Below, piece by piece: positions 1 through 64,000 of a stretch of DNA of 64,000 nucleotides. The position numbers and the translations under genes are program-made. The stretch comes from Vogesella indigofera. Lineage in GTDB: Bacteria > Pseudomonadota > Gammaproteobacteria > Burkholderiales > Chromobacteriaceae. Under the pieces are notes generated by a model, which saw only the letters and a program-made list of their open reading frames with translations, had not been told where the DNA came from and did not search any database. Numbering within the stretch: the stretch's first letter is position 1; each line of letters opens with the position of its first letter. The stretch lies in contig NZ_RBID01000019.1 of the NCBI RefSeq assembly GCF_003633895.1, positions 1 through 64,000 of the forward strand, in the 5' to 3' direction.

Positions 1-89
1 CCCACGCCTTCCCATTCCGAACAGGACCGTGAAACGCCTTAGCGCCGATGATAGTGCAGATACCTGTGTGAAAGTAGGACACCGCCAGA
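1..89 (+). rRNA. rrf: 5S ribosomal RNA, 3' part (copy 1, cut by window start)
   Basis: The sequence carries the conserved 5S stretches CCGAACAGGACCGTGAAAC, TAGCGCCGATGATAGTG and GAAAGTAGGAC, and ends in CGCCAGA, the 3' strand of helix I. About 26 bases of the 5' end lie outside the window, so 23S and 16S are presumably upstream. It differs from the next copy in two helix segments (see findings). Confidence 0.93.
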
Positions 90-101
90 CGCCCCATTCA
101 G

Positions 102-127
102 ATGCCCTGACCTGATGGTCAGGGCAT
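102..127 (+). terminator. Hairpin between the two 5S genes
   Basis: A perfect 11-bp stem (ATGCCCTGACC / GGTCAGGGCAT) with a TGAT loop directly follows the first 5S. The T-tract behind it is poor (TGGTTT). It could be a weak terminator or a processing hairpin separating the two 5S units. Confidence 0.6.
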
Positions 128-164
128 TGGTTTACCCGCCGAATGCCGGTAAACGACCAGTTTT

Positions 165-277
165 TCTGGTGACCATAGCGAAGTAGTACCACGCCTTCCC
201 ATTCCGAACAGGACCGTGAAATACTTTAGCGCCGATGATAGTGCCCATTGCGGGTGTGAAAGTAGGACATTGCCAGA
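165..277 (+). rRNA. rrf: 5S ribosomal RNA (copy 2, complete)
   Basis: The 5' TCTGGTG pairs with the 3' TGCCAGA to form helix I, giving a molecule of about 113 nt, the usual 5S length. Helix II pairs GCGAAGTA with TACTTTAGC, leaving the expected bulged A. Compared with copy 1, the blocks ACGCCTT/ATACTTT and GCAGATACCTG/GCCCATTGCGGG differ. Helix IV remains pairable in both copies, so this looks functional rather than decayed. Confidence 0.9.
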
Positions 278-314
278 GCCCCATTAGCGCTGCGGAACAT
301 TCCGCGGCGCACAG

Positions 315-345
315 AAAAGCCCAGACCCCGTGTCTGGGCTTTTTG
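315..345 (+). terminator. Rho-independent terminator of the rRNA operon
   Basis: A 12-bp stem AAAAGCCCAGAC / GTCTGGGCTTTT with a 5-nt loop ends in a T run. It lies about 40 nt after the second 5S gene and before rfaE2. Confidence 0.9.
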
Positions 346-443
346 CATGGCATTGGCGCTGCGGCAAGCGTGGCGGCAATGGTATCCTTGCCGCTTATCG
401 TATGGTGTGCCGCGTGTCGTCGTGGCCGCAGCAAAGGAACCGC

Positions 444-941
444 ATGGCTTACCCGACTCCGCAGTTTGAAGAAAAAATCTGTCCCGCCGCGCAACTGGCC
501 GCAAGGTTGGCCGCACTGCCGCGCCCGATCGTGTTTACCAATGGCTGTTTCGATATCCTGCACCGCGGCCATGTGACCTATCTGGCGCAGGCGCGCGCGC
601 TCGGCGGTAGCCTGATCGTGGGGCTGAATAGCGATGCCTCGGTGAAGCGGCAGGGCAAGGGTGACGACCGCCCAATCAACAACGAGCTGAACCGCGCTGC
701 GGTGCTGGCGGCACTGGAAAGCGTCAGCCTGGTGACCTGGTTCGACAGCGACACCCCGGCCGAGCTGATCGAATTGGTACAGCCGGATGTGCTGGTCAAG
801 GGCGGCGACTGGACGGTGGACAAGATCGTCGGCAGCGCCGAAACGCTGGCCCGTGGCGGCGAGGTGCACTCCATTCCCTTCCTGTTCGATACCTCGACCA
901 CCGCCACCATCAAGAAAATCCGGACCGTGGACGGCCAATGA
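444..941 (+). CDS. rfaE2: D-glycero-beta-D-manno-heptose 1-phosphate adenylyltransferase (RfaE2/HldC type)
   Basis: Nucleotidyltransferase that adds AMP to heptose 1-phosphate to give ADP-heptose for the lipopolysaccharide inner core; cytoplasmic. The 165-aa protein shows [13 protein letters not shown] at residues 31-43, which holds the HxGH nucleotide-binding signature, followed by the GLNSDASVK segment. It is the stand-alone second domain of E. coli HldE; the kinase domain must be encoded elsewhere, as in Neisseria. The start at 444 is chosen because AAAGGAA lies 6 nt upstream and the family alignment begins there; a longer reading frame from 330 would run through the terminator. Its stop overlaps the birA start as ATGA. 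Confidence 0.93.
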
Positions 942-1903
942 AAGACCTGGCGTTTTCGGTGTTGCGTACCCTGGCCGACGGCCGTTTCCACTCCGGTGAG
1001 GCGATGGCGCAGCAGCTCGGCTGTTCGCGCACCCTGGTGTGGCAGGCGGTGCACCATCTGGAGAACGAGTTCGGCCTGACCGTGTTCAGCGTGCGCGGCC
1101 AGGGTTACCGCCTGCCGGCGCCATTTTCGCTGCTGGAGGTGGCTGCGGTGCGCGCCGGGCTGGACGAGCGTGCGGCCAACGTGTTCACGCTGGCGCTGGC
1201 CGACGAGATCGACTCCTCCAATACCCAGCTCACCACGCGCGCTGCGCAGGGCGCGCCGCACGGCCTGGTGCTGGCGGCAGAGCGGCAGACCGCCGGTCGC
1301 GGTCGGCTGGGGCGGCGCTGGCAGATGCGGCTCGGTGCCGGGCTGACATTTTCCTTGCTGTGGCGCTTTGATCGCGGCCTGTCCGGTCTGGCCGGGCTAT
1401 CGCTGGTGGTCGGCATTGCCATCGTGCGTGCCTTGCGCGAATTCGGCGTGCCGGTGGCGCTGAAATGGCCGAACGACGTGCTGCTCGACGGCCGCAAGCT
1501 GGCCGGTATCCTGATCGAATTGTCCGGCGATGCGCTGGGACCGGCGGCGGTGGTGATCGGCATCGGCCTCAATGTGGCGGCGCCGGGCGAGGTGGACCAG
1601 CCGGTGGCCAATCTCGCCGACGCCGGCTGCAAGGTTGGCCGCAATGCGCTGCTGGCGGCGCTGCTCAACCAGCTGGCACAGGTGCTGAGCCAGTTCGACA
1701 GTGACGGTTTTGCCGCCTTCCGCGACGAGTGGCACCAGCTGGCAGCCTTCATCGGCCAGCCGGTGCGCCTCAGCTTCAGTCATGGCGAGCCGGCCGATGG
1801 TGTTGCCGTCGGTGTCGACGACAGCGGGGCGTTGCTGGTCGACAGCGCGGCCGGCCGCCGCGTGTTTCACGTCGGCGAAGTCAGCCTGCGAGCGGCGCCA
1901 TGA
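938..1903 (+). CDS. birA: Biotin--[acetyl-CoA-carboxylase] ligase / biotin operon repressor BirA
   Basis: Activates biotin to biotinyl-AMP and attaches it to the lysine of AccB-type carrier proteins; cytoplasmic. The 321-aa protein starts with a winged-helix region (about residues 1-62, [16 protein letters not shown]), so it may also act as a biotin-dependent repressor. The catalytic domain shows [11 protein letters not shown] (118-128), the biotinyl-AMP loop, and [17 protein letters not shown] from residue 176. A C-terminal SH3-like domain follows. ATGA overlaps with the gene before and with coaX after it indicate translational coupling. The repeated 13-mer lies inside the gene at 1631-1643, read as KVGR. 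Confidence 0.95.
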
Positions 1904-2616
1904 AGCTGCTGATCGATGCCGGCAACACCCGCGTCAAGTGGGCGCTGTGGGACGGCAGGCAGCTGCAGCAGCAGGGCGCGGTGGCGCACGCCGACATCGC
2001 CAGCCTGGCCGCACCGTGGGCGGCGCTGCCGCTGAGCGCGGTGCTGGCCGCCAGCGTGGCGCACGCCGCGGTGCGGCAGGCGATCGAGGCGGCTTCGCCG
2101 CTGCCGGTGCAGTGGCAGCGCGCGCAGGCGACGGCGTTGGGGGTACGCAATCACTACCGCAATGTGGCGGAGCAGGGCGCCGACCGCTGGCTGGCGGTGC
2201 TGGGCGCGCGCCAGCGCTATCCGGCTCAGGACGTGGTGATCGCCAGCGCCGGCACCGCGCTGACGGTGGAGGCGCTGACCGCCGAGGGCGACTATCTGGG
2301 CGGCCTGATCCTGCCCGGCTACCGGCTGATGCTGGCCAGCCTGGCGCAGAATACCGCCAATCTCGACCGGGCCGCCGGCCTGGCCTGCGCCTTCCCGCAG
2401 GGTACCGAGGATGCGCTGGCCTCCGGCACCATCGACGCGCTGTGCGGCGCCATCCAGCGCCTGCAGCAAAGGTTGGCCGCACACACTGGGCGGTCGCCGC
2501 TGCTGCTGCTCACCGGCGGCGATGCCGCTTTGTTGCAGCCGCACCTCCCGCCGGACACGCGGATGGTGGATAATCTCGTCATCTATGGATTAGCAAGCGT
2601 GGCAGACGGCTCATGA
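1900..2616 (+). CDS. coaX: Type III pantothenate kinase CoaX
   Basis: Phosphorylates pantothenate in the first step of coenzyme A synthesis. The 238-aa protein shows the ASKHA-fold phosphate loop DAGNTRVKWALW (6-17), the GADRWLA segment (93-99) typical of type III enzymes, and SAGTALTVE (117-125). The start overlaps the birA stop by 4 nt (ATGA). Adjacency of birA and coaX is common in beta- and gammaproteobacteria; Neisseria and Bordetella even fuse them. Here they are separate genes. Confidence 0.94.
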   Translation: MKLLIDAGNTRVKWALWDGRQLQQQGAVAHADIASLAAPWAALPLSAVLAASVAHAAVRQAIEAASPLPVQWQRAQATALGVRNHYRNVAEQGADRWLAVLGARQRYPAQDVVIASAGTALTVEALTAEGDYLGGLILPGYRLMLASLAQNTANLDRAAGLACAFPQGTEDALASGTIDALCGAIQRLQQRLAAHTGRSPLLLLTGGDAALLQPHLPPDTRMVDNLVIYGLASVADGS

Positions 2617-3443
2617 AGTGGTTTCTCGTAATCGTGGTGGTACTGAACGTGCTGGTCGGCCTCTATGGCGTGCTGAAGCAGAAACCGGTCGCCGACATCG
2701 GCGCGCAGGACATCAATGCGGCGCAGCTGACCATCCTGCCGGCCAGCTGGAGTCCGGCGTCTACACCGCTGGCACAGCCGGAAGCCAGCGCCGTCACCGC
2801 GCTGCCCGACAATCTCGACGCCAGCGTCGCTACCCCGGCGGCGGCACTGCCGGCAACCCTCGCCAGCCAGCCAGCCGTACAGAAGCCGGTCATGCCGAAG
2901 CCGGCGGCACCGCTCAAGACCGACACGCCGACCGTGGCCAAGGTTGAGCTCACGCCGGCGGCCAAACCGGTCGCGGCCGGGCAGTGCCTGGCGTGGGGCG
3001 CGCTGGACGCCAAGCAGTTGGCACGGGTGCAGGGCGGGCTGCCGGCGCTGAAGCTGGCCACCGCGCCGCAAAGCAGCGTCAAGGAAGAGGCGCGCGGCTC
3101 CGGCCGGGTGTGGGTGTTCTACCCGCCGCTGGCGACCAAGGCGGAAACGCAGACGCTGGTGGCGGAGCTGAAGGGCAAGGGTTTCGACAGCTACATCGTC
3201 AAGACCGAGGGCGAGTTCAGCGGCCACCTGTCGTTGGGCCTGTTCTCGAAAGAGGCGGCGGCGCAGGCACTGGTCACGCGGCTGAAGGCCGCCGGCTACG
3301 ACAAGGCCAGGGTCGATGCCCGCAGCGAGCGCAGCCAGCTCACCACCCTCAGCTTCCGCGCGCTGGACGCGGCCCAGGCCGACAAGCTGCGTGCGCTGCA
3401 GCAGCGGCTGCTGCCCGGCATCCCGCTGCGCGCCTGCAGCTGA
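2613..3443 (+). CDS. SPOR domain-containing inner-membrane protein
   Basis: 276 aa. An N-terminal membrane anchor (residues 2-22) has no clear cleavage site. A long Ala/Pro-rich linker (about 25-120) follows, then a C-terminal SPOR fold (about 165-240, WVFYPPLATKAETQTLV to SHLSLGLFSKEAAAQAL style). SPOR domains bind denuded peptidoglycan glycan strands at division sites, so a role in cell-envelope or division is likely, but no specific function can be assigned. It overlaps coaX by 4 nt and is the last gene of the operon; a strong terminator follows. Confidence 0.85.
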   Translation: MKWFLVIVVVLNVLVGLYGVLKQKPVADIGAQDINAAQLTILPASWSPASTPLAQPEASAVTALPDNLDASVATPAAALPATLASQPAVQKPVMPKPAAPLKTDTPTVAKVELTPAAKPVAAGQCLAWGALDAKQLARVQGGLPALKLATAPQSSVKEEARGSGRVWVFYPPLATKAETQTLVAELKGKGFDSYIVKTEGEFSGHLSLGLFSKEAAAQALVTRLKAAGYDKARVDARSERSQLTTLSFRALDAAQADKLRALQQRLLPGIPLRACS

Positions 3444-3454
3444 TCGCGAACCCG

Positions 3455-3481
3455 AGGCAGACCGTGCGGTCTGCCTTTTTC
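3455..3481 (+). terminator. Rho-independent terminator after SPOR gene
   Basis: A 9-bp stem AGGCAGACC / GGTCTGCCT with a GTGC loop and five Ts. It ends 11 nt before the next start codon, so the next gene has almost no leader unless it is transcribed through the hairpin. Confidence 0.9.
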
Positions 3482-3492
3482 TTTGGCCCGCC

Positions 3493-4299
3493 ATGCATCG
3501 ACAACACTTTTCCCGGCTGCTGGACCAGCGCGTCGCCACCCGCAGCCTGTACCGCGAGCCGCTGACCTGGTTGCTGGGCGGCGCGATGGCCTTCATCGCC
3601 GGCGCGCTCAATGCCGGCGGCTTTCTCGCGGTGCAGCGCTACACCTCGCACGTGTCCGGCGTGGTGTCGTCGATGGCGGACCACCTGGTGCTGGGCGACG
3701 TGTCGGCAACGTTGGCCGCACTGGCCGCGCTGCTGGCCTTCATCGCCGGCGCCGCCCACGCCGCGTGGCTGATCAACTGGGCGCGGCGGCAGCGCCTGCG
3801 CAGCGGCTACGGCGTGTCGCTGATCGAGGAGTCGCTGTTGCTGCTGCTGTTCGGCGTGTCCGGCGCCGCGCTGGCGATCGCGCCCGCGTTCTTCGCGCCG
3901 CCGATCGTGCTGCTGCTGTGCTTCATCATGGGCATGCACAACACCATCGTCACCAAGCTGTCCGGCGGCCTGCTGCGCTCCACCCACATGACCGGCATCG
4001 CCACCGACATCGGCATCGAGCTGGCTCGCGCCAGCTATTTCAACCGCGACCGCAGCAGCAAGGTGGCGCAGGTGCACGCCAACCGCGAACGGCTGCAGAT
4101 CTACCTGCTGATCCTCGGCGCCTTCTTCGTCGGCGGCCTGGTCGGTGCGCTCGGCTTCAGCTACCTCGGCTACGGCTTCAGCGTGCCGCTGGCGCTGTTC
4201 CTGTTCGTGCTCGGACTGCGCCCGCTGTGGTACGACCTGCGTCTGCGCTGGCGCTGGTGGCGCCATAGCCGCAGCGCCGTGCCGCGTGAAAAGACATGA
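3493..4299 (+). CDS. YoaK/DUF1275 family membrane protein
   Basis: 268 aa, about six hydrophobic membrane segments beginning with LLGGAMAFIAGALNAGGFLAVQRYTSHVSGVVSSMAD (about 29-64), the signature of DUF1275. The motif GMHNTIVTKLSGGLLRSTHMTGIATDIG in the middle is also typical. Members are inner-membrane proteins of unknown transport activity. No good ribosome-binding site is visible before ATG 3493, which sits just behind a terminator; the reading frame upstream is unlike the family. The repeated 13-mer occurs at 3708-3720. Confidence 0.85.
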   Translation: MHRQHFSRLLDQRVATRSLYREPLTWLLGGAMAFIAGALNAGGFLAVQRYTSHVSGVVSSMADHLVLGDVSATLAALAALLAFIAGAAHAAWLINWARRQRLRSGYGVSLIEESLLLLLFGVSGAALAIAPAFFAPPIVLLLCFIMGMHNTIVTKLSGGLLRSTHMTGIATDIGIELARASYFNRDRSSKVAQVHANRERLQIYLLILGAFFVGGLVGALGFSYLGYGFSVPLALFLFVLGLRPLWYDLRLRWRWWRHSRSAVPREKT

Positions 4300-4301
4300 A
4301 A

Positions 4302-4356
4302 CCGTCATCGAAGTGACATGGTTTCGTGATCTGGCTGTCACGGGACTGCCTTAAGG
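4302..4356 (+). promoter_or_regulatory. Candidate Pho box(es) upstream of phoX
   Basis: CTGTCACGGGA (4335-4345) is followed directly by CTGCCTTAAGG (4346-4356), two 11-bp units starting with CTG as in the PhoB consensus CTGTCATAWAW. A weaker pair, CCGTCATCGAA / GTGACATGG, lies at 4302-4320. The position about 41 nt before the phoX start fits activation by PhoB under phosphate limitation. Inference from motif and gene function. Confidence 0.5.
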
Positions 4357-4396
4357 TAGGCGCGGTCAACAAACGCATGCCGCCACGAGGTTTATC

Positions 4397-6358
4397 ATGT
4401 CCGACAGCTACAAATACAAACAATACGGTGTCGATGACACCTCCAACACCTGTGCCAACCCGGCGTTGTCCGAGGTGCTGGAAGCCCGCTTCTCCCGCCG
4501 CAGCCTGCTGCAGGGCACCGGTGCCCTCGGTGTGGCCGGCGTGCTGTCGGGCAGTTTCGCCACCCTGGCCGAAGCCGCCAGCGTGCCGTTCGCCAAGAAG
4601 ACGCCGCTGCTGGGCTTCAAGTCCATCCCGTTCTCCAGTGACGACCGCGTGGTGGTGCCGGAAGGCTACAGCGCCGACGTGCTGTACGCCTGGGGCGACC
4701 CGGTCGGCATCAAGGGCAATATGCCGGCGTTCAAGCAGGACGCGTCCAACAGCGCCGCCGAGCAGGCGGTACAGGCCGGCATGCACCACGACGGCATGAG
4801 CTACTTCCCGCTGCCGCTGGCCGCGACCGGCTCCAAGCACGGCCTGCTGGCGATGAACCACGAATACACCGACGACGGCCTGCTGCACGTCGACGGCATG
4901 AAAAAATGGAATGCCGACAAGGTGCTGAAATCGCAGCACGCGCACGGCGTGTCGGTGATCGAGGTGGAAGACACCGGCAAGGGCTGGCGCGTGGTACGGC
5001 CGTCGAAGTACGCGCGCCGCATCCATGCCAATACCCCGATCGCGATCAGCGGCCCGGCGCGCGGCCACAAGCTGATGCAGACCGAGGCCGACCCGCAGGG
5101 CGTGGAAATCCTCGGCACGCTGAACAACTGCGCCAACGGCCAGACGCCGTGGGGCACCTACCTCACCTGCGAAGAGAACTGGGACGGCTACTTCGTCAAC
5201 GACTCCGGCACCCTGTCCGCCAACGAGAAGCGCTACGGCATCAACAACAAGGGCGCCGGCTACAACTGGGCGGTGGAAGACTTCCGCTTCGACCTGCAGC
5301 TGAACCCGAACGAAGCCAACCGCTTCGGCTGGGTAGTGGAGATCGACCCTTTCGACGCCAGCGCCAAGCCGGTGAAGCACACCGCGCTCGGCCGCTTCAA
5401 GCATGAAGGCGCCACCGTCACCATCGCGCCGTCCGGCCACGCCGTGGTGTACATGGGCGACGACCAGCGCTTCGAATACATCTACAAGTTCGTATCCAGG
5501 AACAAGTACAACGCCAAGAACCGCAAGGCCAATATGGGCCTGCTGTCGGAAGGCACGCTGTACGTGGCGCGCTTCAATGCCGACGGCGCCGGCGAATGGC
5601 TGCCGCTGGTGCACGGCCAGAACGGGCTGACCGCCGAGAACGGCTTTGCCGACCAGGGCGAAGTGGTGATCATGGCGCGCCTGGCCGCCGACAAGGTTGG
5701 CGCCACCAAGATGGACCGTCCGGAATGGATTGCGGTCGATCCGCGTCGTCCGGGCAGTGTGTACTGCACGCTGACCAACAACAGCGACCGCGGCAAGGAC
5801 GGCAAGCCGGGGGCCGATGCGGCCAACCCGCGCAATGGCAACCTGTTCGGCCACATCATGCACTGGCAGGAAAACGGCAGCGATGCCGCCGCCCTGGGCT
5901 TCAAGTGGGACATCTTCGTGCTGGCCGGCCGCCCCGACGCCGCCAAGGCAGAACACGTCGGCAACATCAAGGGCGACGCCTTCGGCAGCCCGGACGGCCT
6001 GAAATTCGACCACAACGGCGTACTGTGGGTACAGACCGACGTGTCCACCTCCACGGTGAACATGAAGGAGTACCAGGACATGGGCAATAACCAGATGGTG
6101 GCGGTGGTGCCGGAAACCGGCGAATTCCGCCGCTTCCTGGTCGGCCCGAAAGGCTGCGAGATCACCGGCCTCGCGTTCACCCCGGACATGAAGACCATGT
6201 TCGTCAACATCCAGCACCCGGGCGAGCCGGATTCCGAGCGCAACGACCCGGCCAAGCCGACCGCGATCTCGCGCTGGCCGGACGGCGCCAACGCCGGCCG
6301 CCCGCGTGCCGGCACGGTGGTGGTGCGCAAGCTGAACGGCGGCGTGATCGGCAGCTAA
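4397..6358 (+). CDS. phoX: PhoX family alkaline phosphatase (DUF839), Tat-exported
   Basis: 653 aa. Calcium/iron-dependent phosphomonoesterases of this family release phosphate from organic phosphates in the periplasm or outside the cell. The N-region is long; the twin-arginine motif SRRSLL lies at residues 33-38, followed by a hydrophobic stretch (GTGALGVAGVLSGSFATLAEA) and a likely cleavage near residue 62. Family stretches such as LTCEENWDGYF, VVYMGDDQRFEYIYKFVS and FGSPDGLKFDHNGVLWVQTD are clear. The gene stands alone between two hairpins; the Pho-box-like site upstream suggests induction by phosphate starvation. Confidence 0.92.
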   Translation: MSDSYKYKQYGVDDTSNTCANPALSEVLEARFSRRSLLQGTGALGVAGVLSGSFATLAEAASVPFAKKTPLLGFKSIPFSSDDRVVVPEGYSADVLYAWGDPVGIKGNMPAFKQDASNSAAEQAVQAGMHHDGMSYFPLPLAATGSKHGLLAMNHEYTDDGLLHVDGMKKWNADKVLKSQHAHGVSVIEVEDTGKGWRVVRPSKYARRIHANTPIAISGPARGHKLMQTEADPQGVEILGTLNNCANGQTPWGTYLTCEENWDGYFVNDSGTLSANEKRYGINNKGAGYNWAVEDFRFDLQLNPNEANRFGWVVEIDPFDASAKPVKHTALGRFKHEGATVTIAPSGHAVVYMGDDQRFEYIYKFVSRNKYNAKNRKANMGLLSEGTLYVARFNADGAGEWLPLVHGQNGLTAENGFADQGEVVIMARLAADKVGATKMDRPEWIAVDPRRPGSVYCTLTNNSDRGKDGKPGADAANPRNGNLFGHIMHWQENGSDAAALGFKWDIFVLAGRPDAAKAEHVGNIKGDAFGSPDGLKFDHNGVLWVQTDVSTSTVNMKEYQDMGNNQMVAVVPETGEFRRFLVGPKGCEITGLAFTPDMKTMFVNIQHPGEPDSERNDPAKPTAISRWPDGANAGRPRAGTVVVRKLNGGVIGS

Positions 6359-6382
6359 ACCGCTGGCACCGCAGCGAAGGAC

Positions 6383-6413
6383 AACAGCCCCGCGACTGCG
6401 GGGCTGTTTTTTT
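6383..6413 (+). terminator. Rho-independent terminator after phoX
   Basis: An 11-bp stem AACAGCCCCGC / GCGGGGCTGTT with a GACT loop and a run of seven Ts. A palindromic copy of the repeated 13-mer starts immediately behind it (6413). Confidence 0.93.
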
Positions 6414-6432
6414 GCGGCCAACGTTGGCCGCA
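6413..6432. repeat. Palindromic pair of the iterated 13-mer
   Basis: TGCGGCCAACGTTGGCCGCA is a perfect 20-bp palindrome made of two overlapping inverted copies of AACGTTGGCCGCA. It sits between the converging phoX and M48-like genes. Confidence 0.95.
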
Positions 6433-6485
6433 GTGCTGTCGGCGAGGTGTCATCCCCGTCAGCCTGCCCGCCAGGCGCGGGGCGT

Positions 6486-7400
6486 TCAGTCCGGCAGCGG
6501 CGGGCAACGCACGCCGTCCGGCTGGCTGCGCGCGGAGGTGTCCGGATGGCTGGCAAACCAGCTGCCGGGGCTGTTTTCGTCGTCGGTGGTCTGCGGGTGG
6601 GTGGCGGCTTCGATGCGTTGCAGGCTGTAACCCAGCAGGCAGGGTGACAGGCCGTGTGCCCGCAGGCGGGCGTAGGCAAAGCGGTCGGCTTCGCGCTCGT
6701 GGGCGCGCGAATAGTCGGCATTGGCCAGCGAGACCGGCAGCACCAGCAGCTCGTCATTGCGCTGGATCAGCGCCAGCAACTGGTCGGTGACGACGATCGT
6801 GCCGCCGGGCAGGGCAAAGGCATTGGGGCCGATGACTGCCGCGTCGCGCAGCAGCAGGCGGTAGCGGTAGCGGCTGTCGGGCAGCAGCACCTGCAGTTGT
6901 TGCTGCAGCCGCGCACGCCGCGCACGCCGTGCCTCGCCGTGGCGGCTGGGGCCGATGGCACCGCTCTGGTCCAGCCACTGCAGGGTGCTGTCCGCCAGCG
7001 CCTGCTCTACCGCTACCGGCACCAGCGGCGCCAGCGCCCCGGCGGCCAGCGGCAGCAGATGGCGATAGCCCAGCCACAGGGCTGCGATGGCCAGCAGCGC
7101 CAGCCCGGCCAGCGCGCGCCAGCTTTGTTGCAGCCAGTGGCCGCTGCGGTCGCCCCAGGACAGCCCGCCGATCAGGCGGCGGATGGCGATGCGGTCGGCC
7201 ACCTCCAGCGTGCCGCCATCCGGCAGCTGCACGGTGTCCGGCAGATCGGCGACGCCGGCTTCCAGCCGGATATCGGCCAGGCGATAACGGTATTGCCGGC
7301 CATCGCGCAGCAGCAGCAGCTCGTCGTCGATGCGGCCAACGTTGGCCGCCTGCGCCTGCGGCGTTTTGCCGTCGCGCCATAAGGCCTTGATCGTCACCAT
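6486..7400 (-). CDS. M48-family-like membrane protein lacking the HExxH zinc motif
   Basis: 304 aa. A central membrane segment (about 96-130) precedes a peptidase-like half. GPNAFALPGGTIVVTDQLLALIQRNDELL (191-219) matches the strand and helix before the zinc site of M48 proteases, and LPVSLANADYSRAHEREADRFAYARLRAHG (221-250) matches the segment containing the third zinc ligand (EREAD). The roughly 45 residues normally between them, including HExxH, are absent, joined in frame at DELLV-LPVS. Proteolysis is therefore unlikely. The gene overlaps the upstream DUF898 gene by 7 nt; M48/DUF898 pairs are common, which supports the family call. The 13-mer palindrome at 7331-7349 is inside the gene. 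Confidence 0.8.
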   Translation of the reverse strand: MVTIKALWRDGKTPQAQAANVGRIDDELLLLRDGRQYRYRLADIRLEAGVADLPDTVQLPDGGTLEVADRIAIRRLIGGLSWGDRSGHWLQQSWRALAGLALLAIAALWLGYRHLLPLAAGALAPLVPVAVEQALADSTLQWLDQSGAIGPSRHGEARRARRARLQQQLQVLLPDSRYRYRLLLRDAAVIGPNAFALPGGTIVVTDQLLALIQRNDELLVLPVSLANADYSRAHEREADRFAYARLRAHGLSPCLLGYSLQRIEAATHPQTTDDENSPGSWFASHPDTSARSQPDGVRCPPLPD

Positions 7401-8500
7401 CCCAGATCCAGCGCCATCAGCTCGGCCAGTTCGTCGCCACGGGCGTCGTCCTGCCGGTTAAGCGGGGTATGCAGCGGCAGTGCCGACAGGTCGCTGCTGC
7501 TGAGCAGGGACAGCGACTGCAGCTGAAGGCGGAGGGTACGGATGCGTATCCACGGCCAGGCCAGGCCCAGGCTGAGCAACAGGGCCAGCGTATTGGAAAA
7601 GTGCAGCCCCAGCATCTGGCGGGTGGGCAGCGACCAGACCAGGCGTGCTTCCAGTGTCGCCAGCTGCAGCGTAGTGTGGTTGATCAGCACGCGGCTGATC
7701 GCCATGCGCGCATAGCCCAGTGTGGCCATCGTCCACAGCGCCGCCAGCATACTGAAGAAGACGATGTCCAGTTGCGTCAGCGCCGCCCGGCCAAACTGCA
7801 CGGCAATGCCGTGTGCGAAACCGCTGAGCGTGGCCACCTGCCAGATGATCCCTCCGATAATGCCGGCTCCCAGCAGATAGCAGATTGCGGCCAACGTGCT
7901 CCCCAGCGCCGCGCGATAGAGCGCGCCGGCGCAGGGCTGCAGCTGCAGCCTGGCCTGCCCCAGCGTGCTGTGTCCGGCGATAAACCGCTGCTTGATCTGC
8001 GTCGCCCACGGCCACGCCAGACCGAGGCTCAGGATCAGTAGCGCCCAGCTTTTGGCAAAGGCTTTATAGCTGTCGGCGCTGCTGCCGCTAAAACGGAAGC
8101 GCATCTGGTTCCAGCTGGTGTTGGCCAGCCGGAAACGCAGCGCCTGCACCCCCAGCCACGGTGCGGCGGCAATGGCGAGCAGCGCGATGGCCGCGTGCAG
8201 CAGCGGCAGGCTTTCGGAAAACGTCCACGCCGCCAGCGCCAGCAGCATGATGAGGCGGCCTTTCAGGATGGCGATCGGCTTGCCGTGGTAATCAAAGCGC
8301 CCGCCATCCAGCGTGGTGTGGCCGAGCAGGTATTTCTGGGTGCGGACTTTCGCCCACGCCGAGTAAATCCCCAGCGTGACGATGGTGAGCACCACATTGA
8401 CCAGCCACAGCCGGTAGTACGCGCGCGTGGTGGCGGTGAAGGCAAACGGCAGCACGTATTTGCCGCCTGGCGGGGCCGGATGATGATCGCGTTGATTCAT
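7394..8500 (-). CDS. YjgN family (DUF898) integral membrane protein
   Basis: 368 aa with about eight hydrophobic segments. The opening YVLPFAFTATTRAYYRLWLVN, then GIYSAWAKVRTQKYLLGHT, is the DUF898 signature, and a second weaker copy (LILSLGLAWPWATQIKQRFIAGHSTL, then LLLSLGLAWPWIRIRTLRLQ) suggests internal repetition of the unit. Function is unknown; family members are inner-membrane proteins usually encoded beside an M48 peptidase, as here. Transcribed first in the two-gene operon. Confidence 0.85.
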   Translation of the reverse strand: MNQRDHHPAPPGGKYVLPFAFTATTRAYYRLWLVNVVLTIVTLGIYSAWAKVRTQKYLLGHTTLDGGRFDYHGKPIAILKGRLIMLLALAAWTFSESLPLLHAAIALLAIAAAPWLGVQALRFRLANTSWNQMRFRFSGSSADSYKAFAKSWALLILSLGLAWPWATQIKQRFIAGHSTLGQARLQLQPCAGALYRAALGSTLAAICYLLGAGIIGGIIWQVATLSGFAHGIAVQFGRAALTQLDIVFFSMLAALWTMATLGYARMAISRVLINHTTLQLATLEARLVWSLPTRQMLGLHFSNTLALLLSLGLAWPWIRIRTLRLQLQSLSLLSSSDLSALPLHTPLNRQDDARGDELAELMALDLGW

Positions 8501-8676
8501 TGAGAACGTCTCTCGCTAAGTAGTTAATTCCACGGCAAAACTTGCTCTGTCTCCAGACACGCGGCACACTGCGCGCTGCGCACCGCGGGGTGCGCCAGCC
8601 TCAAACCGTCGGCTGTACAGATGGACGGTAATCGTCGTGGCGCGTCGCCGCGGCGTGCTCTTCTTGCGGAGCGAAC

Positions 8677-9645
8677 ATGTCTGACGATCAAATCAAGGGC
8701 GACGGCGCCATTCGCCGCCAGAGCCTGTACGGCTCCTCCATCGAAAATACCTACGCCGGCGTGCTGTCCTTCATGCGCCGCAACTACACGCGCAACCTCG
8801 ACGGCGTCGATGTGGCGGTGTCCGGCATTCCGCTGGACCTGTCGGTGACCTACCGCTCCGGCGCGCGCCAGGGGCCGCAGGCGATCCGTGCCGCCAGCGT
8901 GCAGCTGGCCGAGCTGAAGCCCTACCCGTGGGGCTTCGACCCGTTCGACGACCTGGCGGTGATCGACTACGGCGACTGCTGGTTCGACGCGCACAACCCG
9001 CTGACCATCAAGCCGTCCATCATCGAACACGCGCGCACCATCCTCGCCTCCGGCGCCAAGATGCTGACCTTCGGCGGCGACCACTTCGTCACCTACCCGC
9101 TGTTGATCGCGCACGCCGAGAAGTACGGTAAGCCATTGGCATTATTGCACTTCGACGCGCACTGCGATACCTGGCCCGACGACGAGCCGGATTCGCTCAA
9201 CCACGGCACCATGTTCTACAAGGCGGTGAAGGAAGGTCTGATCGATCCGGCCAAGTCGGTACAGGTCGGCATCCGCACCTGGAACGACGATTTCATGGGC
9301 CTCAACGTGCTGGGCGCGCCGTGGGTGCACGACAACGGCGTCGATGCCACCATCGCCGAGATCAAGAAAACCATCGGCGATGCACCGGTGTACGTCACCT
9401 TCGACATCGACTGTCTCGACCCGGCGTTTGCACCGGGCACCGGCACCCCGGTACCGGGCGGTCTCACCACCGCGCAGGCGCTGAAGATCATCCGCAACCT
9501 GGGCGACCTCAACATCGTCGGCATGGACGTGGTGGAAGTGGCGCCGAGCTACGACCAGAGCGAAATCACCGCCATCGCCGCCGCGCACATCGCCTGTGAC
9601 ATGCTGTGCCTGCTGCGCAACAAGAAGGTGGCCGGCACGCTGTAA
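8677..9645 (+). CDS. speB: Agmatinase (agmatine ureohydrolase)
   Basis: Hydrolyses agmatine to putrescine and urea in polyamine synthesis; cytoplasmic Mn enzyme. The 322-aa sequence keeps every metal-binding block of the arginase/agmatinase fold: GGDHFVTYPLL (133-143), HFDAHCD (158-164) and DIDCLDPAFAPGTGTPVPGG (243-262). It resembles E. coli SpeB strongly, including EGLIDP, VQVGIRT and NIVGMDVVEVAPSYDQSEITA. The start is supported by GCGGAGCG 6 nt upstream. No arginine decarboxylase gene is in the window. The 176 nt before it hold no recognisable signal. Confidence 0.95.
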   Translation: MSDDQIKGDGAIRRQSLYGSSIENTYAGVLSFMRRNYTRNLDGVDVAVSGIPLDLSVTYRSGARQGPQAIRAASVQLAELKPYPWGFDPFDDLAVIDYGDCWFDAHNPLTIKPSIIEHARTILASGAKMLTFGGDHFVTYPLLIAHAEKYGKPLALLHFDAHCDTWPDDEPDSLNHGTMFYKAVKEGLIDPAKSVQVGIRTWNDDFMGLNVLGAPWVHDNGVDATIAEIKKTIGDAPVYVTFDIDCLDPAFAPGTGTPVPGGLTTAQALKIIRNLGDLNIVGMDVVEVAPSYDQSEITAIAAAHIACDMLCLLRNKKVAGTL

Positions 9646-9655
9646 GCCGTCCGCC

Positions 9656-9675
9656 TGCGGCCAACGTTGGCCGCA
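9656..9675. repeat. Palindromic pair of the iterated 13-mer
   Basis: A second exact copy of the 20-bp palindrome TGCGGCCAACGTTGGCCGCA, between the converging speB and cobS genes and just before their shared terminator. Confidence 0.95.
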
Positions 9676-9676
9676 A

Positions 9677-9716
9677 ACAAAAACCGCGCCGTGTGCAGAC
9701 AGGGCGCGGTTTTTTC
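9677..9716. terminator. Bidirectional terminator between speB and cobS
   Basis: Stem AAACCGCGCC (9681-9690) / GGCGCGGTTT (9703-9712) with a 12-nt loop. A T run follows on the plus strand and an A run precedes it, so it can serve both converging genes. Confidence 0.85.
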
Positions 9717-9729
9717 ATGGGGAGCCGGT

Positions 9730-10533
9730 TCAGTGTGGGACGAGCAACAGCAGCAACAGCAGGCTTTCGCACAGCTCGATGCCGGCGCCGAGGCAGTCGC
9801 CGGTCATGCCGCCCAGTTTCTTTTTTAGGTACGCCCACCACCACAGCCCGGCCAGCGGTGCCAGCAGCAGCGCCGGCGCCAGCCACCACGAGGCCACGGC
9901 CAGCAGAGCGGCGCTCAGCCAGAACGATGGCCAGTGCGTGCGCCAGGCAAAGCGTTCGCCGCTGCCGGCAGCGAGGCTGGGCAGCGTTGCCGACCATGCC
10001 ACGGTAAACAGCCGTGCCCACGCCGGCACCAGCAGCAGCGGTGCAAGGTTGGCCGCAAGCCCGGACAGGTAGCCCGGGTAAGCCGCAGGCGCATCCGGGA
10101 AATAAAGCGCACCTTGGGAAACCCCCGCCTCCGCCAGTGCAAACTTGACTACCAGCATCAGCAGCACCAGCTTGGCGATCAGCTGCATCGCCATGCTCAT
10201 CACGCCGAAGCTGCCCAGGTGCGGGTCTTTCAGTACTTCCAGGAAGCGCTCGCGCGAACGGTGCGCCGCGCCCTGCGCATCGGCGAGGTCGGCGAGACCG
10301 TCCAGATGCAGGCCGCCGGTGACCCACAGCCAGGCCAGCAGGCCCAGCAGCGCGCCCAGCCACGGGTCGAGCAGGCTGCCGGCCAGCACCGCCAGCCACA
10401 CCACGGCGCCGACCAGCAGCCCGACCGGCGCAAACCAGCGCGCGGCGTCGGCCAGCCACGCCGGGTCGAAGGTTTTCAGCTGCGGCGTGGGCAGGCGGGT
10501 GAGGAACTGCACGGCGAGGATCAGTGAGCGCAT
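9730..10533 (-). CDS. cobS: Adenosylcobinamide-GDP ribazoletransferase (cobalamin synthase)
   Basis: Joins adenosylcobinamide-GDP with alpha-ribazole (phosphate) to make adenosylcobalamin; integral inner-membrane enzyme. 267 aa with several membrane segments and the family motifs VQFLTRLP (8-15), WVTGGLHLDGLADLADA (about 70-86) and the acidic loop with DPHLGSFGV. It follows cobC after a 70-nt gap containing two DnaA-box-like repeats and forms the end of a cobT-cobC-cobS operon. A 13-mer copy lies at 10045-10057 within the gene. Confidence 0.93.
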   Translation of the reverse strand: MRSLILAVQFLTRLPTPQLKTFDPAWLADAARWFAPVGLLVGAVVWLAVLAGSLLDPWLGALLGLLAWLWVTGGLHLDGLADLADAQGAAHRSRERFLEVLKDPHLGSFGVMSMAMQLIAKLVLLMLVVKFALAEAGVSQGALYFPDAPAAYPGYLSGLAANLAPLLLVPAWARLFTVAWSATLPSLAAGSGERFAWRTHWPSFWLSAALLAVASWWLAPALLLAPLAGLWWWAYLKKKLGGMTGDCLGAGIELCESLLLLLLLVPH

Positions 10534-10564
10534 GGTCGGGTCGCAGAGGGGTGACAGGGGCTGT

Positions 10565-10605
10565 TGTGGATAACTTCCGGAAATGGGCGTGGCTGTGGAT
10601 AACTT
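10565..10605. repeat. 12-nt direct repeat containing two consensus DnaA boxes
   Basis: TGTGGATAACTT occurs at 10565-10576 and 10594-10605, 29 bp apart. Each contains TGTGGATAA, the complement of the DnaA box TTATCCACA. They occupy the cobC-cobS gap, the second touching the cobC stop codon. Confidence 0.8.
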
Positions 10606-11212
10606 AGTTGCCGCCGTGATCCGGCGCTTCCAGCCGCGTGAGGTAGGCCGGATGGCCCTCCAGCATCGACAGCTGCGCGAAGCCGCCGCGCTGCACCGCC
10701 ATCAGCCGTGCCACGTTGAAGTCGGTGCCCAGCAGCTCGGCCAGCAGCACGTTGATCACGCCGCCGTGGCTGACCAGCACGCGGTGGCTGCCGCGCGCCT
10801 GCTGCATCCAGTCGGCAAAGCCGGTCAGCACCCGGGTGCGGAACGCATCGAACGATTCGCCGCCCTCCGGCGTCAGCAGTCCGCGCGCCAGCAGTGTCTG
10901 CCAGTCCGGCGTGGTGGCGGCGATGTCGGCCAGCGGCCGGTTTTCCCAAGCGCCGAAGTGGCACTCGGCCAGCAGCGGTGCCACCTGTAGCGGCACGCCG
11001 CAGGCCAGTGCCTGTTGCACCGCGAATTCGCGACAGCGCAAGAGCGGCGAGGTGGCCATGCTGGTCACCGGCGCGTGACGCACGATGCGCTGCCAGCTGG
11101 CGGCCATGTCGGCGGCGCCGCGCTCGGTCAGCGGCAGGTCGGTGTGACCGATCAGCCGCCCCTGATGGTCGATGTCGCCGTGGCGCAGCAGGGTGAGGGT
11201 GTAGGGGTTCAT
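10604..11212 (-). CDS. cobC: Alpha-ribazole phosphatase (histidine phosphatase family)
   Basis: Removes the phosphate from alpha-ribazole 5'-phosphate in assembly of the cobalamin lower loop. 202 aa. LRHGDIDHQGRLIGHTDLPLTERG carries the catalytic RHG of the phosphoglycerate-mutase-like fold at about residues 9-11, with LAECHFGAWE and VSHGGVINVLL holding the other active-site residues. The start overlaps the cobT stop by 4 nt. CobC identity rests on its place between cobT and cobS as well as on the fold. Confidence 0.88.
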   Translation of the reverse strand: MNPYTLTLLRHGDIDHQGRLIGHTDLPLTERGAADMAASWQRIVRHAPVTSMATSPLLRCREFAVQQALACGVPLQVAPLLAECHFGAWENRPLADIAATTPDWQTLLARGLLTPEGGESFDAFRTRVLTGFADWMQQARGSHRVLVSHGGVINVLLAELLGTDFNVARLMAVQRGGFAQLSMLEGHPAYLTRLEAPDHGGN

Positions 11213-12249
11213 GCCGGCTCCGATTTGCCGGCGACGCCGGCCTCGGCAAAGGTGGCCATGCCGGCGTGCAGTGCGATCGCCTGTTGCAGCAGCGGGATCA
11301 CTGTCGCCGCGCCGGAGCCTTCGCCGAGGCGGAAACCGAGGTCGAGCAGCGGCGTCAGCCCCAGGGCCGTCAGCGCCAGCTGGTGGCCGGTTTCCTGCGA
11401 GCAGTGGCTGGCCAGCAGCCATGGTGCGATGTCGGCATCGATGGCCTGTGCCGCCAGCGCGGCGGCGGTGCTGATGAAACCATCCAGCAGCAACGGCACG
11501 CCCTGCGCCGCGCCTTCCAGATAGAAGCCGGCGATGGCGGCGATTTCCAGGCCGCCCAGTTCGGCCAGCAACGCGCGGCCGTCCAGCTTGGCCGCCGCCA
11601 CGCGCGCCAGCGCGTCGGCCACCACCTGCCGCTTCAGCGCCAGGCCGGCGTCGTCGACACCGGTGCCGCGCCCGACGATGCTGTCCACACTGTGGCCAGT
11701 CAGGCGGCAGATCAGCGCCGCTGACGGCGTGGTGTTGCCGATGCCCATGTCGCCGGCGATCAGCAGCGTCGCGCCGCTGGCGATGGCACGCCGTGCCGCG
11801 TCGCGGCCAACGGCTAGCGCCTGCTGCACTTCGTCGGCGCTCATCGCCGCCTCGCGGCGGATATTGCCGCTGCCGGCGCGCACCCTGGCGTGCACGACGG
11901 GCAGGCCGTCAAGCTTGGCCGCGACGCCGGCGTCGACCACCTCCAGCCGCGCCTGGTTGACGCGCGCCAGCACGCTGATCGCCGCGCCGCCGTGCACGAA
12001 GTTGGCCACCATCGCGCCGGTCACTTCCTGTGGATAGGCCGACACCCCCTCGGCGCAGACGCCGTGGTCGCCGGCAAACACGGTGATCGCCGGCGACAGC
12101 GGCAGCGGCACCTCGCGCCCCTGCAGCGCGGCCAGCCGGCAGGCCAGGCTCTCCAGCTGGCCGAGGCTGCCGGCGGGTTTGGTCAGTTGCTGCTGGCGGG
12201 CCTGGGCGGCGGCGAGGGCGGACAGATCGGGGGGAGGAATGCGCGACAT
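11209..12249 (-). CDS. cobT: Nicotinate-nucleotide--dimethylbenzimidazole phosphoribosyltransferase
   Basis: Makes alpha-ribazole 5'-phosphate from nicotinate mononucleotide and 5,6-dimethylbenzimidazole. 346 aa, the usual length. Typical blocks: LTKPAGSLGQLE near the N-terminus, FAGDHGVCAEGVSAYPQEVT, GDMGIGNTTPSAAL, IVGRGTGVDD and the C-terminal FRLGEGSGAA containing the catalytic glutamate. First gene of the cobT-cobC-cobS operon. It diverges from the riboswitch-controlled TonB receptor, with about 490 bp between them. Confidence 0.95.
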   Translation of the reverse strand: MSRIPPPDLSALAAAQARQQQLTKPAGSLGQLESLACRLAALQGREVPLPLSPAITVFAGDHGVCAEGVSAYPQEVTGAMVANFVHGGAAISVLARVNQARLEVVDAGVAAKLDGLPVVHARVRAGSGNIRREAAMSADEVQQALAVGRDAARRAIASGATLLIAGDMGIGNTTPSAALICRLTGHSVDSIVGRGTGVDDAGLALKRQVVADALARVAAAKLDGRALLAELGGLEIAAIAGFYLEGAAQGVPLLLDGFISTAAALAAQAIDADIAPWLLASHCSQETGHQLALTALGLTPLLDLGFRLGEGSGAATVIPLLQQAIALHAGMATFAEAGVAGKSEPA

Positions 12250-12365
12250 GATGGCTCCTGATACGAATGGGGCAGACCTTACGGCAGCGGCGGCCGTGCT
12301 GGCAACCGTCTTGAGCGGGAATAAGCAAATTGCCGCGGCGACGGGCGGGCGGCGGCGGGGACGGG

Positions 12366-12371
12366 TATAAT
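12366..12371 (+). promoter_or_regulatory. -10 box for the first B12-riboswitch transcript
   Basis: TATAAT just before the aptamer. No convincing -35 lies 16-18 bp upstream in the GC-rich run; the second riboswitch has an equivalent TATAAT at the same distance from its aptamer, which supports the call. Confidence 0.5.
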
Positions 12372-12373
12372 CC

Positions 12374-12562
12374 TGCCCCTGCAGGTGTCCGGCCCGTCAA
12401 CGACGAGCCGGGTGAAACGGGAAGCCGGTGCAAGTCCGGCGCTGCCCCCGCAACGGTAAGGCCTGATCGCGCGCCGCGCGATCCAGGAGCAACAATCGCC
12501 ACTGTCCATCAGGACGGGAAGGCGTTGCCCCGCAAGGCCGAGCCCGGAGACCGGCCTGCAAC
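12374..12562 (+). promoter_or_regulatory. Cobalamin riboswitch aptamer 1
   Basis: Contains the ordered conserved elements of the B12 riboswitch: GGTGCAAGTCCGGCGCTGCCCC, CGCAACGGTAA, GCCACTG (12498-12504) and the closing AGCCCGGAGACCGGCCTGC (12541-12559), which includes the B12-box region. It sits in the 5' leader of the TonB receptor at 12743. When adenosylcobalamin binds, expression of the downstream receptor is expected to fall. Confidence 0.95.
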
Positions 12563-12709
12563 GTGCCCGTGCGGCCGGAAGCGTGTCAGCGACACCCCGG
12601 CGGCACCGGGTGCTGCGACGTGGCGGAATCGCGTCGTGCTGGAGCATCGCGGGGAGGCGATCCGACAGAACGTTGGCCGCAATGGTCGGTGTATGTCCTT
12701 ATTTCTCCG

Positions 12710-12735
12710 CACTCCCTTTATCTCACCCCGGAGTG
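12710..12735 (+). promoter_or_regulatory. Shine-Dalgarno-sequestering hairpin (expression platform 1)
   Basis: CACTCC (12710-12715) can pair with GGAGTG (12730-12735), which contains the ribosome-binding GGAG 9 nt before ATG 12743. No T-tract terminator is seen, so translational control is the likely output. The same hairpin occurs before the second receptor. Confidence 0.65.
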
Positions 12736-12742
12736 TGTATTC

Positions 12743-14716
12743 ATGTTCAAGAGCAAACCGTTGGCCGCGCTGGTCGCGCTGGCCTGTAGCCCGCTGGCCT
12801 TGGCCGCGACCCCCGTGACCCAGCTGGATGAAGTGGTGGTCACCGCCAGCCGCAGCCCGGACAAGGTCAGCGACCTGCCGGTCAACGTGTCCGTTATTAG
12901 TGCCGCCGACATTGCCAACAGCACCGCGCGTACGGTGCAGGACCTGTTGTCGACGCTGGCTGGTGTACACGTATTTAACAACACCGGCTCCGCCGACAGC
13001 GCGATGGTCGACCTGCGCGGCTTCGGCATGACCGGCATCAGCAACACGCTGATCCTGATCGACGGCGTCAAGCAAAACACCAATGATCTGCTCGCGCCGA
13101 ACCTGGGTGTGGTGCCGCTGAGCGAGATCGAGCGCATTGAGGTGGTACGCGGCAGTGGCGCGGTGGCCTACGGCGGCGGCGCTACCGGTGGCGTGGTCAA
13201 CATCATCACCCGCAGCGGTTTCAAGGCCGCCAACGGCGTGCAGGCCACGCTGACTGCCGGCAGCTACAACCTGAAAAAGCTGGATCTGTCCGGCCACCTC
13301 AGCGGCCAGCAGGTGGCGCTGGATGCCTTTGTGAAGTCACTGAGCAGCGACAATTACCGTGCCAACAGTGCCGAGCGCAACGACAGTGCCGGCCTGACGG
13401 CCACCGTGCGCCACCAGGGCGGCGACGTGCGCCTCTATGCGCGCAGCAGCAACCAGGATTTGCGCATGCCGGGTGCCCGTAGCGTCAACCCGGCCACCGG
13501 CGTCGACGAGTTCGGCAATGATCCGCGCGGCACCAGCAAGCCGAACGACTACATGGACATCAAGACCGATGCCTTTGGCGTGCAGGCGCGCCAGTCGCTG
13601 GGCGAAGGCATGCTGTCGCTGGACGTGGCCACGCGCGCGAAGCAGTCGCAGTCCGAGGCTTCCGGCTGGCTGGAGCAGCGCGATCTGGACGAACAGTCGG
13701 CCAGTTTGCGTTACGAGCAGGAGCTGGGTCGTCACCGGCTGGTGTTCGGCGTCGATACGCTGCAGAGCGATATGGACGTGAATAACGGCAGCCCCGCGAC
13801 GCTGTCGACCCGCATCCGCCAGCGTCATGTCGGTGGTTTTGCCGACGTGCTGCTGCGCCCGCAGGCCGGCACCGCGATCAGCATTGGTGGTCGTACGCAG
13901 CGCATCGAGGATAGCGCCGCTGATTTCACCGGCTTTGCCAACAGCTACCGCACCAACAAGGAGCTGCACGCCTGGCAGCTGGGCGCTCGTCAGGCGCTGA
14001 CCGGCCAGCTGGAGGCGTATGCCAAGGTTGGCCGCAGCTTCCGTCTGGCCAATGCCGACGAGCAGGCTTATGTGTCCTCGCCATTGCTGCCGCAGACCTC
14101 GCAGGACAAGGAAATCGGCCTGGACTGGAAGCAGGGGGGGCAGGCGCTGCGCGCGGCGTGGTTCCGTTACGACCTGACCAATGAAATCCACTTCAACAAG
14201 CTGGTCGGTTTCTTTGGCAGCAACGTCAATCTGGCGCGGACCCGTCGTCAAGGCCTGGAACTGGAAGGGCGCAGTCAGCTGGCGGCCAACCTCGAGCTGA
14301 GCGGCAACCTGACCTGGCAGCAGGCGACCTTCCGTCAGGGTGCGGCGGGTGGCGTCGAGCTGGCCGGCAACGAGGTGCCGATGGTGCCGCAGCAGCTGGC
14401 CACGCTGGGCCTGAGCTGGCTGCCGCAGGAGGCCAGCCGCATCGGCCTGCAGCTGCAGTATGTCGGTAAGCAGCGGCTGGACAACGACCAGGCGAACCAG
14501 TTCGACAAGCAGCTGGATGCCTATACCGTACTCAACGCCAAGTTCAGCCACCGCTACAGCAAGCAGCTGAGCGTGGCACTGGACGTCAACAACCTGTTTG
14601 ACCGCCACTATGCCACTTACGGTATCCGCTCCGGTGCCACCGGCAGCAGTGGTTCCTACAATCTGTACCCGGCCGCCGGCCGCAACGTGCAGGCTTCGCT
14701 GACGGTCAACTACTAA
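12743..14716 (+). CDS. TonB-dependent outer-membrane receptor under B12 riboswitch control
   Basis: 657 aa. Signal peptide 1-22 (MFKSKPLAALVALACSPLALA), a TonB-box-like DEVVVTASRS (29-38), a plug domain (VRGSGAVAYGGGATGGVVNIITRSG) and a 22-stranded barrel ending in a C-terminal aromatic residue (SLTVNY). Takes up a corrinoid or a related ligand using TonB energy; the riboswitch is the main reason to tie it to cobalamin. It is distinct in sequence from the second receptor, so it may accept another corrinoid or cobinamide. The start is fixed by GGAG at 12730 and the signal peptide. 13-mer copy at 14024-14036. Confidence 0.88.
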   Translation: MFKSKPLAALVALACSPLALAATPVTQLDEVVVTASRSPDKVSDLPVNVSVISAADIANSTARTVQDLLSTLAGVHVFNNTGSADSAMVDLRGFGMTGISNTLILIDGVKQNTNDLLAPNLGVVPLSEIERIEVVRGSGAVAYGGGATGGVVNIITRSGFKAANGVQATLTAGSYNLKKLDLSGHLSGQQVALDAFVKSLSSDNYRANSAERNDSAGLTATVRHQGGDVRLYARSSNQDLRMPGARSVNPATGVDEFGNDPRGTSKPNDYMDIKTDAFGVQARQSLGEGMLSLDVATRAKQSQSEASGWLEQRDLDEQSASLRYEQELGRHRLVFGVDTLQSDMDVNNGSPATLSTRIRQRHVGGFADVLLRPQAGTAISIGGRTQRIEDSAADFTGFANSYRTNKELHAWQLGARQALTGQLEAYAKVGRSFRLANADEQAYVSSPLLPQTSQDKEIGLDWKQGGQALRAAWFRYDLTNEIHFNKLVGFFGSNVNLARTRRQGLELEGRSQLAANLELSGNLTWQQATFRQGAAGGVELAGNEVPMVPQQLATLGLSWLPQEASRIGLQLQYVGKQRLDNDQANQFDKQLDAYTVLNAKFSHRYSKQLSVALDVNNLFDRHYATYGIRSGATGSSGSYNLYPAAGRNVQASLTVNY

Positions 14717-14755
14717 GCCGTTCACGGCCGGCCGCCGCCCCGGCTGGCTAGATCC

Positions 14756-14797
14756 GCCCCTGTCGCCGCCCTCGTCGGGAGGCAACGGGGGCTTTTT
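14756..14797 (+). terminator. Rho-independent terminator after the first receptor
   Basis: Imperfect 12-bp stem GCCCCTGTCGCC / GGCAACGGGGGC with five Ts. It isolates the first receptor from the second riboswitch promoter. Confidence 0.7.
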
Positions 14798-14835
14798 CAT
14801 GCCGTTGCCCGCAGGCGAAGGCTGGTGGCGGTAAA

Positions 14836-14863
14836 TTGCATGTGCAGTGCACGCAGGTATAAT
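14836..14863 (+). promoter_or_regulatory. Promoter of the btuB transcript
   Basis: TTGCAT (14836-14841), 16 bp, TATAAT (14858-14863): a good sigma-70 promoter immediately before the second aptamer. Confidence 0.7.
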
Positions 14864-14867
14864 CCCG

Positions 14868-15056
14868 CCCCTGCAGGTGTCCGGCGTGCCCCAAGCGCGC
14901 CGGGTGAAACTGGGAAGCCGGTGCAATTCCGGCGCTGCCCCCGCAACGGTAAGGTCTGGGCGCGCATGGCGCGCCCCAGGTGCAACACTCGCCACTGTCC
15001 CGCAGGGACGGGAAGGCGTTGCCCCGCATGACCAAGCCCGGAGACCGGCCTGCAAC
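14868..15056 (+). promoter_or_regulatory. Cobalamin riboswitch aptamer 2
   Basis: Same conserved elements as aptamer 1: GGTGCAATTCCGGCGCTGCCCC, CGCAACGGTAA, GCCACTG and CCCGGAGACCGGCCTGC. The two leaders also share a downstream block (12622-12668 and 15063-15109) and the SD hairpin, showing they arose by duplication. Confidence 0.95.
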
Positions 15057-15160
15057 AGACGCGGCGGAATCGCGTCTTGCTGGAGCATCGCGGGGAGGCG
15101 AGCTGACAGTTCGCCTGCCGCAACGGCCGGCGCGCGTGTCTTTTGGTCCTGATTTCTCCG

Positions 15161-15186
15161 CACTCCCTTTTTCTCATCCCGGAGTG
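15161..15186 (+). promoter_or_regulatory. Shine-Dalgarno-sequestering hairpin (expression platform 2)
   Basis: CACTCC (15161-15166) pairs with GGAGTG (15181-15186), hiding the GGAG before ATG 15194, exactly as in the first leader. Confidence 0.65.
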
Positions 15187-15193
15187 TGTATTC

Positions 15194-17035
15194 ATGTTTG
15201 ACAACAAAACCCTGGCCGCGCTGCTGGCGCTGGCCGCCGGCCATGCCGCCGTGGCCGCCAATCCCGTCACCACTGGCGAGACCGTGGTGGTCACCGCCAC
15301 CCGCAGCGCGATCCCGCTCAGCCGCGTGCTGGCCGACGTTACCGTGCTCGGTCGCGAGGAAATCGAGCAATCCGGCAGCCTGAGCCTGCCGGAGCTGCTC
15401 AGCCGCCAGCCGGGGGTGGAAGCCTACAGCAACGGCGGCGAGGGCAAGTCCGCCACCCTGCTGCTGCGCGGCACCAAGGCCGATCACGTGCTGGTACTGG
15501 TCGACGGCATGCGCATCGCCTCGGTCACCACCGGCGCTACCGCGCTGGAACACCTGCCATTGGCGGCGATTGAAAAGATCGAGATCCTGCGCGGCCCGGC
15601 CTCCAGCCTGTATGGTGCCGACGCCATCGGCGGTGTGATCCAGATCTTCACCAAGCGCGGCGAAGGCGGGCCGGCAATGAGCTTCCATGCCGGCATCGGT
15701 GCCGAACACAAGCGCAGCAGCGGCGCCGGGCTGTCCGGCAAGGCCGGCAACACTGCCTTCAACCTCGCGCTGGAGCACAACCGTACCGACGGCATTTCCT
15801 CGCGCAGCTTCCAGCCGGGCAAGTACAACCCCGACCGTGACGGCTATGAGAACACCACCTATCTCGCCAGCGTGCAGCACGAGCTGGCCGCCGGCCACAG
15901 CCTGGGGCTGAACCTGTACCAGACCGAGGCCAGCAGCGCCTACGACGCCACCGTCAACAAGGCGGACGAGCTGCGTTCGCGCCTGCAGGGGCACAGCATC
16001 GAGCTGAAAAACCAGCTGCGGGCCAACTGGCAGAGTACCTTGCGCTACGCCGAGACCAATGACCGGCAGCACACCTTTACCAAGGGCAACTTCAGCAAGC
16101 CGTCCGCGATTGCCGCTACCCGCCAGCAGGAATGGCAGTGGCAGCACGACGTGCAGTGGCAGGGCGTCGGCCAGTTCAGCCTCGGCGCGGTGCGCACCGA
16201 GCAGCAGATCGAGACCCTGAACAGCTTCAACGGCACCCGCCGCAACGTGGATTCGCTGTTTGTCGCCTACCAGGGCAGCTTCGGCGCACACCGGCTGCAG
16301 GGCAGCCTGCGCCACGACGACAACTCGCAGTTCGGCGACAAGGCCACCGGCCAGCTCGGCTACGGCTACGCGCTGACGCCGCAGTGGCTGCTCGGCGCCG
16401 CCTACGGCACCGCGTTCAAGGCACCGACCTTCAACCAGCTGTACTGGAGCGGCTCCGGCGCCAGCTATCACGGCAATCCGGCCCTGCGCCCGGAAGAGGC
16501 GCGCAACCGCGAGCTGTCTCTGAAGTGGCGGCAGCAGGGTGACTACTTCAGCGTGATCGCGTTCGATAACCGGATCGACAACCTGATCGCCAGCAAATCG
16601 GCGACCGACGGGCTGCAGGTCAATATCGACGAGGCGCGCATCACCGGCCAGACGCTGGAAGCCGGCCGCAGCTGGGGCGATTTCAGCCTCGCCGGCAGCA
16701 TTACCTCGCAGCGGCCGCGCAGCCAGCCCTCCGGCAAGCTACTGGCACGCCACGCCAAGCTGTTCGGCGCGCTGACGGCCGGCTGGCAGCTGGACCGCAC
16801 CCGCCTCAGCGCGGAATGGCGCGCCAGTGGCCGCCGCTACGACGATGCAGACAACAGCGCCGACAAGGTGCTGGGTGGCTACGGCGTGCTCAATCTCGGC
16901 GCCGACTACCAGCTCGACAAGCACTGGCAGCTGAACACGCGACTGAGCAACGTCGCCGACAAGGACTATCAGACGGTACAGAACTACAATCAGCCTCGCC
17001 GCGGCTGGTTCGTCGGCGTACGCTACGCCCAGTAA
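15194..17035 (+). CDS. btuB: TonB-dependent vitamin B12 receptor BtuB
   Basis: Imports cobalamin across the outer membrane with TonB/ExbBD. 613 aa, the normal BtuB length. Signal peptide 1-22, TonB box ETVVVTATRS (29-38), plug signature LLRGTKADHVLVLVDGMRI and IEILRGPASSLYGADAIGGVIQIFTKRG, then the barrel with FKAPTFNQLYW and NPALRPEEARNRELSLKW, ending in a C-terminal aromatic strand (WFVGVRYAQ). Position before cobU and btuF and the B12 riboswitch upstream make this the best btuB candidate of the two receptors. Confidence 0.93.
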   Translation: MFDNKTLAALLALAAGHAAVAANPVTTGETVVVTATRSAIPLSRVLADVTVLGREEIEQSGSLSLPELLSRQPGVEAYSNGGEGKSATLLLRGTKADHVLVLVDGMRIASVTTGATALEHLPLAAIEKIEILRGPASSLYGADAIGGVIQIFTKRGEGGPAMSFHAGIGAEHKRSSGAGLSGKAGNTAFNLALEHNRTDGISSRSFQPGKYNPDRDGYENTTYLASVQHELAAGHSLGLNLYQTEASSAYDATVNKADELRSRLQGHSIELKNQLRANWQSTLRYAETNDRQHTFTKGNFSKPSAIAATRQQEWQWQHDVQWQGVGQFSLGAVRTEQQIETLNSFNGTRRNVDSLFVAYQGSFGAHRLQGSLRHDDNSQFGDKATGQLGYGYALTPQWLLGAAYGTAFKAPTFNQLYWSGSGASYHGNPALRPEEARNRELSLKWRQQGDYFSVIAFDNRIDNLIASKSATDGLQVNIDEARITGQTLEAGRSWGDFSLAGSITSQRPRSQPSGKLLARHAKLFGALTAGWQLDRTRLSAEWRASGRRYDDADNSADKVLGGYGVLNLGADYQLDKHWQLNTRLSNVADKDYQTVQNYNQPRRGWFVGVRYAQ

Positions 17036-17121
17036 GCCCGTCGGGCGCCGCCCCGGTGTGTAACGCAACACGACCGCCCGCCAGCCGGGCAGGTCGTTTT
17101 TGATTTCCAGCAGGAGCGAGC

Positions 17122-17655
17122 ATGACCACGCATCTGATCACCGGCGGCGCCCGCAGCGGCAAGAGCCGTTATGCCGAGCAGCTGGCGCTGGCCCACGACG
17201 GGCCGGTGCTGTACGTCGCCACCGCCGAGCGGCGCGACGACGACAGCTTTGCCGCGCGCATTGCGCATCATCGCGAACGCCGTCCGGCAGCCTGGGGGCT
17301 GCACGAGGCCGGGCCGGGGCTGGCGGCGGTGATCGCGGCAGAGGGGGCGGCCGGCAGCCTGCTGCTGGTCGACTGTCTCGGCATGTGGCTGATGCGCTTT
17401 TTCGACGCCGACGGCCAGTTCCAGGTCGATGCCTGGCAGCGCGAACGCGCCGCGCTGCTGGATGCCTTGGCCGCGACACCGGCCGCGGTGCTGCTGGTCA
17501 GCAACGAGATCGGCTGGGGCGTGGTGCCGCTCGGCGCCGAGACCCGCCACTTCGTCGACGAGCTGGGGCGGCTGAACCAGGATATCGCCGCGCTGTGCCG
17601 GCGGGTGACGCTGGTGGCGTGCGGCCAACCTTTGTCGCTGAAGGCGCCGGCGTGA
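17122..17655 (+). CDS. cobU: Adenosylcobinamide kinase / adenosylcobinamide-phosphate guanylyltransferase
   Basis: Phosphorylates adenosylcobinamide and then attaches GMP, giving the substrate of CobS. 177 aa, normal for CobU/CobP. P-loop GGARSGKS at 8-15, VATAERRDDD, the catalytic-histidine region RIAHHRERRP, and VSNEIGWGVVP near residue 130. A Shine-Dalgarno AGGAGCGAG precedes ATG 17122. The stop overlaps the GTG start of btuF. A copy of the repeated 13-mer (minus orientation) spans 17620-17632. Confidence 0.95.
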   Translation: MTTHLITGGARSGKSRYAEQLALAHDGPVLYVATAERRDDDSFAARIAHHRERRPAAWGLHEAGPGLAAVIAAEGAAGSLLLVDCLGMWLMRFFDADGQFQVDAWQRERAALLDALAATPAAVLLVSNEIGWGVVPLGAETRHFVDELGRLNQDIAALCRRVTLVACGQPLSLKAPA

Positions 17656-18518
17656 GGCTGGCGGCCTGCGCGCTGCTTGCCGCTTGGGCGCTGCCGGCCG
17701 CCGCGCAGCTGTCGGTGACCGACGGGCTGGGGCAGACGGTGACGCTGGCGGTGCCGGCGCGGCGCATCGTGGTGCTGGTGCCGCACGCGGTGGAAACGCT
17801 GTACGCGATCGGCGCCGCGGCGCAGATCGTGGCGGTGGTCGAGCACAGCGACCAGCCGCCGGCCGCCAGGCAGCTGCCGCGCGTCGGCAGTTACAGCGGC
17901 ATCAGCCTGGAGGCCATCCTGCGGCTGCGTCCCGAGCTGGTGGTGGCATGGCGCGACGGCGGCCATCCGCGCGAGCTGGCGCGGCTGCGCGCGCTGGGCA
18001 TTCCGCTGTATGTCAGTGCGCCGCAGGACGTGGCCGGTATCGCCCGCGAGATGCGCGCGCTGGGCACCCTCAGCGGCCAGCAGCGCGGTGCGGCGCAACA
18101 GGCGGCGCGCTTCGAGCAGCAATTTGCCAGCCTGCGGCAGCGCTACGCGTCGGCGCGGCCGGTGGCGACCTTTGTGCAGGTCGGTGACACGCCCTTGTTC
18201 AGCGTCAGCCGCCTCAGCTTTGTTGATAGCCTGGTGCGGTTGTGCGGTGGCCGCAACGTGTTTGCCGATGCCGCGGTGCCGGCGCCGCAGGTCAGCGTCG
18301 AGGCGGTGCTGGCGCGCCGGCCGCAGCTGATCCTGGCGTTCGAGGAACGGCAGCTGGCGTACTGGCAACGTTGGCCGCAACTGCCGGCGGTGGCGCTGGG
18401 CAACCTGTCGCTGCTGGCCGAGGACAGCATCAGCCGTCCCGGCCCGCGGCTGGCCGACGGCGCCCGCCAGCTGTGCCGCCAGATCGACGCCGCGCGGCAG
18501 CGTTTGCCGGCGGGCTGA
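17652..18518 (+). CDS. btuF: Periplasmic cobalamin-binding protein BtuF-like
   Basis: Type III substrate-binding protein (Fe/B12 family) that would deliver cobalamin to BtuCD, which is not encoded in this window. 288 aa from a GTG start overlapping the cobU stop (GTGA). Signal peptide about 1-18 (LAACALLAAWALPAAAQ), then VTDGLGQTVTLAVPARRIVVLVPHAVETLYAIGA, GSYSGISLEAILRLRPELVVAW and LCGGRNVFADA, all typical of BtuF/FhuD-like clefts. Assignment to B12 rather than iron rests on context (cobU, btuB). 13-mer copy at 18367-18379. Confidence 0.85.
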   Translation: MRLAACALLAAWALPAAAQLSVTDGLGQTVTLAVPARRIVVLVPHAVETLYAIGAAAQIVAVVEHSDQPPAARQLPRVGSYSGISLEAILRLRPELVVAWRDGGHPRELARLRALGIPLYVSAPQDVAGIAREMRALGTLSGQQRGAAQQAARFEQQFASLRQRYASARPVATFVQVGDTPLFSVSRLSFVDSLVRLCGGRNVFADAAVPAPQVSVEAVLARRPQLILAFEERQLAYWQRWPQLPAVALGNLSLLAEDSISRPGPRLADGARQLCRQIDAARQRLPAG

Positions 18519-18675
18519 GGCCGGCGTGGCCAATTTGCCGCGCCGCGGCATATTTTGCTGACATCGGCGCGCGGCAGGACGTAAAATTTGGCGGTCGCTG
18601 CGCCGGGCGCCCGTGCCGGGCGACGGCGGCAGACCCGGTTTGACGCCTCCACTACCCTTGGCTATCCTCGCCGTT

Positions 18676-18879
18676 ATGGAACAAGAACTCGATTATCTGG
18701 AAGGCCGTGTGGTGGCGCTGATTGTGCGCATCCACGAGCTGGAAAACCAGAATGGCCGCTTCGCCGAGGTGCTGGCGCAGACCATGAAGGAAAATGCCGA
18801 AATGAAATTCGCGCTGGAGGAAACCCGCCACCGCGTTGCCGCGCTGATGACGCGCCTGCCGCAGGAGGATGCCGAATGA
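18676..18879 (+). CDS. Small coiled-coil protein, ZapB-like, upstream of zapA
   Basis: 67 aa, almost entirely predicted alpha-helical coiled coil (MEQELDYLEGRVVALIVRIHELENQNGRFAEVL...). Its position directly before zapA, with ATGA overlap, matches the small TIGR02449/ZapB-like proteins thought to work with ZapA in stabilising the FtsZ ring. ATG 18676 is chosen because the coiled coil begins there; the upstream in-frame region is not conserved in style. Confidence 0.75.
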   Translation: MEQELDYLEGRVVALIVRIHELENQNGRFAEVLAQTMKENAEMKFALEETRHRVAALMTRLPQEDAE

Positions 18880-19190
18880 GCGAGATCGTACAGGTAGATG
18901 TGACCCTGCTCGGGCGCCAGTTCACCATCGGCACGCCGCTGGAAGAGCGCGACACGCTGGAGCAGGCGGTACGGCTGCTGGCGGACAAGATCCAGGCGAT
19001 CCAGAGCGGCGGCCGCATCGTCGACGCCGACAAGATCGCGATCATGGCCGCGCTCAACATCGCCCACGACCTGCTGAAAGTAAAAGTCGGCGATGGTGGC
19101 TTGGAGATGGCGACAATCAGGCGTAAAATACAACACATGAGCGAGGCCGCTGACGAGGCGTTACGCCAGAGCCAGCAAAACCTGTTCTAA
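18876..19190 (+). CDS. zapA: Cell division protein ZapA
   Basis: Binds FtsZ and bundles protofilaments at the division site. 104 aa with the ZapA N-terminal head (VDVTLLGRQFTIGTPLEERDTLEQAVRLLADKI), the ALNIAHDLL segment and a C-terminal helix for dimerisation. ATG overlaps the previous stop. The following 6S RNA and 5-FCL gene give the zapA-ssrS-ygfA order known from many proteobacteria. Confidence 0.94.
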   Translation: MSEIVQVDVTLLGRQFTIGTPLEERDTLEQAVRLLADKIQAIQSGGRIVDADKIAIMAALNIAHDLLKVKVGDGGLEMATIRRKIQHMSEAADEALRQSQQNLF

Positions 19191-19206
19191 ACGAATATCC
19201 GTTCAA

Positions 19207-19386
19207 TCCCCTGCGGTGTTCGAGACGGCCCATAATTCCTTTGTACCAATGCGTTCGCTTTTGGTTGTCAGCATGAGTAGCAGGTGTGTCGCGTCCCTTT
19301 GCGGATGTGCCCGAAGCTACTGGCCGGCGACCCCCCCTGGAAACAGGGTACAAGCGAATTCGGCCCGATCGACTCTCGCGGGGGAC
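19207..19386 (+). ncRNA. ssrS: 6S RNA (SsrS), regulator of sigma-70 RNA polymerase
   Basis: The roughly 180-nt spacer between zapA and the 5-formyl-THF cyclo-ligase gene is the classic 6S location. A 5' arm TCCCCTGCGGTGTTCGAGA can pair with the 3' arm TCTCGCGGGGGA, enclosing imperfectly paired inner arms (GTGTCGCGTCCC..., CCTGGAAACAGGGT) around an open central region. 6S RNA mimics an open promoter and binds the housekeeping holoenzyme in stationary phase. Ends are approximate. Confidence 0.78.
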
Positions 19387-19400
19387 TCCCCCTTCCGCCC

Positions 19401-20006
19401 ATGACATCCTCTGCTGCCGCTGACAAGGCGCGTTTGCGCCGCGAGATTCGCCAGGCGCGCAAAGCCATTCCTGCCGCACAACGCCATCACGCCGAAAAGG
19501 CGATCAGTTACCATGCCCGCCGTTTTTTCCGCCATGGCCGCCGCATTGGCGCCTATGTCGCCACCGGCTCGGAGCTGGGGCTGGACGCGCTGATGGCGCG
19601 CGCGCTGGCGCACGGCTGCCGCGTGGCGCTGCCGGCGTTGCCGCTGCGCGGGCGCAAGATGCTGTTTTCGGTGCTGGATGCGCGCGGGCGCTGGTATCAC
19701 AACCGCTACGGCATTCCGGAATTCGACGGCGCCAACTGGCGGGCCCGCGATCTGGAGATCCTGTTCGTGCCGCTGCTGGCGGTGGACGAGCAGGGTTATC
19801 GCATGGGGCAGGGCGGGGGTTTTTACGACACCACGCTGGCCTATCTCAACGGTTTCCGCCGCTGGCGGCGGCCGTTGCTGGTCGGCGTCGCCTTCGACTG
19901 CCAGCGGGTGGCGGCGGTGCCGAAAGAGGCGTGGGACGTGCAGCTGGATTACCTGCTGACCGAGTCCGGCCTGATCCGTTACCGGCGCCTGGCGGCGCCG
20001 GCGTAA
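19401..20006 (+). CDS. ygfA: 5-formyltetrahydrofolate cyclo-ligase
   Basis: Converts 5-formyl-THF to 5,10-methenyl-THF with ATP. 201 aa. N-terminal KARLRREIRQARKAI, central VALPALPLRGRKMLFSVL, and MGQGGGFYDTTLAYL (the G-x-G-x-G-x-Y/F-D substrate motif). The start at 19401 follows the 6S RNA without a strong Shine-Dalgarno; expression as a 6S-ygfA transcript is known in E. coli and plausible here. Confidence 0.93.
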   Translation: MTSSAAADKARLRREIRQARKAIPAAQRHHAEKAISYHARRFFRHGRRIGAYVATGSELGLDALMARALAHGCRVALPALPLRGRKMLFSVLDARGRWYHNRYGIPEFDGANWRARDLEILFVPLLAVDEQGYRMGQGGGFYDTTLAYLNGFRRWRRPLLVGVAFDCQRVAAVPKEAWDVQLDYLLTESGLIRYRRLAAPA

Positions 20007-20036
20007 TGCGGCCGGCGGTTGCCGGCGCGGTGCTGC

Positions 20037-20216
20037 TTAGCGGCAGTTGCCTTTCTTGGCCTGGCCCGGCGGGCAGAACGAACCGCTGCCGCGATGGCCG
20101 TCGCCGATCTCGATTTCCAGCGGCTTGATTTCGATCGGCTTCACCGACACGCGCGGGCCGCTGATGGTACAGGCGGCAAGTAGTAGCGTCAGGCTGGCAA
20201 GCAGGACTGTTTTCAT
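20037..20216 (-). CDS. Small putative lipoprotein with C-terminal CPPGQAKKGNC motif
   Basis: 59 aa, reading MKTVLLASLTLLLAACTISG at the N-terminus. LLAAC is a good lipobox with the modified cysteine at residue 16. A short acidic/basic middle is followed by FCPPGQAKKGNCR. The CPPGQAKKG.C tail recurs in small exported proteins of proteobacteria with no assigned function. It lies alone on the minus strand between plus-strand genes; initiation is weakly supported by AGAGACAACGTC upstream. Confidence 0.7.
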   Translation of the reverse strand: MKTVLLASLTLLLAACTISGPRVSVKPIEIKPLEIEIGDGHRGSGSFCPPGQAKKGNCR

Positions 20217-20306
20217 GACGTTGTCTCTTCTGGATGGTGGGAGGAAGGGAAGGTCGCATTATATGACATCGCGCCCGGTGGCGAGCACCGGCCACGGAGG
20301 ACAGGC

Positions 20307-20765
20307 ATGGCGTACTGGTTGATGAAGTCGGAGCCGGACGAGGTGGGCATCGACCACCTCGCGGCCAACCCCGAGCGCGTGTTCGAGTGGACCGGGGTGC
20401 GCAATTACCAGGCGCGCAATTTCATGCGCGACCAGATGCAGCCGGGTGACCAGCTGCTGTTCTGGCATTCGTCCTGCCCGCAACCGGGCATTGCCGGCAT
20501 CGCCGAGGTGGTCGGCGCCGCGCACGCCGATTCCAGCCAGTTCGATCCCGCCAGCCCGTATTTCGATCCCAAATCCAGCCCCGAGCAGCCGCGCTGGCAG
20601 TGCGTCGACGTGCGCTTCGTGCGCAAGACCGCGCTGCTGTCGCCGGCCGCCTTGCGCCAGCATCCGGCGCTGCTGGAGATGACGGTGTTGCAACGCGGCA
20701 ACCGGCTGTCGATCACGCCGGTCACGCCGCAACAATGGCATTACCTGATGGAGAACCTGCTCTGA
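20307..20765 (+). CDS. EVE domain protein (PUA-like)
   Basis: 152 aa, one EVE domain: MAYWLMKSEPDEVGIDHL at the start, WTGVRNYQARNFMRDQM, GDQLLFWHSS and GIAGIAEVV. EVE domains share the PUA/ASCH/YTH-like fold that recognises modified bases in DNA or RNA, but the stand-alone bacterial proteins have no established role. Overlaps the downstream exporter gene by one base (TGATG). Confidence 0.9.
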   Translation: MAYWLMKSEPDEVGIDHLAANPERVFEWTGVRNYQARNFMRDQMQPGDQLLFWHSSCPQPGIAGIAEVVGAAHADSSQFDPASPYFDPKSSPEQPRWQCVDVRFVRKTALLSPAALRQHPALLEMTVLQRGNRLSITPVTPQQWHYLMENLL

Positions 20766-21577
20766 TGTTGTCGTTGACGCTGATTGCGGTATTGCTGGTC
20801 TGCGGCGTGGTCGCCGGCTTTCTCGCCGGCCTGCTCGGGGTCGGCGGCGGGCTGGTGATCGTGCCGGTGGTGGTCGGCGTGCTGGAGGCCGCCGGCCTCG
20901 GCGGCAACTACGTGCAGCATCTGGCGGTGGGAACCTCGCTGGCGGTGATGGTGTTCACCAGCGTGGCCAGCGTGCGCGCGCACCACAAGAAGGGTGCGGT
21001 GAACTGGGCCATCGTGCGCGGCATGGCGCCGGCGATGATGGTCGGCACCTTTGTCGGCAGCCTGCTGGCCGGCTGGATTCCCAGCAACGGCCTGCGCTGG
21101 TTCTTCGTGATCTACGCCTACGTGATCGGTGCGCAGATGTTCTTCGGCGCGGCACCGGCCGCCAGCCGCGAGCTGCCGGGTATCGCCGGCCAGAGCGCCG
21201 CCGGCGGCGTGATCGGCATGGTGTCGAGCTGGGTCGGCATCGGCGGCGGTTCGATGAGCGTGCCGTTCATGGGCTGGTGCAATGTGCGCATGCATACCGC
21301 CATCGCCACCAGCGCCGCGCTGGGCTGGCCGATCGCGGTGTCCGGCGCACTGGGTTACGTGGCGGCCGGCTGGCAGACGCCGGGGCTGCCGTGGGGCGCG
21401 TTCGGCTTCATCTACCTGCCGGCGATGCTGGCGCTGATGCTGATGACGGTGCTGTGCGCGCCGCTGGGCGCACGTGCCGCCCACGCGCTGCCGGTGGCCA
21501 AGCTGAAAAAGGGCTTTGCGCTGCTGATGGTGGTGATGGCCAGCGAGATGCTGCTCGGCCTGCTGCGCCAGGGCTAG
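20765..21577 (+). CDS. TauE/SafE family sulfite/anion exporter
   Basis: 270 aa, about eight hydrophobic segments. The two family repeats are visible: GFLAGLLGVGGGLVIVPVV (about 18-36) and GMVSSWVGIGGGSMSVPFM (about 150-168). HLAVGTSLAVMVFTSVASVRAHHKKGAVNW after the first repeat is typical. Substrate is unknown; relatives export sulfite, sulfoacetate or other anions. ATG 20765 overlaps the EVE gene stop. Confidence 0.88.
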   Translation: MLSLTLIAVLLVCGVVAGFLAGLLGVGGGLVIVPVVVGVLEAAGLGGNYVQHLAVGTSLAVMVFTSVASVRAHHKKGAVNWAIVRGMAPAMMVGTFVGSLLAGWIPSNGLRWFFVIYAYVIGAQMFFGAAPAASRELPGIAGQSAAGGVIGMVSSWVGIGGGSMSVPFMGWCNVRMHTAIATSAALGWPIAVSGALGYVAAGWQTPGLPWGAFGFIYLPAMLALMLMTVLCAPLGARAAHALPVAKLKKGFALLMVVMASEMLLGLLRQG

Positions 21578-24319
<2,742 letters not shown>

Positions 24320-24347
24320 TCCTGCTAGCAATACGCCGTAACGCAAC

Positions 24348-24380
24348 AAGGCGGCTGACGGTATGCCCGTCAGCCGCCTT
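24348..24380 (+). terminator. Hairpin between leuS and lptE
   Basis: Perfect 13-bp stem AAGGCGGCTGACG / CGTCAGCCGCCTT with a 7-nt loop, 28 nt after leuS. It lacks a long T run, so it may be an attenuating or partial terminator. Confidence 0.6.
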
Positions 24381-24408
24381 GTCACCGCGGCGCACACCGG
24401 AGTGTCGT

Positions 24409-24927
24409 ATGAACCGACTGATCAAGAGCACGCTGCTGGCCGGCGCCCTGCTGGCGCTGAGCGCGTGCGGCTTTCACCTGCGCGGGCTGTCGGCGCCGCT
24501 GACGCCGCTGCCGTTTGCCAGCATCGCCATCCTGCAGGCCGGCAATCTCGCCGAGCCGCTGCAAAGCGCCTTGCAGCGCGATGGTCGCGTGCAGCTGCAA
24601 AGCCGTGCCGCCGACGCCGAGGTGGTACTGACCATCGACAGCACCGCCAATGCCAAGGACATCCTGACCATCAACCGTGGCGGCAAGGTCAACGAATACC
24701 TGCTCACCTACCGTGTCGAGGCCAGCGTGCAGCGCAAGGGCGACGAGCTGCCCCTGCCGCTGACGGTGGTGGTGCGCCGCGAGCTGAGCTACAGCGATAG
24801 CGCCGTGCTGGGCAAGGAGCGCGAGGAAGCGCTGTTGCTGGAAGACATGCGCCGCGATGCCGCCGAGCAGCTGATGCACCGTCTCGCCTACCTGCCGAAA
24901 CCGGGCAATGCCAGCATTAAGCCCTGA
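24409..24927 (+). CDS. lptE: LPS-assembly lipoprotein LptE
   Basis: Outer-membrane lipoprotein that plugs the LptD barrel in lipopolysaccharide export. 172 aa; signal peptide and lipobox LSAC with C20, followed by GFHLRG, the hallmark start of mature LptE. The gene order leuS-lptE-holA is conserved in proteobacteria. Overlaps holA by 20 nt. Confidence 0.93.
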   Translation: MNRLIKSTLLAGALLALSACGFHLRGLSAPLTPLPFASIAILQAGNLAEPLQSALQRDGRVQLQSRAADAEVVLTIDSTANAKDILTINRGGKVNEYLLTYRVEASVQRKGDELPLPLTVVVRRELSYSDSAVLGKEREEALLLEDMRRDAAEQLMHRLAYLPKPGNASIKP

Positions 24928-25918
24928 CGCCTTTATCACGCAGCTGGCGCGCACGCTGGCGCCGCTGTACGTGATCCACGGCGAGGAAGCGCTGCTGGCG
25001 CTGGAGGCCGCCGACGCGCTGCGTAGCCGCGCACGACAGGCCGGCTATGCCGAGCGCGAGGTGCTGACGGTGGAGGGCGCGCATTTCGACTGGTCGCAGC
25101 TGACTGACGCGATGAGCAGCGTGTCGCTGTTTGCCAGCCTCAAGCTGCTGGAAATCCGCATTCCCGGCGGCAAGCCCGGGGTGGAGGGCGGCGAGGCGCT
25201 GCAAAGGTTGGCCGCCAGCCCACCGCCGGACACCATCACCCTGCTGCAACTGCCCAAGCTGGACCGCAGCCAGCAGAAGAGCAAGTGGTTTGCCGCGCTG
25301 GAAAAGAGCGCGGTGATCACCGAGGCCAAGCCGGTGGGCCGCCACGAGCTGCCGGCGTGGATCGCGCGGCGGCTGCAGCGCCAGGGTCAGACCCTGGGCC
25401 ATGACGCGGCCAGCTTCTTTGCCGACCGGGTGGAGGGCAACCTGCTGGCGGCGAAGCAGGAAATCGACAAGCTGGCGCTGCTGTACCCGCAGGGTGAGCT
25501 GAGCCTGGCCGACATCCGCGACGCGGTGGCCAACGTGGCGCGTTTCGACGTGTTCCATCTGTCGGAAAGCTGGCTGGCCGGCGACGTGGCGCGTGCCGCG
25601 CGCATGCTGGACGGGCTGGAGGCGGAAGGCGAGGCGCCGGTGCTGGTGTTGTGGTCGTTCACCGAGGACGTGCGCATGCTGATCAAGCTCGGCCGCGGCC
25701 TGAAGGACGGCCGTGGCGTGCGCGACATGGCGGGTGAATTGCGGCTGTGGGGTGACAAGCAGCGGCTGGCGGAGCCGGCGCTGAAACGCATCGGCGGCGT
25801 GCGGCTGATGCAGGCGCTGACCGAGTGTGCGCGCATCGACCGCCAGATCAAGGGCGTGGCGCAGGGCGACGCCTGGCACAGCCTGAAACGGCTGGCCGCC
25901 AGCCTCGCCGCACGCTGA
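24908..25918 (+). CDS. holA: DNA polymerase III subunit delta
   Basis: Opens the sliding clamp within the clamp loader. 336 aa. LYVIHGEEALLALEAADALR, DTITLLQLPKLDRSQQKSKWFAALEK, and the lid/collar part with LLAAKQEIDKLALLYP and DVFHLSESWLAGD are typical. Starts inside the end of lptE. 13-mer copy at 25204-25215. Confidence 0.95.
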   Translation: MPALSPDAFITQLARTLAPLYVIHGEEALLALEAADALRSRARQAGYAEREVLTVEGAHFDWSQLTDAMSSVSLFASLKLLEIRIPGGKPGVEGGEALQRLAASPPPDTITLLQLPKLDRSQQKSKWFAALEKSAVITEAKPVGRHELPAWIARRLQRQGQTLGHDAASFFADRVEGNLLAAKQEIDKLALLYPQGELSLADIRDAVANVARFDVFHLSESWLAGDVARAARMLDGLEAEGEAPVLVLWSFTEDVRMLIKLGRGLKDGRGVRDMAGELRLWGDKQRLAEPALKRIGGVRLMQALTECARIDRQIKGVAQGDAWHSLKRLAASLAAR

Positions 25919-25935
25919 GTCGCAATGCGCCGGCC

Positions 25936-25973
25936 AAACAAAAGCCCCTGTCCGCGGACAGGGGCTTTTGTTT
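25936..25973. terminator. Bidirectional terminator between holA and the transglycosylase gene
   Basis: A nearly continuous palindrome: AAGCCCCTGTCC and GGACAGGGGCTT around a CG-rich turn, with A and T runs on the two flanks. It serves both converging genes. Confidence 0.93.
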
Positions 25974-25989
25974 GTGGCGGCTGGCCGCG

Positions 25990-26664
25990 TTACAGCGGGA
26001 ACAGCGGCGGCGGCAGGATCAGCTGGAAGCGCGGCTGGCGCGAGGGCACCAGCGGCTGGCCGGCGCGCGACTCGTAGGACGCCAGCACCTTGGCCACGTA
26101 TTCGCGGGTCTCGCGATACGGCGGGATGGTGTTGCGGTATTTGCCGACCGCACCCTCGCCGGCGTTGTAGGCGGCGATCACCAGCGTCATGTCCTGCTTG
26201 AAGTGGCCCTGCAGGAAGCGCAGGTAACGCGCGCCACCGCGCAGGCTCTGCAGCGGGTCCGCCGGATTGCGCACGCCGAAACGGGCGGCGGTGTCCGGCA
26301 TCAGCTGCATCAGTCCCTGCGCGCCCTTGGGCGAGGTCGCCACCGGGTTGTAGCCGGATTCGACGGTGACAATGGCGTGCAGCAGCTGCGGGTCCAGCTT
26401 GTGCTCGCGCGCCACCTGATTGATCAGTTTGTTGAACAGCGCCGCCTGTTGCCGGTTGTAGGCCGGGGTCTTGACGGCCGGCACCGCGTCACCGCGTGAC
26501 TCGGGCGCCGGCGGCGGTTCCGGCAGGGCATCGAAGCTGAGGGTGGCGCCGAGACCGGGGCGCACCGCGTCGGCGAGGAAATCATCGGTAGGCAGGGGAC
26601 CGAGTGCCAGCACCGGGCTTGTGGCCAGCAGCAGCACGATGGTCAGTAACAGGCGGTTCGTCAT
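25990..26664 (-). CDS. Lytic transglycosylase, SLT domain
   Basis: Cleaves peptidoglycan glycan strands in the periplasm. 224 aa: signal peptide 1-20 (LLLATSPVLA), a Pro-rich linker, and an SLT (Slt70/MltE-like) domain from about 75 with catalytic E102 in VESGYNP, SPKGAQGLMQLMP (111-123) and AAYNAGEGAV. No other domain, so it is a small soluble family 1 enzyme. Confidence 0.9.
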   Translation of the reverse strand: MTNRLLLTIVLLLATSPVLALGPLPTDDFLADAVRPGLGATLSFDALPEPPPAPESRGDAVPAVKTPAYNRQQAALFNKLINQVAREHKLDPQLLHAIVTVESGYNPVATSPKGAQGLMQLMPDTAARFGVRNPADPLQSLRGGARYLRFLQGHFKQDMTLVIAAYNAGEGAVGKYRNTIPPYRETREYVAKVLASYESRAGQPLVPSRQPRFQLILPPPLFPL

Positions 26665-26899
26665 GATGTAAAGAACTCAGGCTCAGGGTGAAGGAGCGAT
26701 ACCTTCATGTTACTGAGTGAAGTGGCCATTTTCCAGTTGCGTCGTCACCGGCGTAGTGGTCTTTTTTATGTCAATGACGTATGTCGAGCAGGGGCAGGGC
26801 GATGCCCGGGATCGGCTGTCCTTAGATTTGTTGTAAAAGTGTTTAAATTAAATGCGACAAATCGCGGCGACCGCTCGCCGCCGCCGCGCTTGTTAAGCG

Positions 26900-27412
26900 T
26901 TAGTGCACGTGTGCCGCCGCTGGCGCCGGCTGCAGCTTGACGCCGGTGGCGGGAAACTCGCCGTTGCCGCCGTCCTGCGGCAGCTGCTGCCAGCGGATTT
27001 CCTGGGTGCCGCACTGCTGGATCACCTTGAACCAGGCGGTTTCGCCGGCGCGGTCGGGCAGGGTGCCGCGGAACACGAATTCGTCGTAGAAATCGTCGCG
27101 CAGCTGGCCGCCGGACCACACGATCTCGCGCACGTCCTCACGCACCGTCTGGCCGTGGTTGTCGAATGGCGTCACCGCGGCGCGCACCGTCTGCAGCTGC
27201 CAGCCGGCTTTGGGCATCGGCTTGGCGAGGCGGAAGCCGTCCGGCAGTTGCACGCGCACGCTGGTGGTGGCGCTGCCGTTGCAGCCGTGCGGCAGGCGCA
27301 GTACGCCCTTGTAGCTGCTGCCGGCGACGGCGTCGCGGCTTTCCAGGGTGACGTGGGCGAGGGTGGTGCCGCTGGCAAGCAGCAGGCCGAGGGCGAGGAG
27401 CAGGGATTTCAT
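26900..27412 (-). CDS. YcnI family copper-binding exported protein (DUF1775)
   Basis: 170 aa. Signal peptide 1-19 with cleavage before H20 (TTLA|HVTLE). In Bacillus YcnI the free N-terminal histidine of the mature protein takes part in copper binding, and that arrangement is kept. The fold shows YKGVLRLPHGCNGSATTSVRVQLPDG and WSGGQLRDDFYDEF. The C-terminus ends in a His-containing tail (AAAHVH) that could bind metal. The usual neighbours (copD/PCuAC) are absent. The 235 nt between it and the transglycosylase contain only a short AT-rich stretch. Confidence 0.85.
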   Translation of the reverse strand: MKSLLLALGLLLASGTTLAHVTLESRDAVAGSSYKGVLRLPHGCNGSATTSVRVQLPDGFRLAKPMPKAGWQLQTVRAAVTPFDNHGQTVREDVREIVWSGGQLRDDFYDEFVFRGTLPDRAGETAWFKVIQQCGTQEIRWQQLPQDGGNGEFPATGVKLQPAPAAAHVH

Positions 27413-27512
27413 GGTCGGTCCGGTATGGGGAAACAGGACGCCAGTCTAGGCGCGGCCGGCGCAGGCGGGAATGCGGCAAAATGTCGCAGCCTGGCGGCCG
27501 GCGGCGTGAGGC

Positions 27513-27532
27513 TGCGGCCAGGCTTGGCCGCA
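27513..27532. repeat. Imperfect inverted pair of the iterated 13-mer
   Basis: TGCGGCCAGGCTTGGCCGCA: the two outer arms TGCGGCCA / TGGCCGCA are perfect, but the centre is altered. It lies between rlmH and ycnI and looks like a decayed copy. Confidence 0.75.
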
Positions 27533-27542
27533 ACCGGTGCGC

Positions 27543-28013
27543 TTATTCGCGGTGGTAGGGGTGGTTGTTGAGGATGGAGTAGGCGCGGTACAGCTGCTCG
27601 GCCAGCAGCACGCGCACCATGCCGTGCGGCAGCGTCATCGCCGACAGCTGCAGCATGATGTCGGCGCGGGCTTTCAGTTCTTGCGACAGCCCGTCGGCAC
27701 CGCCGATGACGATGCAGATGTCGTCGCCGCCGGCCATCCATTCCTTCATCGCGCCAGCCAGCTGCACCGAGGTCCAGTTCTTGCCGCGCTCGTCGAGGAT
27801 CAGCAGTTTGCTGCGAGGCGGGATGGCCGCCACGATGCGCTCGTGCTCGGCGGCGATGCCTTTCTCGGCGGTGACGCCGCCGCCGCGCTTCTCCGGCTTG
27901 ATCTCTTTCAGCTCGAAGCTGATGTCGCGGCCAAAGCGCTTGGCGTAGTCGTTGAACGCTTCGTCCACCCAGCGCGGCATCTTGGTGCCGACGGCCAGCA
28001 GGGTAATTTTCAT
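27543..28013 (-). CDS. rlmH: 23S rRNA pseudouridine-1915 N3-methyltransferase RlmH
   Basis: Methylates pseudouridine 1915 in helix 69 of 23S rRNA. 156 aa (E. coli 155). SPOUT features: MKITLLAVGTKMPRWVDEAF at the start, FVIGGADGLS-like IVIGGADGLSQE, and the C-terminal LPHGMVRVLLAEQLYRAYSILNNHPYHRE forming the knot and SAM site. Follows rsfS, as in most bacteria. Confidence 0.96.
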   Translation of the reverse strand: MKITLLAVGTKMPRWVDEAFNDYAKRFGRDISFELKEIKPEKRGGGVTAEKGIAAEHERIVAAIPPRSKLLILDERGKNWTSVQLAGAMKEWMAGGDDICIVIGGADGLSQELKARADIMLQLSAMTLPHGMVRVLLAEQLYRAYSILNNHPYHRE

Positions 28014-28032
28014 GGCAGGGCTACAGGGGCAA

Positions 28033-28045
28033 AAGGTTGGCCGCA
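28033..28045 (+). repeat. Iterated 13-mer, intergenic single copy
   Basis: AAGGTTGGCCGCA in the rsfS-rlmH gap; an exact copy of the G-type form. Confidence 0.95.
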
Positions 28046-28097
28046 AAGCACAACGCACCGCCTGGGCGGTGCGCTTGCGATCACGGCAGGGCGGGGA

Positions 28098-28475
28098 TTA
28101 CTCCGCTGCGGTGGCATCCCATGGACGACCGCCGACCGGCACGAACGACGGCTTCTGGCCGCCCCACAGTGCCTCGATGTCGTAGTAGTCGCGTACCGCC
28201 GGCAGCATCACGTGGATGACCACGTCGCCGGCATCGACCAGTACCCACTCGCCGCTTTCGTGGCCTTCGGTGCCGACCAGCTCGATGCCGGCGGCCTTCA
28301 GGTCCACGGCCACGTTGTTGGCCAGCGCCTTCACCTGACGGTTGGAGTCGCCGGTGGCGACGATCAGGTGCGAGAACAGCGAGGTCAGCTTGCTGGTGTC
28401 CAGCGAGACGATGTTTTTACCTTTAACGTCTTCCAGCGCGTTGATGGCCAGTTTGACGATTTCTTGAACTTCCAT
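28098..28475 (-). CDS. rsfS: Ribosomal silencing factor RsfS
   Basis: Binds ribosomal protein uL14 and blocks subunit joining under nutrient limitation. 125 aa from MEVQEIVKLAINALEDVKGKN; signature FSHLIVATGDSNRQVKALANNV and SGEWVLVDAGDVVIHVMLPAVRDYYDIEALW. The ATG at 28475 is preferred over one at 28481 because AAGGATG then sits at normal Shine-Dalgarno distance. nadD-rsfS-rlmH order is conserved. Confidence 0.95.
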   Translation of the reverse strand: MEVQEIVKLAINALEDVKGKNIVSLDTSKLTSLFSHLIVATGDSNRQVKALANNVAVDLKAAGIELVGTEGHESGEWVLVDAGDVVIHVMLPAVRDYYDIEALWGGQKPSFVPVGGRPWDATAAE

Positions 28476-28550
28476 GTGCATCCTTGTGATTCGGTGTCAG
28501 GGGACGTGGCGACGCGTCAGCGCCCGGCGTGGCCAGAGGTTCCGCAAAAG

Positions 28551-28575
28551 AGCAAACGGCCGGCAACCGCCGGCC
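28551..28575 (-). terminator. GC hairpin between nadD and rsfS
   Basis: GGCCGGC / GCCGGCC with a 4-nt loop (28558-28575); on the minus strand it is followed by GTTTGCTCTTTT. A weak terminator for nadD is possible. Confidence 0.4.
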
Positions 28576-28615
28576 AGTGCAAATCCTGCTTGCCGCCGCG
28601 TGTTGCGCTGCCCGG

Positions 28616-29278
28616 CTAGCGGTAGAGCCGGTGCTGGCGGATATAGGCCAGCACCGCCGCTGGCAGCAGCGCGCTGCAGTCCTGCCCCGCCGCCAGTTGC
28701 TGGCGGATGTCGGTGGCAGAGAGGGTGATGGGCGGCAAGTCCAAGGCGCGGATTGTACCGGAAGGCGTTCGATTTGAAAAATCAGATACTTGCCGCGCCT
28801 GCCACAGGGTGGCGACGGCCGGATCGAGCCTGGCCGCAACAAAGCCGGGACGGATGGCGACGGCGAGGTTGGCCAGCTGCAGCAGTTGCGGCCAACGTTG
28901 CCAGGTGTGCAGCTGTTGCAGCGAATCGCCGCCGATCAGGAACCACAGCTCGGCCTTGTCGCCCAGCTCGTCGCGCAGCTCCTGCAGCGTGTCGACGGTG
29001 TAGGCGTGGCGCGGGCGGCGCACCTCGCGGTCGTCGCTGACCAGCCCCGGCGCTTCCTCGGCCAGCGCCGCGTCCAGCATTGCCAGCCGCTGTGCGGCGC
29101 TGGCGTGCGGGGCACGGTCGCGGTGGTAGGGCTGGCCGGCGGGGATCAGCCGGACTTGGTCCAGCGCCAGCTCGTCGCGAAAGGCGCGCGCCAGGCGCAG
29201 GTGGGCGGCGTGCAGCGGGTCGAAGGTGCCGCCGAACACGCCGATGCGCGGCGGGTGCTCAGCCGGGCTGGTTGCCAT
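28616..29278 (-). CDS. nadD: Nicotinate-nucleotide adenylyltransferase
   Basis: Adenylates nicotinate mononucleotide in NAD synthesis. 220 aa. GGTFDPLHAAHL (16-27) carries the HxxH nucleotide-binding motif, with LIGGDSLQQLHTWQRW and the C-terminal ITLSATDIRQQL (SxTxxR-type motif). Its first 20 bases overlap the end of the carbonic anhydrase gene. A 13-mer copy (minus orientation) is at 28887-28899. Confidence 0.95.
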   Translation of the reverse strand: MATSPAEHPPRIGVFGGTFDPLHAAHLRLARAFRDELALDQVRLIPAGQPYHRDRAPHASAAQRLAMLDAALAEEAPGLVSDDREVRRPRHAYTVDTLQELRDELGDKAELWFLIGGDSLQQLHTWQRWPQLLQLANLAVAIRPGFVAARLDPAVATLWQARQVSDFSNRTPSGTIRALDLPPITLSATDIRQQLAAGQDCSALLPAAVLAYIRQHRLYR

Positions 29279-29825
29279 CGACGATCACGTCCAGCGCGCC
29301 GGTGGCCGGGTGGATCACCAGGCCGTGTACCGGGATGTCTTTCGGCATCAGCGGATGGCTGCGGATGGTGGCCACGGTGTGGCGCACGCTGTCCTGCACG
29401 TTGTCGAAACCCTTCAGCCACGCGTCCAGGTCGATGCCGGCGCCGCGCAGGGTGGCGATGGTGTCCGCCGACACGCCGCGTTCCTGCGCATGGTCCAGGA
29501 TGCGGTTCGGATCGATGGCGCGCATGCCGCAATCGTGGTGCGCGACGATGCAGATTTCCTCGGCGCGCAGTTCGTACACGGCGACCAGTAGCGAGCGCAT
29601 CACCGAGCCCCACTGGTGGGTGACCAGCGCGCCGGCGTTCTTGATCAGTTTGAAGTCGCCGTTCTTCAGCCCCATCGCCTTGGGCAGCAGTTCCACCAGC
29701 CGGGCGTCCATGCAGGACAGCACGACCAGGTTCTTGTCCGGGAATTTGTCGGTGGAGAATTGCTCGTATTCGCGCGCTTCGACGAAGGCGCGATTGTGTT
29801 CCAGCAAGCTGTTAAGCAGGCCCAT
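29259..29825 (-). CDS. Beta-class carbonic anhydrase
   Basis: Interconverts CO2 and bicarbonate. 188 aa. Zinc ligands and the Asp-Arg dyad are visible: C38, D40 and R42 in SCMDAR, then H96 and C99 in HHDCGM. The start at 29825 (MGLLNSLLEHNRAF) has CAGGAGA 6 nt upstream. Translational coupling to nadD is suggested by the 20-nt overlap. Bicarbonate supply could serve the carboxylase encoded upstream, but that is inference. Confidence 0.92.
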   Translation of the reverse strand: MGLLNSLLEHNRAFVEAREYEQFSTDKFPDKNLVVLSCMDARLVELLPKAMGLKNGDFKLIKNAGALVTHQWGSVMRSLLVAVYELRAEEICIVAHHDCGMRAIDPNRILDHAQERGVSADTIATLRGAGIDLDAWLKGFDNVQDSVRHTVATIRSHPLMPKDIPVHGLVIHPATGALDVIVDGNQPG

Positions 29826-29950
29826 GGTGTTCTCCTGTCTTGAAGTTTGCCCGCGGGTAGCAGGCAGGGTCACGGGATTGGTGTGTTTGCTCTATCGGGG
29901 TCGGGCGCCATGCTACCACGGGTTTTGGCGACGGTCTCGTGCCGGCTTTG

Positions 29951-30424
29951 TCAGCGGGGGGCGCCGTCCGATGCCAGGGTTTTGCGCAGCGTGAGCGAGG
30001 TTTTGACATGGACATAACCGTGCTGCCGGTAAAAGCGGTGCGCATCCTGGCGGTGCTCGGCGCTGCGCAGGCCGAGCTGGTGGATGCCCTGCGTTTTCGC
30101 CCACTGCTCGCATGCCGCCAGCAGCGCGCTGCCGATACCGTGGCCGCGTTGTGCCGCCGCCACGACCAGCCCGCCCAGCTCGACGCAGGTGTCGGACTCC
30201 AGCAACGGCCGCACAAAGCCGTGAATCCAGCCGCAGGTTTCCCCCTGCCATTGCGCGATGCAGACGAAGTGCTGTTGCGGTGCCGCCAGCAGTATGGCCA
30301 GCCGCTGTCGCAGTTGTGCCGCGCTGGCGGGATAGCCCAGCTCGCCGCTGAGACGGGCGAGGTCGGCGGCATCGTCGGGGTGCGCCGGGCGCAGTTGCAG
30401 CGTGGCGTCGGGCATCGTTTTCAT
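29951..30424 (-). CDS. GNAT family N-acetyltransferase
   Basis: 157 aa. [22 protein letters not shown] opens a typical GNAT fold, the acetyl-CoA loop is [21 protein letters not shown] (Q/RxxGxG/A), and [20 protein letters not shown] closes it. Substrate unknown. The ATG at 30424 overlaps the accC stop (ATGA), implying coupling; the ATG at 30415 is an alternative with better Shine-Dalgarno spacing. Confidence 0.85.
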
Positions 30425-31782
30425 CCTTGTGCCGATTGTTGGCGGGTGGCCAGCCATTGTTCCAGATAGTGGATGCTGGTGCTGCCGGCGATGACGCCGG
30501 GGTCGCTTAGCAGCAGCTGGTGCAGCGGGAGATTGGTGTCGATGCCGCTGATCGCCAGCTCGCGCAGCGCCCCGCGCATCCGCGCCATCGCCTGTGCGCG
30601 GTCGTCGCCGTAGGCGATCAGCTTGCCGATCATCGAATCATAGTGCGGCGGCACCTGATAGCCCTGGTAGATGTGCGAATCGATGCGGATGCCGGGGCCG
30701 CCGGCGGGGTGGTAGTGCTCGATGCACCCCGGCGACGGCCGGAAGCTGAACGCGTGCTCGGCATTGAGGCGGCACTCCATGGCGTGGCCGCGGAAGTGGA
30801 TGTCCTGCTGCCGGAAGCGCAGCGGCAGGCCGGCGGCGACGCGGATCTGCTCCTGCACGATGTCGATGCCGGTGATCATCTCGGTCACCGGATGCTCGAC
30901 CTGCACCCGGGTGTTCATCTCGATGAAGTAGAACTTGCCGTCCTGGTACAGGAATTCGAAGGTGCCGGCGCCGCGGTAGCCGATGCGGCGGCAGGCGTCG
31001 GCACAGGCCTCGCCGATTTTCTTGCGCTGGGCGGCGCTGATGCCGGGGGCGGGCGCCTCCTCGATCACCTTCTGGTGGCGGCGCTGCAGCGAACAGTCGC
31101 GTTCGCCCAGGTGCACGGCGTTGCCGTGCTCGTCGGCCAGGATCTGGATCTCGATATGGCGCGGCGCCGGCAGGTATTGTTCCAGGTACACGCTGCCGTT
31201 GCCGAAGGCGGCCTCGGCCTCGCGCTGCGTGGTCTGGATCGCCGCCAGCAGCTCGCCGGCGTACGGCACCACGCGCATGCCGCGGCCGCCACCGCCGGCG
31301 GCGGCCTTGATCAGCAGCGGGTAGCCGATCTTGGCGGCGATCTTCAGCACCGCCTTGTCGTTGTCCGGCAGCGCGCCGTCGGAGCCGGGCACGCACGGCA
31401 CGCCGGCGGCCAGCATCGCCTGCTTGGCCGACACCTTGTCGCCCATCAGGCGGATGGTGTCGGCGCGCGGGCCGATGAACACGAAGCCGGATTCCTCCAC
31501 GCACTGCGAGAAGTGGGCGTTTTCCGACAGGAAGCCGTAGCCGGGGTGGATTGCCTGCGCGCGGGTGACCTCGGCGGCGGCGATGATGGCCGGGATGTGC
31601 AGGTAGCTGTGTGCCGCCGGCGGCGGGCCGATGCACACCGATTCGTCGGACAGTTTCACGTACTTGGTGTCGCGGTCGGCCTCGGAGTGCACCACCACCG
31701 TCTTGATGCCCAGCTCGTGACAGGCGCGCAGCACGCGCAGCGCGATTTCGCCACGGTTGGCGATCAGGATCTTGTCGAACAT
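30421..31782 (-). CDS. accC: Biotin carboxylase (AccC-type)
   Basis: ATP-dependent carboxylation of carrier-bound biotin, first half of the acetyl-CoA carboxylase reaction. 453 aa. [30 protein letters not shown], the ATP-grasp loop [14 protein letters not shown] and [22 protein letters not shown] are all intact. No accB (biotin carrier) is next to it, unlike the usual accB-accC pair, so it may be a second or relocated copy, or serve another carboxylase. A variant of the repeated 13-mer (31782-31793) abuts the start codon. Confidence 0.9.
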
Positions 31783-31892
31783 GGTTGGCCGCACTCCAGG
31801 CAAGGCGCCGCAGCGGGACGGCCGCGGCCGCAGCCGGTAGACGGCTGCTCCCTGCATCATGAGACAGGCGGCACGGCGCAGCGTTCGCCGCC

Positions 31893-31912
31893 TGCGGCCA
31901 ACGTTGGCCGCA
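31893..31912. repeat. Palindromic pair of the iterated 13-mer
   Basis: Third exact copy of TGCGGCCAACGTTGGCCGCA, extended by CC/GG to a 24-bp palindrome, between the DUF2804 gene and accC. There is no T run, so it is not a standard terminator. Confidence 0.95.
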
Positions 31913-31920
31913 GGCGGGGG

Positions 31921-32913
31921 CTACCAGCGCGAGTGGTGGTCTTCGGTGATGCCGAGCAGCTGCGACACCTCATGCGCGACGCCGGTGTGCGGGTGGATGA
32001 TGCGGCCGCTGAAACAGCCGATCGGCTGCAGGTAGCGGCTGGCGGCAATCAGCAGGTCCTGGTCGTGCTGGCGCGCGCCTTCCGGGGTGAAGGTCAGCGC
32101 CACCGCGCCGTCGTCGGTGCGGATCTGCCACGCGGCCAGCGGCTGCGCGGCATCGAAGTCGAAGCGGGCAGCGCCGACGCGGTGCGGCACGCCGTCCAGC
32201 CACACCGCGTTTTCGGCGTCGCCCATATAGCCCTGCTGCAGGTTGAAGCCGATGCGGTGGTCGTGGGCGCTGGCCCAGCGCCACGCGGTGTCGCGCGCCA
32301 GCAGGCCGTTGGAGGCGTCGAGGCTGGCGATGGCGTCATCCAGCACCAGCTGCCGGCCGCCGCAGTCGGCAAAGCCGCTGATCGGCAGCGCGCTGCTCTT
32401 GTGGGTGGCGTGCGCCAGCCAGTTGGCGGGGGCGATGGCGGCCATCACGCTGTGCGGCGCCGGCAGCGCGATGTGTGCCGCCAGCTGCAGCGCCGGGGTG
32501 TTGACGGTCAGCTCCAGGCGCTTGTCGGCGCGGCGGAAGGCGATGCAGTTCTTGCCCTGGCGGAAGGTGGCGTCGCCAAAGCTGCGGTTCTCGATGCGGG
32601 TGGACACCAGTGGCAGGCCGTTGCTGCTGAAGCTGGCGACCAGCTCGCGGCGACGGCGGTCGAACAGGTAGGCAAAGGCGCTGCCGCACCAGCCGGTATC
32701 GACCACCGCCACGCCGATGAAGAAGTCGGCATGGCCGATGGCGGCGTATTGCCAGCGCTTGTGGTGCAGCTGGCGCGTCAATTGCTTGGCCAGTGGCGCC
32801 TTCAGCGCCTGCCACGACAGTTGTTCGACGGTGCCGCGGTACATGCCGAAGGCCGGCACGCCGCGTTCGTGCACCAGTCGCGCCGGTGCCGGGGGCAAGG
32901 GATAGGGGTCCAT
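31921..32913 (-). CDS. DUF2804 domain-containing protein
   Basis: 330 aa, no signal peptide or membrane segment. The sequence RGVPAFGMYRGTVEQLSWQAL, then HHKRWQYAAIGHADFFIGVAVVDTGWCGSAFAYLFDR and the C-terminal GYMGDAENAVWLDG are typical of DUF2804, whose function is unknown (a beta-rich fold reminiscent of lipid-modifying or AttH-like proteins). Upstream of accC on the same strand, about 140 nt apart. Confidence 0.8.
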   Translation of the reverse strand: MDPYPLPPAPARLVHERGVPAFGMYRGTVEQLSWQALKAPLAKQLTRQLHHKRWQYAAIGHADFFIGVAVVDTGWCGSAFAYLFDRRRRELVASFSSNGLPLVSTRIENRSFGDATFRQGKNCIAFRRADKRLELTVNTPALQLAAHIALPAPHSVMAAIAPANWLAHATHKSSALPISGFADCGGRQLVLDDAIASLDASNGLLARDTAWRWASAHDHRIGFNLQQGYMGDAENAVWLDGVPHRVGAARFDFDAAQPLAAWQIRTDDGAVALTFTPEGARQHDQDLLIAASRYLQPIGCFSGRIIHPHTGVAHEVSQLLGITEDHHSRW

Positions 32914-32960
32914 TAGTGTACGGGTCGCCGCGCGCCCGATGTCATCACGATGGCTGCAGT

Positions 32961-33821
32961 TTACAGCAGGTTCAGCGGAATCTTTAAGTAGGCGGTGCCA
33001 TTGTCCTCGGCCGGCGGCAGCTGGCCGGCGCGGATATTGACCTGGATCGCCGGCAGGATCAGCACCGGCATCGCCAGCGTCGCGTCGCGCGCCTCGCGCA
33101 GCTGTACGAAGTCGGCCTCGCTGATGCCGTCGTGGACGTGGATGTTGTGCGCGCGTTGCTCGGCCACCGTGCACTGCCACTGCGGCGCGCGGCCTTCCGG
33201 CGGGTAGTCGTGACACATGAACAGCCGGGTGTGGTCAGGAAACGACAACAGCCGCCGGATGGAGCGGTATAGTGCCGCGGCATTGCCGCCGGGGAAGTCG
33301 CAGCGCGCGGTGCCGACATCGGGCAGGAACAGGGTATCGCCGACAAAGATCGCGTCGCCGATGTGATAGGCCATGTCGGCCGGGGTGTGGCCGGGCACCG
33401 CGATGGCCTGCGCCTGCAGCTGGCCGATGGCAAAGGTGTCGCCATCGGCAAAAAGGTGGTCAAATTGCCGACCGTCAGTGGCGAAGCCGGTTTCGAGATT
33501 GAAAATGCCCTTGAACACGCGCTGCACGCCGTCGATCTGCTGGCCGATGGCGATGCGGCCGCCCAGCTGCTGTTTCAGGTAGGCGGCGGCGGACAGGTGG
33601 TCGGCGTGGGCGTGGGTTTCGATGATCCAGTCCAGCGTCAGCTGCTGCTCGCGCACGAAGGCCAGCAGCCGGTCGGCGGCGGCGGTGGCGGTGCGCCCGG
33701 ACTTGGGATCGTAGTCCAGCACCGGGTCGATGATCGCCGCATGGCCGCCGCGCCGGTCGTACACCACATAGCTGATGGTCCAGGTGACGGGATCGAAACT
33801 GGCGTGGACTTGGGGATTCAT
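32961..33821 (-). CDS. MBL-fold hydrolase, Blh/ETHE1-like persulfide dioxygenase
   Basis: 286 aa. Metallo-beta-lactamase motif THAHADHLSAAAYL (H70, H72, D74, H75), then PGHTPADMAYHIGDAIFVGDTLFLPDVGTARCDFPGG and CHDYPPEGR. The last two segments are characteristic of the Blh/CstB/ETHE1 glyoxalase-II-like proteins that oxidise glutathione persulfide with an iron centre. It is divergent from a BigR-type regulator, the classic arrangement of the bigR-blh sulfide detoxification locus. Substrate is inferred from the family. Confidence 0.87.
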   Translation of the reverse strand: MNPQVHASFDPVTWTISYVVYDRRGGHAAIIDPVLDYDPKSGRTATAAADRLLAFVREQQLTLDWIIETHAHADHLSAAAYLKQQLGGRIAIGQQIDGVQRVFKGIFNLETGFATDGRQFDHLFADGDTFAIGQLQAQAIAVPGHTPADMAYHIGDAIFVGDTLFLPDVGTARCDFPGGNAAALYRSIRRLLSFPDHTRLFMCHDYPPEGRAPQWQCTVAEQRAHNIHVHDGISEADFVQLREARDATLAMPVLILPAIQVNIRAGQLPPAEDNGTAYLKIPLNLL

Positions 33822-33861
33822 CGTGACTCCTCGTGGCAGGACAGGTAGTGCAGTCAATATA

Positions 33862-33890
33862 TTGCGTAACATTATATTTGTAAATATAAT
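33862..33890 (+). promoter_or_regulatory. Divergent promoter and BigR-type operator
   Basis: Plus-strand promoter TTGCGT (33862-33867), 17 bp, TATAAT (33885-33890). A perfect dyad ATTATATTT-GT-AAATATAAT (33871-33890) covers spacer and -10; read on the other strand it also supplies a TATAAT for the divergent MBL gene. The AT-rich palindrome in GC-rich DNA is the likely binding site of the ArsR-type repressor encoded next to it. Confidence 0.8.
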
Positions 33891-33940
33891 AAAAACGCGC
33901 TGCGATAAAATAACAAGACAGACAGGAGGAAATACCCACC

Positions 33941-34264
33941 ATGGATCTGAGTATCTTGCATGACAACGCGTCACGCGCCACCAGCCTGCTGAAAAGCCTG
34001 GCCAACGAAGACCGGCTGCTGCTGCTGTGCCAGCTGGTGGACGGCGAGAAGAGCGTGTCCGAGCTGGAACGGCTGACCGGTATCCGCCAGCCGACGCTGT
34101 CGCAGCAGCTGGGCGTGCTGCGTAACGAGGCGCTGGTCAACACCCGGCGCGAGGGCAAGTGGATCTACTACAGTGTAGCCAGCCAGGAGGCGATGGCCAT
34201 CCTCGGCACGCTGCACAGCCTGTTTTGTGCCGATGACGCGGGGCCGAAACCGCCGTCACCCTGA
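33941..34264 (+). CDS. bigR: BigR/SqrR-type ArsR family persulfide-sensing repressor
   Basis: 107 aa winged helix (SELERLTGIRQPTLSQQLGVLRNEALVNTRREGKWIYYSV). It has two cysteines, C30 (LLLLCQLV) and C96 (LHSLFCADD), 66 residues apart, the same spacing as the redox pair C42/C108 of Xylella BigR. Reactive sulfur species are expected to link them and release DNA. Shine-Dalgarno AGGAGGAAA precedes ATG 33941. First gene of a sulfur operon with two YeeE/YedE half-transporters and a SulP protein. Confidence 0.88.
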   Translation: MDLSILHDNASRATSLLKSLANEDRLLLLCQLVDGEKSVSELERLTGIRQPTLSQQLGVLRNEALVNTRREGKWIYYSVASQEAMAILGTLHSLFCADDAGPKPPSP

Positions 34265-34279
34265 TCAAGGAGTCACACC

Positions 34280-34711
34280 ATGAACATCATCTGGGATCCG
34301 GCGGCGCTGCTGGCGGCACTGGCCGGCGGCGTGCTGATCGGGCTGGCCGCGGCGTGGATGGCGCTGGGGCTGGGACGCATTGCCGGCATCAGTGGCCTGC
34401 TGGGCGGGCTGGTGGATGGCGCGCCGGACCGCGCCGTGCGCGTCGCCTTTGTCGGCGGCCTGCTGCTGGCGCCGGCGCTGTACCTGCTGCTGCGCGGCGA
34501 GCTGCCGGCGGTCCGGATGATGGTCGATACCCCGTCGCTGCTGCTGGCCGGGCTGCTGGTCGGCATCGGCACCCGCTTTGCCTCCGGCTGCACCAGCGGC
34601 CACGGCGTCTGCGGCCTGTCGCGGCTGTCGCCGCGCTCGCTGGTGGCGACGCTGTCGTTCATGGCCGCCGGCTTTGCCGCGGTCTACCTGCTGCGCCACC
34701 TGCTGGTGTGA
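34280..34711 (+). CDS. YeeE/YedE family half-transporter (PmpA-like)
   Basis: 143 aa with four hydrophobic helices and [24 protein letters not shown], the conserved Cys-containing motif of the YeeE/YedE (DUF395) sulfur transporters. In the full-length YeeE such cysteines relay thiosulfate; here the two halves are separate genes, as in the PmpA/PmpB pairs of bigR operons. Moves thiosulfate or another sulfur species across the inner membrane (inferred). Confidence 0.88.
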
Positions 34712-34721
34712 GGAGAGAATC

Positions 34722-35165
34722 ATGAAACATCATGCACAAGCGGGGCAGGCGTTCGCCATTGGCCTGCTGTTCGGCGTCGGCCTGCTGCTGTCGGGGATGA
34801 GCAATCCGCAGAAGGTGATCGGTTTTCTCGATCTCGCCGGGGCCTGGGATCCGTCGCTGGCGCTGGTGATGGGCGGCGCCATCGCCGTCGGCCTGCCGCT
34901 GTTCCGCCTCGCCGAGTCGCGCAGCCATCGCCAGCTGCCGTCGTGGTCGGGTGCGCCCATCCACCTGCCGGGCAAGAGCGGCATCACGCCGCGTCTGGTG
35001 CTGGGCAGCGTGCTGTTCGGCATCGGCTGGGGCATCGCCGGCATCTGTCCCGGCCCGGGGCTGGTGCTGCTGGGCAGCCTGCAATGGCCGGGGCTGCTGT
35101 TCGTGCTGGCGATGGTGGCGGGCATGCTGTTGTTCCGGCCGCTGGACAAAGCGCTGTCGCGATGA
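34722..35165 (+). CDS. YeeE/YedE family half-transporter (PmpB-like)
   Basis: 147 aa with four helices. GVGLLLSGMSNPQKVIGFLDLAGAWDPSLALVMGGA is the signature of the second half, and GIGWGIAGICPGPGLVLLG contains the matching cysteine motif. Begins 10 nt after the first half with AGGAGAGAATC as ribosome-binding site and overlaps the SulP gene by 4 nt (GATGA). Confidence 0.88.
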   Translation: MKHHAQAGQAFAIGLLFGVGLLLSGMSNPQKVIGFLDLAGAWDPSLALVMGGAIAVGLPLFRLAESRSHRQLPSWSGAPIHLPGKSGITPRLVLGSVLFGIGWGIAGICPGPGLVLLGSLQWPGLLFVLAMVAGMLLFRPLDKALSR

Positions 35166-36868
35166 ACTGGCTGCCGCGCTGGCTGCGTCACTACCGCCGT
35201 GCCGACCTGCCAGGCGATGTCAGCGCCGGGGTGATCGTCACCCTGCTGCTGGTGCCGCAGGGGCTGGCCTATGCGCTGGTGGCCGGCCTGCCGCCGGAAG
35301 CCGGCCTCTACGCCAGCCTGCTGCCGCTGCTGCTGTACGCGTTCAGCGGCGGCAGCCACGCGCAGTCGGTGGGGCCGATGGCGGTGACCTCGCTGCTGGT
35401 GGCGGCGACGCTGTCAAGGTTGGCCGCAGCCGGCAGCGACGACTACCTGCTGGCGGCCATCTGGCTGGCGCTGCTGTCCGGCGCCATGCTGTTCCTGTTC
35501 GGCCTGCTGCGCCTCGGTTTTCTGGCCGACGCGCTGTCGCAGCCGGTGCTGGCCGGCTTCACCGCCGCCTCGGCGCTGTTGATCGTGCTGTCGCAGCTGG
35601 CGCCGCTGGCCGGCTTCCGCGCCGGCGGCGCCAGCCTGCCGGACATTGCGCAGGCCTTCCTCGCCCATGTCGCGGCGCTCAATCCGCTGGCCTTGCTGCT
35701 GGGGCTGGCGGCGTTGCTGCTGCTGGTGCTGGCGCGGCGCTATCTGGCCAGCCTGCTGCACGCGCTGGGGCTGGCATCCGGCGTGGCGCGCACGCTGTCG
35801 CGCACCGCGCCGATGCTGGTGGTGCTCGGCGGCCTGCTGGCGGTGACGCTGGCCGACTGGCAGGCGCAACTGCCGGTGGTCGGCGTGGTGCCGGGCGGGC
35901 TGCCGGCGCTGCGGCTGGCGGCCTTGCCGTCGCTGGGCCTCGCGCCGCTGGTGATGCCTTCCTTCTTCATCGCGCTGATCAACTACGTGCAGAGCCTGTC
36001 GGTGGCGCAGATGCTGGCCGCGCCGCGGCGCGAGAGCATCGACCCCGACCGCGAGCTGCTGGCGCTGGGGCTGTGCAATCTCGGCGCCGGCCTTAGCGGC
36101 GGCTTTCCGGTCACCGGCGGCCTGACCCGCTCGGTGGTCAATGCAGACGCCGGCGCCAATACCCAGCTGGCGTCGCTGATCACCGCCGCGCTAATGGTGC
36201 TGCTGCTGAGCACCGCCACCGCGTTGCTGGCCAACCTGCCGCTGGCGGTGCTGGCCGCCACCATCATCGCCTCGGTGGCGGTGATGATCGATTTCCGCAC
36301 CCTGCGCGCGGCGTGGCGCACCGAACGCGCCGACGCGGTGGCGTTTGCCGTCACCTTCCTGCTGGTGCTGGCGCTGGGCGTCGATGCCGGCATCGTCGCC
36401 GGGGTGGTGATCTCGCTGTCGGTGTGGCTGATGCGCAGCAGCCGGCCGCACATCGCGGTGCTGGGACGGGTACCCGGCACCGAACACTTCCGCAACGTGC
36501 TGCGCTACCACACCGAGCCGCTGCCCGGCGTGCTGCTGCTGCGCGTCGACGAAAGCCTGTTCTTCGGCAATGCCCGCCACGTCGGCAATGCCATCCAGCA
36601 ACTGGCCGCCGCCAGCCCGGACAGCCACAGCCTGCTGCTGGTGATGAGCGCGGTCAACCGCCTCGACATGACCGCGCTGTCGATGCTGGAGCGCCTGGAC
36701 GACGGCCTCGCCGAGCGCGGCATCCGCCTGCACCTGGCCGAGGTCAAGGGCCCGGTGCTGGACGTGTGCAAGCGCGCCGGACTGGCGGCGCGCTTTGACG
36801 GCCGCCTGCACCTGTCCACCCATATCGCCATCCAGCAGCTATGCCCCGGCAGCGACTACCAGATCTGA
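35162..36868 (+). CDS. SulP family anion permease with STAS domain
   Basis: 568 aa. About 12-14 membrane helices from DLPGDVSAGVIVTLLLVPQGLAYALVAGLPPEAGLYASLLP to about residue 430, then a C-terminal STAS domain (PGVLLLRVDESLFFGNARHVGN ... VMSAVNRLDMTALSML). SulP proteins move sulfate, bicarbonate or other anions; in a bigR operon export of sulfite/sulfate made from persulfide is plausible. 13-mer copy at 35416-35428. Confidence 0.92.
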   Translation: MNWLPRWLRHYRRADLPGDVSAGVIVTLLLVPQGLAYALVAGLPPEAGLYASLLPLLLYAFSGGSHAQSVGPMAVTSLLVAATLSRLAAAGSDDYLLAAIWLALLSGAMLFLFGLLRLGFLADALSQPVLAGFTAASALLIVLSQLAPLAGFRAGGASLPDIAQAFLAHVAALNPLALLLGLAALLLLVLARRYLASLLHALGLASGVARTLSRTAPMLVVLGGLLAVTLADWQAQLPVVGVVPGGLPALRLAALPSLGLAPLVMPSFFIALINYVQSLSVAQMLAAPRRESIDPDRELLALGLCNLGAGLSGGFPVTGGLTRSVVNADAGANTQLASLITAALMVLLLSTATALLANLPLAVLAATIIASVAVMIDFRTLRAAWRTERADAVAFAVTFLLVLALGVDAGIVAGVVISLSVWLMRSSRPHIAVLGRVPGTEHFRNVLRYHTEPLPGVLLLRVDESLFFGNARHVGNAIQQLAAASPDSHSLLLVMSAVNRLDMTALSMLERLDDGLAERGIRLHLAEVKGPVLDVCKRAGLAARFDGRLHLSTHIAIQQLCPGSDYQI

Positions 36869-36918
36869 AAACCACGCGCCGCGTGCAACTTCCGGCCGCC
36901 GCTGGCTATCATAGCGGC

Positions 36919-38367
36919 ATGAAACGACACTCCCGCCGTGCCCTGTTCGTCGCCAGCCTGCTCGCTGCCCTGGCCGCGCCGCCGCTGTTTGCCGCCAACG
37001 ACCTGCCCAGCCTCGGCACGGTGGCCGAGTCCGCCTTGCCGCAGGCGGAGGAAAACCGCATCGGCCGCGACATCCTGCGCTCGCTGCGCGGCGACGGCGA
37101 CGGCGACGTGATCGACGACGCCGAGGTCAACGCCTACCTCGCCGACCTCGGCGGGCGCTTGGCCGCCGGCGCGCAGCTGCCGGGAATGCGCTTCGCCTTC
37201 TTCGCCGTCAACGACCGCAGCATCAACGCCTTCGCGCTGCCCGGCGGCGTGATCGGCGTGCACAGCGGCCTGCTGCTGGCGACGCAGAGCGAGGGTGAGC
37301 TGGCCTCGGTGCTGGCGCACGAGATCGCCCACGTCAGCCAGCGCCATCTGGCGCGGATGCAGGAGGGCGAGGGCAACCGCCACCTGCTGATGCTGGCGGC
37401 GATCCTGGCCGGGGTGCTGGCGTCCAATGCCTCCAACGGCGACGTCAGCGCCGGCATGGTCAACGCCGGCGTCGGCCTCGCCGCCAGCCGCCAGCTGGCC
37501 TATTCGCGCGATTTCGAACGCGAGGCCGACCGCATCGGCATGCAGTACCTGACCGCCGCCGGTTTCGACGCGCGCAGCATGGCCGGCTTTTTCGACCGTC
37601 TGCAGCAGACCCACCGCCACAACGACAACAACGCCTTCGGCTTCCTGCGAACCCACCCGCTGACCGGCGAGCGCGTCAGCGAGGCGCAGAACCGCGCGCA
37701 GGGCTATCCGCTGCGCATGCGCGCCGACAGCAGCGATTTCCTGCTGATGCGCGAGAAGCTGCGCCTGGCCACCCTCGGCGCCGCCGAGGCCGAGCGCCAC
37801 TACCGCACCGCGCTGGCCGCCGGCCGCTTCCTGCAGCCGGGCGCCACCTATTACGGCCTCGCGCGCGCGCTGCTGCAGCTGGGCCGCTACGACGAGGCGC
37901 AGCAGGCGCTGGCCAGCGCGCAGCGGCAACTGCCGCCGCATCCTGCGCTGCTGCTGCTGGACGGCGACATCCAGCGCGCTGCGGCCAACCTTGACGGCGC
38001 GCTGGCGCGCTATCAGCAGGCGCTGCAGCAATTCCCGTCCAACGACGCGCTGTGGCTGGCGCGCATCGACACCCTGCTGCAGGCACGGCGCAGTGCCGAG
38101 GCGCGGCAGCAGATCGAGCTGGCGCTGAAGCGCGCGCCCGACAATGCCGCGCTGTGGCGGCTGGCGGCGCGCAGCTACGGCGAGGGCGACGCGCTGCGCT
38201 ACCACGCTGCGCTCGGCCACGCGTTCTATATCGAACAGGAGTTTGAATCGGCGCGCATCCAGTACCAGCTCGCCAGCCGCGCCGGCGGCGACGACTTCTA
38301 CCTGCGCTCCACCGTCGAGGCGCGTTTGCGCGAAATCGACAGCCAGCATCCGGCCAAGCCGCGCTGA
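36919..38367 (+). CDS. bepA: Periplasmic M48 metalloprotease with TPR repeats (BepA/YfgC-like)
   Basis: Periplasmic chaperone/protease for outer-membrane protein quality control, chiefly LptD assembly. 482 aa: signal peptide 1-25, peptidase domain with HEIAH (134-138) and EREAD (200-204) both intact, then TPR-like helices from about 300 to the end (YYGLARALLQLGRYDEAQQAL, GALARYQQALQQFPSN). The gene starts 51 nt after SulP. A 13-mer copy in minus orientation is at 37980-37992. Confidence 0.92.
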   Translation: MKRHSRRALFVASLLAALAAPPLFAANDLPSLGTVAESALPQAEENRIGRDILRSLRGDGDGDVIDDAEVNAYLADLGGRLAAGAQLPGMRFAFFAVNDRSINAFALPGGVIGVHSGLLLATQSEGELASVLAHEIAHVSQRHLARMQEGEGNRHLLMLAAILAGVLASNASNGDVSAGMVNAGVGLAASRQLAYSRDFEREADRIGMQYLTAAGFDARSMAGFFDRLQQTHRHNDNNAFGFLRTHPLTGERVSEAQNRAQGYPLRMRADSSDFLLMREKLRLATLGAAEAERHYRTALAAGRFLQPGATYYGLARALLQLGRYDEAQQALASAQRQLPPHPALLLLDGDIQRAAANLDGALARYQQALQQFPSNDALWLARIDTLLQARRSAEARQQIELALKRAPDNAALWRLAARSYGEGDALRYHAALGHAFYIEQEFESARIQYQLASRAGGDDFYLRSTVEARLREIDSQHPAKPR

Positions 38368-38459
38368 CGCCTGCCCCGCCTCCGGCCACGCCCCGCAGCG
38401 TGCGCCGGCGCTTTTTGCCCCGCCTGCCGTCGTTCCGCGAATAATCGCAAAAAAACAAC

Positions 38460-38476
38460 ATATTGCAGTGCAATAT
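38460..38476. promoter_or_regulatory. Palindrome upstream of aceE
   Basis: ATATTGCA-G-TGCAATAT is a perfect dyad with one central base, in an AT-rich stretch about 250 nt before aceE. A protein-binding site is plausible; the protein is unknown. Confidence 0.45.
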
Positions 38477-38578
38477 CGCTGCCGAAAAAGCCGATTTTGA
38501 GTGATATCCCCAATTGCCCACTTCGCGTGGAAATCGGCAGGATTTACACTCTGCGCTATGTAAGAAACTTTTCACTTT

Positions 38579-38613
38579 CGCAAATTTTATTTGCGGAATT
38601 GTTCGATTATAAT
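38579..38613 (+). promoter_or_regulatory. Probable aceE promoter with overlapping palindrome
   Basis: TATAAT at 38608-38613 with TTTTAT (38585-38590) 17 bp upstream. The -35 lies inside a perfect dyad CGCAAAT-TTT-ATTTGCG (38579-38595), well placed for a repressor. The 347-nt gap between bepA and aceE otherwise holds no gene. Confidence 0.55.
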
Positions 38614-38714
38614 CCGACGCAGTTCTGTAAAGCCTTTACCAAGGCACCCAATGTCATGACAGCAGACGCTGCCCAACCGGGTAGTGAACTGAAAATAAAA
38701 AGTGAGGATGTGAG

Positions 38715-41378
38715 ATGGCAGCAATCTACCCTGACGATATCGATCCGGTTGAAACGCACGAATGGACCGATGCGCTGGAGTCTGTACTGGATAGTGACGG
38801 CGCCGAGCGTGCCCACTTCCTGCTGGAGAAAATGGTCGAACGTACCCGTCGCCGTGGCGCACACCTGCCGTTCGAGGCGACGACTGCATACCTGAATACT
38901 ATCCCGGTGGGCAAAGAGCAAAAGTCCCCCGGCAATCACGAGATGGAGCACCGCATCCGCTCCATCAACCGCTGGAACGCGATGGCCCTGGTGCTGCGCG
39001 CCGGCAAGAAAGACTTGGAACTGGGTGGCCACATTGCCTCCTTCCAGTCCTCCGCCACCCTCTACGACGTCGGCTTCAACCACTTCTGGCGCGCCCACAA
39101 CGACGAGCAGGAAGGCGATCTGGTGTACTTCCAGGGTCACATCTCCCCTGGCGTGTATGCGCGTGCCTTCCTTGAAGGCCGTCTGTCCGAGGCGCAGCTG
39201 GACACCTTCCGTCAGGAAGTGGACGGCAACGGCCTGTCTTCCTACCCGCATCCGTGGTTGATGGAAGACTTCTGGCAGTTCCCGACCGTCTCCATGGGCC
39301 TGGGCCCGTTGATGGCCATTTACCAGGCACGTTTCCTGAAGTATCTGGAAAGCCGTGGTCTGGCCAAGACCCTGGGTCGTAAAGTGTGGTGCTTCTGCGG
39401 CGACGGCGAGATGGACGAGCCGGAATCGCTGGGCGCGATCGCGCTGGCAGCCCGCGAAGGCCTGGACAACCTGGTGTTCGTGATCAACTGCAACCTGCAG
39501 CGTCTGGACGGCCCGGTACGCGGTAACGGCAAGATCATCCAGGAACTGGAAGGCGACTTCCGCGGTTCCGGCTGGAACGTGCTGAAAGTGGTATGGGGCT
39601 CGCGCTGGGACCCGCTGCTGGCGATGGACACCAAGGGCCTGCTGAAAAAGCGCATGGACGAGTGCGTCGACGGCGACTACCAGACCTTCAAGTCCAAGGA
39701 CGGCGCCTACGTTCGCGAACACTTCTTCGGCAAGTACCCGGAGCTGCGCGAGATGGTGGCCAACATGTCCGACGACGAGATCTGGGCACTGAACCGTGGC
39801 GGCCACGACCCGCACAAGGTGTACGCGGCCTACCACGAAGCCACCCACAACGCCAACGGCCGTCCGACCGTGATCCTGGCCAAGACCATCAAGGGTTACG
39901 GCATGGGCTCCAGCGGCGAGGCACAGAACGTGGCCCACCAGGCCAAGAAAATGGCGCTGGACAACCTGCGCAAGTTCCGCGACCGCTTCGGCATCCCGGT
40001 ATCCGACGCCGATCTGGAAAGCGTGCCGTACTACAAACCGGCCGAAGACAGCCCGGAAATGCAGTACATGCGCGAACGCCGCGCCGCGCTGGGCGGCTAC
40101 CTGCCGGCCCGCAAACCGGTGAAAACGCCGCTGGCCATCCCGGGCCTGCACGTGTTCGACAGCCAGTTCAATGATTCCGGCGAGCGCGAGTTCTCCACCA
40201 CCATGGCCTTCGTGCGCCAGCTGGGCATCCTGCTCAAGGACAAGAACATCGGCAAGCAGATCGTGCCGATCGTGCCGGACGAATCGCGTACCTTCGGTAT
40301 GGAAGGCATGTTCCGCCAGTACGGCATCTGGTCCACCCAGGGTCAGAACTACGTGCCGCAGGACGCCGACCAGCTGATGTTCTACAAGGAATCCAAGGAC
40401 GGCCAGATGCTGCAGGAAGGCATCAACGAGCCGGGCGCGATGTCCTCGTGGATTGCGGCAGCGACCAGCTACGCCAACCACGGCATCCCGATGATTCCGT
40501 TCTACATCTACTACTCGATGTTCGGCTTCCAGCGTATCGGCGACCTGGCCTGGGCAGCAGGCGACATGCGCGCCCGCGGCTTCATGCTCGGCGGCACCGC
40601 CGGTCGTACCACGCTGAACGGTGAAGGCCTTCAGCACGAAGACGGTCACAGCCACATCCAGGCCGGCCTGATCCCGAACTGCATCAGCTACGATCCGACC
40701 TTCGCCTACGAACTGGCGGTGATCCTGCAGGACGGTCTGAAGCGCATGTACGTGGAACAGCAGGACGTGTTCTATTACATCACGCTGATGAACGAGAACT
40801 ACACCCACCCGGCAATGCCGCAGGGCGCCGAAGACGGCATCCTGAAGGGCATGTACCTGTTCAAGGACGGTGGCGACGCCGCGGTGAAAGTCCAGCTGAT
40901 GGGCTCCGGCACCATCCTGCGCGAAGTGATTGCCGCCGCCGACCTGCTGCGCAACGACTTCGGCATCGCGTCCGACATCTGGAGCGTGACCTCGTTCAAC
41001 CAGCTGCGCCGTGACGGCATGGAAGCGTCGCGCCACAACCTGCTGCACCCGGTAGGTGAGCAGCGCCAGTCCTACGTCGAGCAGCAGCTGGCCGGCCGTT
41101 CCGGCCCGGTGATCGCCGCCACCGACTACATCCGCAACTACGCCGACCAGATCCGTGAATACGTGCCTGGCCGTTACGTGGTGCTGGGGACCGACGGTTA
41201 CGGCCGCTCCGACAGCCGCGCCAAGCTGCGCGAGTTCTTCGAAGTGGACCGCCGCTACGTCGCCGTGGCCGCGCTGTCGGCACTGGCACGCGACGGCAAG
41301 ATCGACGCCGCCCGCGTCCAGGAAGCCATCACCAAGTACGGTATCAACGTCGCCAAGCTGCCTAGCTGGAAGGTATAA
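38715..41378 (+). CDS. aceE: Pyruvate dehydrogenase E1 component, homodimeric type
   Basis: Thiamine-diphosphate enzyme that decarboxylates pyruvate and acetylates the lipoyl group of E2. 887 aa as in E. coli. HEWTDALESVLDSDG near the start, CFCGDGEMDEPESLGAIALAAREGLDNLVFVINCNLQRLDGPVRGNGKI (ThDP/Mg GDG...N motif, about 228-276), and TLNGEGLQHEDGHSH (about 635-649) are conserved. Preceded by GTGAGGATGTGAG. First gene of aceE-aceF-lpd. Confidence 0.97.
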   Translation: MAAIYPDDIDPVETHEWTDALESVLDSDGAERAHFLLEKMVERTRRRGAHLPFEATTAYLNTIPVGKEQKSPGNHEMEHRIRSINRWNAMALVLRAGKKDLELGGHIASFQSSATLYDVGFNHFWRAHNDEQEGDLVYFQGHISPGVYARAFLEGRLSEAQLDTFRQEVDGNGLSSYPHPWLMEDFWQFPTVSMGLGPLMAIYQARFLKYLESRGLAKTLGRKVWCFCGDGEMDEPESLGAIALAAREGLDNLVFVINCNLQRLDGPVRGNGKIIQELEGDFRGSGWNVLKVVWGSRWDPLLAMDTKGLLKKRMDECVDGDYQTFKSKDGAYVREHFFGKYPELREMVANMSDDEIWALNRGGHDPHKVYAAYHEATHNANGRPTVILAKTIKGYGMGSSGEAQNVAHQAKKMALDNLRKFRDRFGIPVSDADLESVPYYKPAEDSPEMQYMRERRAALGGYLPARKPVKTPLAIPGLHVFDSQFNDSGEREFSTTMAFVRQLGILLKDKNIGKQIVPIVPDESRTFGMEGMFRQYGIWSTQGQNYVPQDADQLMFYKESKDGQMLQEGINEPGAMSSWIAAATSYANHGIPMIPFYIYYSMFGFQRIGDLAWAAGDMRARGFMLGGTAGRTTLNGEGLQHEDGHSHIQAGLIPNCISYDPTFAYELAVILQDGLKRMYVEQQDVFYYITLMNENYTHPAMPQGAEDGILKGMYLFKDGGDAAVKVQLMGSGTILREVIAAADLLRNDFGIASDIWSVTSFNQLRRDGMEASRHNLLHPVGEQRQSYVEQQLAGRSGPVIAATDYIRNYADQIREYVPGRYVVLGTDGYGRSDSRAKLREFFEVDRRYVAVAALSALARDGKIDAARVQEAITKYGINVAKLPSWKV

Positions 41379-41575
41379 GGCGCGGCCGTTGCGGCCAACC
41401 CTGATACCGGCGAAAGTCACCCGCGTGGCTTTCGCCGCTCCTGCAGCAACGCGCGATCCGGCCGCCGCCAGACGGCAGCCGGGATACCAAGCCGAATGTT
41501 GGCGGAGCCCGCCGCCGGCAAGGCGTCACGCCTTGCCCGTCACGCGGGCCTCCGCCCTACGATGTGGATAGAGCC

Positions 41576-43264
41576 ATGAGCAATCTGATCGAACTGAAAG
41601 TGCCCGATATCGGTGGGCACAACAACGTAGACGTCATCGAAGTCTTCATCCAGCCGGGCCAGACCGTCGCCATCGACGACAGCCTGATCACGCTGGAAAC
41701 CGACAAAGCCACCATGGAAGTACCGGCCGAAGCCGCCGGCGTGGTGAAAGAAGTGCGCGCCGTACTCGGCGGCAAGATTTCCGAAGGCGACGTGATCGCC
41801 ATCATCGAAGTCGGCGCCAGCGCCGCCGCACCGGCCCCGGCTGCTGCGGTAGCCGCCCCGGTAGCGGCTGCGCCCGCGCCGGTAGCTGCCCCGGCACCCG
41901 CTGCTGCGCCAGCTGCTGCGCCGGCACCGGCCCCAGTTCCAGCCCCGGCTGCCAACGTTGGCCGCAGCGAGATCCGCATCCCCGACATCGGCGGCCACAA
42001 CGGCGTCGACGTGATCGAGGTATCGGTCAAGGTCGGCGACGAGATCAAGGTCGACGACAGCCTGATCACCCTGGAAACCGACAAGGCGACCATGGAAGTA
42101 CCGGCCACCGCCGCCGGCCGCGTGGTGGAAGTGAAAGTGAAAGTGGGCGACAAGGCCAGCGAAGGCGACCTGATCGTGGTGGTCGAAGGTGCCGGCGCCG
42201 CCGCCGCACCAGCCGCCGCGGCTGCTCCGGCACCGGCTCCCGCCGCTGCTGCGCCAGTTGCTGCCGCTCCGGCTGCCGCCGCCGCGCCGGTAGCAACACC
42301 GGTTGCCGCTGCCGTCGCTGCCGCCTTCAACGAAGCCGGCTTCGCCAAGTCGCACGCCGGCCCGTCGGTACGCAAGCTGGCACGCGAACTGGGTGTCGAC
42401 CTGTCCAAGGTGACAGGCTCCGGCCGCAAGGGCCGTATCGTCGAGGACGACGTGAAGGGCTTCGTGAAGACCATCATGCAGAACCCGGCGGCGCTGGCCC
42501 CGGCCGCCGCGCCGGCAGCCAACGGCGGCGGTCTGGACCTGCTGCCGTGGCCGAAGGTCGATTTCGCCAAGTTCGGCCCGATCGAAACCAAGCCGCTGAC
42601 CCGCATCCAGAAGCTGTCCGGTGCCAACCTGGCCCGCAACTGGGTGATGATCCCGCACGTCACGTTCAACGACGACTGCGACATCACCGAGCTGGAAGAC
42701 TTCCGCAAGACCATCGGCAAGGAATGGGAAAAGTCCGGCCTCAAGATCAGCCCGCTGGCCTTCATCATCAAGGCCGCCGCCGAAGCACTGAAGGCGTTCC
42801 CGAACTTCAACAGCTCGCTGGACGGCGACAACCTGGTGCTGAAGCAGTACTACCACATCGGCTTTGCCGCCGACACGCCGAACGGGCTGGTGGTACCGGT
42901 GATCAAGAACGTGGATCAGAAGGGCATCAAGCAGATCGCCAAGGAACTGACCGACCTGTCCGCGCTGGCGCGTGACGGCAAGCTCAAGCCGACCGACATG
43001 CAGGGCGCCACCTTCACCATCTCCAGTCTGGGTGGTATCGGCGGTACCGGCTTCACGCCTATCGTCAACGCACCGGAAGTGGCCATCCTCGGCGTGTGCA
43101 AGTCGCAGATCAAGCCGGTATGGAACGGCAAGGAATTCGCGCCGCGCCTGATGTGCCCGCTGTCGCTGTCCTTCGACCACCGTGTGATCGACGGCGCCGC
43201 TGCCGCCCGCTTCACCGTGTACCTGGGCAAGCTGCTGTCCGACGTGCGCCGCCTGATCCTGTAA
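41576..43264 (+). CDS. aceF: Dihydrolipoamide acetyltransferase, pyruvate dehydrogenase E2
   Basis: Core of the pyruvate dehydrogenase complex, transfers acetyl to CoA. 562 aa: two lipoyl domains with lipoyl lysines K44 and K170 (both ETDKATMEVPA), long Ala/Pro linkers (about 78-122 and 205-245), a peripheral-subunit-binding domain (SVRKLARELGVDLSKVTGSGRKGRIVEDDV) and a catalytic domain ending in FDHRVIDGAAAARF with H535. ATG 41576 is preferred over an in-frame GTG 12 nt upstream since MSNLIELKVPDIGG matches the lpd start. 13-mer copy at 41954-41966 in the linker. Confidence 0.96.
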   Translation: MSNLIELKVPDIGGHNNVDVIEVFIQPGQTVAIDDSLITLETDKATMEVPAEAAGVVKEVRAVLGGKISEGDVIAIIEVGASAAAPAPAAAVAAPVAAAPAPVAAPAPAAAPAAAPAPAPVPAPAANVGRSEIRIPDIGGHNGVDVIEVSVKVGDEIKVDDSLITLETDKATMEVPATAAGRVVEVKVKVGDKASEGDLIVVVEGAGAAAAPAAAAAPAPAPAAAAPVAAAPAAAAAPVATPVAAAVAAAFNEAGFAKSHAGPSVRKLARELGVDLSKVTGSGRKGRIVEDDVKGFVKTIMQNPAALAPAAAPAANGGGLDLLPWPKVDFAKFGPIETKPLTRIQKLSGANLARNWVMIPHVTFNDDCDITELEDFRKTIGKEWEKSGLKISPLAFIIKAAAEALKAFPNFNSSLDGDNLVLKQYYHIGFAADTPNGLVVPVIKNVDQKGIKQIAKELTDLSALARDGKLKPTDMQGATFTISSLGGIGGTGFTPIVNAPEVAILGVCKSQIKPVWNGKEFAPRLMCPLSLSFDHRVIDGAAAARFTVYLGKLLSDVRRLIL

Positions 43265-43276
43265 TGGTCGCAGCCG

Positions 43277-43300
43277 GAAGGTTGGCCGCGGCCAACCTTC
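43277..43300. repeat. Inverted pair of the iterated 13-mer, outward form
   Basis: A perfect 24-bp palindrome, GAAGGTTGGCCG followed by its complement CGGCCAACCTTC. Here the G-type copies meet at their GGCCGC ends, the opposite geometry to the other palindromes. It lies between aceF and lpd. Confidence 0.95.
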
Positions 43301-43371
43301 GGCTGCCAGCAAGCCATCGTGCCGAATACCGGCGGCGTGCCCTGCGCGCCGCCACCACATGGATGTGAACC

Positions 43372-45168
43372 ATGAGCAATCTGATTGAACTGAAAGTGCC
43401 GGACATCGGCGGCCACAGCAATGTGGACGTGATCGAGGTGTTCGTGAAAGTCGGCGACACCGTAGCCAAGGACGACAGCCTGATCACGCTGGAAACCGAC
43501 AAGGCCACCATGGAAGTACCGGCCGAAGCGGCCGGCGTGGTGAAGGAAGTGCGCACCGCCGTCGGCGGCAAGATCTCCGAAGGTGACGTGATCGTGGTCA
43601 TCGACGCCGCCGGTGCGGCCGCTGCGGCCAACCCTGCGCCGGCTGCGGCACCTGCTGCTGCTCCGGCAGCGGCTGCCCCGCAAGTTGCGGCACCGGTTGC
43701 CGCCCCTGCTGCGGCCACGCACAGCGGCACCGCCGACATCGACTGCGATGTACTGGTACTGGGCGCCGGCCCCGGCGGTTACTCCGCCGCCTTCCGCGCC
43801 GCCGACCTGGGCCTGAAAGTGGTGCTGGTTGAGCGCTACGCCACCCTGGGCGGCGTGTGCCTGAACGTGGGCTGCATCCCGTCCAAGGCGCTGCTGCACA
43901 ACGCGGCGGTGATCGACGAGGTGAAACACCTGGCCGCCAACGGCATCAAGTTTGCCGCGCCGGAAATCGACATCGACATGCTGCGCGGCTACAAGGAAAA
44001 GGTCATCGGCAAGCTGACCGGCGGTCTGGCCGGCATGGCCAAGGCGCGCAAGGTGCAAGTGGTGCGCGGCGTCGGCCAGTTCCTCGACCCGTACCACCTG
44101 CAGGTGGAAACCACCGACGGCACAGGTCAGGACAAGACCGGCGCCAAGCAGGTGATCAAGTTCAAGAACGCGATCATCGCCGCCGGTAGCCGCGTGGTGA
44201 ACCTGCCGTTCATCCCGCAAGACCCGCGCATCGTCGATTCCACCGGCGCGCTGGAACTGAAAGCCGTGCCGAACAAGATGCTGGTGATCGGTGGCGGCAT
44301 CATCGGCCTGGAAATGGGCACCGTGTACTCCACGCTGGGCGCGCGCCTGGACGTGGTGGAAATGATGGACGGCCTGATGCAGGGCCCGGACCGTGATCTG
44401 GTGAAGGTATGGGAAAAGTACAACGCCCACCGCTTCGACAACATCATGACCGGCACCAAAACCGTGGCCGTGGACGCCCGCGAAGACGGCATCTACGTGA
44501 CGTTTGAAGGCGCCAAGGCCCCGGCCGAGCCGCAACGCTACGACCTGGTACTGGTCGCCGCAGGCCGCGCGCCGAACGGCAAGCTCATCGGCGCCGAAAA
44601 CGCCGGTGTGGCCGTGACTGATCGCGGCTTCATCGAGGTCGACAAGCAGCAGCGTACCAACGTACCGCACATCTACGCCATCGGCGACATCGTCGGCCAG
44701 CCGATGCTGGCGCACAAGGCGGTGCACGAGGCGCACGTGGCAGCGGAAAACTGCGCTGGCCACAAAGCCTACTTCGACGCCCGCGTGATTCCAGGCGTGG
44801 CCTACACCGACCCGGAAGTCGCCTGGGTAGGCGTGACCGAAGAGAGCGCCAAGCGTGACGGCATCAAGATCGAAAAAGCGGTGTTCCCGTGGGCAGCCTC
44901 CGGCCGCGCCATCGCCAACGGTCGCGACGAAGGCTTCACCAAGCTGATTTTCGACGCCAACACCCATCAGGTGATTGGCGGCGCCATCGTGGGCACCCAC
45001 GCCGGCGACATGCTGGGCGAAATCTGCCTGGCCATCGAAATGGGCTGCGACGCCACCGACATCGGCAAGACCATCCACGCTCACCCGACGCTGGGCGAGA
45101 GCATCGGCATGGCCGCCGAAGTGGCACACGGCAGCTGCACCGACCTGCCGCCGCAACGCAAGAAGTAA
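43372..45168 (+). CDS. lpdA: Dihydrolipoamide dehydrogenase with N-terminal lipoyl domain (E3, p64k type)
   Basis: Reoxidises dihydrolipoamide with NAD+. 598 aa: lipoyl domain 1-75 with K44, nearly identical to that of aceF; Ala/Pro linker 80-118; FAD domain VLVLGAGPGGYSAAFRAADLG; redox disulfide CLNVGC (C163, C168); NAD domain; and dimer interface with HAHPTLGESIGMAAE. The lipoyl fusion matches Neisseria p64k. Last gene of the operon; a terminator follows. Confidence 0.96.
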   Translation: MSNLIELKVPDIGGHSNVDVIEVFVKVGDTVAKDDSLITLETDKATMEVPAEAAGVVKEVRTAVGGKISEGDVIVVIDAAGAAAAANPAPAAAPAAAPAAAAPQVAAPVAAPAAATHSGTADIDCDVLVLGAGPGGYSAAFRAADLGLKVVLVERYATLGGVCLNVGCIPSKALLHNAAVIDEVKHLAANGIKFAAPEIDIDMLRGYKEKVIGKLTGGLAGMAKARKVQVVRGVGQFLDPYHLQVETTDGTGQDKTGAKQVIKFKNAIIAAGSRVVNLPFIPQDPRIVDSTGALELKAVPNKMLVIGGGIIGLEMGTVYSTLGARLDVVEMMDGLMQGPDRDLVKVWEKYNAHRFDNIMTGTKTVAVDAREDGIYVTFEGAKAPAEPQRYDLVLVAAGRAPNGKLIGAENAGVAVTDRGFIEVDKQQRTNVPHIYAIGDIVGQPMLAHKAVHEAHVAAENCAGHKAYFDARVIPGVAYTDPEVAWVGVTEESAKRDGIKIEKAVFPWAASGRAIANGRDEGFTKLIFDANTHQVIGGAIVGTHAGDMLGEICLAIEMGCDATDIGKTIHAHPTLGESIGMAAEVAHGSCTDLPPQRKK

Positions 45169-45177
45169 GCGTGTGAC

Positions 45178-45197
45178 TGCGGCCAAGGTTGGCCGCA
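45178..45197. repeat. Inverted pair of the iterated 13-mer
   Basis: TGCGGCCAAGGTTGGCCGCA, arms inverted with one central mismatch, directly before the lpdA terminator. Confidence 0.95.
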
Positions 45198-45208
45198 GCG
45201 CAGACGAG

Positions 45209-45240
45209 AAAGGGCAAGCCTGATGAGGGCTTGCCCTTTT
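45209..45240 (+). terminator. Rho-independent terminator of aceE-aceF-lpd
   Basis: Stem AAAGGGCAAGCC (45209-45220) / GGCTTGCCCTTT (45228-45239) with a 7-nt loop and T tail. Confidence 0.92.
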
Positions 45241-45340
45241 GTTATGGCTGTTGTTTATGCCAATACATTAAAATGCTTGCTGGTCAGCACTTGTGGGCGA
45301 GTCGTTCGTCCGACAGATAGCGCAGATTAAGGAGGGAAGG

Positions 45341-45748
45341 ATGAGTGTCGGGTCCTTGTTCAGCCGTGGTGTGGTCCTACTGGCATGGGCGTTTTTTATG
45401 TTTCTGTTTAGCCTCGGCGATTCTCCATCGTATGGCGCAATGATTTTCGTCACCATCTTTGCGGTACTTTTTCTTGCCGGGATGCAGCTGTCGCATTATC
45501 CGAAGGGTGGCTATGACCCTAAAGCCTTGATCTATTGCGAAATCCTTGTCGTATGCGTGGCGAGCATCATTCTGGGTTTACTAGGCCTTATCGTCAGCCA
45601 CGTTCTGCACGGCAGGTTGAATACCGCGGGTGGCTTGGTTATTTTGCTGGCCGCATTTTTGTCGAAGCTGAGTGTGGCCTATGTGGAGATCAAGACGTGG
45701 TGGTTTTGGTACCTGACCCAGCACCGCTGGTGGCACCGACCACGCTAG
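45341..45748 (+). CDS. Hypothetical small membrane protein
   Basis: 135 aa from ATG 45341, which has a very strong Shine-Dalgarno (AAGGAGGGAAGG). Four hydrophobic segments: VLLAWAFFMFLFSLG, YGAMIFVTIFAVLFLAGM, LIYCEILVVCVASIILGLLGLIV and GGLVILLAAFLSKLSVAYV; a Trp/His-rich tail (WWFWYLTQHRWWHRPR) ends the protein. I do not recognise a family. Its base composition is lower in GC than its neighbours and it lies between two copies of the lpdA-tail repeat, suggesting insertion. Confidence 0.65.
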   Translation: MSVGSLFSRGVVLLAWAFFMFLFSLGDSPSYGAMIFVTIFAVLFLAGMQLSHYPKGGYDPKALIYCEILVVCVASIILGLLGLIVSHVLHGRLNTAGGLVILLAAFLSKLSVAYVEIKTWWFWYLTQHRWWHRPR

Positions 45749-45750
45749 CT

Positions 45751-45842
45751 GCCGCTGCAGCACAAGAAGTAAGCATGTGAATACGACCAACGTTGGCAGC
45801 AGGAGACGAGAAAGGGCAAGCCTGATTAGGGCTTGCCTTTTT
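45751..45842 (+). repeat. Direct repeat copy B: degraded lpdA tail and terminator
   Basis: Aligns with 45149-45240: ACAAGAAGTAAGCATGTGA corresponds to the lpdA stop region; GACCAACGTTGGCAGCA is a mutated 13-mer pair; GAGACGAGAAAGGGCAAGCC is identical. Its hairpin GGCAAGCC/GGCTTGCC with TTTTTT still works as a terminator for the membrane-protein gene. Confidence 0.8.
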
Positions 45843-46019
45843 TCATTGCTGCTTGTGATGGTGTATCGCCCTTTGGGATATGTAACCTGCACTCTGGCAG
45901 AGTAAAAATTTATCTAAGCCATTGAAATACAAAACAAGAGCCATACATGCATATTGCTAGTCGGCTGAGTTGTCTAGTTTGAAGATTGATGCGTCACCCC
46001 CTCCTTACCGAGGGACGTG
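45843..46019. other. AT-rich intergenic stretch without recognisable features
   Basis: No gene or RNA is seen. Composition is clearly poorer in GC than the surrounding chromosome, like the rest of 45240-46810. Confidence 0.5.
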
Positions 46020-46241
46020 ATGTACCAAAAGTATTTTGTAGTACCGCTGCTATCGCTGATTCTGGCGATGGCTAAAAATCCGATCGTTTTTTATCACCTG
46101 TGGGAGGCCATTAGCGAGCAAGACTATCTACGTATCGCATACCACGGCTGCCGGTGTGCACGGTACTGGTGGCAGCAATCACAAACAGTCAAAAGCTGGA
46201 TAGCAGAGAGGAAAAGTATGAAAAATACCGATAAAACCTGA
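46020..46241 (+). CDS. Hypothetical short protein with one membrane segment
   Basis: 73 aa from ATG 46020 (an in-frame GTG lies 3 nt upstream). FVVPLLSLILAMAKNPIVFYHLW is hydrophobic, followed by a Cys/Trp/basic part (GCRCARYWWQQSQ). CCGAGGGACG upstream may serve as a ribosome-binding site. No family recognised; it may be a gene or the remains of one. Confidence 0.4.
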   Translation: MYQKYFVVPLLSLILAMAKNPIVFYHLWEAISEQDYLRIAYHGCRCARYWWQQSQTVKSWIAERKSMKNTDKT

Positions 46242-46433
46242 TCACCCGATGAAGATATCAACTATTCAACGAGAACCAAGCCGTATCAGATGACCCGATC
46301 ATTCGCTGTTAACGCCTGATCAATCTTCAAATCGGGGTGCGCACAAGGCGCAACCCACAACCGAACTAGCAGAAAGCCCAGACGTATCAGCTAAGACTGT
46401 CATGAGAGTGAAACCAAGAGCCAACATGGAATA
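46242..46433. other. AT-rich intergenic stretch before the gyrA fragment
   Basis: No open frame of note on either strand. It may be former gyrA upstream DNA or foreign sequence; nothing more can be read. Confidence 0.45.
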
Positions 46434-46811
46434 ATGACTGATCAACTATTTGCAAAAGAAACGCTGCCCATAAGCCTGGAAGAAGAGATGCGTAGATCCT
46501 ATTTGGAATACGCCATGTCTGTCATCGCAGGCAGAGCACTACCTGACATTCACGTAGTGCATGCCAGCATTGCAAAATTTGATCCCACTCTGCTTTTGGC
46601 GAGAACCTCGTCGCTCATTGAGCGATTAGAGATGTGTACTAACGACGTAAGTGGGCGTCATTACTACGCTAGTTTTCATGACAAGTTGAAACACCGTCTG
46701 GCCATTACCCTCCCGCTGGGGATTAGAGCCCCACCTGGTCAATACGTACCAGCAAAAAATACGCCCCACATAGGGGCGTTTTGCTTTTTAGCACTTACCA
46801 ATTCGCTCTAA
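46434..46811 (+). pseudogene. gyrA: DNA gyrase subunit A, 5' fragment fused to unrelated sequence
   Basis: The first 39 or so residues of this 125-aa frame, from [20 protein letters not shown] through [16 protein letters not shown], match the extreme N-terminus of GyrA (usually ...[28 protein letters not shown]). After ALPDI the sequence departs abruptly: the DGLKPVHRR helix, the QRDR and the catalytic tyrosine region are all missing. The remainder (to TNSL) is unrecognised and runs into a terminator. The functional gyrA must be elsewhere. Lower GC content and altered residues suggest an old or foreign fragment. Confidence 0.8.
46757..46790 (+). terminator. Rho-independent terminator after the gyrA fragment
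   Basis: Stem ACGCCCC (46761-46767) / GGGGCGT (46773-46779) with flanking A and T runs. Confidence 0.8.
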
Positions 46812-46877
46812 CCTTGTTTTTATCTGAGGTATCCGCTGCGCGGATGTTTTTTATCTGCCGCTTTCCGCGCGGCGGCG

Positions 46878-46913
46878 GGTGACTTTCTTTTGCTTCGCCA
46901 AAAGAAAGTCACC
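46878..46913. repeat. Long perfect hairpin repeat
   Basis: GGTGACTTTCTTTTG (46878-46892) and its exact complement CAAAAGAAAGTCACC (46899-46913) around CTTCGC. The translated tail VTFFCFAKRKSPKK is familiar from many spurious proteins in proteobacterial genomes, so this is probably a dispersed repeat family. The following 280 nt to 47193 contain no gene I can support. Confidence 0.8.
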
Positions 46914-47193
46914 AAAGAAAAGGCGACCCGACGGCGCAGGAATTCCCGTAGCAGCGGCCACCATCCCGGCGCCGCCCATACGCTGCGCTCAAAAGAGGGC
47001 GGCTTGTTTCCGGACTGGCGGCCGCTGCTACGGCCTGTGCCAACGGGGATGGGGTGCATCGGTTCGATGTTGGCTACCGCACGCGCTTTCATGGCCAACC
47101 TTGTGTTATCGGCACGCCGTCGCGCGGCGACCTGGCCTGATGGCATCATGCAACGGCTCGCCATGCTGGCGGGCCGTTTGTCTGGGAGACTGC

Positions 47194-48717
47194 ATGCAAC
47201 TGCGCCTGATTCTGGGGGACCAGCTCAACGCTGGCCACGGCTGGTACCGCGAACGCCGCGACGATGTGGTGTACGTGATGATGGAAATCCGCAGCGAAAC
47301 CGGTTACGTGCGCCACCACGCGCAGAAGGTGCTGGCGCTGTTTGCCGCCATGCGCGGCTTTGCTAGCGCGCTGCAGGCGGCCGGCCATCGCGTGCACTAT
47401 TTGCGCATCGGCGATACGGCCAACCGGCACGACTTTGCGGCCAACCTGGCATGGCTGGCCACACACTATGGCGCCAGCAGCCTGGCCTGCCAGCTGGCGG
47501 ACGAGCGTCGCGTCGATGCCTTGCTGGCCTCGCTGCCGCAGCAGCTGGGCCTGCCGTTGAGCGTGGTCGATAGCGAGCATTTCTACACCGCGCGTGACGA
47601 GGCGGCAGCGCTGTTTGGCAGCAAGGGCTGGCGCATGGAAACCTTCTACCGCCACATGCGCCAGCAGCACGGCGTGTTGCTGGATGGCGCCGGCAAGCCC
47701 GAGGGCGGGCAGTGGAACTACGATGCGGCCAACCGCGAGCCGTATCGCGGCGAGGTGGCGCTGGCGCCGTGGCTGTTTGCCGGCCACGACCTGCGCGCGC
47801 TGTGGCAGGAAATCCTTGATGCCGGCGTGCAGACGCTGGGCGAGCCGCAGGCTGAGGCACTACGTTGGCCGCTGACCCGGCGCGAGGCGCGCGCCTGGCT
47901 GGCCGATTTCATCCGGCAGCGGCTGCGACACTTTGGCCGCTACCAGGACGCGCTGGTGCACGGCGAGGCCTGGCTGTTTCACAGCGGGCTGAGTTTTGCG
48001 CTGAATACCAAGATGCTGTCGCCGCACGAGGTGGTGCACGCCGCCGAGGCCGCCTGGCGCAGCGATCCGACACTGCCGCTGGCCAGCGTGGAGGGCTTCA
48101 TCCGCCAGATCCTGGGCTGGCGTGAATACGTGCGCGGCGTGTACTGGGCGCGGCCGGATTTGGGCAGCGTGAACGCCTTGCAGCACAGCCGGCCGTTGCC
48201 GCGCTGGTTCTGGGATGGCGACACCGGCATGGCCTGTGTGGCGCAGGCGGTGCGCGGCAGCCTGCAGCACGCCTACGCCCATCACATCCAGCGCCTGATG
48301 GTCACCGGCAACATCGCCCTGCTGCTGGGCTGTCACCCGGACGAGGTGGACGCCTGGTATCTGGGCATCTACATCGATGCCTTCGAGTGGGTGGAGCAGC
48401 CCAACACGCGCGGCATGAGCCAGTGGGCCGACGGCGGCTTCATGGCCAGCAAGCCCTATGTGTCCGGCGGCGCCTATCTGGCGCGCATGGGCGACCACTG
48501 CACGCACTGCCGCTATACGGTCAAGCAGAAAACCGGGCCGCAAGCCTGCCCGTTCAACAGCCTGTACTGGCACTTTCTGGCACGGCACGAGGCGACGCTG
48601 GCGGCCAACCCGCGCCTGGCCATGCCCTACGCCAGCTGGCGCAAGATGGATGTGGCGACGCGGCAGGCGTTGCTGGCGCAGGCTGACGCCTGTATCCGCG
48701 ACGCCGATACGCTGTAG
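47194..48717 (+). CDS. Cryptochrome/photolyase family protein, FeS-BCP (PhrB-like) type
   Basis: 507 aa. LRLILGDQLNAGHGW at the start, then FALNTKMLSPHEVV, VEGFIRQILGWREYVRGVYW and the FAD region NIQ-like MVTGNIALLLGCHPDEV, YIDAFEWVEQPNTRGMSQWADGG. Cysteines in GCHPDEV, DHCTHCRYT and ACPFN fit the four ligands of the [4Fe-4S] cluster in Agrobacterium PhrB, a (6-4) photolyase. Blue-light repair of (6-4) photoproducts is the likely role. ATG 47194 has GGGAGACTGC upstream; a longer frame would run into the hairpin repeat. Confidence 0.9.
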   Translation: MQLRLILGDQLNAGHGWYRERRDDVVYVMMEIRSETGYVRHHAQKVLALFAAMRGFASALQAAGHRVHYLRIGDTANRHDFAANLAWLATHYGASSLACQLADERRVDALLASLPQQLGLPLSVVDSEHFYTARDEAAALFGSKGWRMETFYRHMRQQHGVLLDGAGKPEGGQWNYDAANREPYRGEVALAPWLFAGHDLRALWQEILDAGVQTLGEPQAEALRWPLTRREARAWLADFIRQRLRHFGRYQDALVHGEAWLFHSGLSFALNTKMLSPHEVVHAAEAAWRSDPTLPLASVEGFIRQILGWREYVRGVYWARPDLGSVNALQHSRPLPRWFWDGDTGMACVAQAVRGSLQHAYAHHIQRLMVTGNIALLLGCHPDEVDAWYLGIYIDAFEWVEQPNTRGMSQWADGGFMASKPYVSGGAYLARMGDHCTHCRYTVKQKTGPQACPFNSLYWHFLARHEATLAANPRLAMPYASWRKMDVATRQALLAQADACIRDADTL

Positions 48718-48827
48718 CAATCATCCCCGGATGCGCTATCGCTTATCCGGGCTACCTGTTGTCATGGCCGCCAAGCCTGGCCGCAAGCGGTGTCGGGTTA
48801 CGCTGCGCCAACCCGACCTACACACGG

Positions 48828-49280
48828 TTACCGCCCCGCCTTCTGCAATCCTGCCGCGATCCAGCGCTGGATGCTGGCGGCGTCCATGGCGCCGGCCTGG
48901 CGCTGGATTTCACGGCCGCCGACAAACAGGATCAGCGTGGGGATGCTGCGGATGGCGAAACGCTGGCCGAGGGTGGTTTCGGTCTGGGTGTTGATCTTGG
49001 CGAAGCGCACCTGCGGCAGGGCGGCGGCGGCCTGGGCGAAGGCGGGGCCCATCATCTGGCACGGGCCGCACCATGGCGCCCAGAAATCCACCACTACCGG
49101 GATGTCGTTGCGCGAGATGTGGCGCTCGGCGTGGTCGACGGTCAGTTCCAGCGGCTGGCCGGTCAGCAGCGGCTGGTGGCACTGGCCGCAGTTGGGGCCG
49201 TCGGCGAGGCGGCTGGCGGGGACGCGGTTGAGCGCGTGGCAGTGCGGGCAGGCCAGGTGCAGGGCGGTGGGGGTGTTCAT
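48828..49280 (-). CDS. trxC: Thioredoxin 2 (TrxC)
   Basis: 150 aa. An N-terminal zinc finger CPHC (11-14) and CGQC (31-34) distinguishes TrxC from TrxA. The thioredoxin fold follows with VVVDFWAPWCGPCQMMGP (active-site C71, C74), the cis-Pro region SIPTLILFVGG, and a C-terminal helix. Cytoplasmic disulfide reductase, often induced by oxidative stress. Stands alone between convergent and co-oriented neighbours. Confidence 0.95.
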   Translation of the reverse strand: MNTPTALHLACPHCHALNRVPASRLADGPNCGQCHQPLLTGQPLELTVDHAERHISRNDIPVVVDFWAPWCGPCQMMGPAFAQAAAALPQVRFAKINTQTETTLGQRFAIRSIPTLILFVGGREIQRQAGAMDAASIQRWIAAGLQKAGR

Positions 49281-49432
49281 GGCGGGCTCCAGGGGTGTCT
49301 GCTGGCCATATCGGTGCGGCGTGGCCACTTTCAAGGCTGGGCGCCTGCGGCCTGCCCACTGCCGGTCGGTGCGGCCAGCCGCCTGACGCACTGGGCTGAC
49401 CTTAGCCGGGCACCTGCCGCAGCTCAGGCCGC

Positions 49433-49470
49433 AAGGTTGGCCGCAGGCGTTACCGCCTTGCGGCCAACGT
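49433..49470. repeat. Inverted pair of the iterated 13-mer, 13 nt apart
   Basis: AAGGTTGGCCGCA (49433-49445) faces a partial inverted copy TGCGGCCAACGT (49459-49470). The pair can form a long stem just after the methyltransferase stop (minus strand) and may act as its terminator region. Confidence 0.8.
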
Positions 49471-49484
49471 CAGCGTGTGGCCGC

Positions 49485-50255
49485 TCAGCCGGCGCGCTGG
49501 CCCCACCACAGCCCGGTGCGGGTGGTGAAGCTGCCGTCGGCTTCCAGTTGCAGCGCGCTGGCGACTTCCTGCGGCGCCTCCTGCTGCAACTGGCGCAGCA
49601 TGGCGACTTTTTCCGGCGGCGTGCGCATGCGGCTGACCCAGCTGCCGAACTCCAGCCGCAGTGGCCAGCGCTGTTGCTGTTGCAGGGTGATGCCGGCGTC
49701 GGCCAGCAGCTGGCGCCATTCCGTGTCGGAGCGGTCGCGGATGTGGGAGCGGTCGCGCAGCAGTTCCCAGCACTGCAGATGGGTGTCGACCAGCGCGTCG
49801 GCGTCGGTTTCCACGTCGATCAGCAGCAGGTAGCCGCCCGGGCGCAGCACGCGGCACATTTCCTGCACGCCGGCGGCGAGGTCTAGCCAGTGGTGGGCGC
49901 TGTAGCGGCTGGCGACCAGATCGAAGCTGGCGTCGGCAAACGGCAGCGCGGCGGCGTCGCCCTGTTGCGTGGTGATATTGCCGTGACCGTTGCTGGTGGC
50001 CGCCGCGGCGACGGTGGCCAGCATCGCCGGCGCCGGGTCCAGCGCCACCACTTCGCCCAGTAGCGGTGCCAGCGCGAAGCTGAGGTGGCCGGCGCCACAG
50101 CCGACATCCAGGCCGCGGCTGTGGCGCGGCAGGTGGGCGGCGACCAGCTGCTGCGCGGCGGCGAGGTCGGGGCCGGCGGCGTGCACCGCGCTGGTGAGGT
50201 AGGCTTGCGCCTGCGGATCGAACTGTTGCCGGGTGGCCTGCTGATGGCTGCTCAT
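49485..50255 (-). CDS. Class I SAM-dependent methyltransferase (UbiE/Methyltransf_11 type)
   Basis: 256 aa. SAM motif LDVGCGAGHLSF (49-60), VVALDPAPAML, GDAAALPFADASFDLVASRYSAHHW and CRVLRPGGYLLLIDV are typical. The closest styles are YcgJ/UbiE-like enzymes; the substrate is unknown. ATG 50255 gives the family start; two upstream in-frame ATGs add residues without similarity. Confidence 0.85.
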   Translation of the reverse strand: MSSHQQATRQQFDPQAQAYLTSAVHAAGPDLAAAQQLVAAHLPRHSRGLDVGCGAGHLSFALAPLLGEVVALDPAPAMLATVAAAATSNGHGNITTQQGDAAALPFADASFDLVASRYSAHHWLDLAAGVQEMCRVLRPGGYLLLIDVETDADALVDTHLQCWELLRDRSHIRDRSDTEWRQLLADAGITLQQQQRWPLRLEFGSWVSRMRTPPEKVAMLRQLQQEAPQEVASALQLEADGSFTTRTGLWWGQRAG

Positions 50256-50479
50256 GTCGGATGCTCTGCAAGATGGAGTCATGACCTTAACCGCTGCCGG
50301 ATAGGGGTACAAGATAAGCAGTTATCATGGTATCCGTGCTACCTGCCTGCCGCCGTGGCTCTGGCCCGTGCACGCGCCGGCGCCGCAAAAAACGGCTATG
50401 GTAGGCAGCACCCACTGCTGGCGGCGCTCGCCAGTGACCTATCCCGATCTCTTGCCCGATCCCTATTAAAGGAGCCGCC

Positions 50480-51328
50480 GTGACCGCACGCGCACAGACC
50501 CTGTGGCTGACCTGGCTGGCGATGCTGGCCTTTGCCGGCAATTCGCTGTTGTGCCGGCTGGCGCTGAGCAGTACCGGCATCGACGCCGCCAGTTTCACCG
50601 CGATCCGCCTGCTGTCCGGCGCGCTGATGCTGGCGGCGCTGGTGGTGTGGCAAACGCGGCAGTGGCCAGCGGCCGGCAGCTGGCGCGGCGCGGCGGCGCT
50701 GTTCGTCTACGCCGCCGCGTTCTCGTTTGCCTATCTCAGCCTGCCGGCTGCCAGCGGCGCGCTGTGCCTGTTCGGCGCGGTGCAGGCGACCATGATCGCC
50801 TGCGGCTGGTGGCAGGGCGAACGGCTGGCCGCCCGCCAGTGGCTGGGCTTTGTCGCGGCGCTGGGCGGGCTGTTGCTGCTGCTGTTGCCGGGGGCGTCGG
50901 CGCCGCCGCTGGGCGGCATGTTGCTGATGCTGCTGGCTGGTGTGGCGTGGGGTGCGTATTCGCTGCTCGGGCGCGGCGCCGGCGATGCTACCGCGGTGAC
51001 CGCCGGCAATTTCCTGCGTGCGCTGCCCCTGGCGCTGCTGCTGTGGCTGTGGCAGGCGCCACCGCTGTCGCCGCCGGCGGCCGGGGTGGGGTACGCGGTG
51101 GCGTCCGGGGCGCTGGCGTCCGGCCTCGGCTACGCGATCTGGTATCGCGCGCTGCGCGGGCTGAGCGCCAGCAGCGCGGCCACGGTGCAGCTGAGCGTGC
51201 CGCTGCTGACGGCGCTGGCCGGCTGGCTGCTGCTGGCCGAGCAGCCGGGCTGGCGCCTGCTGCTGGCGGCACTGGCGATACTCGGCGGCATCGCGCTGGT
51301 GATCCGCGCGCGGCCGGCGCGCACCTAG
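50480..51328 (+). CDS. EamA/DMT superfamily transporter
   Basis: 282 aa with ten membrane helices in two EamA repeats (LAMLAFAGNSLLCRLALSS..., GMLLMLLAGVAWGAYSLLGRGAG...). The GTG start at 50480 has AAAGGAG 6 nt upstream, and no ATG fits. Metabolite or drug exporter, substrate unknown. The 224 nt before it contain no gene. Confidence 0.87.
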   Translation: MTARAQTLWLTWLAMLAFAGNSLLCRLALSSTGIDAASFTAIRLLSGALMLAALVVWQTRQWPAAGSWRGAAALFVYAAAFSFAYLSLPAASGALCLFGAVQATMIACGWWQGERLAARQWLGFVAALGGLLLLLLPGASAPPLGGMLLMLLAGVAWGAYSLLGRGAGDATAVTAGNFLRALPLALLLWLWQAPPLSPPAAGVGYAVASGALASGLGYAIWYRALRGLSASSAATVQLSVPLLTALAGWLLLAEQPGWRLLLAALAILGGIALVIRARPART

Positions 51329-51717
51329 GCGGATTTCAGCTGCAGCAGGTCCCAGCGGTTGCCGTAGAGGTCCTCGAACACCACTACCGTGCCGTAGGCC
51401 TCCTCGCGAGGGGACTCGCAGAAGTGCACACCGCGTGCCTGCATCGCGTGATAGTCGCGCCAGAAGTCGTCGCTTTCCAGAAACAGCCATACGCGGCCGC
51501 CGGCCTGGTGGCCGATAAATGCTGCCTGCTCCGCCGTCGAGGGCTGCGCCAGTACCAGTGCGCAGTGACCGGCGCCGCGCGGGCTGACCACGACCCAGCG
51601 CTTGTGTCCCTGCGGCTGGTCTTCCAGCAGCTCGAAACCGAGCTTGTCGACATACCAGGCAATGGCGGTATCGTAGTCGCGCACCAGCAGTGCGACGCGG
51701 GAGAGGTGCTGTGCCAT
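51325..51717 (-). CDS. VOC family (glyoxalase-like) protein
   Basis: 130 aa, one vicinal oxygen chelate domain: HLSRVALLVRDYDTAIAWYVDKLGFELLED, then GRVWLFLESDDFWRDYHAMQARGVHF and VVVFEDLYGNRWDLLQ with the C-terminal metal-ligand glutamate region. Similar small proteins are annotated as glyoxalase/bleomycin-resistance-like; substrate unknown. Converges with and overlaps the EamA gene by 4 nt. Confidence 0.87.
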   Translation of the reverse strand: MAQHLSRVALLVRDYDTAIAWYVDKLGFELLEDQPQGHKRWVVVSPRGAGHCALVLAQPSTAEQAAFIGHQAGGRVWLFLESDDFWRDYHAMQARGVHFCESPREEAYGTVVVFEDLYGNRWDLLQLKSA

Positions 51718-51890
51718 GAGTGGCTCCGTTGAGGGTTGGCCGCACAGTATGCGTGCCAGTGGCCGCGACGGGAACGGCGCGCGCCGGCGGCGGTCTGATC
51801 TACGGCGCCGCTCGTGTGAATGTCATTTTTCATTGCGCGGCAACTGCACTACCATGGGCGCTTGCCCGCCCACCTGCTGACTATCCGCCC

Positions 51891-53606
51891 ATGTATCGCG
51901 TCCTGTTGTTACTTGCCTGCCTGCCCCTGACCGCCCACGCGCTGGATTACCGCGTCGAGCTGGCGGCGCCGTCGGAACTGGACGCGCTGCTGCGCGGCAA
52001 CCTCGACCTGTACACGCTGCAGCAGGATGAGGCGCTGACGGCGCAGGATCTGGACAGCATCGTGGCCGGCACGCCGGCCGAGGCGCGCGCACTGCTGGAG
52101 ACCGAGGGCTATTTCGGCAGCGAGGTGCAGGTCAGCCGCGACGGCAACACGGTGCGGGTGCAGGTCAGCGCCGGCGCGCCGGTGATCGTCAGCGCGGTCG
52201 ATGTCACGCTGCAGGGACCGGTGCGGCAGCAGGCGGACTACAGCCGATTTCTTTCCAAGGTGATGGAAGACTGGGCGCTGCCGGAGGGCGCGGTGTTCCG
52301 CCAGGACGACTGGGACAACAGCAAGAAGGCGGCGCTGCGCCCCTTCCTGCTCGACCGTTTCCCGCAGGCCAGGCTCACCGCCGCGCAGGTGCGCATCGAC
52401 CCGGCCAGCCGCCAGGCGCGGGTGACGCTGACGGTGGACAGCGGGCCGCTGATCCGCTTCGGCGACTTCCGCATCGACGGCCTGCAGCGCTATCCGGCGA
52501 GCATTGTCAGCAGCATGGCCGATTTCGCGCCCGGCGCGCCGTACTCGCAGCCGTCGCTGGTGGCGTTGCAGGCGGCGCTGGAGAACGACCCGCACTTCAC
52601 CGGCGTGGTGGTGGCGCCGCTGTGGGAACAGCTGCACGACGACACGGTGCCGCTGGGCATCACCCTGAGCGAGCAGCAGCGGCAGAAGCTGGAGGTCGGC
52701 CTCAACTACAGCACCGGCGACGGCGCCGGCACCCGCCTGGGTTACGAACACTACAACCTGCTGCGCCGCGGCTACACCGGCTCGGTGGCCTACGACTGGA
52801 AAAAATCGCGGCAGCAGCTGGATCTCGGCCTCGGTTTTGCGCGCGGCAGCGACGGCTACGCGCACAGCCTCAACCTGCAGCAGCGCCACGCCGAGCAGAA
52901 CCTGACCATCACCGACGCCACCGAGCTTGGCCTGTTCCGCGTGCGCCAGCGCGGCGAGATCGAGGCCCGCTTCGGCGTGGAATACCTGATCGAACGCGAG
53001 AAGATCGAGGGCGAGGCCACCCGCGACAACAAGGCGCTGATCCTGTCCTACGGCTGGGCGCAGCGCGCGGTGGACAACCCGCTGCGCCCCGGTTCCGGCT
53101 ATCTGCTGGAGGGCCACCTGTCCGGCGCCGGGCTGGCGGCGGACACCCGTTTCCTGCGCGCCTACGGCCGCGGCGCGCTGTACTGGAGCCCGTCCTTCAT
53201 GCGCGGCACCTGGCTGACGCGGCTGGAGCTGGGCCAGGTGTGGGCCGACGACGCGCTGCAGGTGCCGGCGTCGCGCCTGTTCAAGGCCGGCGGCGTCGGC
53301 AGCGTGCGCGGCTACGACTACCAGAGCCTCGGCATCGTCAGCCCCGACAGCGGCGCGATCACCGGCGGCCGCGTGCTGGCGACCGCGACGCTGGAATACC
53401 AGTACCCGCTGACGCCGGCGTGGCGGCTGGCGGCGTTCGTCGACGGCGGTGACGCCGCTGACAGCTGGCAGAGCTGGCGCCTAGCGCGGGCGCAGGGGGT
53501 CGGCGTGCGCTGGCTCAGTCCGCTGGCGCCGCTGGCCTTCGACATCGCCTATGGCGCGCGCGACCAGCGCTGGCGCTGGAACCTCAACCTGGGGCTGGCC
53601 TTCTGA
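51891..53606 (+). CDS. tamA: Translocation and assembly module TamA (Omp85 family)
   Basis: 571 aa outer-membrane protein: signal peptide 1-17 (LLLLACLPLTAHA), three POTRA domains (about 20-260), then a 16-strand barrel from LEVGLNYSTGDGAGTRLGYEHYNLLRRGYTG, with the Omp85 motif GGVGSVRGYDYQSLG (VRGY/F lid) and a terminal aromatic (LGLAF). Works with TamB in inserting autotransporters and other proteins, or in phospholipid transport. Overlaps tamB by one base. Confidence 0.93.
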   Translation: MYRVLLLLACLPLTAHALDYRVELAAPSELDALLRGNLDLYTLQQDEALTAQDLDSIVAGTPAEARALLETEGYFGSEVQVSRDGNTVRVQVSAGAPVIVSAVDVTLQGPVRQQADYSRFLSKVMEDWALPEGAVFRQDDWDNSKKAALRPFLLDRFPQARLTAAQVRIDPASRQARVTLTVDSGPLIRFGDFRIDGLQRYPASIVSSMADFAPGAPYSQPSLVALQAALENDPHFTGVVVAPLWEQLHDDTVPLGITLSEQQRQKLEVGLNYSTGDGAGTRLGYEHYNLLRRGYTGSVAYDWKKSRQQLDLGLGFARGSDGYAHSLNLQQRHAEQNLTITDATELGLFRVRQRGEIEARFGVEYLIEREKIEGEATRDNKALILSYGWAQRAVDNPLRPGSGYLLEGHLSGAGLAADTRFLRAYGRGALYWSPSFMRGTWLTRLELGQVWADDALQVPASRLFKAGGVGSVRGYDYQSLGIVSPDSGAITGGRVLATATLEYQYPLTPAWRLAAFVDGGDAADSWQSWRLARAQGVGVRWLSPLAPLAFDIAYGARDQRWRWNLNLGLAF

Positions 53607-56600
53607 TGGCGCACACCGAAGACCTGCTGCCGTCGTCATCCCTGCGGCCTCCGTCCCTGCCATCGGCGGCGGCGCCAGAGAACCCTGAACCACCTGCGCC
53701 GCGTCGCCGCATGCGGTGGCTGCGCTGGCTGCTGTTGCTGAGCCTGCTGCTGTTGCTCGGGGTCGGTGGCGCGCTGGCGTGGTTCACCGCCACGCCGGCC
53801 GGCTTCGCCAGCCTGTGGCCGCTGCTGGAGCGCGCCAGTGGCGGCCAGCTCAAGGTTGGCCGCAGCCACGGCACGCTGTGGCGCGGCTTCGTGCTGGAAG
53901 ACCTCCGCTGGCAGACGCCGCAACAGCAGCTGGCGCTGAGCCGGCTGCAGCTGGCGTGGTCGCCGCAGCGGCTGTGGCAGCGCCAGTTGCAGATCGAACA
54001 ATTGCACCTCGGCGTGCTGCGCTATCACAGCAGCAAGCCGTCCGACGGCAGCCCGCCGCAGCTGCCGGCCCACCTGCGCCTGCCGCTGGACGTCGCCATC
54101 GACAGTCTGCGCCTGGACGCGCTGCAGCTGGGCGACGCGCCGCCGCTGCTGAACGCGCTCGACGCCGGCTACTACTACCAGCAACAGCAGCACGCGCTGG
54201 TGTTGCGCCGGCTGGACAGCCGCTGGGGGCGGATGTACGCCAGCGTGGCGCTGGGCAGCAGCGCCCCGTTCGCGCTCGGCGGGCGGCTGGAATACGACGG
54301 CCAGCTGGAAGGCGTCGCCAGCCGCGGCGTGCTGACACTGCAGCAGTCGCTGCTGGCGCCGCGTGTCAGCGGCACCGTCAGCGCGCTGGGCCTGTCGGCC
54401 CAGCTGAGCGCACGGCTGCGGCCGTTCGCGCCGCAGGCCTTGCAGCGCCTGCAGCAGCTGGACGTACGCGTCGGCGGCATCAACCCTCAGGCCTTGCAGC
54501 CGGGTTGGCCGCAGGCACGGCTGGGTCTCGCGCTGCAGCTGGCGCCGGGGGCGGGCGGCGTGCTCGACGGCGGCGTGTCGCTGATCAACTACCAGCCCGG
54601 CGCGCTCAGCGCGCAGCGGCTGCCGCTGTCGCTGCTGTACGGCCCGTTCCAGATCCGAGACGACACCCTGCTGCTGAACAATCTGGTGGCGGAGCTGGCC
54701 GAGGGCCGCGCCACCCTCAACGGCCGCGTCAGCGCCAGCGCGCTGGCACTGGCGTTGCGGCTGGACGGCATCCACAGCCAGGCGCTGCTGGCCAACTTAC
54801 CGTCGCACCGCATCGGCGGCGACATCCGCGTGTCCGGCAGCCCGCGCGCGCCGCGGCTGGCCCTGGCGCTGGCCAGCGGCAAGCTGTCGTTGCGCGGCGG
54901 ACTGGCGCTGCCGGCGCCGCAGCAGTGGCAATTGCAACAGCTGCAGCTGGGCACCGGCGCCGGCCGGCTGCTGCTGGACGGCAGGCTGGCGCTGGGCGCG
55001 GTGCCGCAGCTGGACGCGCGCGGCAAGCTGCAGGCGCTGAACCCGGCGGCGCTGTCGCCGCAGCTGCCGGTGGGCAATATCAACGGCAATTTCAGCGCCA
55101 GGGTACGGCTGGCGCAGGCGCCGCAGGGCGAGCTGCAGTTGCAGCTGACGCCGGGCACGTTGTCCGGCGCGCCCTTGTCCGGCCGGCTGCAGGCCAGCTG
55201 GCAGGCGCAGCGGCTGCGCACGCTGCAGGGCCGCCTGCAACTGGGCGGCAACAGCCTGCGTCTTGCCGGCAGCTACGGCAAACCCGGCGACCGGCTGCAG
55301 ATGCTGCTCGACGCGCCGCAGCTGGGCCTGCTCGGCCCGGCGTTCTCCGGGCGGGTGCGCGGCGAGCTGGATCTGGGCGGGGTGCCGGCGCGGCCACAGG
55401 TGCGTGCCGACCTGCAGGCCAGCAACCTGCGCCTGCCGGGGGCGCTGGCGGTGGCCAGCCTCAGCCTGCAGGGCGAGAGTGGCATCGCCGACGACAGCCC
55501 GTTCCGTATCCGCCTCGACGGCCGCACGCTGACGCTGGGCGACAGGCAGCTGGCGCGGCTGAGCCTGCAGGCCGACGGCAGCCGTCTGGCGCACCGGCTG
55601 CAGCTGAGCGCCGACGGTCGCCTGCAACAGCATGAACAGCAGCTGGCACTGCAGCTGAGCGGTGGTTTCGAGCGCGGCAGCAGCAACTGGCGCGGTACGC
55701 TGCAGCAGCTGGAGGGCAGCGGCTGGCTGCCGCTGCGCCTGCAGCAGCCGGTGGCGCTGCGCGCGGGGGCGGCCAACGTTTCGCTGGCGGCCAGCCGCTG
55801 GCAGGCGCTGGGCGCGCAGTGGCAACTGGGCGAGAGCAGCTGGCAGCGTGGCGGCGGCTGGCGCAGCGAGGGCCGGGTGCAGGGATTGGCGCTGTCGGCG
55901 CTGGCGCCGTGGTTCACGCCGCCCTTGCGCCAGACGCTGGTGTTCGACGCCGGCTGGCAATTGAACGGCGCGCAAGGTTGGCCGCAAGGCAGCGTGCAGC
56001 TGCAGCGTACGCAGGGCGATGTCTGGCTGCCGGCCCCGGCCGGCGAGCAGGCGCTGGGGCTGAGCCGGGCGACGCTGAGTGTCGGCCTCGGCGAACGCGG
56101 GCCGCTGGCGCTGGCGCTGGATAGCCGTTTTGGCAAGCTCGCCGCCGACGGCAGCGTGCTGTGGGGCAACGGCGGCAGTGTCGCCAACGCGGCGCTGACC
56201 GGCAGCGTGCGGCTGCAGGTGCCGTCGCTGGCGCTGGCACAGCCGTGGCTGAAGGCGGGCATGGAATTGTCCGGCAGCCTCGACGCCACGCTGCAGCTGG
56301 GCGGCACGCTGTCGTCGCCGACGCTGGACGGGCCGCTGCTGGGCCACGACCTGCGCTTTATCGAGCGCCGCAACGGCATCCGCCTGGAGCAGGGCCAGCT
56401 GCAGGCGCGACTGGCCGGCCAGCAGCTGCTGATCGACAGCCTGCGCTTCGGCAAGCAGGGCGAGCTGACCGGCAGCGGCCGCATCGACCTGTTCCAGCAG
56501 ACGCCGGACGTGTTGCTGCTGCTCGACTTCAAGCGCTTCGCCGCGCTGGAGCGGCCGGGGCGGCGCCTGCTGTTGTCCGGGCGCAGCCGCGTCGAGGTGC

Positions 56601-57448
56601 GGCAGCGGGTGGTGACGCTGAGCGGCAACCTCAGCGTCGACGAGGGCCGTATCGACATCCCGAAACTGGGCGGGCCGCGGCTGTCCGACGACGTGGTGGT
56701 GCTGGGGCGCGAGGTGGTCGACGACGCCGGCAACCGCTGGCCGCTGGCGCTGGACCTGCGCATCGCGCTCGGCGACAAGCTGCGCTTCGGCGGCAACGGG
56801 CTGGAGGCGTGGCTGGGCGGCGAGGTGCGGCTGCTGGCAGAGCAGGGCGGCACGCTGCAGGCGCGCGGCCAGATCCGCGTCGACAAGGGGCGCTTCAAGG
56901 CCTACGGCCAGGATCTGGACATCACCCGCGGCCTGATCACCTTCAGCGGGCCGCTGGACAACCCGGCGCTGGACCTGCGCACCACGCGCCGCTTCTCGCC
57001 GGTCGGCGCCGGGGTCGAGGTGCGCGGCGCGCTGTTGACGCCGACGGTGAAGCTGGTGGCGGACGAGGCGATGTCGGAAAAGGACAAGCTGTCGTGGCTG
57101 GTGCTGGGCCGTGCCGCCGCAGTCGGCGACAACACCGGTGGTGCCGGTGCCGCCGCCGGCGGCCTGCTCGCCGGCCTGATCAACGACCAGGTCGGGCTGT
57201 TCGACGACATCGGCGTGCAGTCGCGGGCGGAAAGCACCAGCAGCGCCGGTGTGGTCAGCCCGGCGGAGCAGGTGGTGACGCTGGGCAAGCAGCTGACGCG
57301 CGAGCTGTATGTCGGCTACGAGTACGGGCTGCGCAGCGCCGAGCAGGCGCTGAAGGTCAGCTACCAGCTGTCGCGCACGCTGTCGCTGATCGGCCGCGCC
57401 GGCCGCGACGCGTCGTCGGAATTGCGCTACACCCGCCGCTTCGACTGA
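53606..57448 (+). CDS. tamB: TamB, inner-membrane anchored AsmA-like bridge protein (DUF490)
   Basis: 1280 aa. An N-terminal membrane anchor (about 37-60, WLRWLLLLSLLLLLGVGGALAWF) is followed by a very long beta-rich periplasmic part, the lipid-binding groove of the bridge-like proteins, and the C-terminal TamB/DUF490 domain from about 930 (LSVDEGRIDIPKLGGPRLSDDVVVLG, ITFSGPLDNPALDLRTTR, ELYVGYEYGL). Operon with tamA. 13-mer copies at 53852-53864 (read KVGR) and 55974-55986 (read GWPQ). Confidence 0.95.
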   Translation: MAHTEDLLPSSSLRPPSLPSAAAPENPEPPAPRRRMRWLRWLLLLSLLLLLGVGGALAWFTATPAGFASLWPLLERASGGQLKVGRSHGTLWRGFVLEDLRWQTPQQQLALSRLQLAWSPQRLWQRQLQIEQLHLGVLRYHSSKPSDGSPPQLPAHLRLPLDVAIDSLRLDALQLGDAPPLLNALDAGYYYQQQQHALVLRRLDSRWGRMYASVALGSSAPFALGGRLEYDGQLEGVASRGVLTLQQSLLAPRVSGTVSALGLSAQLSARLRPFAPQALQRLQQLDVRVGGINPQALQPGWPQARLGLALQLAPGAGGVLDGGVSLINYQPGALSAQRLPLSLLYGPFQIRDDTLLLNNLVAELAEGRATLNGRVSASALALALRLDGIHSQALLANLPSHRIGGDIRVSGSPRAPRLALALASGKLSLRGGLALPAPQQWQLQQLQLGTGAGRLLLDGRLALGAVPQLDARGKLQALNPAALSPQLPVGNINGNFSARVRLAQAPQGELQLQLTPGTLSGAPLSGRLQASWQAQRLRTLQGRLQLGGNSLRLAGSYGKPGDRLQMLLDAPQLGLLGPAFSGRVRGELDLGGVPARPQVRADLQASNLRLPGALAVASLSLQGESGIADDSPFRIRLDGRTLTLGDRQLARLSLQADGSRLAHRLQLSADGRLQQHEQQLALQLSGGFERGSSNWRGTLQQLEGSGWLPLRLQQPVALRAGAANVSLAASRWQALGAQWQLGESSWQRGGGWRSEGRVQGLALSALAPWFTPPLRQTLVFDAGWQLNGAQGWPQGSVQLQRTQGDVWLPAPAGEQALGLSRATLSVGLGERGPLALALDSRFGKLAADGSVLWGNGGSVANAALTGSVRLQVPSLALAQPWLKAGMELSGSLDATLQLGGTLSSPTLDGPLLGHDLRFIERRNGIRLEQGQLQARLAGQQLLIDSLRFGKQGELTGSGRIDLFQQTPDVLLLLDFKRFAALERPGRRLLLSGRSRVEVRQRVVTLSGNLSVDEGRIDIPKLGGPRLSDDVVVLGREVVDDAGNRWPLALDLRIALGDKLRFGGNGLEAWLGGEVRLLAEQGGTLQARGQIRVDKGRFKAYGQDLDITRGLITFSGPLDNPALDLRTTRRFSPVGAGVEVRGALLTPTVKLVADEAMSEKDKLSWLVLGRAAAVGDNTGGAGAAAGGLLAGLINDQVGLFDDIGVQSRAESTSSAGVVSPAEQVVTLGKQLTRELYVGYEYGLRSAEQALKVSYQLSRTLSLIGRAGRDASSELRYTRRFD

Positions 57449-57533
57449 GCCGCGGTGCAGTGCCGGCGGCAAGGGAGCGCAATGGCGCGATGCGGCGCTA
57501 AAACGCCTGCGGCCTGCTGCTTCGTCGCCAGCG

Positions 57534-57558
57534 AAACGCCGCTTCCTGCGGCGTTTTT
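57534..57558 (+). terminator. Rho-independent terminator after tamB
   Basis: Stem AAACGCCGC / GCGGCGTTT with a 5-nt loop and T run, between the converging tamB and GGDEF-EAL genes. Confidence 0.85.
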
Positions 57559-57605
57559 GCCTTGTCTTGCGTGAGTGTGCGACACCTTGAACCGGTTCCG
57601 AGGCG

Positions 57606-60600
57606 TCAGACCGCGTCGGCCGGTGCCTGCAGCCGGCACAGCGCCAGCGCGTCGTTGACCGCCAGCGGCCGGCCGGTGAGGAAGCCCTGCACCGTGTCGC
57701 AGCCCAGCGCCTGCAGCGCCGCCAGCTCGGCCTCGGTCTCCACGCCTTCGGCCAGCGACTCCATGTCCAGATTGCGCGCCAGGGTGATGATGGCGGAGAC
57801 GATGGCGGCGTTGTCGCGGTTGTGCTGCAGCTCGCTGACGAAGGAGCGGTCGATCTTCACCGTGTCCGGCGCGAAGTTCTTCAGGTAGGCAAGGCTGGAG
57901 TAGCCGGTGCCGAAATCGTCCACCGCCAGCCGCACCCCCAGCGCCTTGATGCCGGCCAGCTGCTGCCGCACCGGGCCGCTATAGTCGATCAGCGTGCCCT
58001 CGGTCACTTCCAGTTCCAGCAGCGCCGGCGGCAGGCCGCTGTCGCGCAGCACCCGCGCCACCTCGGCGCAGAAGTCGCCGTGGGTCAGCTGCCGCGCCGA
58101 GACGTTGACGGCGATGGTCAGCTGCCGGCCGTGGCGCACCCACTCCGTCGCGGTGCGGCAGGCCTGTTCCAGCACCCACAGCCCCAGCTCGGTGATCACG
58201 CCGGAATCCTCGGCCACCGGGATGAAGCGCGCCGGCGACACCAGGCTGCCGTCCGCCTGGCGCCAGCGCAGCAAGGCCTCGAAGCCGTTGAGACGGCGGC
58301 TGGCGATGTGGTACTTCGGCTGCAGCTCCAGATAGAACTGCTGCTGCGCCATCGCCAGGCGCAGCTGGTTTTCCAGCAGCAGCCGCTCGCTGACCTCGGC
58401 GGTCATGCTGGCGGTGAAGAAGCGGAACGCGTTGCGGCCGCTGGCCTTGGCCTGGTACATCGCCATGTCGGCATTCTTGAGCAGCACTTCCGGGCTGCTG
58501 CCGTCGGCCGGCGACACCGCGATGCCGATGCTGGCGCTGATCACCAGCGTGTGGCCGCGCAGGGTGAACGGCGCCTCCAGCACCTGCAGCACGCGCTCGG
58601 CGACCATGCCGGCCTGCGCGCTGCCGGACAGCTCCGGCAGGATGATGACGAACTCGTCGCCGCCGGTGCGGCCGACGGTGTCCATCTCGCGCAGCATGTG
58701 CCGGGTGCGGCTGGCGACCTGGCGCAGCAGCTCGTCGCCGGCGTCGTGGCCGAGGGTGTCGTTGACGTTCTTGAAGCGGTCGAGATCCATGAACAGCACC
58801 GCCACCGCGTGCTGCTTGCGCTCGGCCAGGTGCAGCGACTGCTGCAGGCGGTCGTGCAGCAGCAGGCGGTTGGGCAGGTTGGTGAGGAAGTCGTACTCGG
58901 CGAGGTGCTGCACCCGCGCCTCGGTGGCCTTGCGCTCGCTGATGTCGGAGAACAGCGCCACGTAGTGGCTGATGCTGCCGTCGCCATTGCGCACCTGGTT
59001 GATGGTCAGCCACTCCGGGTAGATTTCGCCGTTCTGGCGCCGGTTCCAGATCTCGCCGCTCCAGTAGCCGCGCGCGTGCAGGTGGTTCCACATGTCGCGG
59101 TAGAAGGCGGCGTCGTGGCGGCCGGAGCCCAGCAGCGCCGGGGTGTTGCCCAGCGCCTGGGCCTCGCTGTAGCCGGTGATGTCACTGAAGGCGCGGTTGA
59201 CGGCGATGATGCGGCTGTCGGCGTCGGTGATCAGGATCGCCTCCGAGCTGGCCTCGAACACCGTTGCGGCCAACCTTTGCTGCCGTTCGTGGCTGACGCG
59301 GGCGCTGATGTCGCGCGCGGTGGCGCAGCGGTAGTACTCGCCCTGGTAGCTGAGGCCGGTGAGGCTGATCTCCAGCGTCATCTCGCCGCTGCAGCAGCGC
59401 ACGCTGCGCACGTAGTGGTGCTGGCCGCCGCTGAAGCGCTCCTCGAACAGCTCCGGCATGCGGTGCTCGTTGCCGTCGCAGAAGCAGCGCTTGGCCGCCT
59501 CGTTGTGGTACACCACGCGGCCCTGCGCGTTGAGCAGCACGATGGCGTCGGCGGCGCTGTCGCTCATGTAGCGCGTCAGCTCGATCTCGCGCGCCTTGTC
59601 CTCCACCTGCCGCTGCGACGCCTGCAGCCGCTGCTGGTACTGCGCGATCAGCGCCCCCAGCCAGCGGCTGAAGTGCACCGAGAACAGCCACGCCAGGCAC
59701 ACCGCCAGCGTCAGGATCAGCAGCGTGGTCAGCACCCGGTTGCGCGTCTTCTCGCCCAGCGCCTGCGCCTGTGCGGCGCCGGACAGCGTCAGCTCGCGCT
59801 CGGGGATGATGCTGACCACCCGCCACTGCCACGACGGCACCAGCGCCACGTAGGCGCTGTAGCGCTGGCTGCCGGCGGCGGCGGGATGGCTGAAGCTGAC
59901 GAAATACTGCGACGGCGTGGCCGCCAGCTGCTGCTGCAGCGCGGCGGGCAGGGTGAAGCCGCGCTGGCCCGGCAGCTGGCGCAGGCGGCCGTGCTGGTCG
60001 ATGACGGCGAAGAAGCCGCGCTCGCCGACCGGCATCTGCGCCAGCGTCTGCAGCGCCTGCTGCTGCAGGTCTTCTTCCACGTTCAGCACGTACTCGCCGC
60101 CGCCGATCAGCCAGCCGAACGGCTCGAAGCGGCGCGAGTAGGCGATCTTTTCCGACATGAACGTCTCGCCGGGGCGATACCAGCGATAGCTGGCAAAGCC
60201 GCTGCCGGCGGGATTGTCCACCGACAGGAGCAGCTTGCGCATGATGTAGGCGCCCTGGTCGTCCTGGTTGTCGAGCAGGTTGCGGCCTTCGCGCTGCGGG
60301 CTGGTCGGCAGCAGCACGCAGTCGCCGTCGAGGGTGTCGATGAAGTAGTAGCCGCGGCCGCCGAAGTAGCGCAGCGGGCGCAGGCTCTCCACGATCTCGC
60401 GTTGCAGCGCCGCGTCGCTCAAGCGGCGGTGATGGCGGCGGTACAGGCTGTCGGCCAGCACATAGGCCTGGTCGACCTGCTCGCGCAGGCGCTGGCGCAG
60501 GATGTCCTGCGTCTGCGAGTACAGCGTCTCCAGCGAGTTGCTGGCGTGGTCGCCGTAGGCCTTGAGGAAGGTCTGGCCGCGCAGCCGCGCCTCTTCCGCC

Positions 60601-60734
60601 ACCACCGAGCTGCCGTCGCGGTAGTCGCGCCACTGCTGGTAGAAAAAGTAGCTGGCCAGCAGTACCACCACCATCAGCACCAGCCCCAGCATGCCGCTTA
60701 GTTGTAATCGCGCAAGTTTGTGGTGATCTGTCAT
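57606..60734 (-). CDS. Membrane-bound Cache-PAS-GGDEF-EAL c-di-GMP enzyme
   Basis: 1042 aa. TM1 about 14-30; a periplasmic Cache-like sensor domain (about 35-325, GRGYYFIDTLDGDCVLLPTSPQREGRN and GWLIGGGEYV); TM2 about 333-352; two PAS domains (about 380-495 and 495-620, TDADSRIIAVNRAFSDITGYS); a GGDEF domain with intact GGDEF near 688-692; and an EAL domain with EALLRW near 818, NVSARQL, DDFGTGYSSL, KIDRSFV and AEGVET. Both catalytic motif sets look intact, so it could make or break c-di-GMP; the PDE side seems complete. Ligand unknown. Confidence 0.92.
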   Translation of the reverse strand: MTDHHKLARLQLSGMLGLVLMVVVLLASYFFYQQWRDYRDGSSVVAEEARLRGQTFLKAYGDHASNSLETLYSQTQDILRQRLREQVDQAYVLADSLYRRHHRRLSDAALQREIVESLRPLRYFGGRGYYFIDTLDGDCVLLPTSPQREGRNLLDNQDDQGAYIMRKLLLSVDNPAGSGFASYRWYRPGETFMSEKIAYSRRFEPFGWLIGGGEYVLNVEEDLQQQALQTLAQMPVGERGFFAVIDQHGRLRQLPGQRGFTLPAALQQQLAATPSQYFVSFSHPAAAGSQRYSAYVALVPSWQWRVVSIIPERELTLSGAAQAQALGEKTRNRVLTTLLILTLAVCLAWLFSVHFSRWLGALIAQYQQRLQASQRQVEDKAREIELTRYMSDSAADAIVLLNAQGRVVYHNEAAKRCFCDGNEHRMPELFEERFSGGQHHYVRSVRCCSGEMTLEISLTGLSYQGEYYRCATARDISARVSHERQQRLAATVFEASSEAILITDADSRIIAVNRAFSDITGYSEAQALGNTPALLGSGRHDAAFYRDMWNHLHARGYWSGEIWNRRQNGEIYPEWLTINQVRNGDGSISHYVALFSDISERKATEARVQHLAEYDFLTNLPNRLLLHDRLQQSLHLAERKQHAVAVLFMDLDRFKNVNDTLGHDAGDELLRQVASRTRHMLREMDTVGRTGGDEFVIILPELSGSAQAGMVAERVLQVLEAPFTLRGHTLVISASIGIAVSPADGSSPEVLLKNADMAMYQAKASGRNAFRFFTASMTAEVSERLLLENQLRLAMAQQQFYLELQPKYHIASRRLNGFEALLRWRQADGSLVSPARFIPVAEDSGVITELGLWVLEQACRTATEWVRHGRQLTIAVNVSARQLTHGDFCAEVARVLRDSGLPPALLELEVTEGTLIDYSGPVRQQLAGIKALGVRLAVDDFGTGYSSLAYLKNFAPDTVKIDRSFVSELQHNRDNAAIVSAIITLARNLDMESLAEGVETEAELAALQALGCDTVQGFLTGRPLAVNDALALCRLQAPADAV

Positions 60735-60844
60735 GGAAGCGGGTGGCGGGGGTGGTGGGGGGGAGGAACAGTATAGGGAGCCGCTCGCGGCGGCGGATTG
60801 ATAATTGTCAGTGCCGGGCAGCGCTTTGCGCTACAATCCGCGCC

Positions 60845-61294
60845 GGGAAGTCGGCCAGGCAGTCGCCGCGTGCTTGCACGGGGAGGAAAGTCCGGGCTCC
60901 AAAGGGCAGGATGCTGGCTAACGGCCAGGCGTCGTGAGGCGACGGAAAGTGGAACAGAGAGCTGAACCGCCGATGGCCGGATGTGTCACCCGCAAGGGTG
61001 CGCATCGTACTGTTCAGGGCAGAATACGCGCTGCGTGCAGCGTACGTTTTGCGTTAGTGCTGGTTCGCCAGCCCGCTGACAGCGGCACAGGCAAGGGTGA
61101 AAAGGTGCGGTAAGAGCGCACCGCGGACGTAGCGATACGGACGGCAGGCTAAACCCCATCCGGAGCAAGACCAAATAGGGGTACATTGGCGTGGCCCGCG
61201 CTGTACCCGGGTAGGTTGCTTGAGCTTGTCGGTAACGGCAAGACTAGAGGAATGACTGTCCAACGACAAAACCCGGCTTATCGACCGACTTCCC
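60845..61294 (+). ncRNA. rnpB: RNase P RNA, bacterial type A
   Basis: Catalytic RNA that matures tRNA 5' ends. GGGAAGTCGG at the 5' end pairs with CCGACTTCCC at the 3' end (P1). Core elements are present: GAGGAAAGTCCGGGCTCC (P4/J3-4), GGCAGGATGCTGGCTAACGGCCAG, ACAGAGAGCTGAACCGCCGATGG, AAGGGTGAAAAGGTGCGGTAAGAGCGCACC, GGAGCAAGACCAAATAGGGG and CGACAAAACCCGGCTTATC. It is about 450 nt, some 70 nt longer than E. coli M1 RNA, because the P12 region is expanded. A TACAAT box precedes it at 60832-60837. Confidence 0.95.
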
Positions 61295-61410
61295 ACCCCC
61301 ATCCCTTCCGCAACATCCCCCGTTTTTCACTTGTCATGCAGGCGGCCGCCAGCGGCCAGGGCCACGCAGCAGCCGGCGTTGTTTTAGCTTAAAAAATAAG
61401 CAAAAAGGTT

Positions 61411-61439
61411 TTTACCGCCTGCGCAAAAGGCAGTACAAT
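61411..61439 (+). promoter_or_regulatory. Promoter of dusB-fis
   Basis: TTTACC (61411-61416), 17 bp, TACAAT (61434-61439), with an A/T-rich stretch upstream (61381-61408) that could act as an UP element. Confidence 0.6.
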
Positions 61440-61474
61440 GGCCGCCCTTTCGCCCTCCATGTCTTTCTTTTGCA

Positions 61475-62515
61475 ATGCAAATCGGCCCTTACACGCTCAA
61501 GAACCAGCTGATCGTTGCCCCCATGGCGGGTGTCACCGACCGGCCGTTCCGCATGCTGTGCAAGAGACTGGGCGCCGGCATGGCGGTGTCGGAGATGATC
61601 ACCGCCAACAAGGCGTTGTGGACCACCAAGAAAACCCTGCTGCGCGCCGACCACAGCGGCGAAGTCGAGCCCATCGTGGTGCAGATCGCCGGCGGCGACG
61701 CGGCGATGCTGGCCGAGGCGGCGCAGCTGAACGTGGCGCGCGGCGCGCAGATCATCGACATCAACATGGGCTGCCCGGCGAAGAAGGTGTGCAATGTCGC
61801 CGCCGGCTCTGCGCTGCTGCGCGACCTCGACAACGTTGGCCGCATCCTCGACGCGGTGGTGCGCGCGGTGGACGTGCCGGTGACGCTGAAGACCCGCACC
61901 GGCTGGAGCAGCGAGGTGAAGACCGCGCTGCAGGTGGCGAAGATGGCCGAGGAGGCCGGCATCGCCGCGCTGGCGCTGCACGGGCGCACGCGCGAGGACA
62001 TGTACCGCGGCGCCGCCGAGTACGACACCATCGCCGCGGTGAAGCAGGCGGTGGCTATCCCGGTGATCGCCAACGGCGACATCGACAGCCCGCACAAGGC
62101 GAAGCAGGTGCTGGATGCGACTGGCGCCGACGCGATCATGATCGGCCGCGCCGCACAGGGGCGGCCGTGGATCTTCCGCGAGATCCAGCATTTTCTGGAT
62201 ACCGGCGAGACGCTGCTGCCGCCGCGCATCAGCGAGATCGACGACATCATGCAGGGCCACCTCGACGAGCTGTACCGTTTTTACGGCGAATATTCCGGCT
62301 GCCGCATCGCGCGCAAGCACATCGCCTGGTACACCCGCGGCCTGCGTGGCAGCAACGAATTCCGTCAGGCGATGTACGCGCTGGAATCGACCAGCACGCA
62401 GCGCCAGGCAGTGGCACAGTATTTTGCGCAGCTTGCGGCCAGTTCCGAGCGGCTGGAGTACGTGTCCACCGGACCGCACGAGGACGAGGACGCGACAGCG
62501 TGTGCGGGCGATTAA
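61475..62515 (+). CDS. dusB: tRNA-dihydrouridine synthase B
   Basis: Reduces uridine in the tRNA D-loop (U17 in E. coli), FMN-dependent. 346 aa. APMAGVTDRPFRMLCKRLGAG, DINMGCPAKKVCNVAAGSALL (catalytic Cys in the CPxxK region), ALHGRTREDMY and IGRAAQGRPWIFREI are typical. Followed by fis, as in E. coli. 13-mer copy at 61832-61844. Confidence 0.95.
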   Translation: MQIGPYTLKNQLIVAPMAGVTDRPFRMLCKRLGAGMAVSEMITANKALWTTKKTLLRADHSGEVEPIVVQIAGGDAAMLAEAAQLNVARGAQIIDINMGCPAKKVCNVAAGSALLRDLDNVGRILDAVVRAVDVPVTLKTRTGWSSEVKTALQVAKMAEEAGIAALALHGRTREDMYRGAAEYDTIAAVKQAVAIPVIANGDIDSPHKAKQVLDATGADAIMIGRAAQGRPWIFREIQHFLDTGETLLPPRISEIDDIMQGHLDELYRFYGEYSGCRIARKHIAWYTRGLRGSNEFRQAMYALESTSTQRQAVAQYFAQLAASSERLEYVSTGPHEDEDATACAGD

Positions 62516-62538
62516 GCAACAATACGAAGCGGCAAACC

Positions 62539-62778
62539 ATGAACAACAATAACGACGATATTTCCCATTGCGTCAGGCTGGCGATGGAGCAGTACTTCCG
62601 CGACCTGGACGGCGAGATGCCGGCCGCCATCTATGACATGGTGCTGGCGCGGGTGGAAAAACCGCTGCTGGAGGTGGTGCTCAACCACACCCAGGGCAAC
62701 CAGACGCGCGCGGCCGAGCTGCTCGGCCTCAACCGCAACACGCTGCGCAAGAAGATGAAATCGTACGACCTGATTTGA
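62539..62778 (+). CDS. fis: DNA-binding protein Fis
   Basis: Nucleoid-associated factor that bends DNA and activates rRNA promoters. 79 aa, shorter at the N-terminus than E. coli Fis (98) as is usual in betaproteobacteria. The C-terminal helix-turn-helix NQTRAAELLGLNRNTLRKKMKSYDL is nearly canonical. 23 nt after dusB, probably co-transcribed. Confidence 0.95.
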   Translation: MNNNNDDISHCVRLAMEQYFRDLDGEMPAAIYDMVLARVEKPLLEVVLNHTQGNQTRAAELLGLNRNTLRKKMKSYDLI

Positions 62779-62783
62779 AACCG

Positions 62784-62813
62784 AAGCCATCCGCCGTCGC
62801 GGATGGCTTTTCT
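62784..62813 (+). terminator. Rho-independent terminator after fis
   Basis: 11-bp stem AAGCCATCCGC / GCGGATGGCTT with a CGTC loop and T run. Confidence 0.9.
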
Positions 62814-62962
62814 TTGGATAACGAACTCCCCTGCAGCGCAGGGGCGGGGGACGGGATCACCAGCACCGGCCGGCGCCAGCGCGCCGGCCGGTATACAGCA
62901 AGATTTGAGTTGGCCGCGGGCGTGCCCGTTGCCACGTTTTACTTTGAAGGCGGTAGAAAACC

Positions 62963-64000
62963 ATGACCAAGATCGAACGTGCGCTGATCAGCGTTTCTGA
63001 CAAAACCGGCGTACTGGCATTTGCCCAGGCCCTGGCCGGCTTTGGTGTCGAAATCCTCTCCACCGGCGGCACCTCCAAGCTGCTGCGCGACGCCGGCGTG
63101 CCGGTGATCGACGTATCGGATTACACCGGCTTTCCGGAAATGCTGGACGGCCGGGTCAAGACCCTGCACCCGAAAGTGCACGGCGGCATCCTCGGCCGTC
63201 GCGACCTGCCGGAGCACGTCGCCACCATGCAGGAACACGGCATCGGCAACATCGATCTGGTCTGTGTCAACCTCTACCCGTTCGAAGCCACCATCGCCAA
63301 CCCGGACTGCCCGCTGGAAGACGCCATCGAGAACATCGACATCGGCGGCCCGACCATGGTGCGCTCCGCTGCGAAAAACTGGCAGCACGTGGCCATCGTC
63401 ACCGATGCCGCTGACTACGACACCTTGGCCGCAGAAATGACGGCCAACGGCGGCAAGCTGTCCAAGCTGACCCGTCTCAACCTGTCGAAGAAGGCGTTCA
63501 CCCACACCGCCGCCTACGACGGTGCGATCTCCAACTACCTGACCAGCCTGGTCGAAGGCGTCGACAGCGGCGTGCCGGAACGCGTGGCGTTCCCGAACCG
63601 CCTCAACGCGCAGTTCATCAAGGTGCAGGACATGCGCTACGGCGAGAACCCGCACCAGGCTGCCGCCTTCTACCGCGACCTCGATCCGGCCGCCGGCACC
63701 ATCGCCGGTTACCGCCAGCTGCAGGGCAAGGAACTGTCCTACAACAACATCGCCGACGCCGATGCGGCGTGGGAAGCGGTGAAGACCTTCGACGCGCCGG
63801 CCTGCGTGATCGTCAAGCACGCCAACCCGTGCGGCGTGGCCATCGCCGCCGATACGCTGACTGCCTACAAGCTGGCGTTCGCCACCGACACCACCAGCGC
63901 CTTCGGCGGCATCATCGCCTTCAACCGTCCGGTGGATGCCGAGACCGTTGAAGCGGTGACCGGCCAGTTCTTGGAAGTGCTGATGGCCCCGGCGTTCACC
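62963..64000 (+). CDS. purH: Bifunctional AICAR transformylase/IMP cyclohydrolase, N-terminal part (cut by window end)
   Basis: Last two steps of IMP synthesis. 346 residues are visible out of about 525. The IMP cyclohydrolase domain ([51 protein letters not shown]) is complete, and the AICAR transformylase domain has begun ([26 protein letters not shown]). ATG 62963 follows GAAGGCGGTAG. No purine-specific operator is evident in the 150 nt before it. Confidence 0.96.

Follow-up and report, generated by a model that had tools for sequence, protein, structure and literature searches.

The genome of Vogesella indigofera carries a short, asymmetric DNA word in large excess over chance, and the core 10-mer GTTGGCCGCA with its 5' CAA[G/C] extension is, judging from sequence comparison, very probably the signal by which the cell recognises its own kind of DNA in natural transformation. 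Few bacterial families are known to have genome-wide uptake words. The word appears best read as part of a DUS-like uptake system with dialects, and this role, the first choice of the first-pass annotation, is supported by a ComP homologue and by the presence of the word and its variants in relatives.

Abundance, extent and reading frames of the word

In the window, that is, the whole 64-kb stretch of DNA that was analysed, AA[G/C]GTTGGCCGC was found 33 times vs 0.03 expected (mean of 100 dinucleotide shuffles; maximum 1), so the initial description of a 13-mer iterated across the window had understated the signal. The 33 exact matches to AASGTTGGCCGC fall at 28 loci, five of which are inverted pairs (Table 1), where about 27 loci had been claimed; all 21 coordinates listed at that time mark real copies, although the five on the minus strand were shifted by one base. 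The excess also held in the genome-wide count that had been proposed as a check: the 12-mer AA[G/C]GTTGGCCGC occurs 1527 times in the 3.62-Mb V. indigofera genome, against a single copy of the reversed word, and GTTGGCCGCA reaches 2057 copies (1040 forward and 1017 reverse; 41 in the window), against 9 for its reversed counterpart. The repeated word is therefore real, but its length is not 13: in V. indigofera it extends over approximately 14 positions, CAA[G/C]GTTGGCCGCAa, of which the central ten form the core.

Table 1. Copies of the word and inverted pairs located in the window. Coding and intergenic status follows gene calls made with our own script.
Feature	Position	Strand	Remarks
Candidate uptake word AAGGTTGGCCGC	503..514	+	exact match; intergenic (own gene calls)
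Word, AAG form	1631..1642	+	exact match; coding
Word, AAG form	2469..2480	+	exact match; coding
Word, AAC form	3708..3719	+	exact match; coding
Overlapping inverted pair, perfect 20-bp palindrome	6413..6432	.	between convergent genes; fold z -2.4
Overlapping inverted pair, AAC form	7332..7349	.	within predicted gene
Overlapping inverted pair, perfect 20-bp palindrome	9656..9675	.	between convergent genes
Word, AAG form	10045..10056	+	exact match; coding
Word, AAC form	12669..12680	+	exact match; intergenic
Word, AAG form	14024..14035	+	exact match; coding
Word, AAG form	17621..17632	-	exact match; coding
Word, AAC form	18367..18378	+	exact match; coding
Word, AAG form	21606..21617	-	exact match; intergenic
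Word, AAG form	25204..25215	+	exact match; coding
Word, AAG form	28033..28044	+	exact match; intergenic
Word, AAC form	28888..28899	-	exact match; coding
Overlapping inverted pair, perfect 20-bp palindrome	31893..31912	.	between tandem genes
Word, AAG form	35416..35427	+	exact match; coding
Word, AAG form	37981..37992	-	exact match; coding
Word, AAC form	41954..41965	+	exact match; coding
Inverted pair, AAG form, two-base overlap	43278..43299	.	intergenic
Word, AAG form	45185..45196	+	exact match; intergenic
Word (49433-49444, +) and inverted GTTGGCCGCA partner ending at 49468; hairpin	49433..49468	.	fold z -3.9
Word, AAG form	53852..53863	+	exact match; coding
Word, AAC form	55769..55780	-	exact match; coding
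Word, AAG form	55974..55985	+	exact match; coding
Word, AAG form	59266..59277	-	exact match; coding
Word, AAC form	61832..61843	+	exact match; coding

Among 305 copies, 176 lie within genes according to our own gene calls, whereas 40 synonymous-codon shuffles gave a mean of 8.55 and a maximum of 13, and codon bias was rejected as the cause. Coding copies occupy all six frames (43/9/42 on the same strand, 9/6/67 on the opposite strand), which extends the earlier claim of reading in all three frames and speaks against enrichment of one codon pair in one frame. A repeat with shared flanks was likewise rejected (flank similarity 0.278 vs 0.270 for random sites).

Such genome-wide, strand-neutral and frame-neutral abundance would also suit a mark for methylation or for avoiding restriction, or a motif of the HIP1 type, in which an intracellular enzyme recognises the word and the genome marks itself independently of uptake; moreover, the palindrome GGCC lies inside the word. 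We regard this explanation as improbable, since the symmetric TTGGCCAA is unenriched (7 seen, 8.2 expected), CGGCCG falls below expectation (785 vs 1321), the constraint acts on an asymmetric, non-palindromic and strand-balanced word of at least ten bases plus 5' extension, and a ComP homologue is present. The same TTGGCCAA counts led us to reject palindrome recognition as such, and weaken the HIP1 or palindrome alternative raised in the first-pass annotation.

Inverted pairs and word-free gaps

Neighbours no more than 60 bp apart number 30 among the 305 copies, and 29 of these 30 are inverted and 27 intergenic. The 54 words in intergenic pairs are divided between convergent (28) and tandem (26) gaps, with none in 28.6 kb of divergent gaps, where single words do occur (17 copies). 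Close inverted pairs thus lie downstream of genes and are terminator-like in placement. Furthermore, the AAC form (AACGTTGGCCGCA) has 64 copies in a 564-kb sample, 20 of which make up 10 perfect 20-bp palindromes.

This placement, together with one strong hairpin (fold z -8.4), would suit a dispersed regulatory or terminator repeat that spread because its inverted pairs end transcription. However, with so few close neighbours, more than half of the copies inside genes and single words also in divergent gaps, and with dialects (see below) that terminator function leaves unexplained, this origin is very improbable. Under the uptake-word reading, inverted pairs may instead have been co-opted as transcription terminators.

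Phage DNA that has newly arrived would be expected to lack the word. In a 400-kb block, phage genes are present in three of the four longest stretches free of the word, but the fourth holds lon and no phage genes, which counts against this expectation. An exponential model predicts between 0.05 and 0.44 gaps this long; the phage content is illustrative, because the gaps were picked for their length.

Dialects and a ComP-like minor pilin in Chromobacteriaceae

A check of related Chromobacteriaceae, also advised at the outset, found the word throughout the genus and one- or two-base variants in sister genera. GTTGGCCGCA is present in 13/13 Vogesella genomes (1871-2895 copies each), while the other 48 genomes of the family hold 8-58 copies; 10 of these 48, from six genera, carry alternative words instead, GTTGGCCGAA in eight and GTTGGCCGAG in two. 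Expressed as word endings, CA, AA and AG are abundant in 13, 8 and 2 of 61 family genomes, respectively, with some dialect mixing (for example, 579 AA and 165 AG copies in G036), and 38 have no abundant word. Genus names were assigned by matching coordinates, and one family (f44) was inferred to be Neisseriaceae from its words. Outside the family, 386 genomes from the order were sampled, and none had more than 83 copies of GTTGGCCG[AC]A; the eight carriers in the order-wide sample had 1265-2925. A mild excess was also observed in some genomes outside the family (60 copies vs 12 of the reversed word in G288, and 52 vs 10 in G123).

The two Vogesella clades differ in how strong the 5' extension is and in ComP, which is 37-50% identical to the V. 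indigofera copy; word logos were built from samples, some with 4 to 27 copies. At orthologous sites, with species pooled, copies of the word are retained more often than ordinary 10-mers, in genomes that share ancestry. Against the nearest relative (G052), retention is barely above that of other 10-mers (11/15 vs 0.69; 7/10 vs 0.65). In the comparisons with G059 and G060, coding copies are no better retained (1/4 each vs approximately 0.3). In six word-negative genomes (G022, G017, G003, G042, G033 and G030; 40-100 kb each), no other word rose above z 8.8, whereas the same 10-mer test on three reference samples gave top 10-mers of z 22-48. The strongest 10-mer of G022, CTCGGCCAG (26 vs 6.1 expected), was provisionally put down to codon usage.

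KOPS/Chi-like polar motifs show strand bias relative to replication. A chromosome-maintenance motif of this kind, bound by a segregation, repair or nucleoid protein, would account for the chromosome-wide spread, but is scarcely credible for a word that shows no clear strand polarity (G-rich/C-rich counts of 108/100, 83/66 and 104/113 in samples of three genomes, on which replication polarity was rejected) and that, unlike a core chromosome function, is missing from 38/61 family genomes.

The search for a ComP-like minor pilin, a further check suggested beforehand, was productive. V. indigofera encodes a ComP homologue of 142 aa outside the window (contig C11:94160-94585, minus strand), and homologues are present in 13/13 Vogesella genomes. 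In phmmer, the protein matches the solved structures 2nba (7.9e-10) and 2m3k (4.4e-7), and when 29 homologues from the family are combined in a profile, its top hits are the three solved ComP chains (2nba, 2.2e-20; 2m3k, 2.8e-19; 5hz7, 1e-18). The V. indigofera protein passes the N_methyl cut-off for a type IV pilin N-terminus, and its AlphaFold2 model (mean pLDDT 88.4) has a helix at 9-60 and five strands. Ten proteins of the genome match N_methyl, and three were compared with solved structures; the PilE-like pilin recovered no ComP chain at E 1, nor did the major pilin at E 0.001. The Pfam ComP_DUS model is unspecific, with the genome's own PilE-like pilin scoring higher (70.5 vs 46 bits). 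Beside the minor pilin, V. indigofera encodes ComEC and DprA; ComEC was found in 59/61 family genomes and DprA in 13/13 Vogesella genomes. Word-negative genomes also have ComP homologues (7/29 aligned rows), so that having a member of this receptor family is not enough to predict the word. The agreement between receptor and dialect is confounded with phylogeny.

In the uptake-word reading, we infer that the ComP-like minor pilin, displayed in the type IV pilus, attaches to external DNA at the word, that the pilus draws worded DNA in, and that ComEC and DprA process it inside the cell. Worded fragments would then recombine preferentially, and the word would therefore accumulate on both strands as far as coding constraint permits. 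Dialects would arise as the receptor drifts and its paired word drifts along.

Comparison with known uptake words

HIP1 of cyanobacteria is abundant, dispersed and palindromic; the Vogesella word resembles it in abundance and dispersion, but is not a palindrome and its symmetric part is unenriched. The Pasteurellaceae USS is a genome-wide self-recognition word for competence, a principle that the word described here would share, although the word itself is different. Pasteurellaceae are described as having no ComP homologue in a passage of PMC4906244.

The likeness to the neisserial DUS is closer. It comprises a short asymmetric word with one to three thousand copies on both strands, in coding and intergenic DNA, close inverted pairs 3' of genes, dialects that follow lineages, and a ComP homologue. 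The numbers are also similar: for N. meningitidis, about 1900 AT-DUS 10-mers are given (PMC3630211), and a mean DUS spacing of about 1150 nt and inverted DUS pairs acting as terminators have been reported (PMC2397512). However, all eight published DUS dialects share an invariant CTG at positions +6 to +8 (PMC3630211), where all three Chromobacteriaceae dialects read CCG, and the canonical DUS core GCCGTCTGAA is unenriched in 564 kb (1 seen, 1.6 expected). Moreover, in neisserial ComP four conserved cysteines form the two disulfides that hold the DD region (PMC4906244), whereas the Chromobacteriaceae homologues lack this region: none of the 29 has a second cysteine pair, and each has a single C-terminal pair with an 8-9-residue loop.

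The word had been called unrelated to known dialects. This needs qualifying, as the sister-genus form, taken together with the 5' flank that it prefers (AGGTTGGCCGAA), agrees with AG-mucDUS and AG-simDUS at 9/12 positions (shuffle P = 0.0115). The Vogesella form agrees at only 8/12 (P = 0.09), and the remaining dialect gives P = 0.06. A relation to DUS is thus possible, resting on one dialect.

Five Chromobacteriaceae genomes, including Lutiella nitroferrum 2002, are reported to have no obvious DUS (PMC3630211), and the family was previously thought to be without an uptake word. This strain, now Pseudogulbenkiania ferrooxidans 2002, appears to carry 1104 copies of a sister dialect; it was taken as genome G046 because contig coordinates agree within a few bases. 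In the literature searched, no title concerned the Vogesella word or uptake words in Chromobacteriaceae, although Table S1D of PMC3630211, on 10-mers over-represented in the five genomes without DUS, may contain the Pseudogulbenkiania word, and nothing relevant by title was found on Vogesella natural transformation or an uptake sequence. The V. indigofera strain OSW_575 is described as unpigmented owing to a deletion in igiD (PMC12826045). Six spellings of the word, searched as whole words, returned no paper, and among the matches listed for spellings inside longer words all were unrelated by title. In passages of PMC11316581 and PMC10715097, Chromobacterium appears solely as an outgroup or among the references.

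How ComP reads its word is described as unsettled (PMC12061091). We tentatively propose, at somewhat under even chances, that a single ancient uptake language gave rise to the words of both Neisseriaceae and Chromobacteriaceae. In Chromobacteriaceae, CTG would have become CCG along with a ComP without a DD region, so that DNA would have to be read by a different surface, possibly the [FY]K stretch that precedes WP-x-LP and the [RK]NTD loop. In that case, CTG core and DD region would be confined to one branch rather than general to uptake-word recognition, and Chromobacteriaceae would provide a ready-made series of receptors paired with words. Such a second betaproteobacterial family, with dialects of its own and receptors that have diverged, would offer many such pairs in environmental bacteria.

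The repeated word and its genomic setting

The window contained 33 exact matches to AASGTTGGCCGC, a 12-mer whose 5' part reads AA[G/C], versus 0.03 by shuffling. The 21 positions listed in the first-pass annotation were all real, with those on the minus strand shifted by one, and the word was not confined to the window, since 1527 copies were counted genome-wide against a single copy of the reversed word. The repeating unit is the 10-mer core GTTGGCCGCA, ending in CA, with 2057 copies in this genome (reversed control, 9); in 164 kb it occurred 99 times, and each of the 30 single-base variants at most 10 times. Copies of V. indigofera (n = 305, 564 kb) were flanked by CAA[G/C] in 5' and a weak A in 3', and the flanks of different copies were barely more alike than random DNA (likeness of 0.278 vs 0.270). 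Strand polarity of the word was looked for, and none was found.

The window is ordinary chromosome, carrying genes for leucyl-tRNA ligase, pyruvate dehydrogenase and a TamB-like protein, as well as RNase P RNA, 5S rRNA and two cobalamin riboswitches. The two tandem 5S rRNA matches suggest that it opens with the last part of an rRNA operon. The receptor gene following the second riboswitch had its best match in vitamin B12 receptor models, below cut-offs.

Coordinates of features in the window and of a word-free stretch on contig C1 of the same genome
Feature	Position	Remark
5S rRNA match	window 1-90	tandem; cut by window edge
5S rRNA match	window 165-278	tandem
Cobalamin riboswitch	window 12366-12573	upstream of TonB-dependent receptor gene
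Cobalamin riboswitch	window 14858-15067	upstream of TonB-dependent receptor gene
Stretch of ~2 kb without predicted gene (script-made calls)	window 45169-47193	after lipoamide dehydrogenase gene; no Rfam match
Word-free stretch of 12.8 kb	C1:644941-657774	holds lon; no phage gene (one protein tested)

Based on script-made gene calls for the 564 kb (the window plus further stretches; coding fraction of 0.83), 176 copies were coding, 126 intergenic, and 3 lay on gene edges. A coding effect as the source of the word was rejected, since synonymous-codon shuffling within each of 500 genes yielded a mean of 8.55 and a maximum of 13 coding copies (40 shuffles), and all six frames were used (gene strand, 43/9/42; opposite strand, 9/6/67). 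Moreover, 30 neighbouring copies were at most 60 bp apart, 29 of them inverted and 27 intergenic, and the perfect palindrome TGCGGCCAACGTTGGCCGCA was present at ten sites. The 54 words of intergenic pairs fell in convergent (28) or tandem (26) gaps, and none in the 28.6 kb of divergent gaps, a placement as expected of terminators, which would be a candidate role for the pairs. One pair on contig C1 folded at -33.2 kcal/mol (z -8.4), and two pairs in the window less strongly (z -2.4 and -3.9).

Dialects and retention of copies

Dialects were counted in 61 genomes of Chromobacteriaceae and in 399 genomes sampled across the order, 386 of them outside the family. GTTGGCCGCA reached 1871-2895 copies in all 13 Vogesella genomes and 8-58 in the remaining 48. 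The sister-genus dialect GTTGGCCGAA, ending in AA, was abundant in eight genomes beyond Vogesella (G010, 1368; G036, 579; G037, 2168; G038, 1245; G045, 1851; G046, 1104; G047, 183 in an assembly 84% complete; G048, 893) and had 8-34 copies within the genus, and GTTGGCCGAG, ending in AG, was abundant in G034 (1940) and G035 (1590), where GTTGGCCGAA numbered 77 and 78. Altogether, a main dialect was present in 23 of 61 genomes and 7 of 10 genera; none of the three occurred in comparable numbers in the other 38 (19/19 genomes of genus g3, 4/4 of g4, 6/6 of g8 and 9/10 of g2). Outside the family, GTTGGCCGMA had at most 83 copies in each of the 386 genomes, a few of them several-fold above the reversed control (e.g., G288, 60 vs 12), and eight carriers within the order sample had 1265-2925.

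Crenobacter oryzisoli (G036) showed a mixed dialect, with 165 GTTGGCCGAG besides its 579 GTTGGCCGAA copies. G010 was the only word carrier among ten g2 genomes, and its ComP homologue scores best within that genus. In two g8 genomes, G040 and G043, weak excesses were seen for GTTGGCCGAG (92 and 85 copies vs 21 and 17 reversed) and GTTGGCCGAA (62 and 45 vs 13 and 11), and these may be what remains of an old word in decay. In loci L071/L072 of G045, a dense CAACAACAC-type repeat topped the k-mer counts of that sample.

In a comparison without G057, unchanged aligned copies against four close relatives amounted to 48/59 coding and 39/44 intergenic, versus 57-69% and 52-65% of ordinary 10-mers; the nearest relative alone (G052) showed little excess (11/15 and 7/10). 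Against seven distant relatives, 16/29 coding and 13/16 intergenic copies were kept (ordinary 10-mers, 26-31% and 4-18%), with no excess of kept coding copies in G059 and G060 (1/4 each). Among the four longest word-free gaps of one 400-kb block, three held phage genes and one held lon (ten proteins tested, one without match); the phage genes were for baseplate, tail sheath and tail proteins; for YqaJ and RecT, next to a gap with an SU10-type portal; and for a GPA replication protein.

A ComP-like minor pilin and its co-variation with the word

The type IV pilus search, which covered pilins only, returned ten pilin-type matches, among them a 142-aa protein on contig C11, outside the window. 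Over its soluble domain, this protein matched the solved ComP chain 2nba (7.9e-10), from Neisseria subflava (PMC4906244), and Minor pilin ComP 2m3k (4.4e-7); the PilE-like pilin and the major pilin of the same genome had no match to solved ComP chains. A profile from 29 family homologues placed the three ComP chains on top (2.2e-20 to 1e-18). The Pfam ComP_DUS cut-off was passed by 8/10 homologues tested, G054 (V. oryzae) and G059 failing; this model is broad, the PilE-like pilin outscoring the 142-aa candidate. A near full-length homologue was found in 13/13 Vogesella genomes, and the AlphaFold2 model predicts a pilin-like fold (mean pLDDT of 88.4).

Neisserial ComP is distinguished by a DD region with two disulfides linking four cysteines (PMC4906244). 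This four-cysteine region was present in 0/29 homologues, and therefore the protein is named a ComP homologue, not ComP sensu stricto. A C-terminal cysteine pair with a loop of 8-9 residues occurred in all 29, and two of them had one more cysteine at another place past the start of the helix. In an alignment without G045, the [FY]K stretch before WP had lysine in 21/22 rows from word-carrying genomes (T in G010) and in 0/7 word-negative rows, a comparison confounded by ancestry.

Directly upstream of the comP-like gene on contig C11 (locus L031), and overlapping it by a few bases, lies a second pilin-like gene, FimT/GspH-like by eye. Its product has 35 residues fewer than the counterparts in four close relatives; all five copies have Q at +5, where pilins usually have E. 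ComEC was detected in 59/61 family genomes, with no hit in G057 and G058, both metagenome bins, and DprA in 13/13 Vogesella genomes.

The two Vogesella clades have the core in common. One clade has strong 5' A's at both positions (76-81%), and most members of the other have weak ones (40-61%), with the exception of G060 (72% and 63%, just 11 copies sampled). Identity of the ComP homologue to that of V. indigofera was 85-94% in clade A and 37-50% in clade B, and in the ComP tree, which mostly mirrors taxonomy, the GTTGGCCGCA group fell to one side of a branch supported at 100/100. This co-variation would fit word-receptor co-evolution. A ComP-alignment scan gave 12 loci (five Vogesella, two Pseudogulbenkiania (g10) species, one Pseudogulbenkiania metagenome bin, one C. 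oryzisoli, and three other relatives), of which 11 contained one main spelling and zero of the other: 9-15 GTTGGCCGCA in L101-L108, and 6, 7 and 4 GTTGGCCGAA in L109, L110 and L112; the short L111 had neither.

Comparison with neisserial DUS

The DUS-like role proposed in the first-pass annotation holds, and the most fitting description is that of an uptake-word system working like the neisserial DNA uptake sequence (DUS), for which we infer binding and uptake. A literature search on Vogesella and natural transformation found nothing relevant; conjugation has been used to manipulate V. indigofera (PMC12826045).

CTG at +6 to +8 is common to all eight published DUS dialects (PMC3630211). AGGTTGGCCGAA, the Pseudogulbenkiania type with its preferred 5' flank, equals AG-mucDUS and AG-simDUS at 9/12 positions, its core being CCG; nine matches were reached by 1.15% of composition shuffles (seven offsets, both strands). 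The Vogesella and AG-ending forms agree with DUS at 8/12 positions (P = 0.09 and 0.06), and the A/C swap at +9 between Chromobacteriaceae sister dialects is that between kingDUS and king3DUS. A degenerate pattern spanning AG-type DUS and the word was prominent in two families of the order sample, Chromobacteriaceae (G010, 439; G038, 513) and f44, taken for Neisseriaceae (10/11 genomes, 361-4209), the remaining genomes having at most 34. By sequence likeness, common descent of word and DUS is suggested. The system differs from that of neisserial DUS in its changed core and in a receptor homologue without the hallmark DNA-binding region, which would place an uptake-word system, with altered core and divergent receptor homologue, in a family reported as having no DUS.
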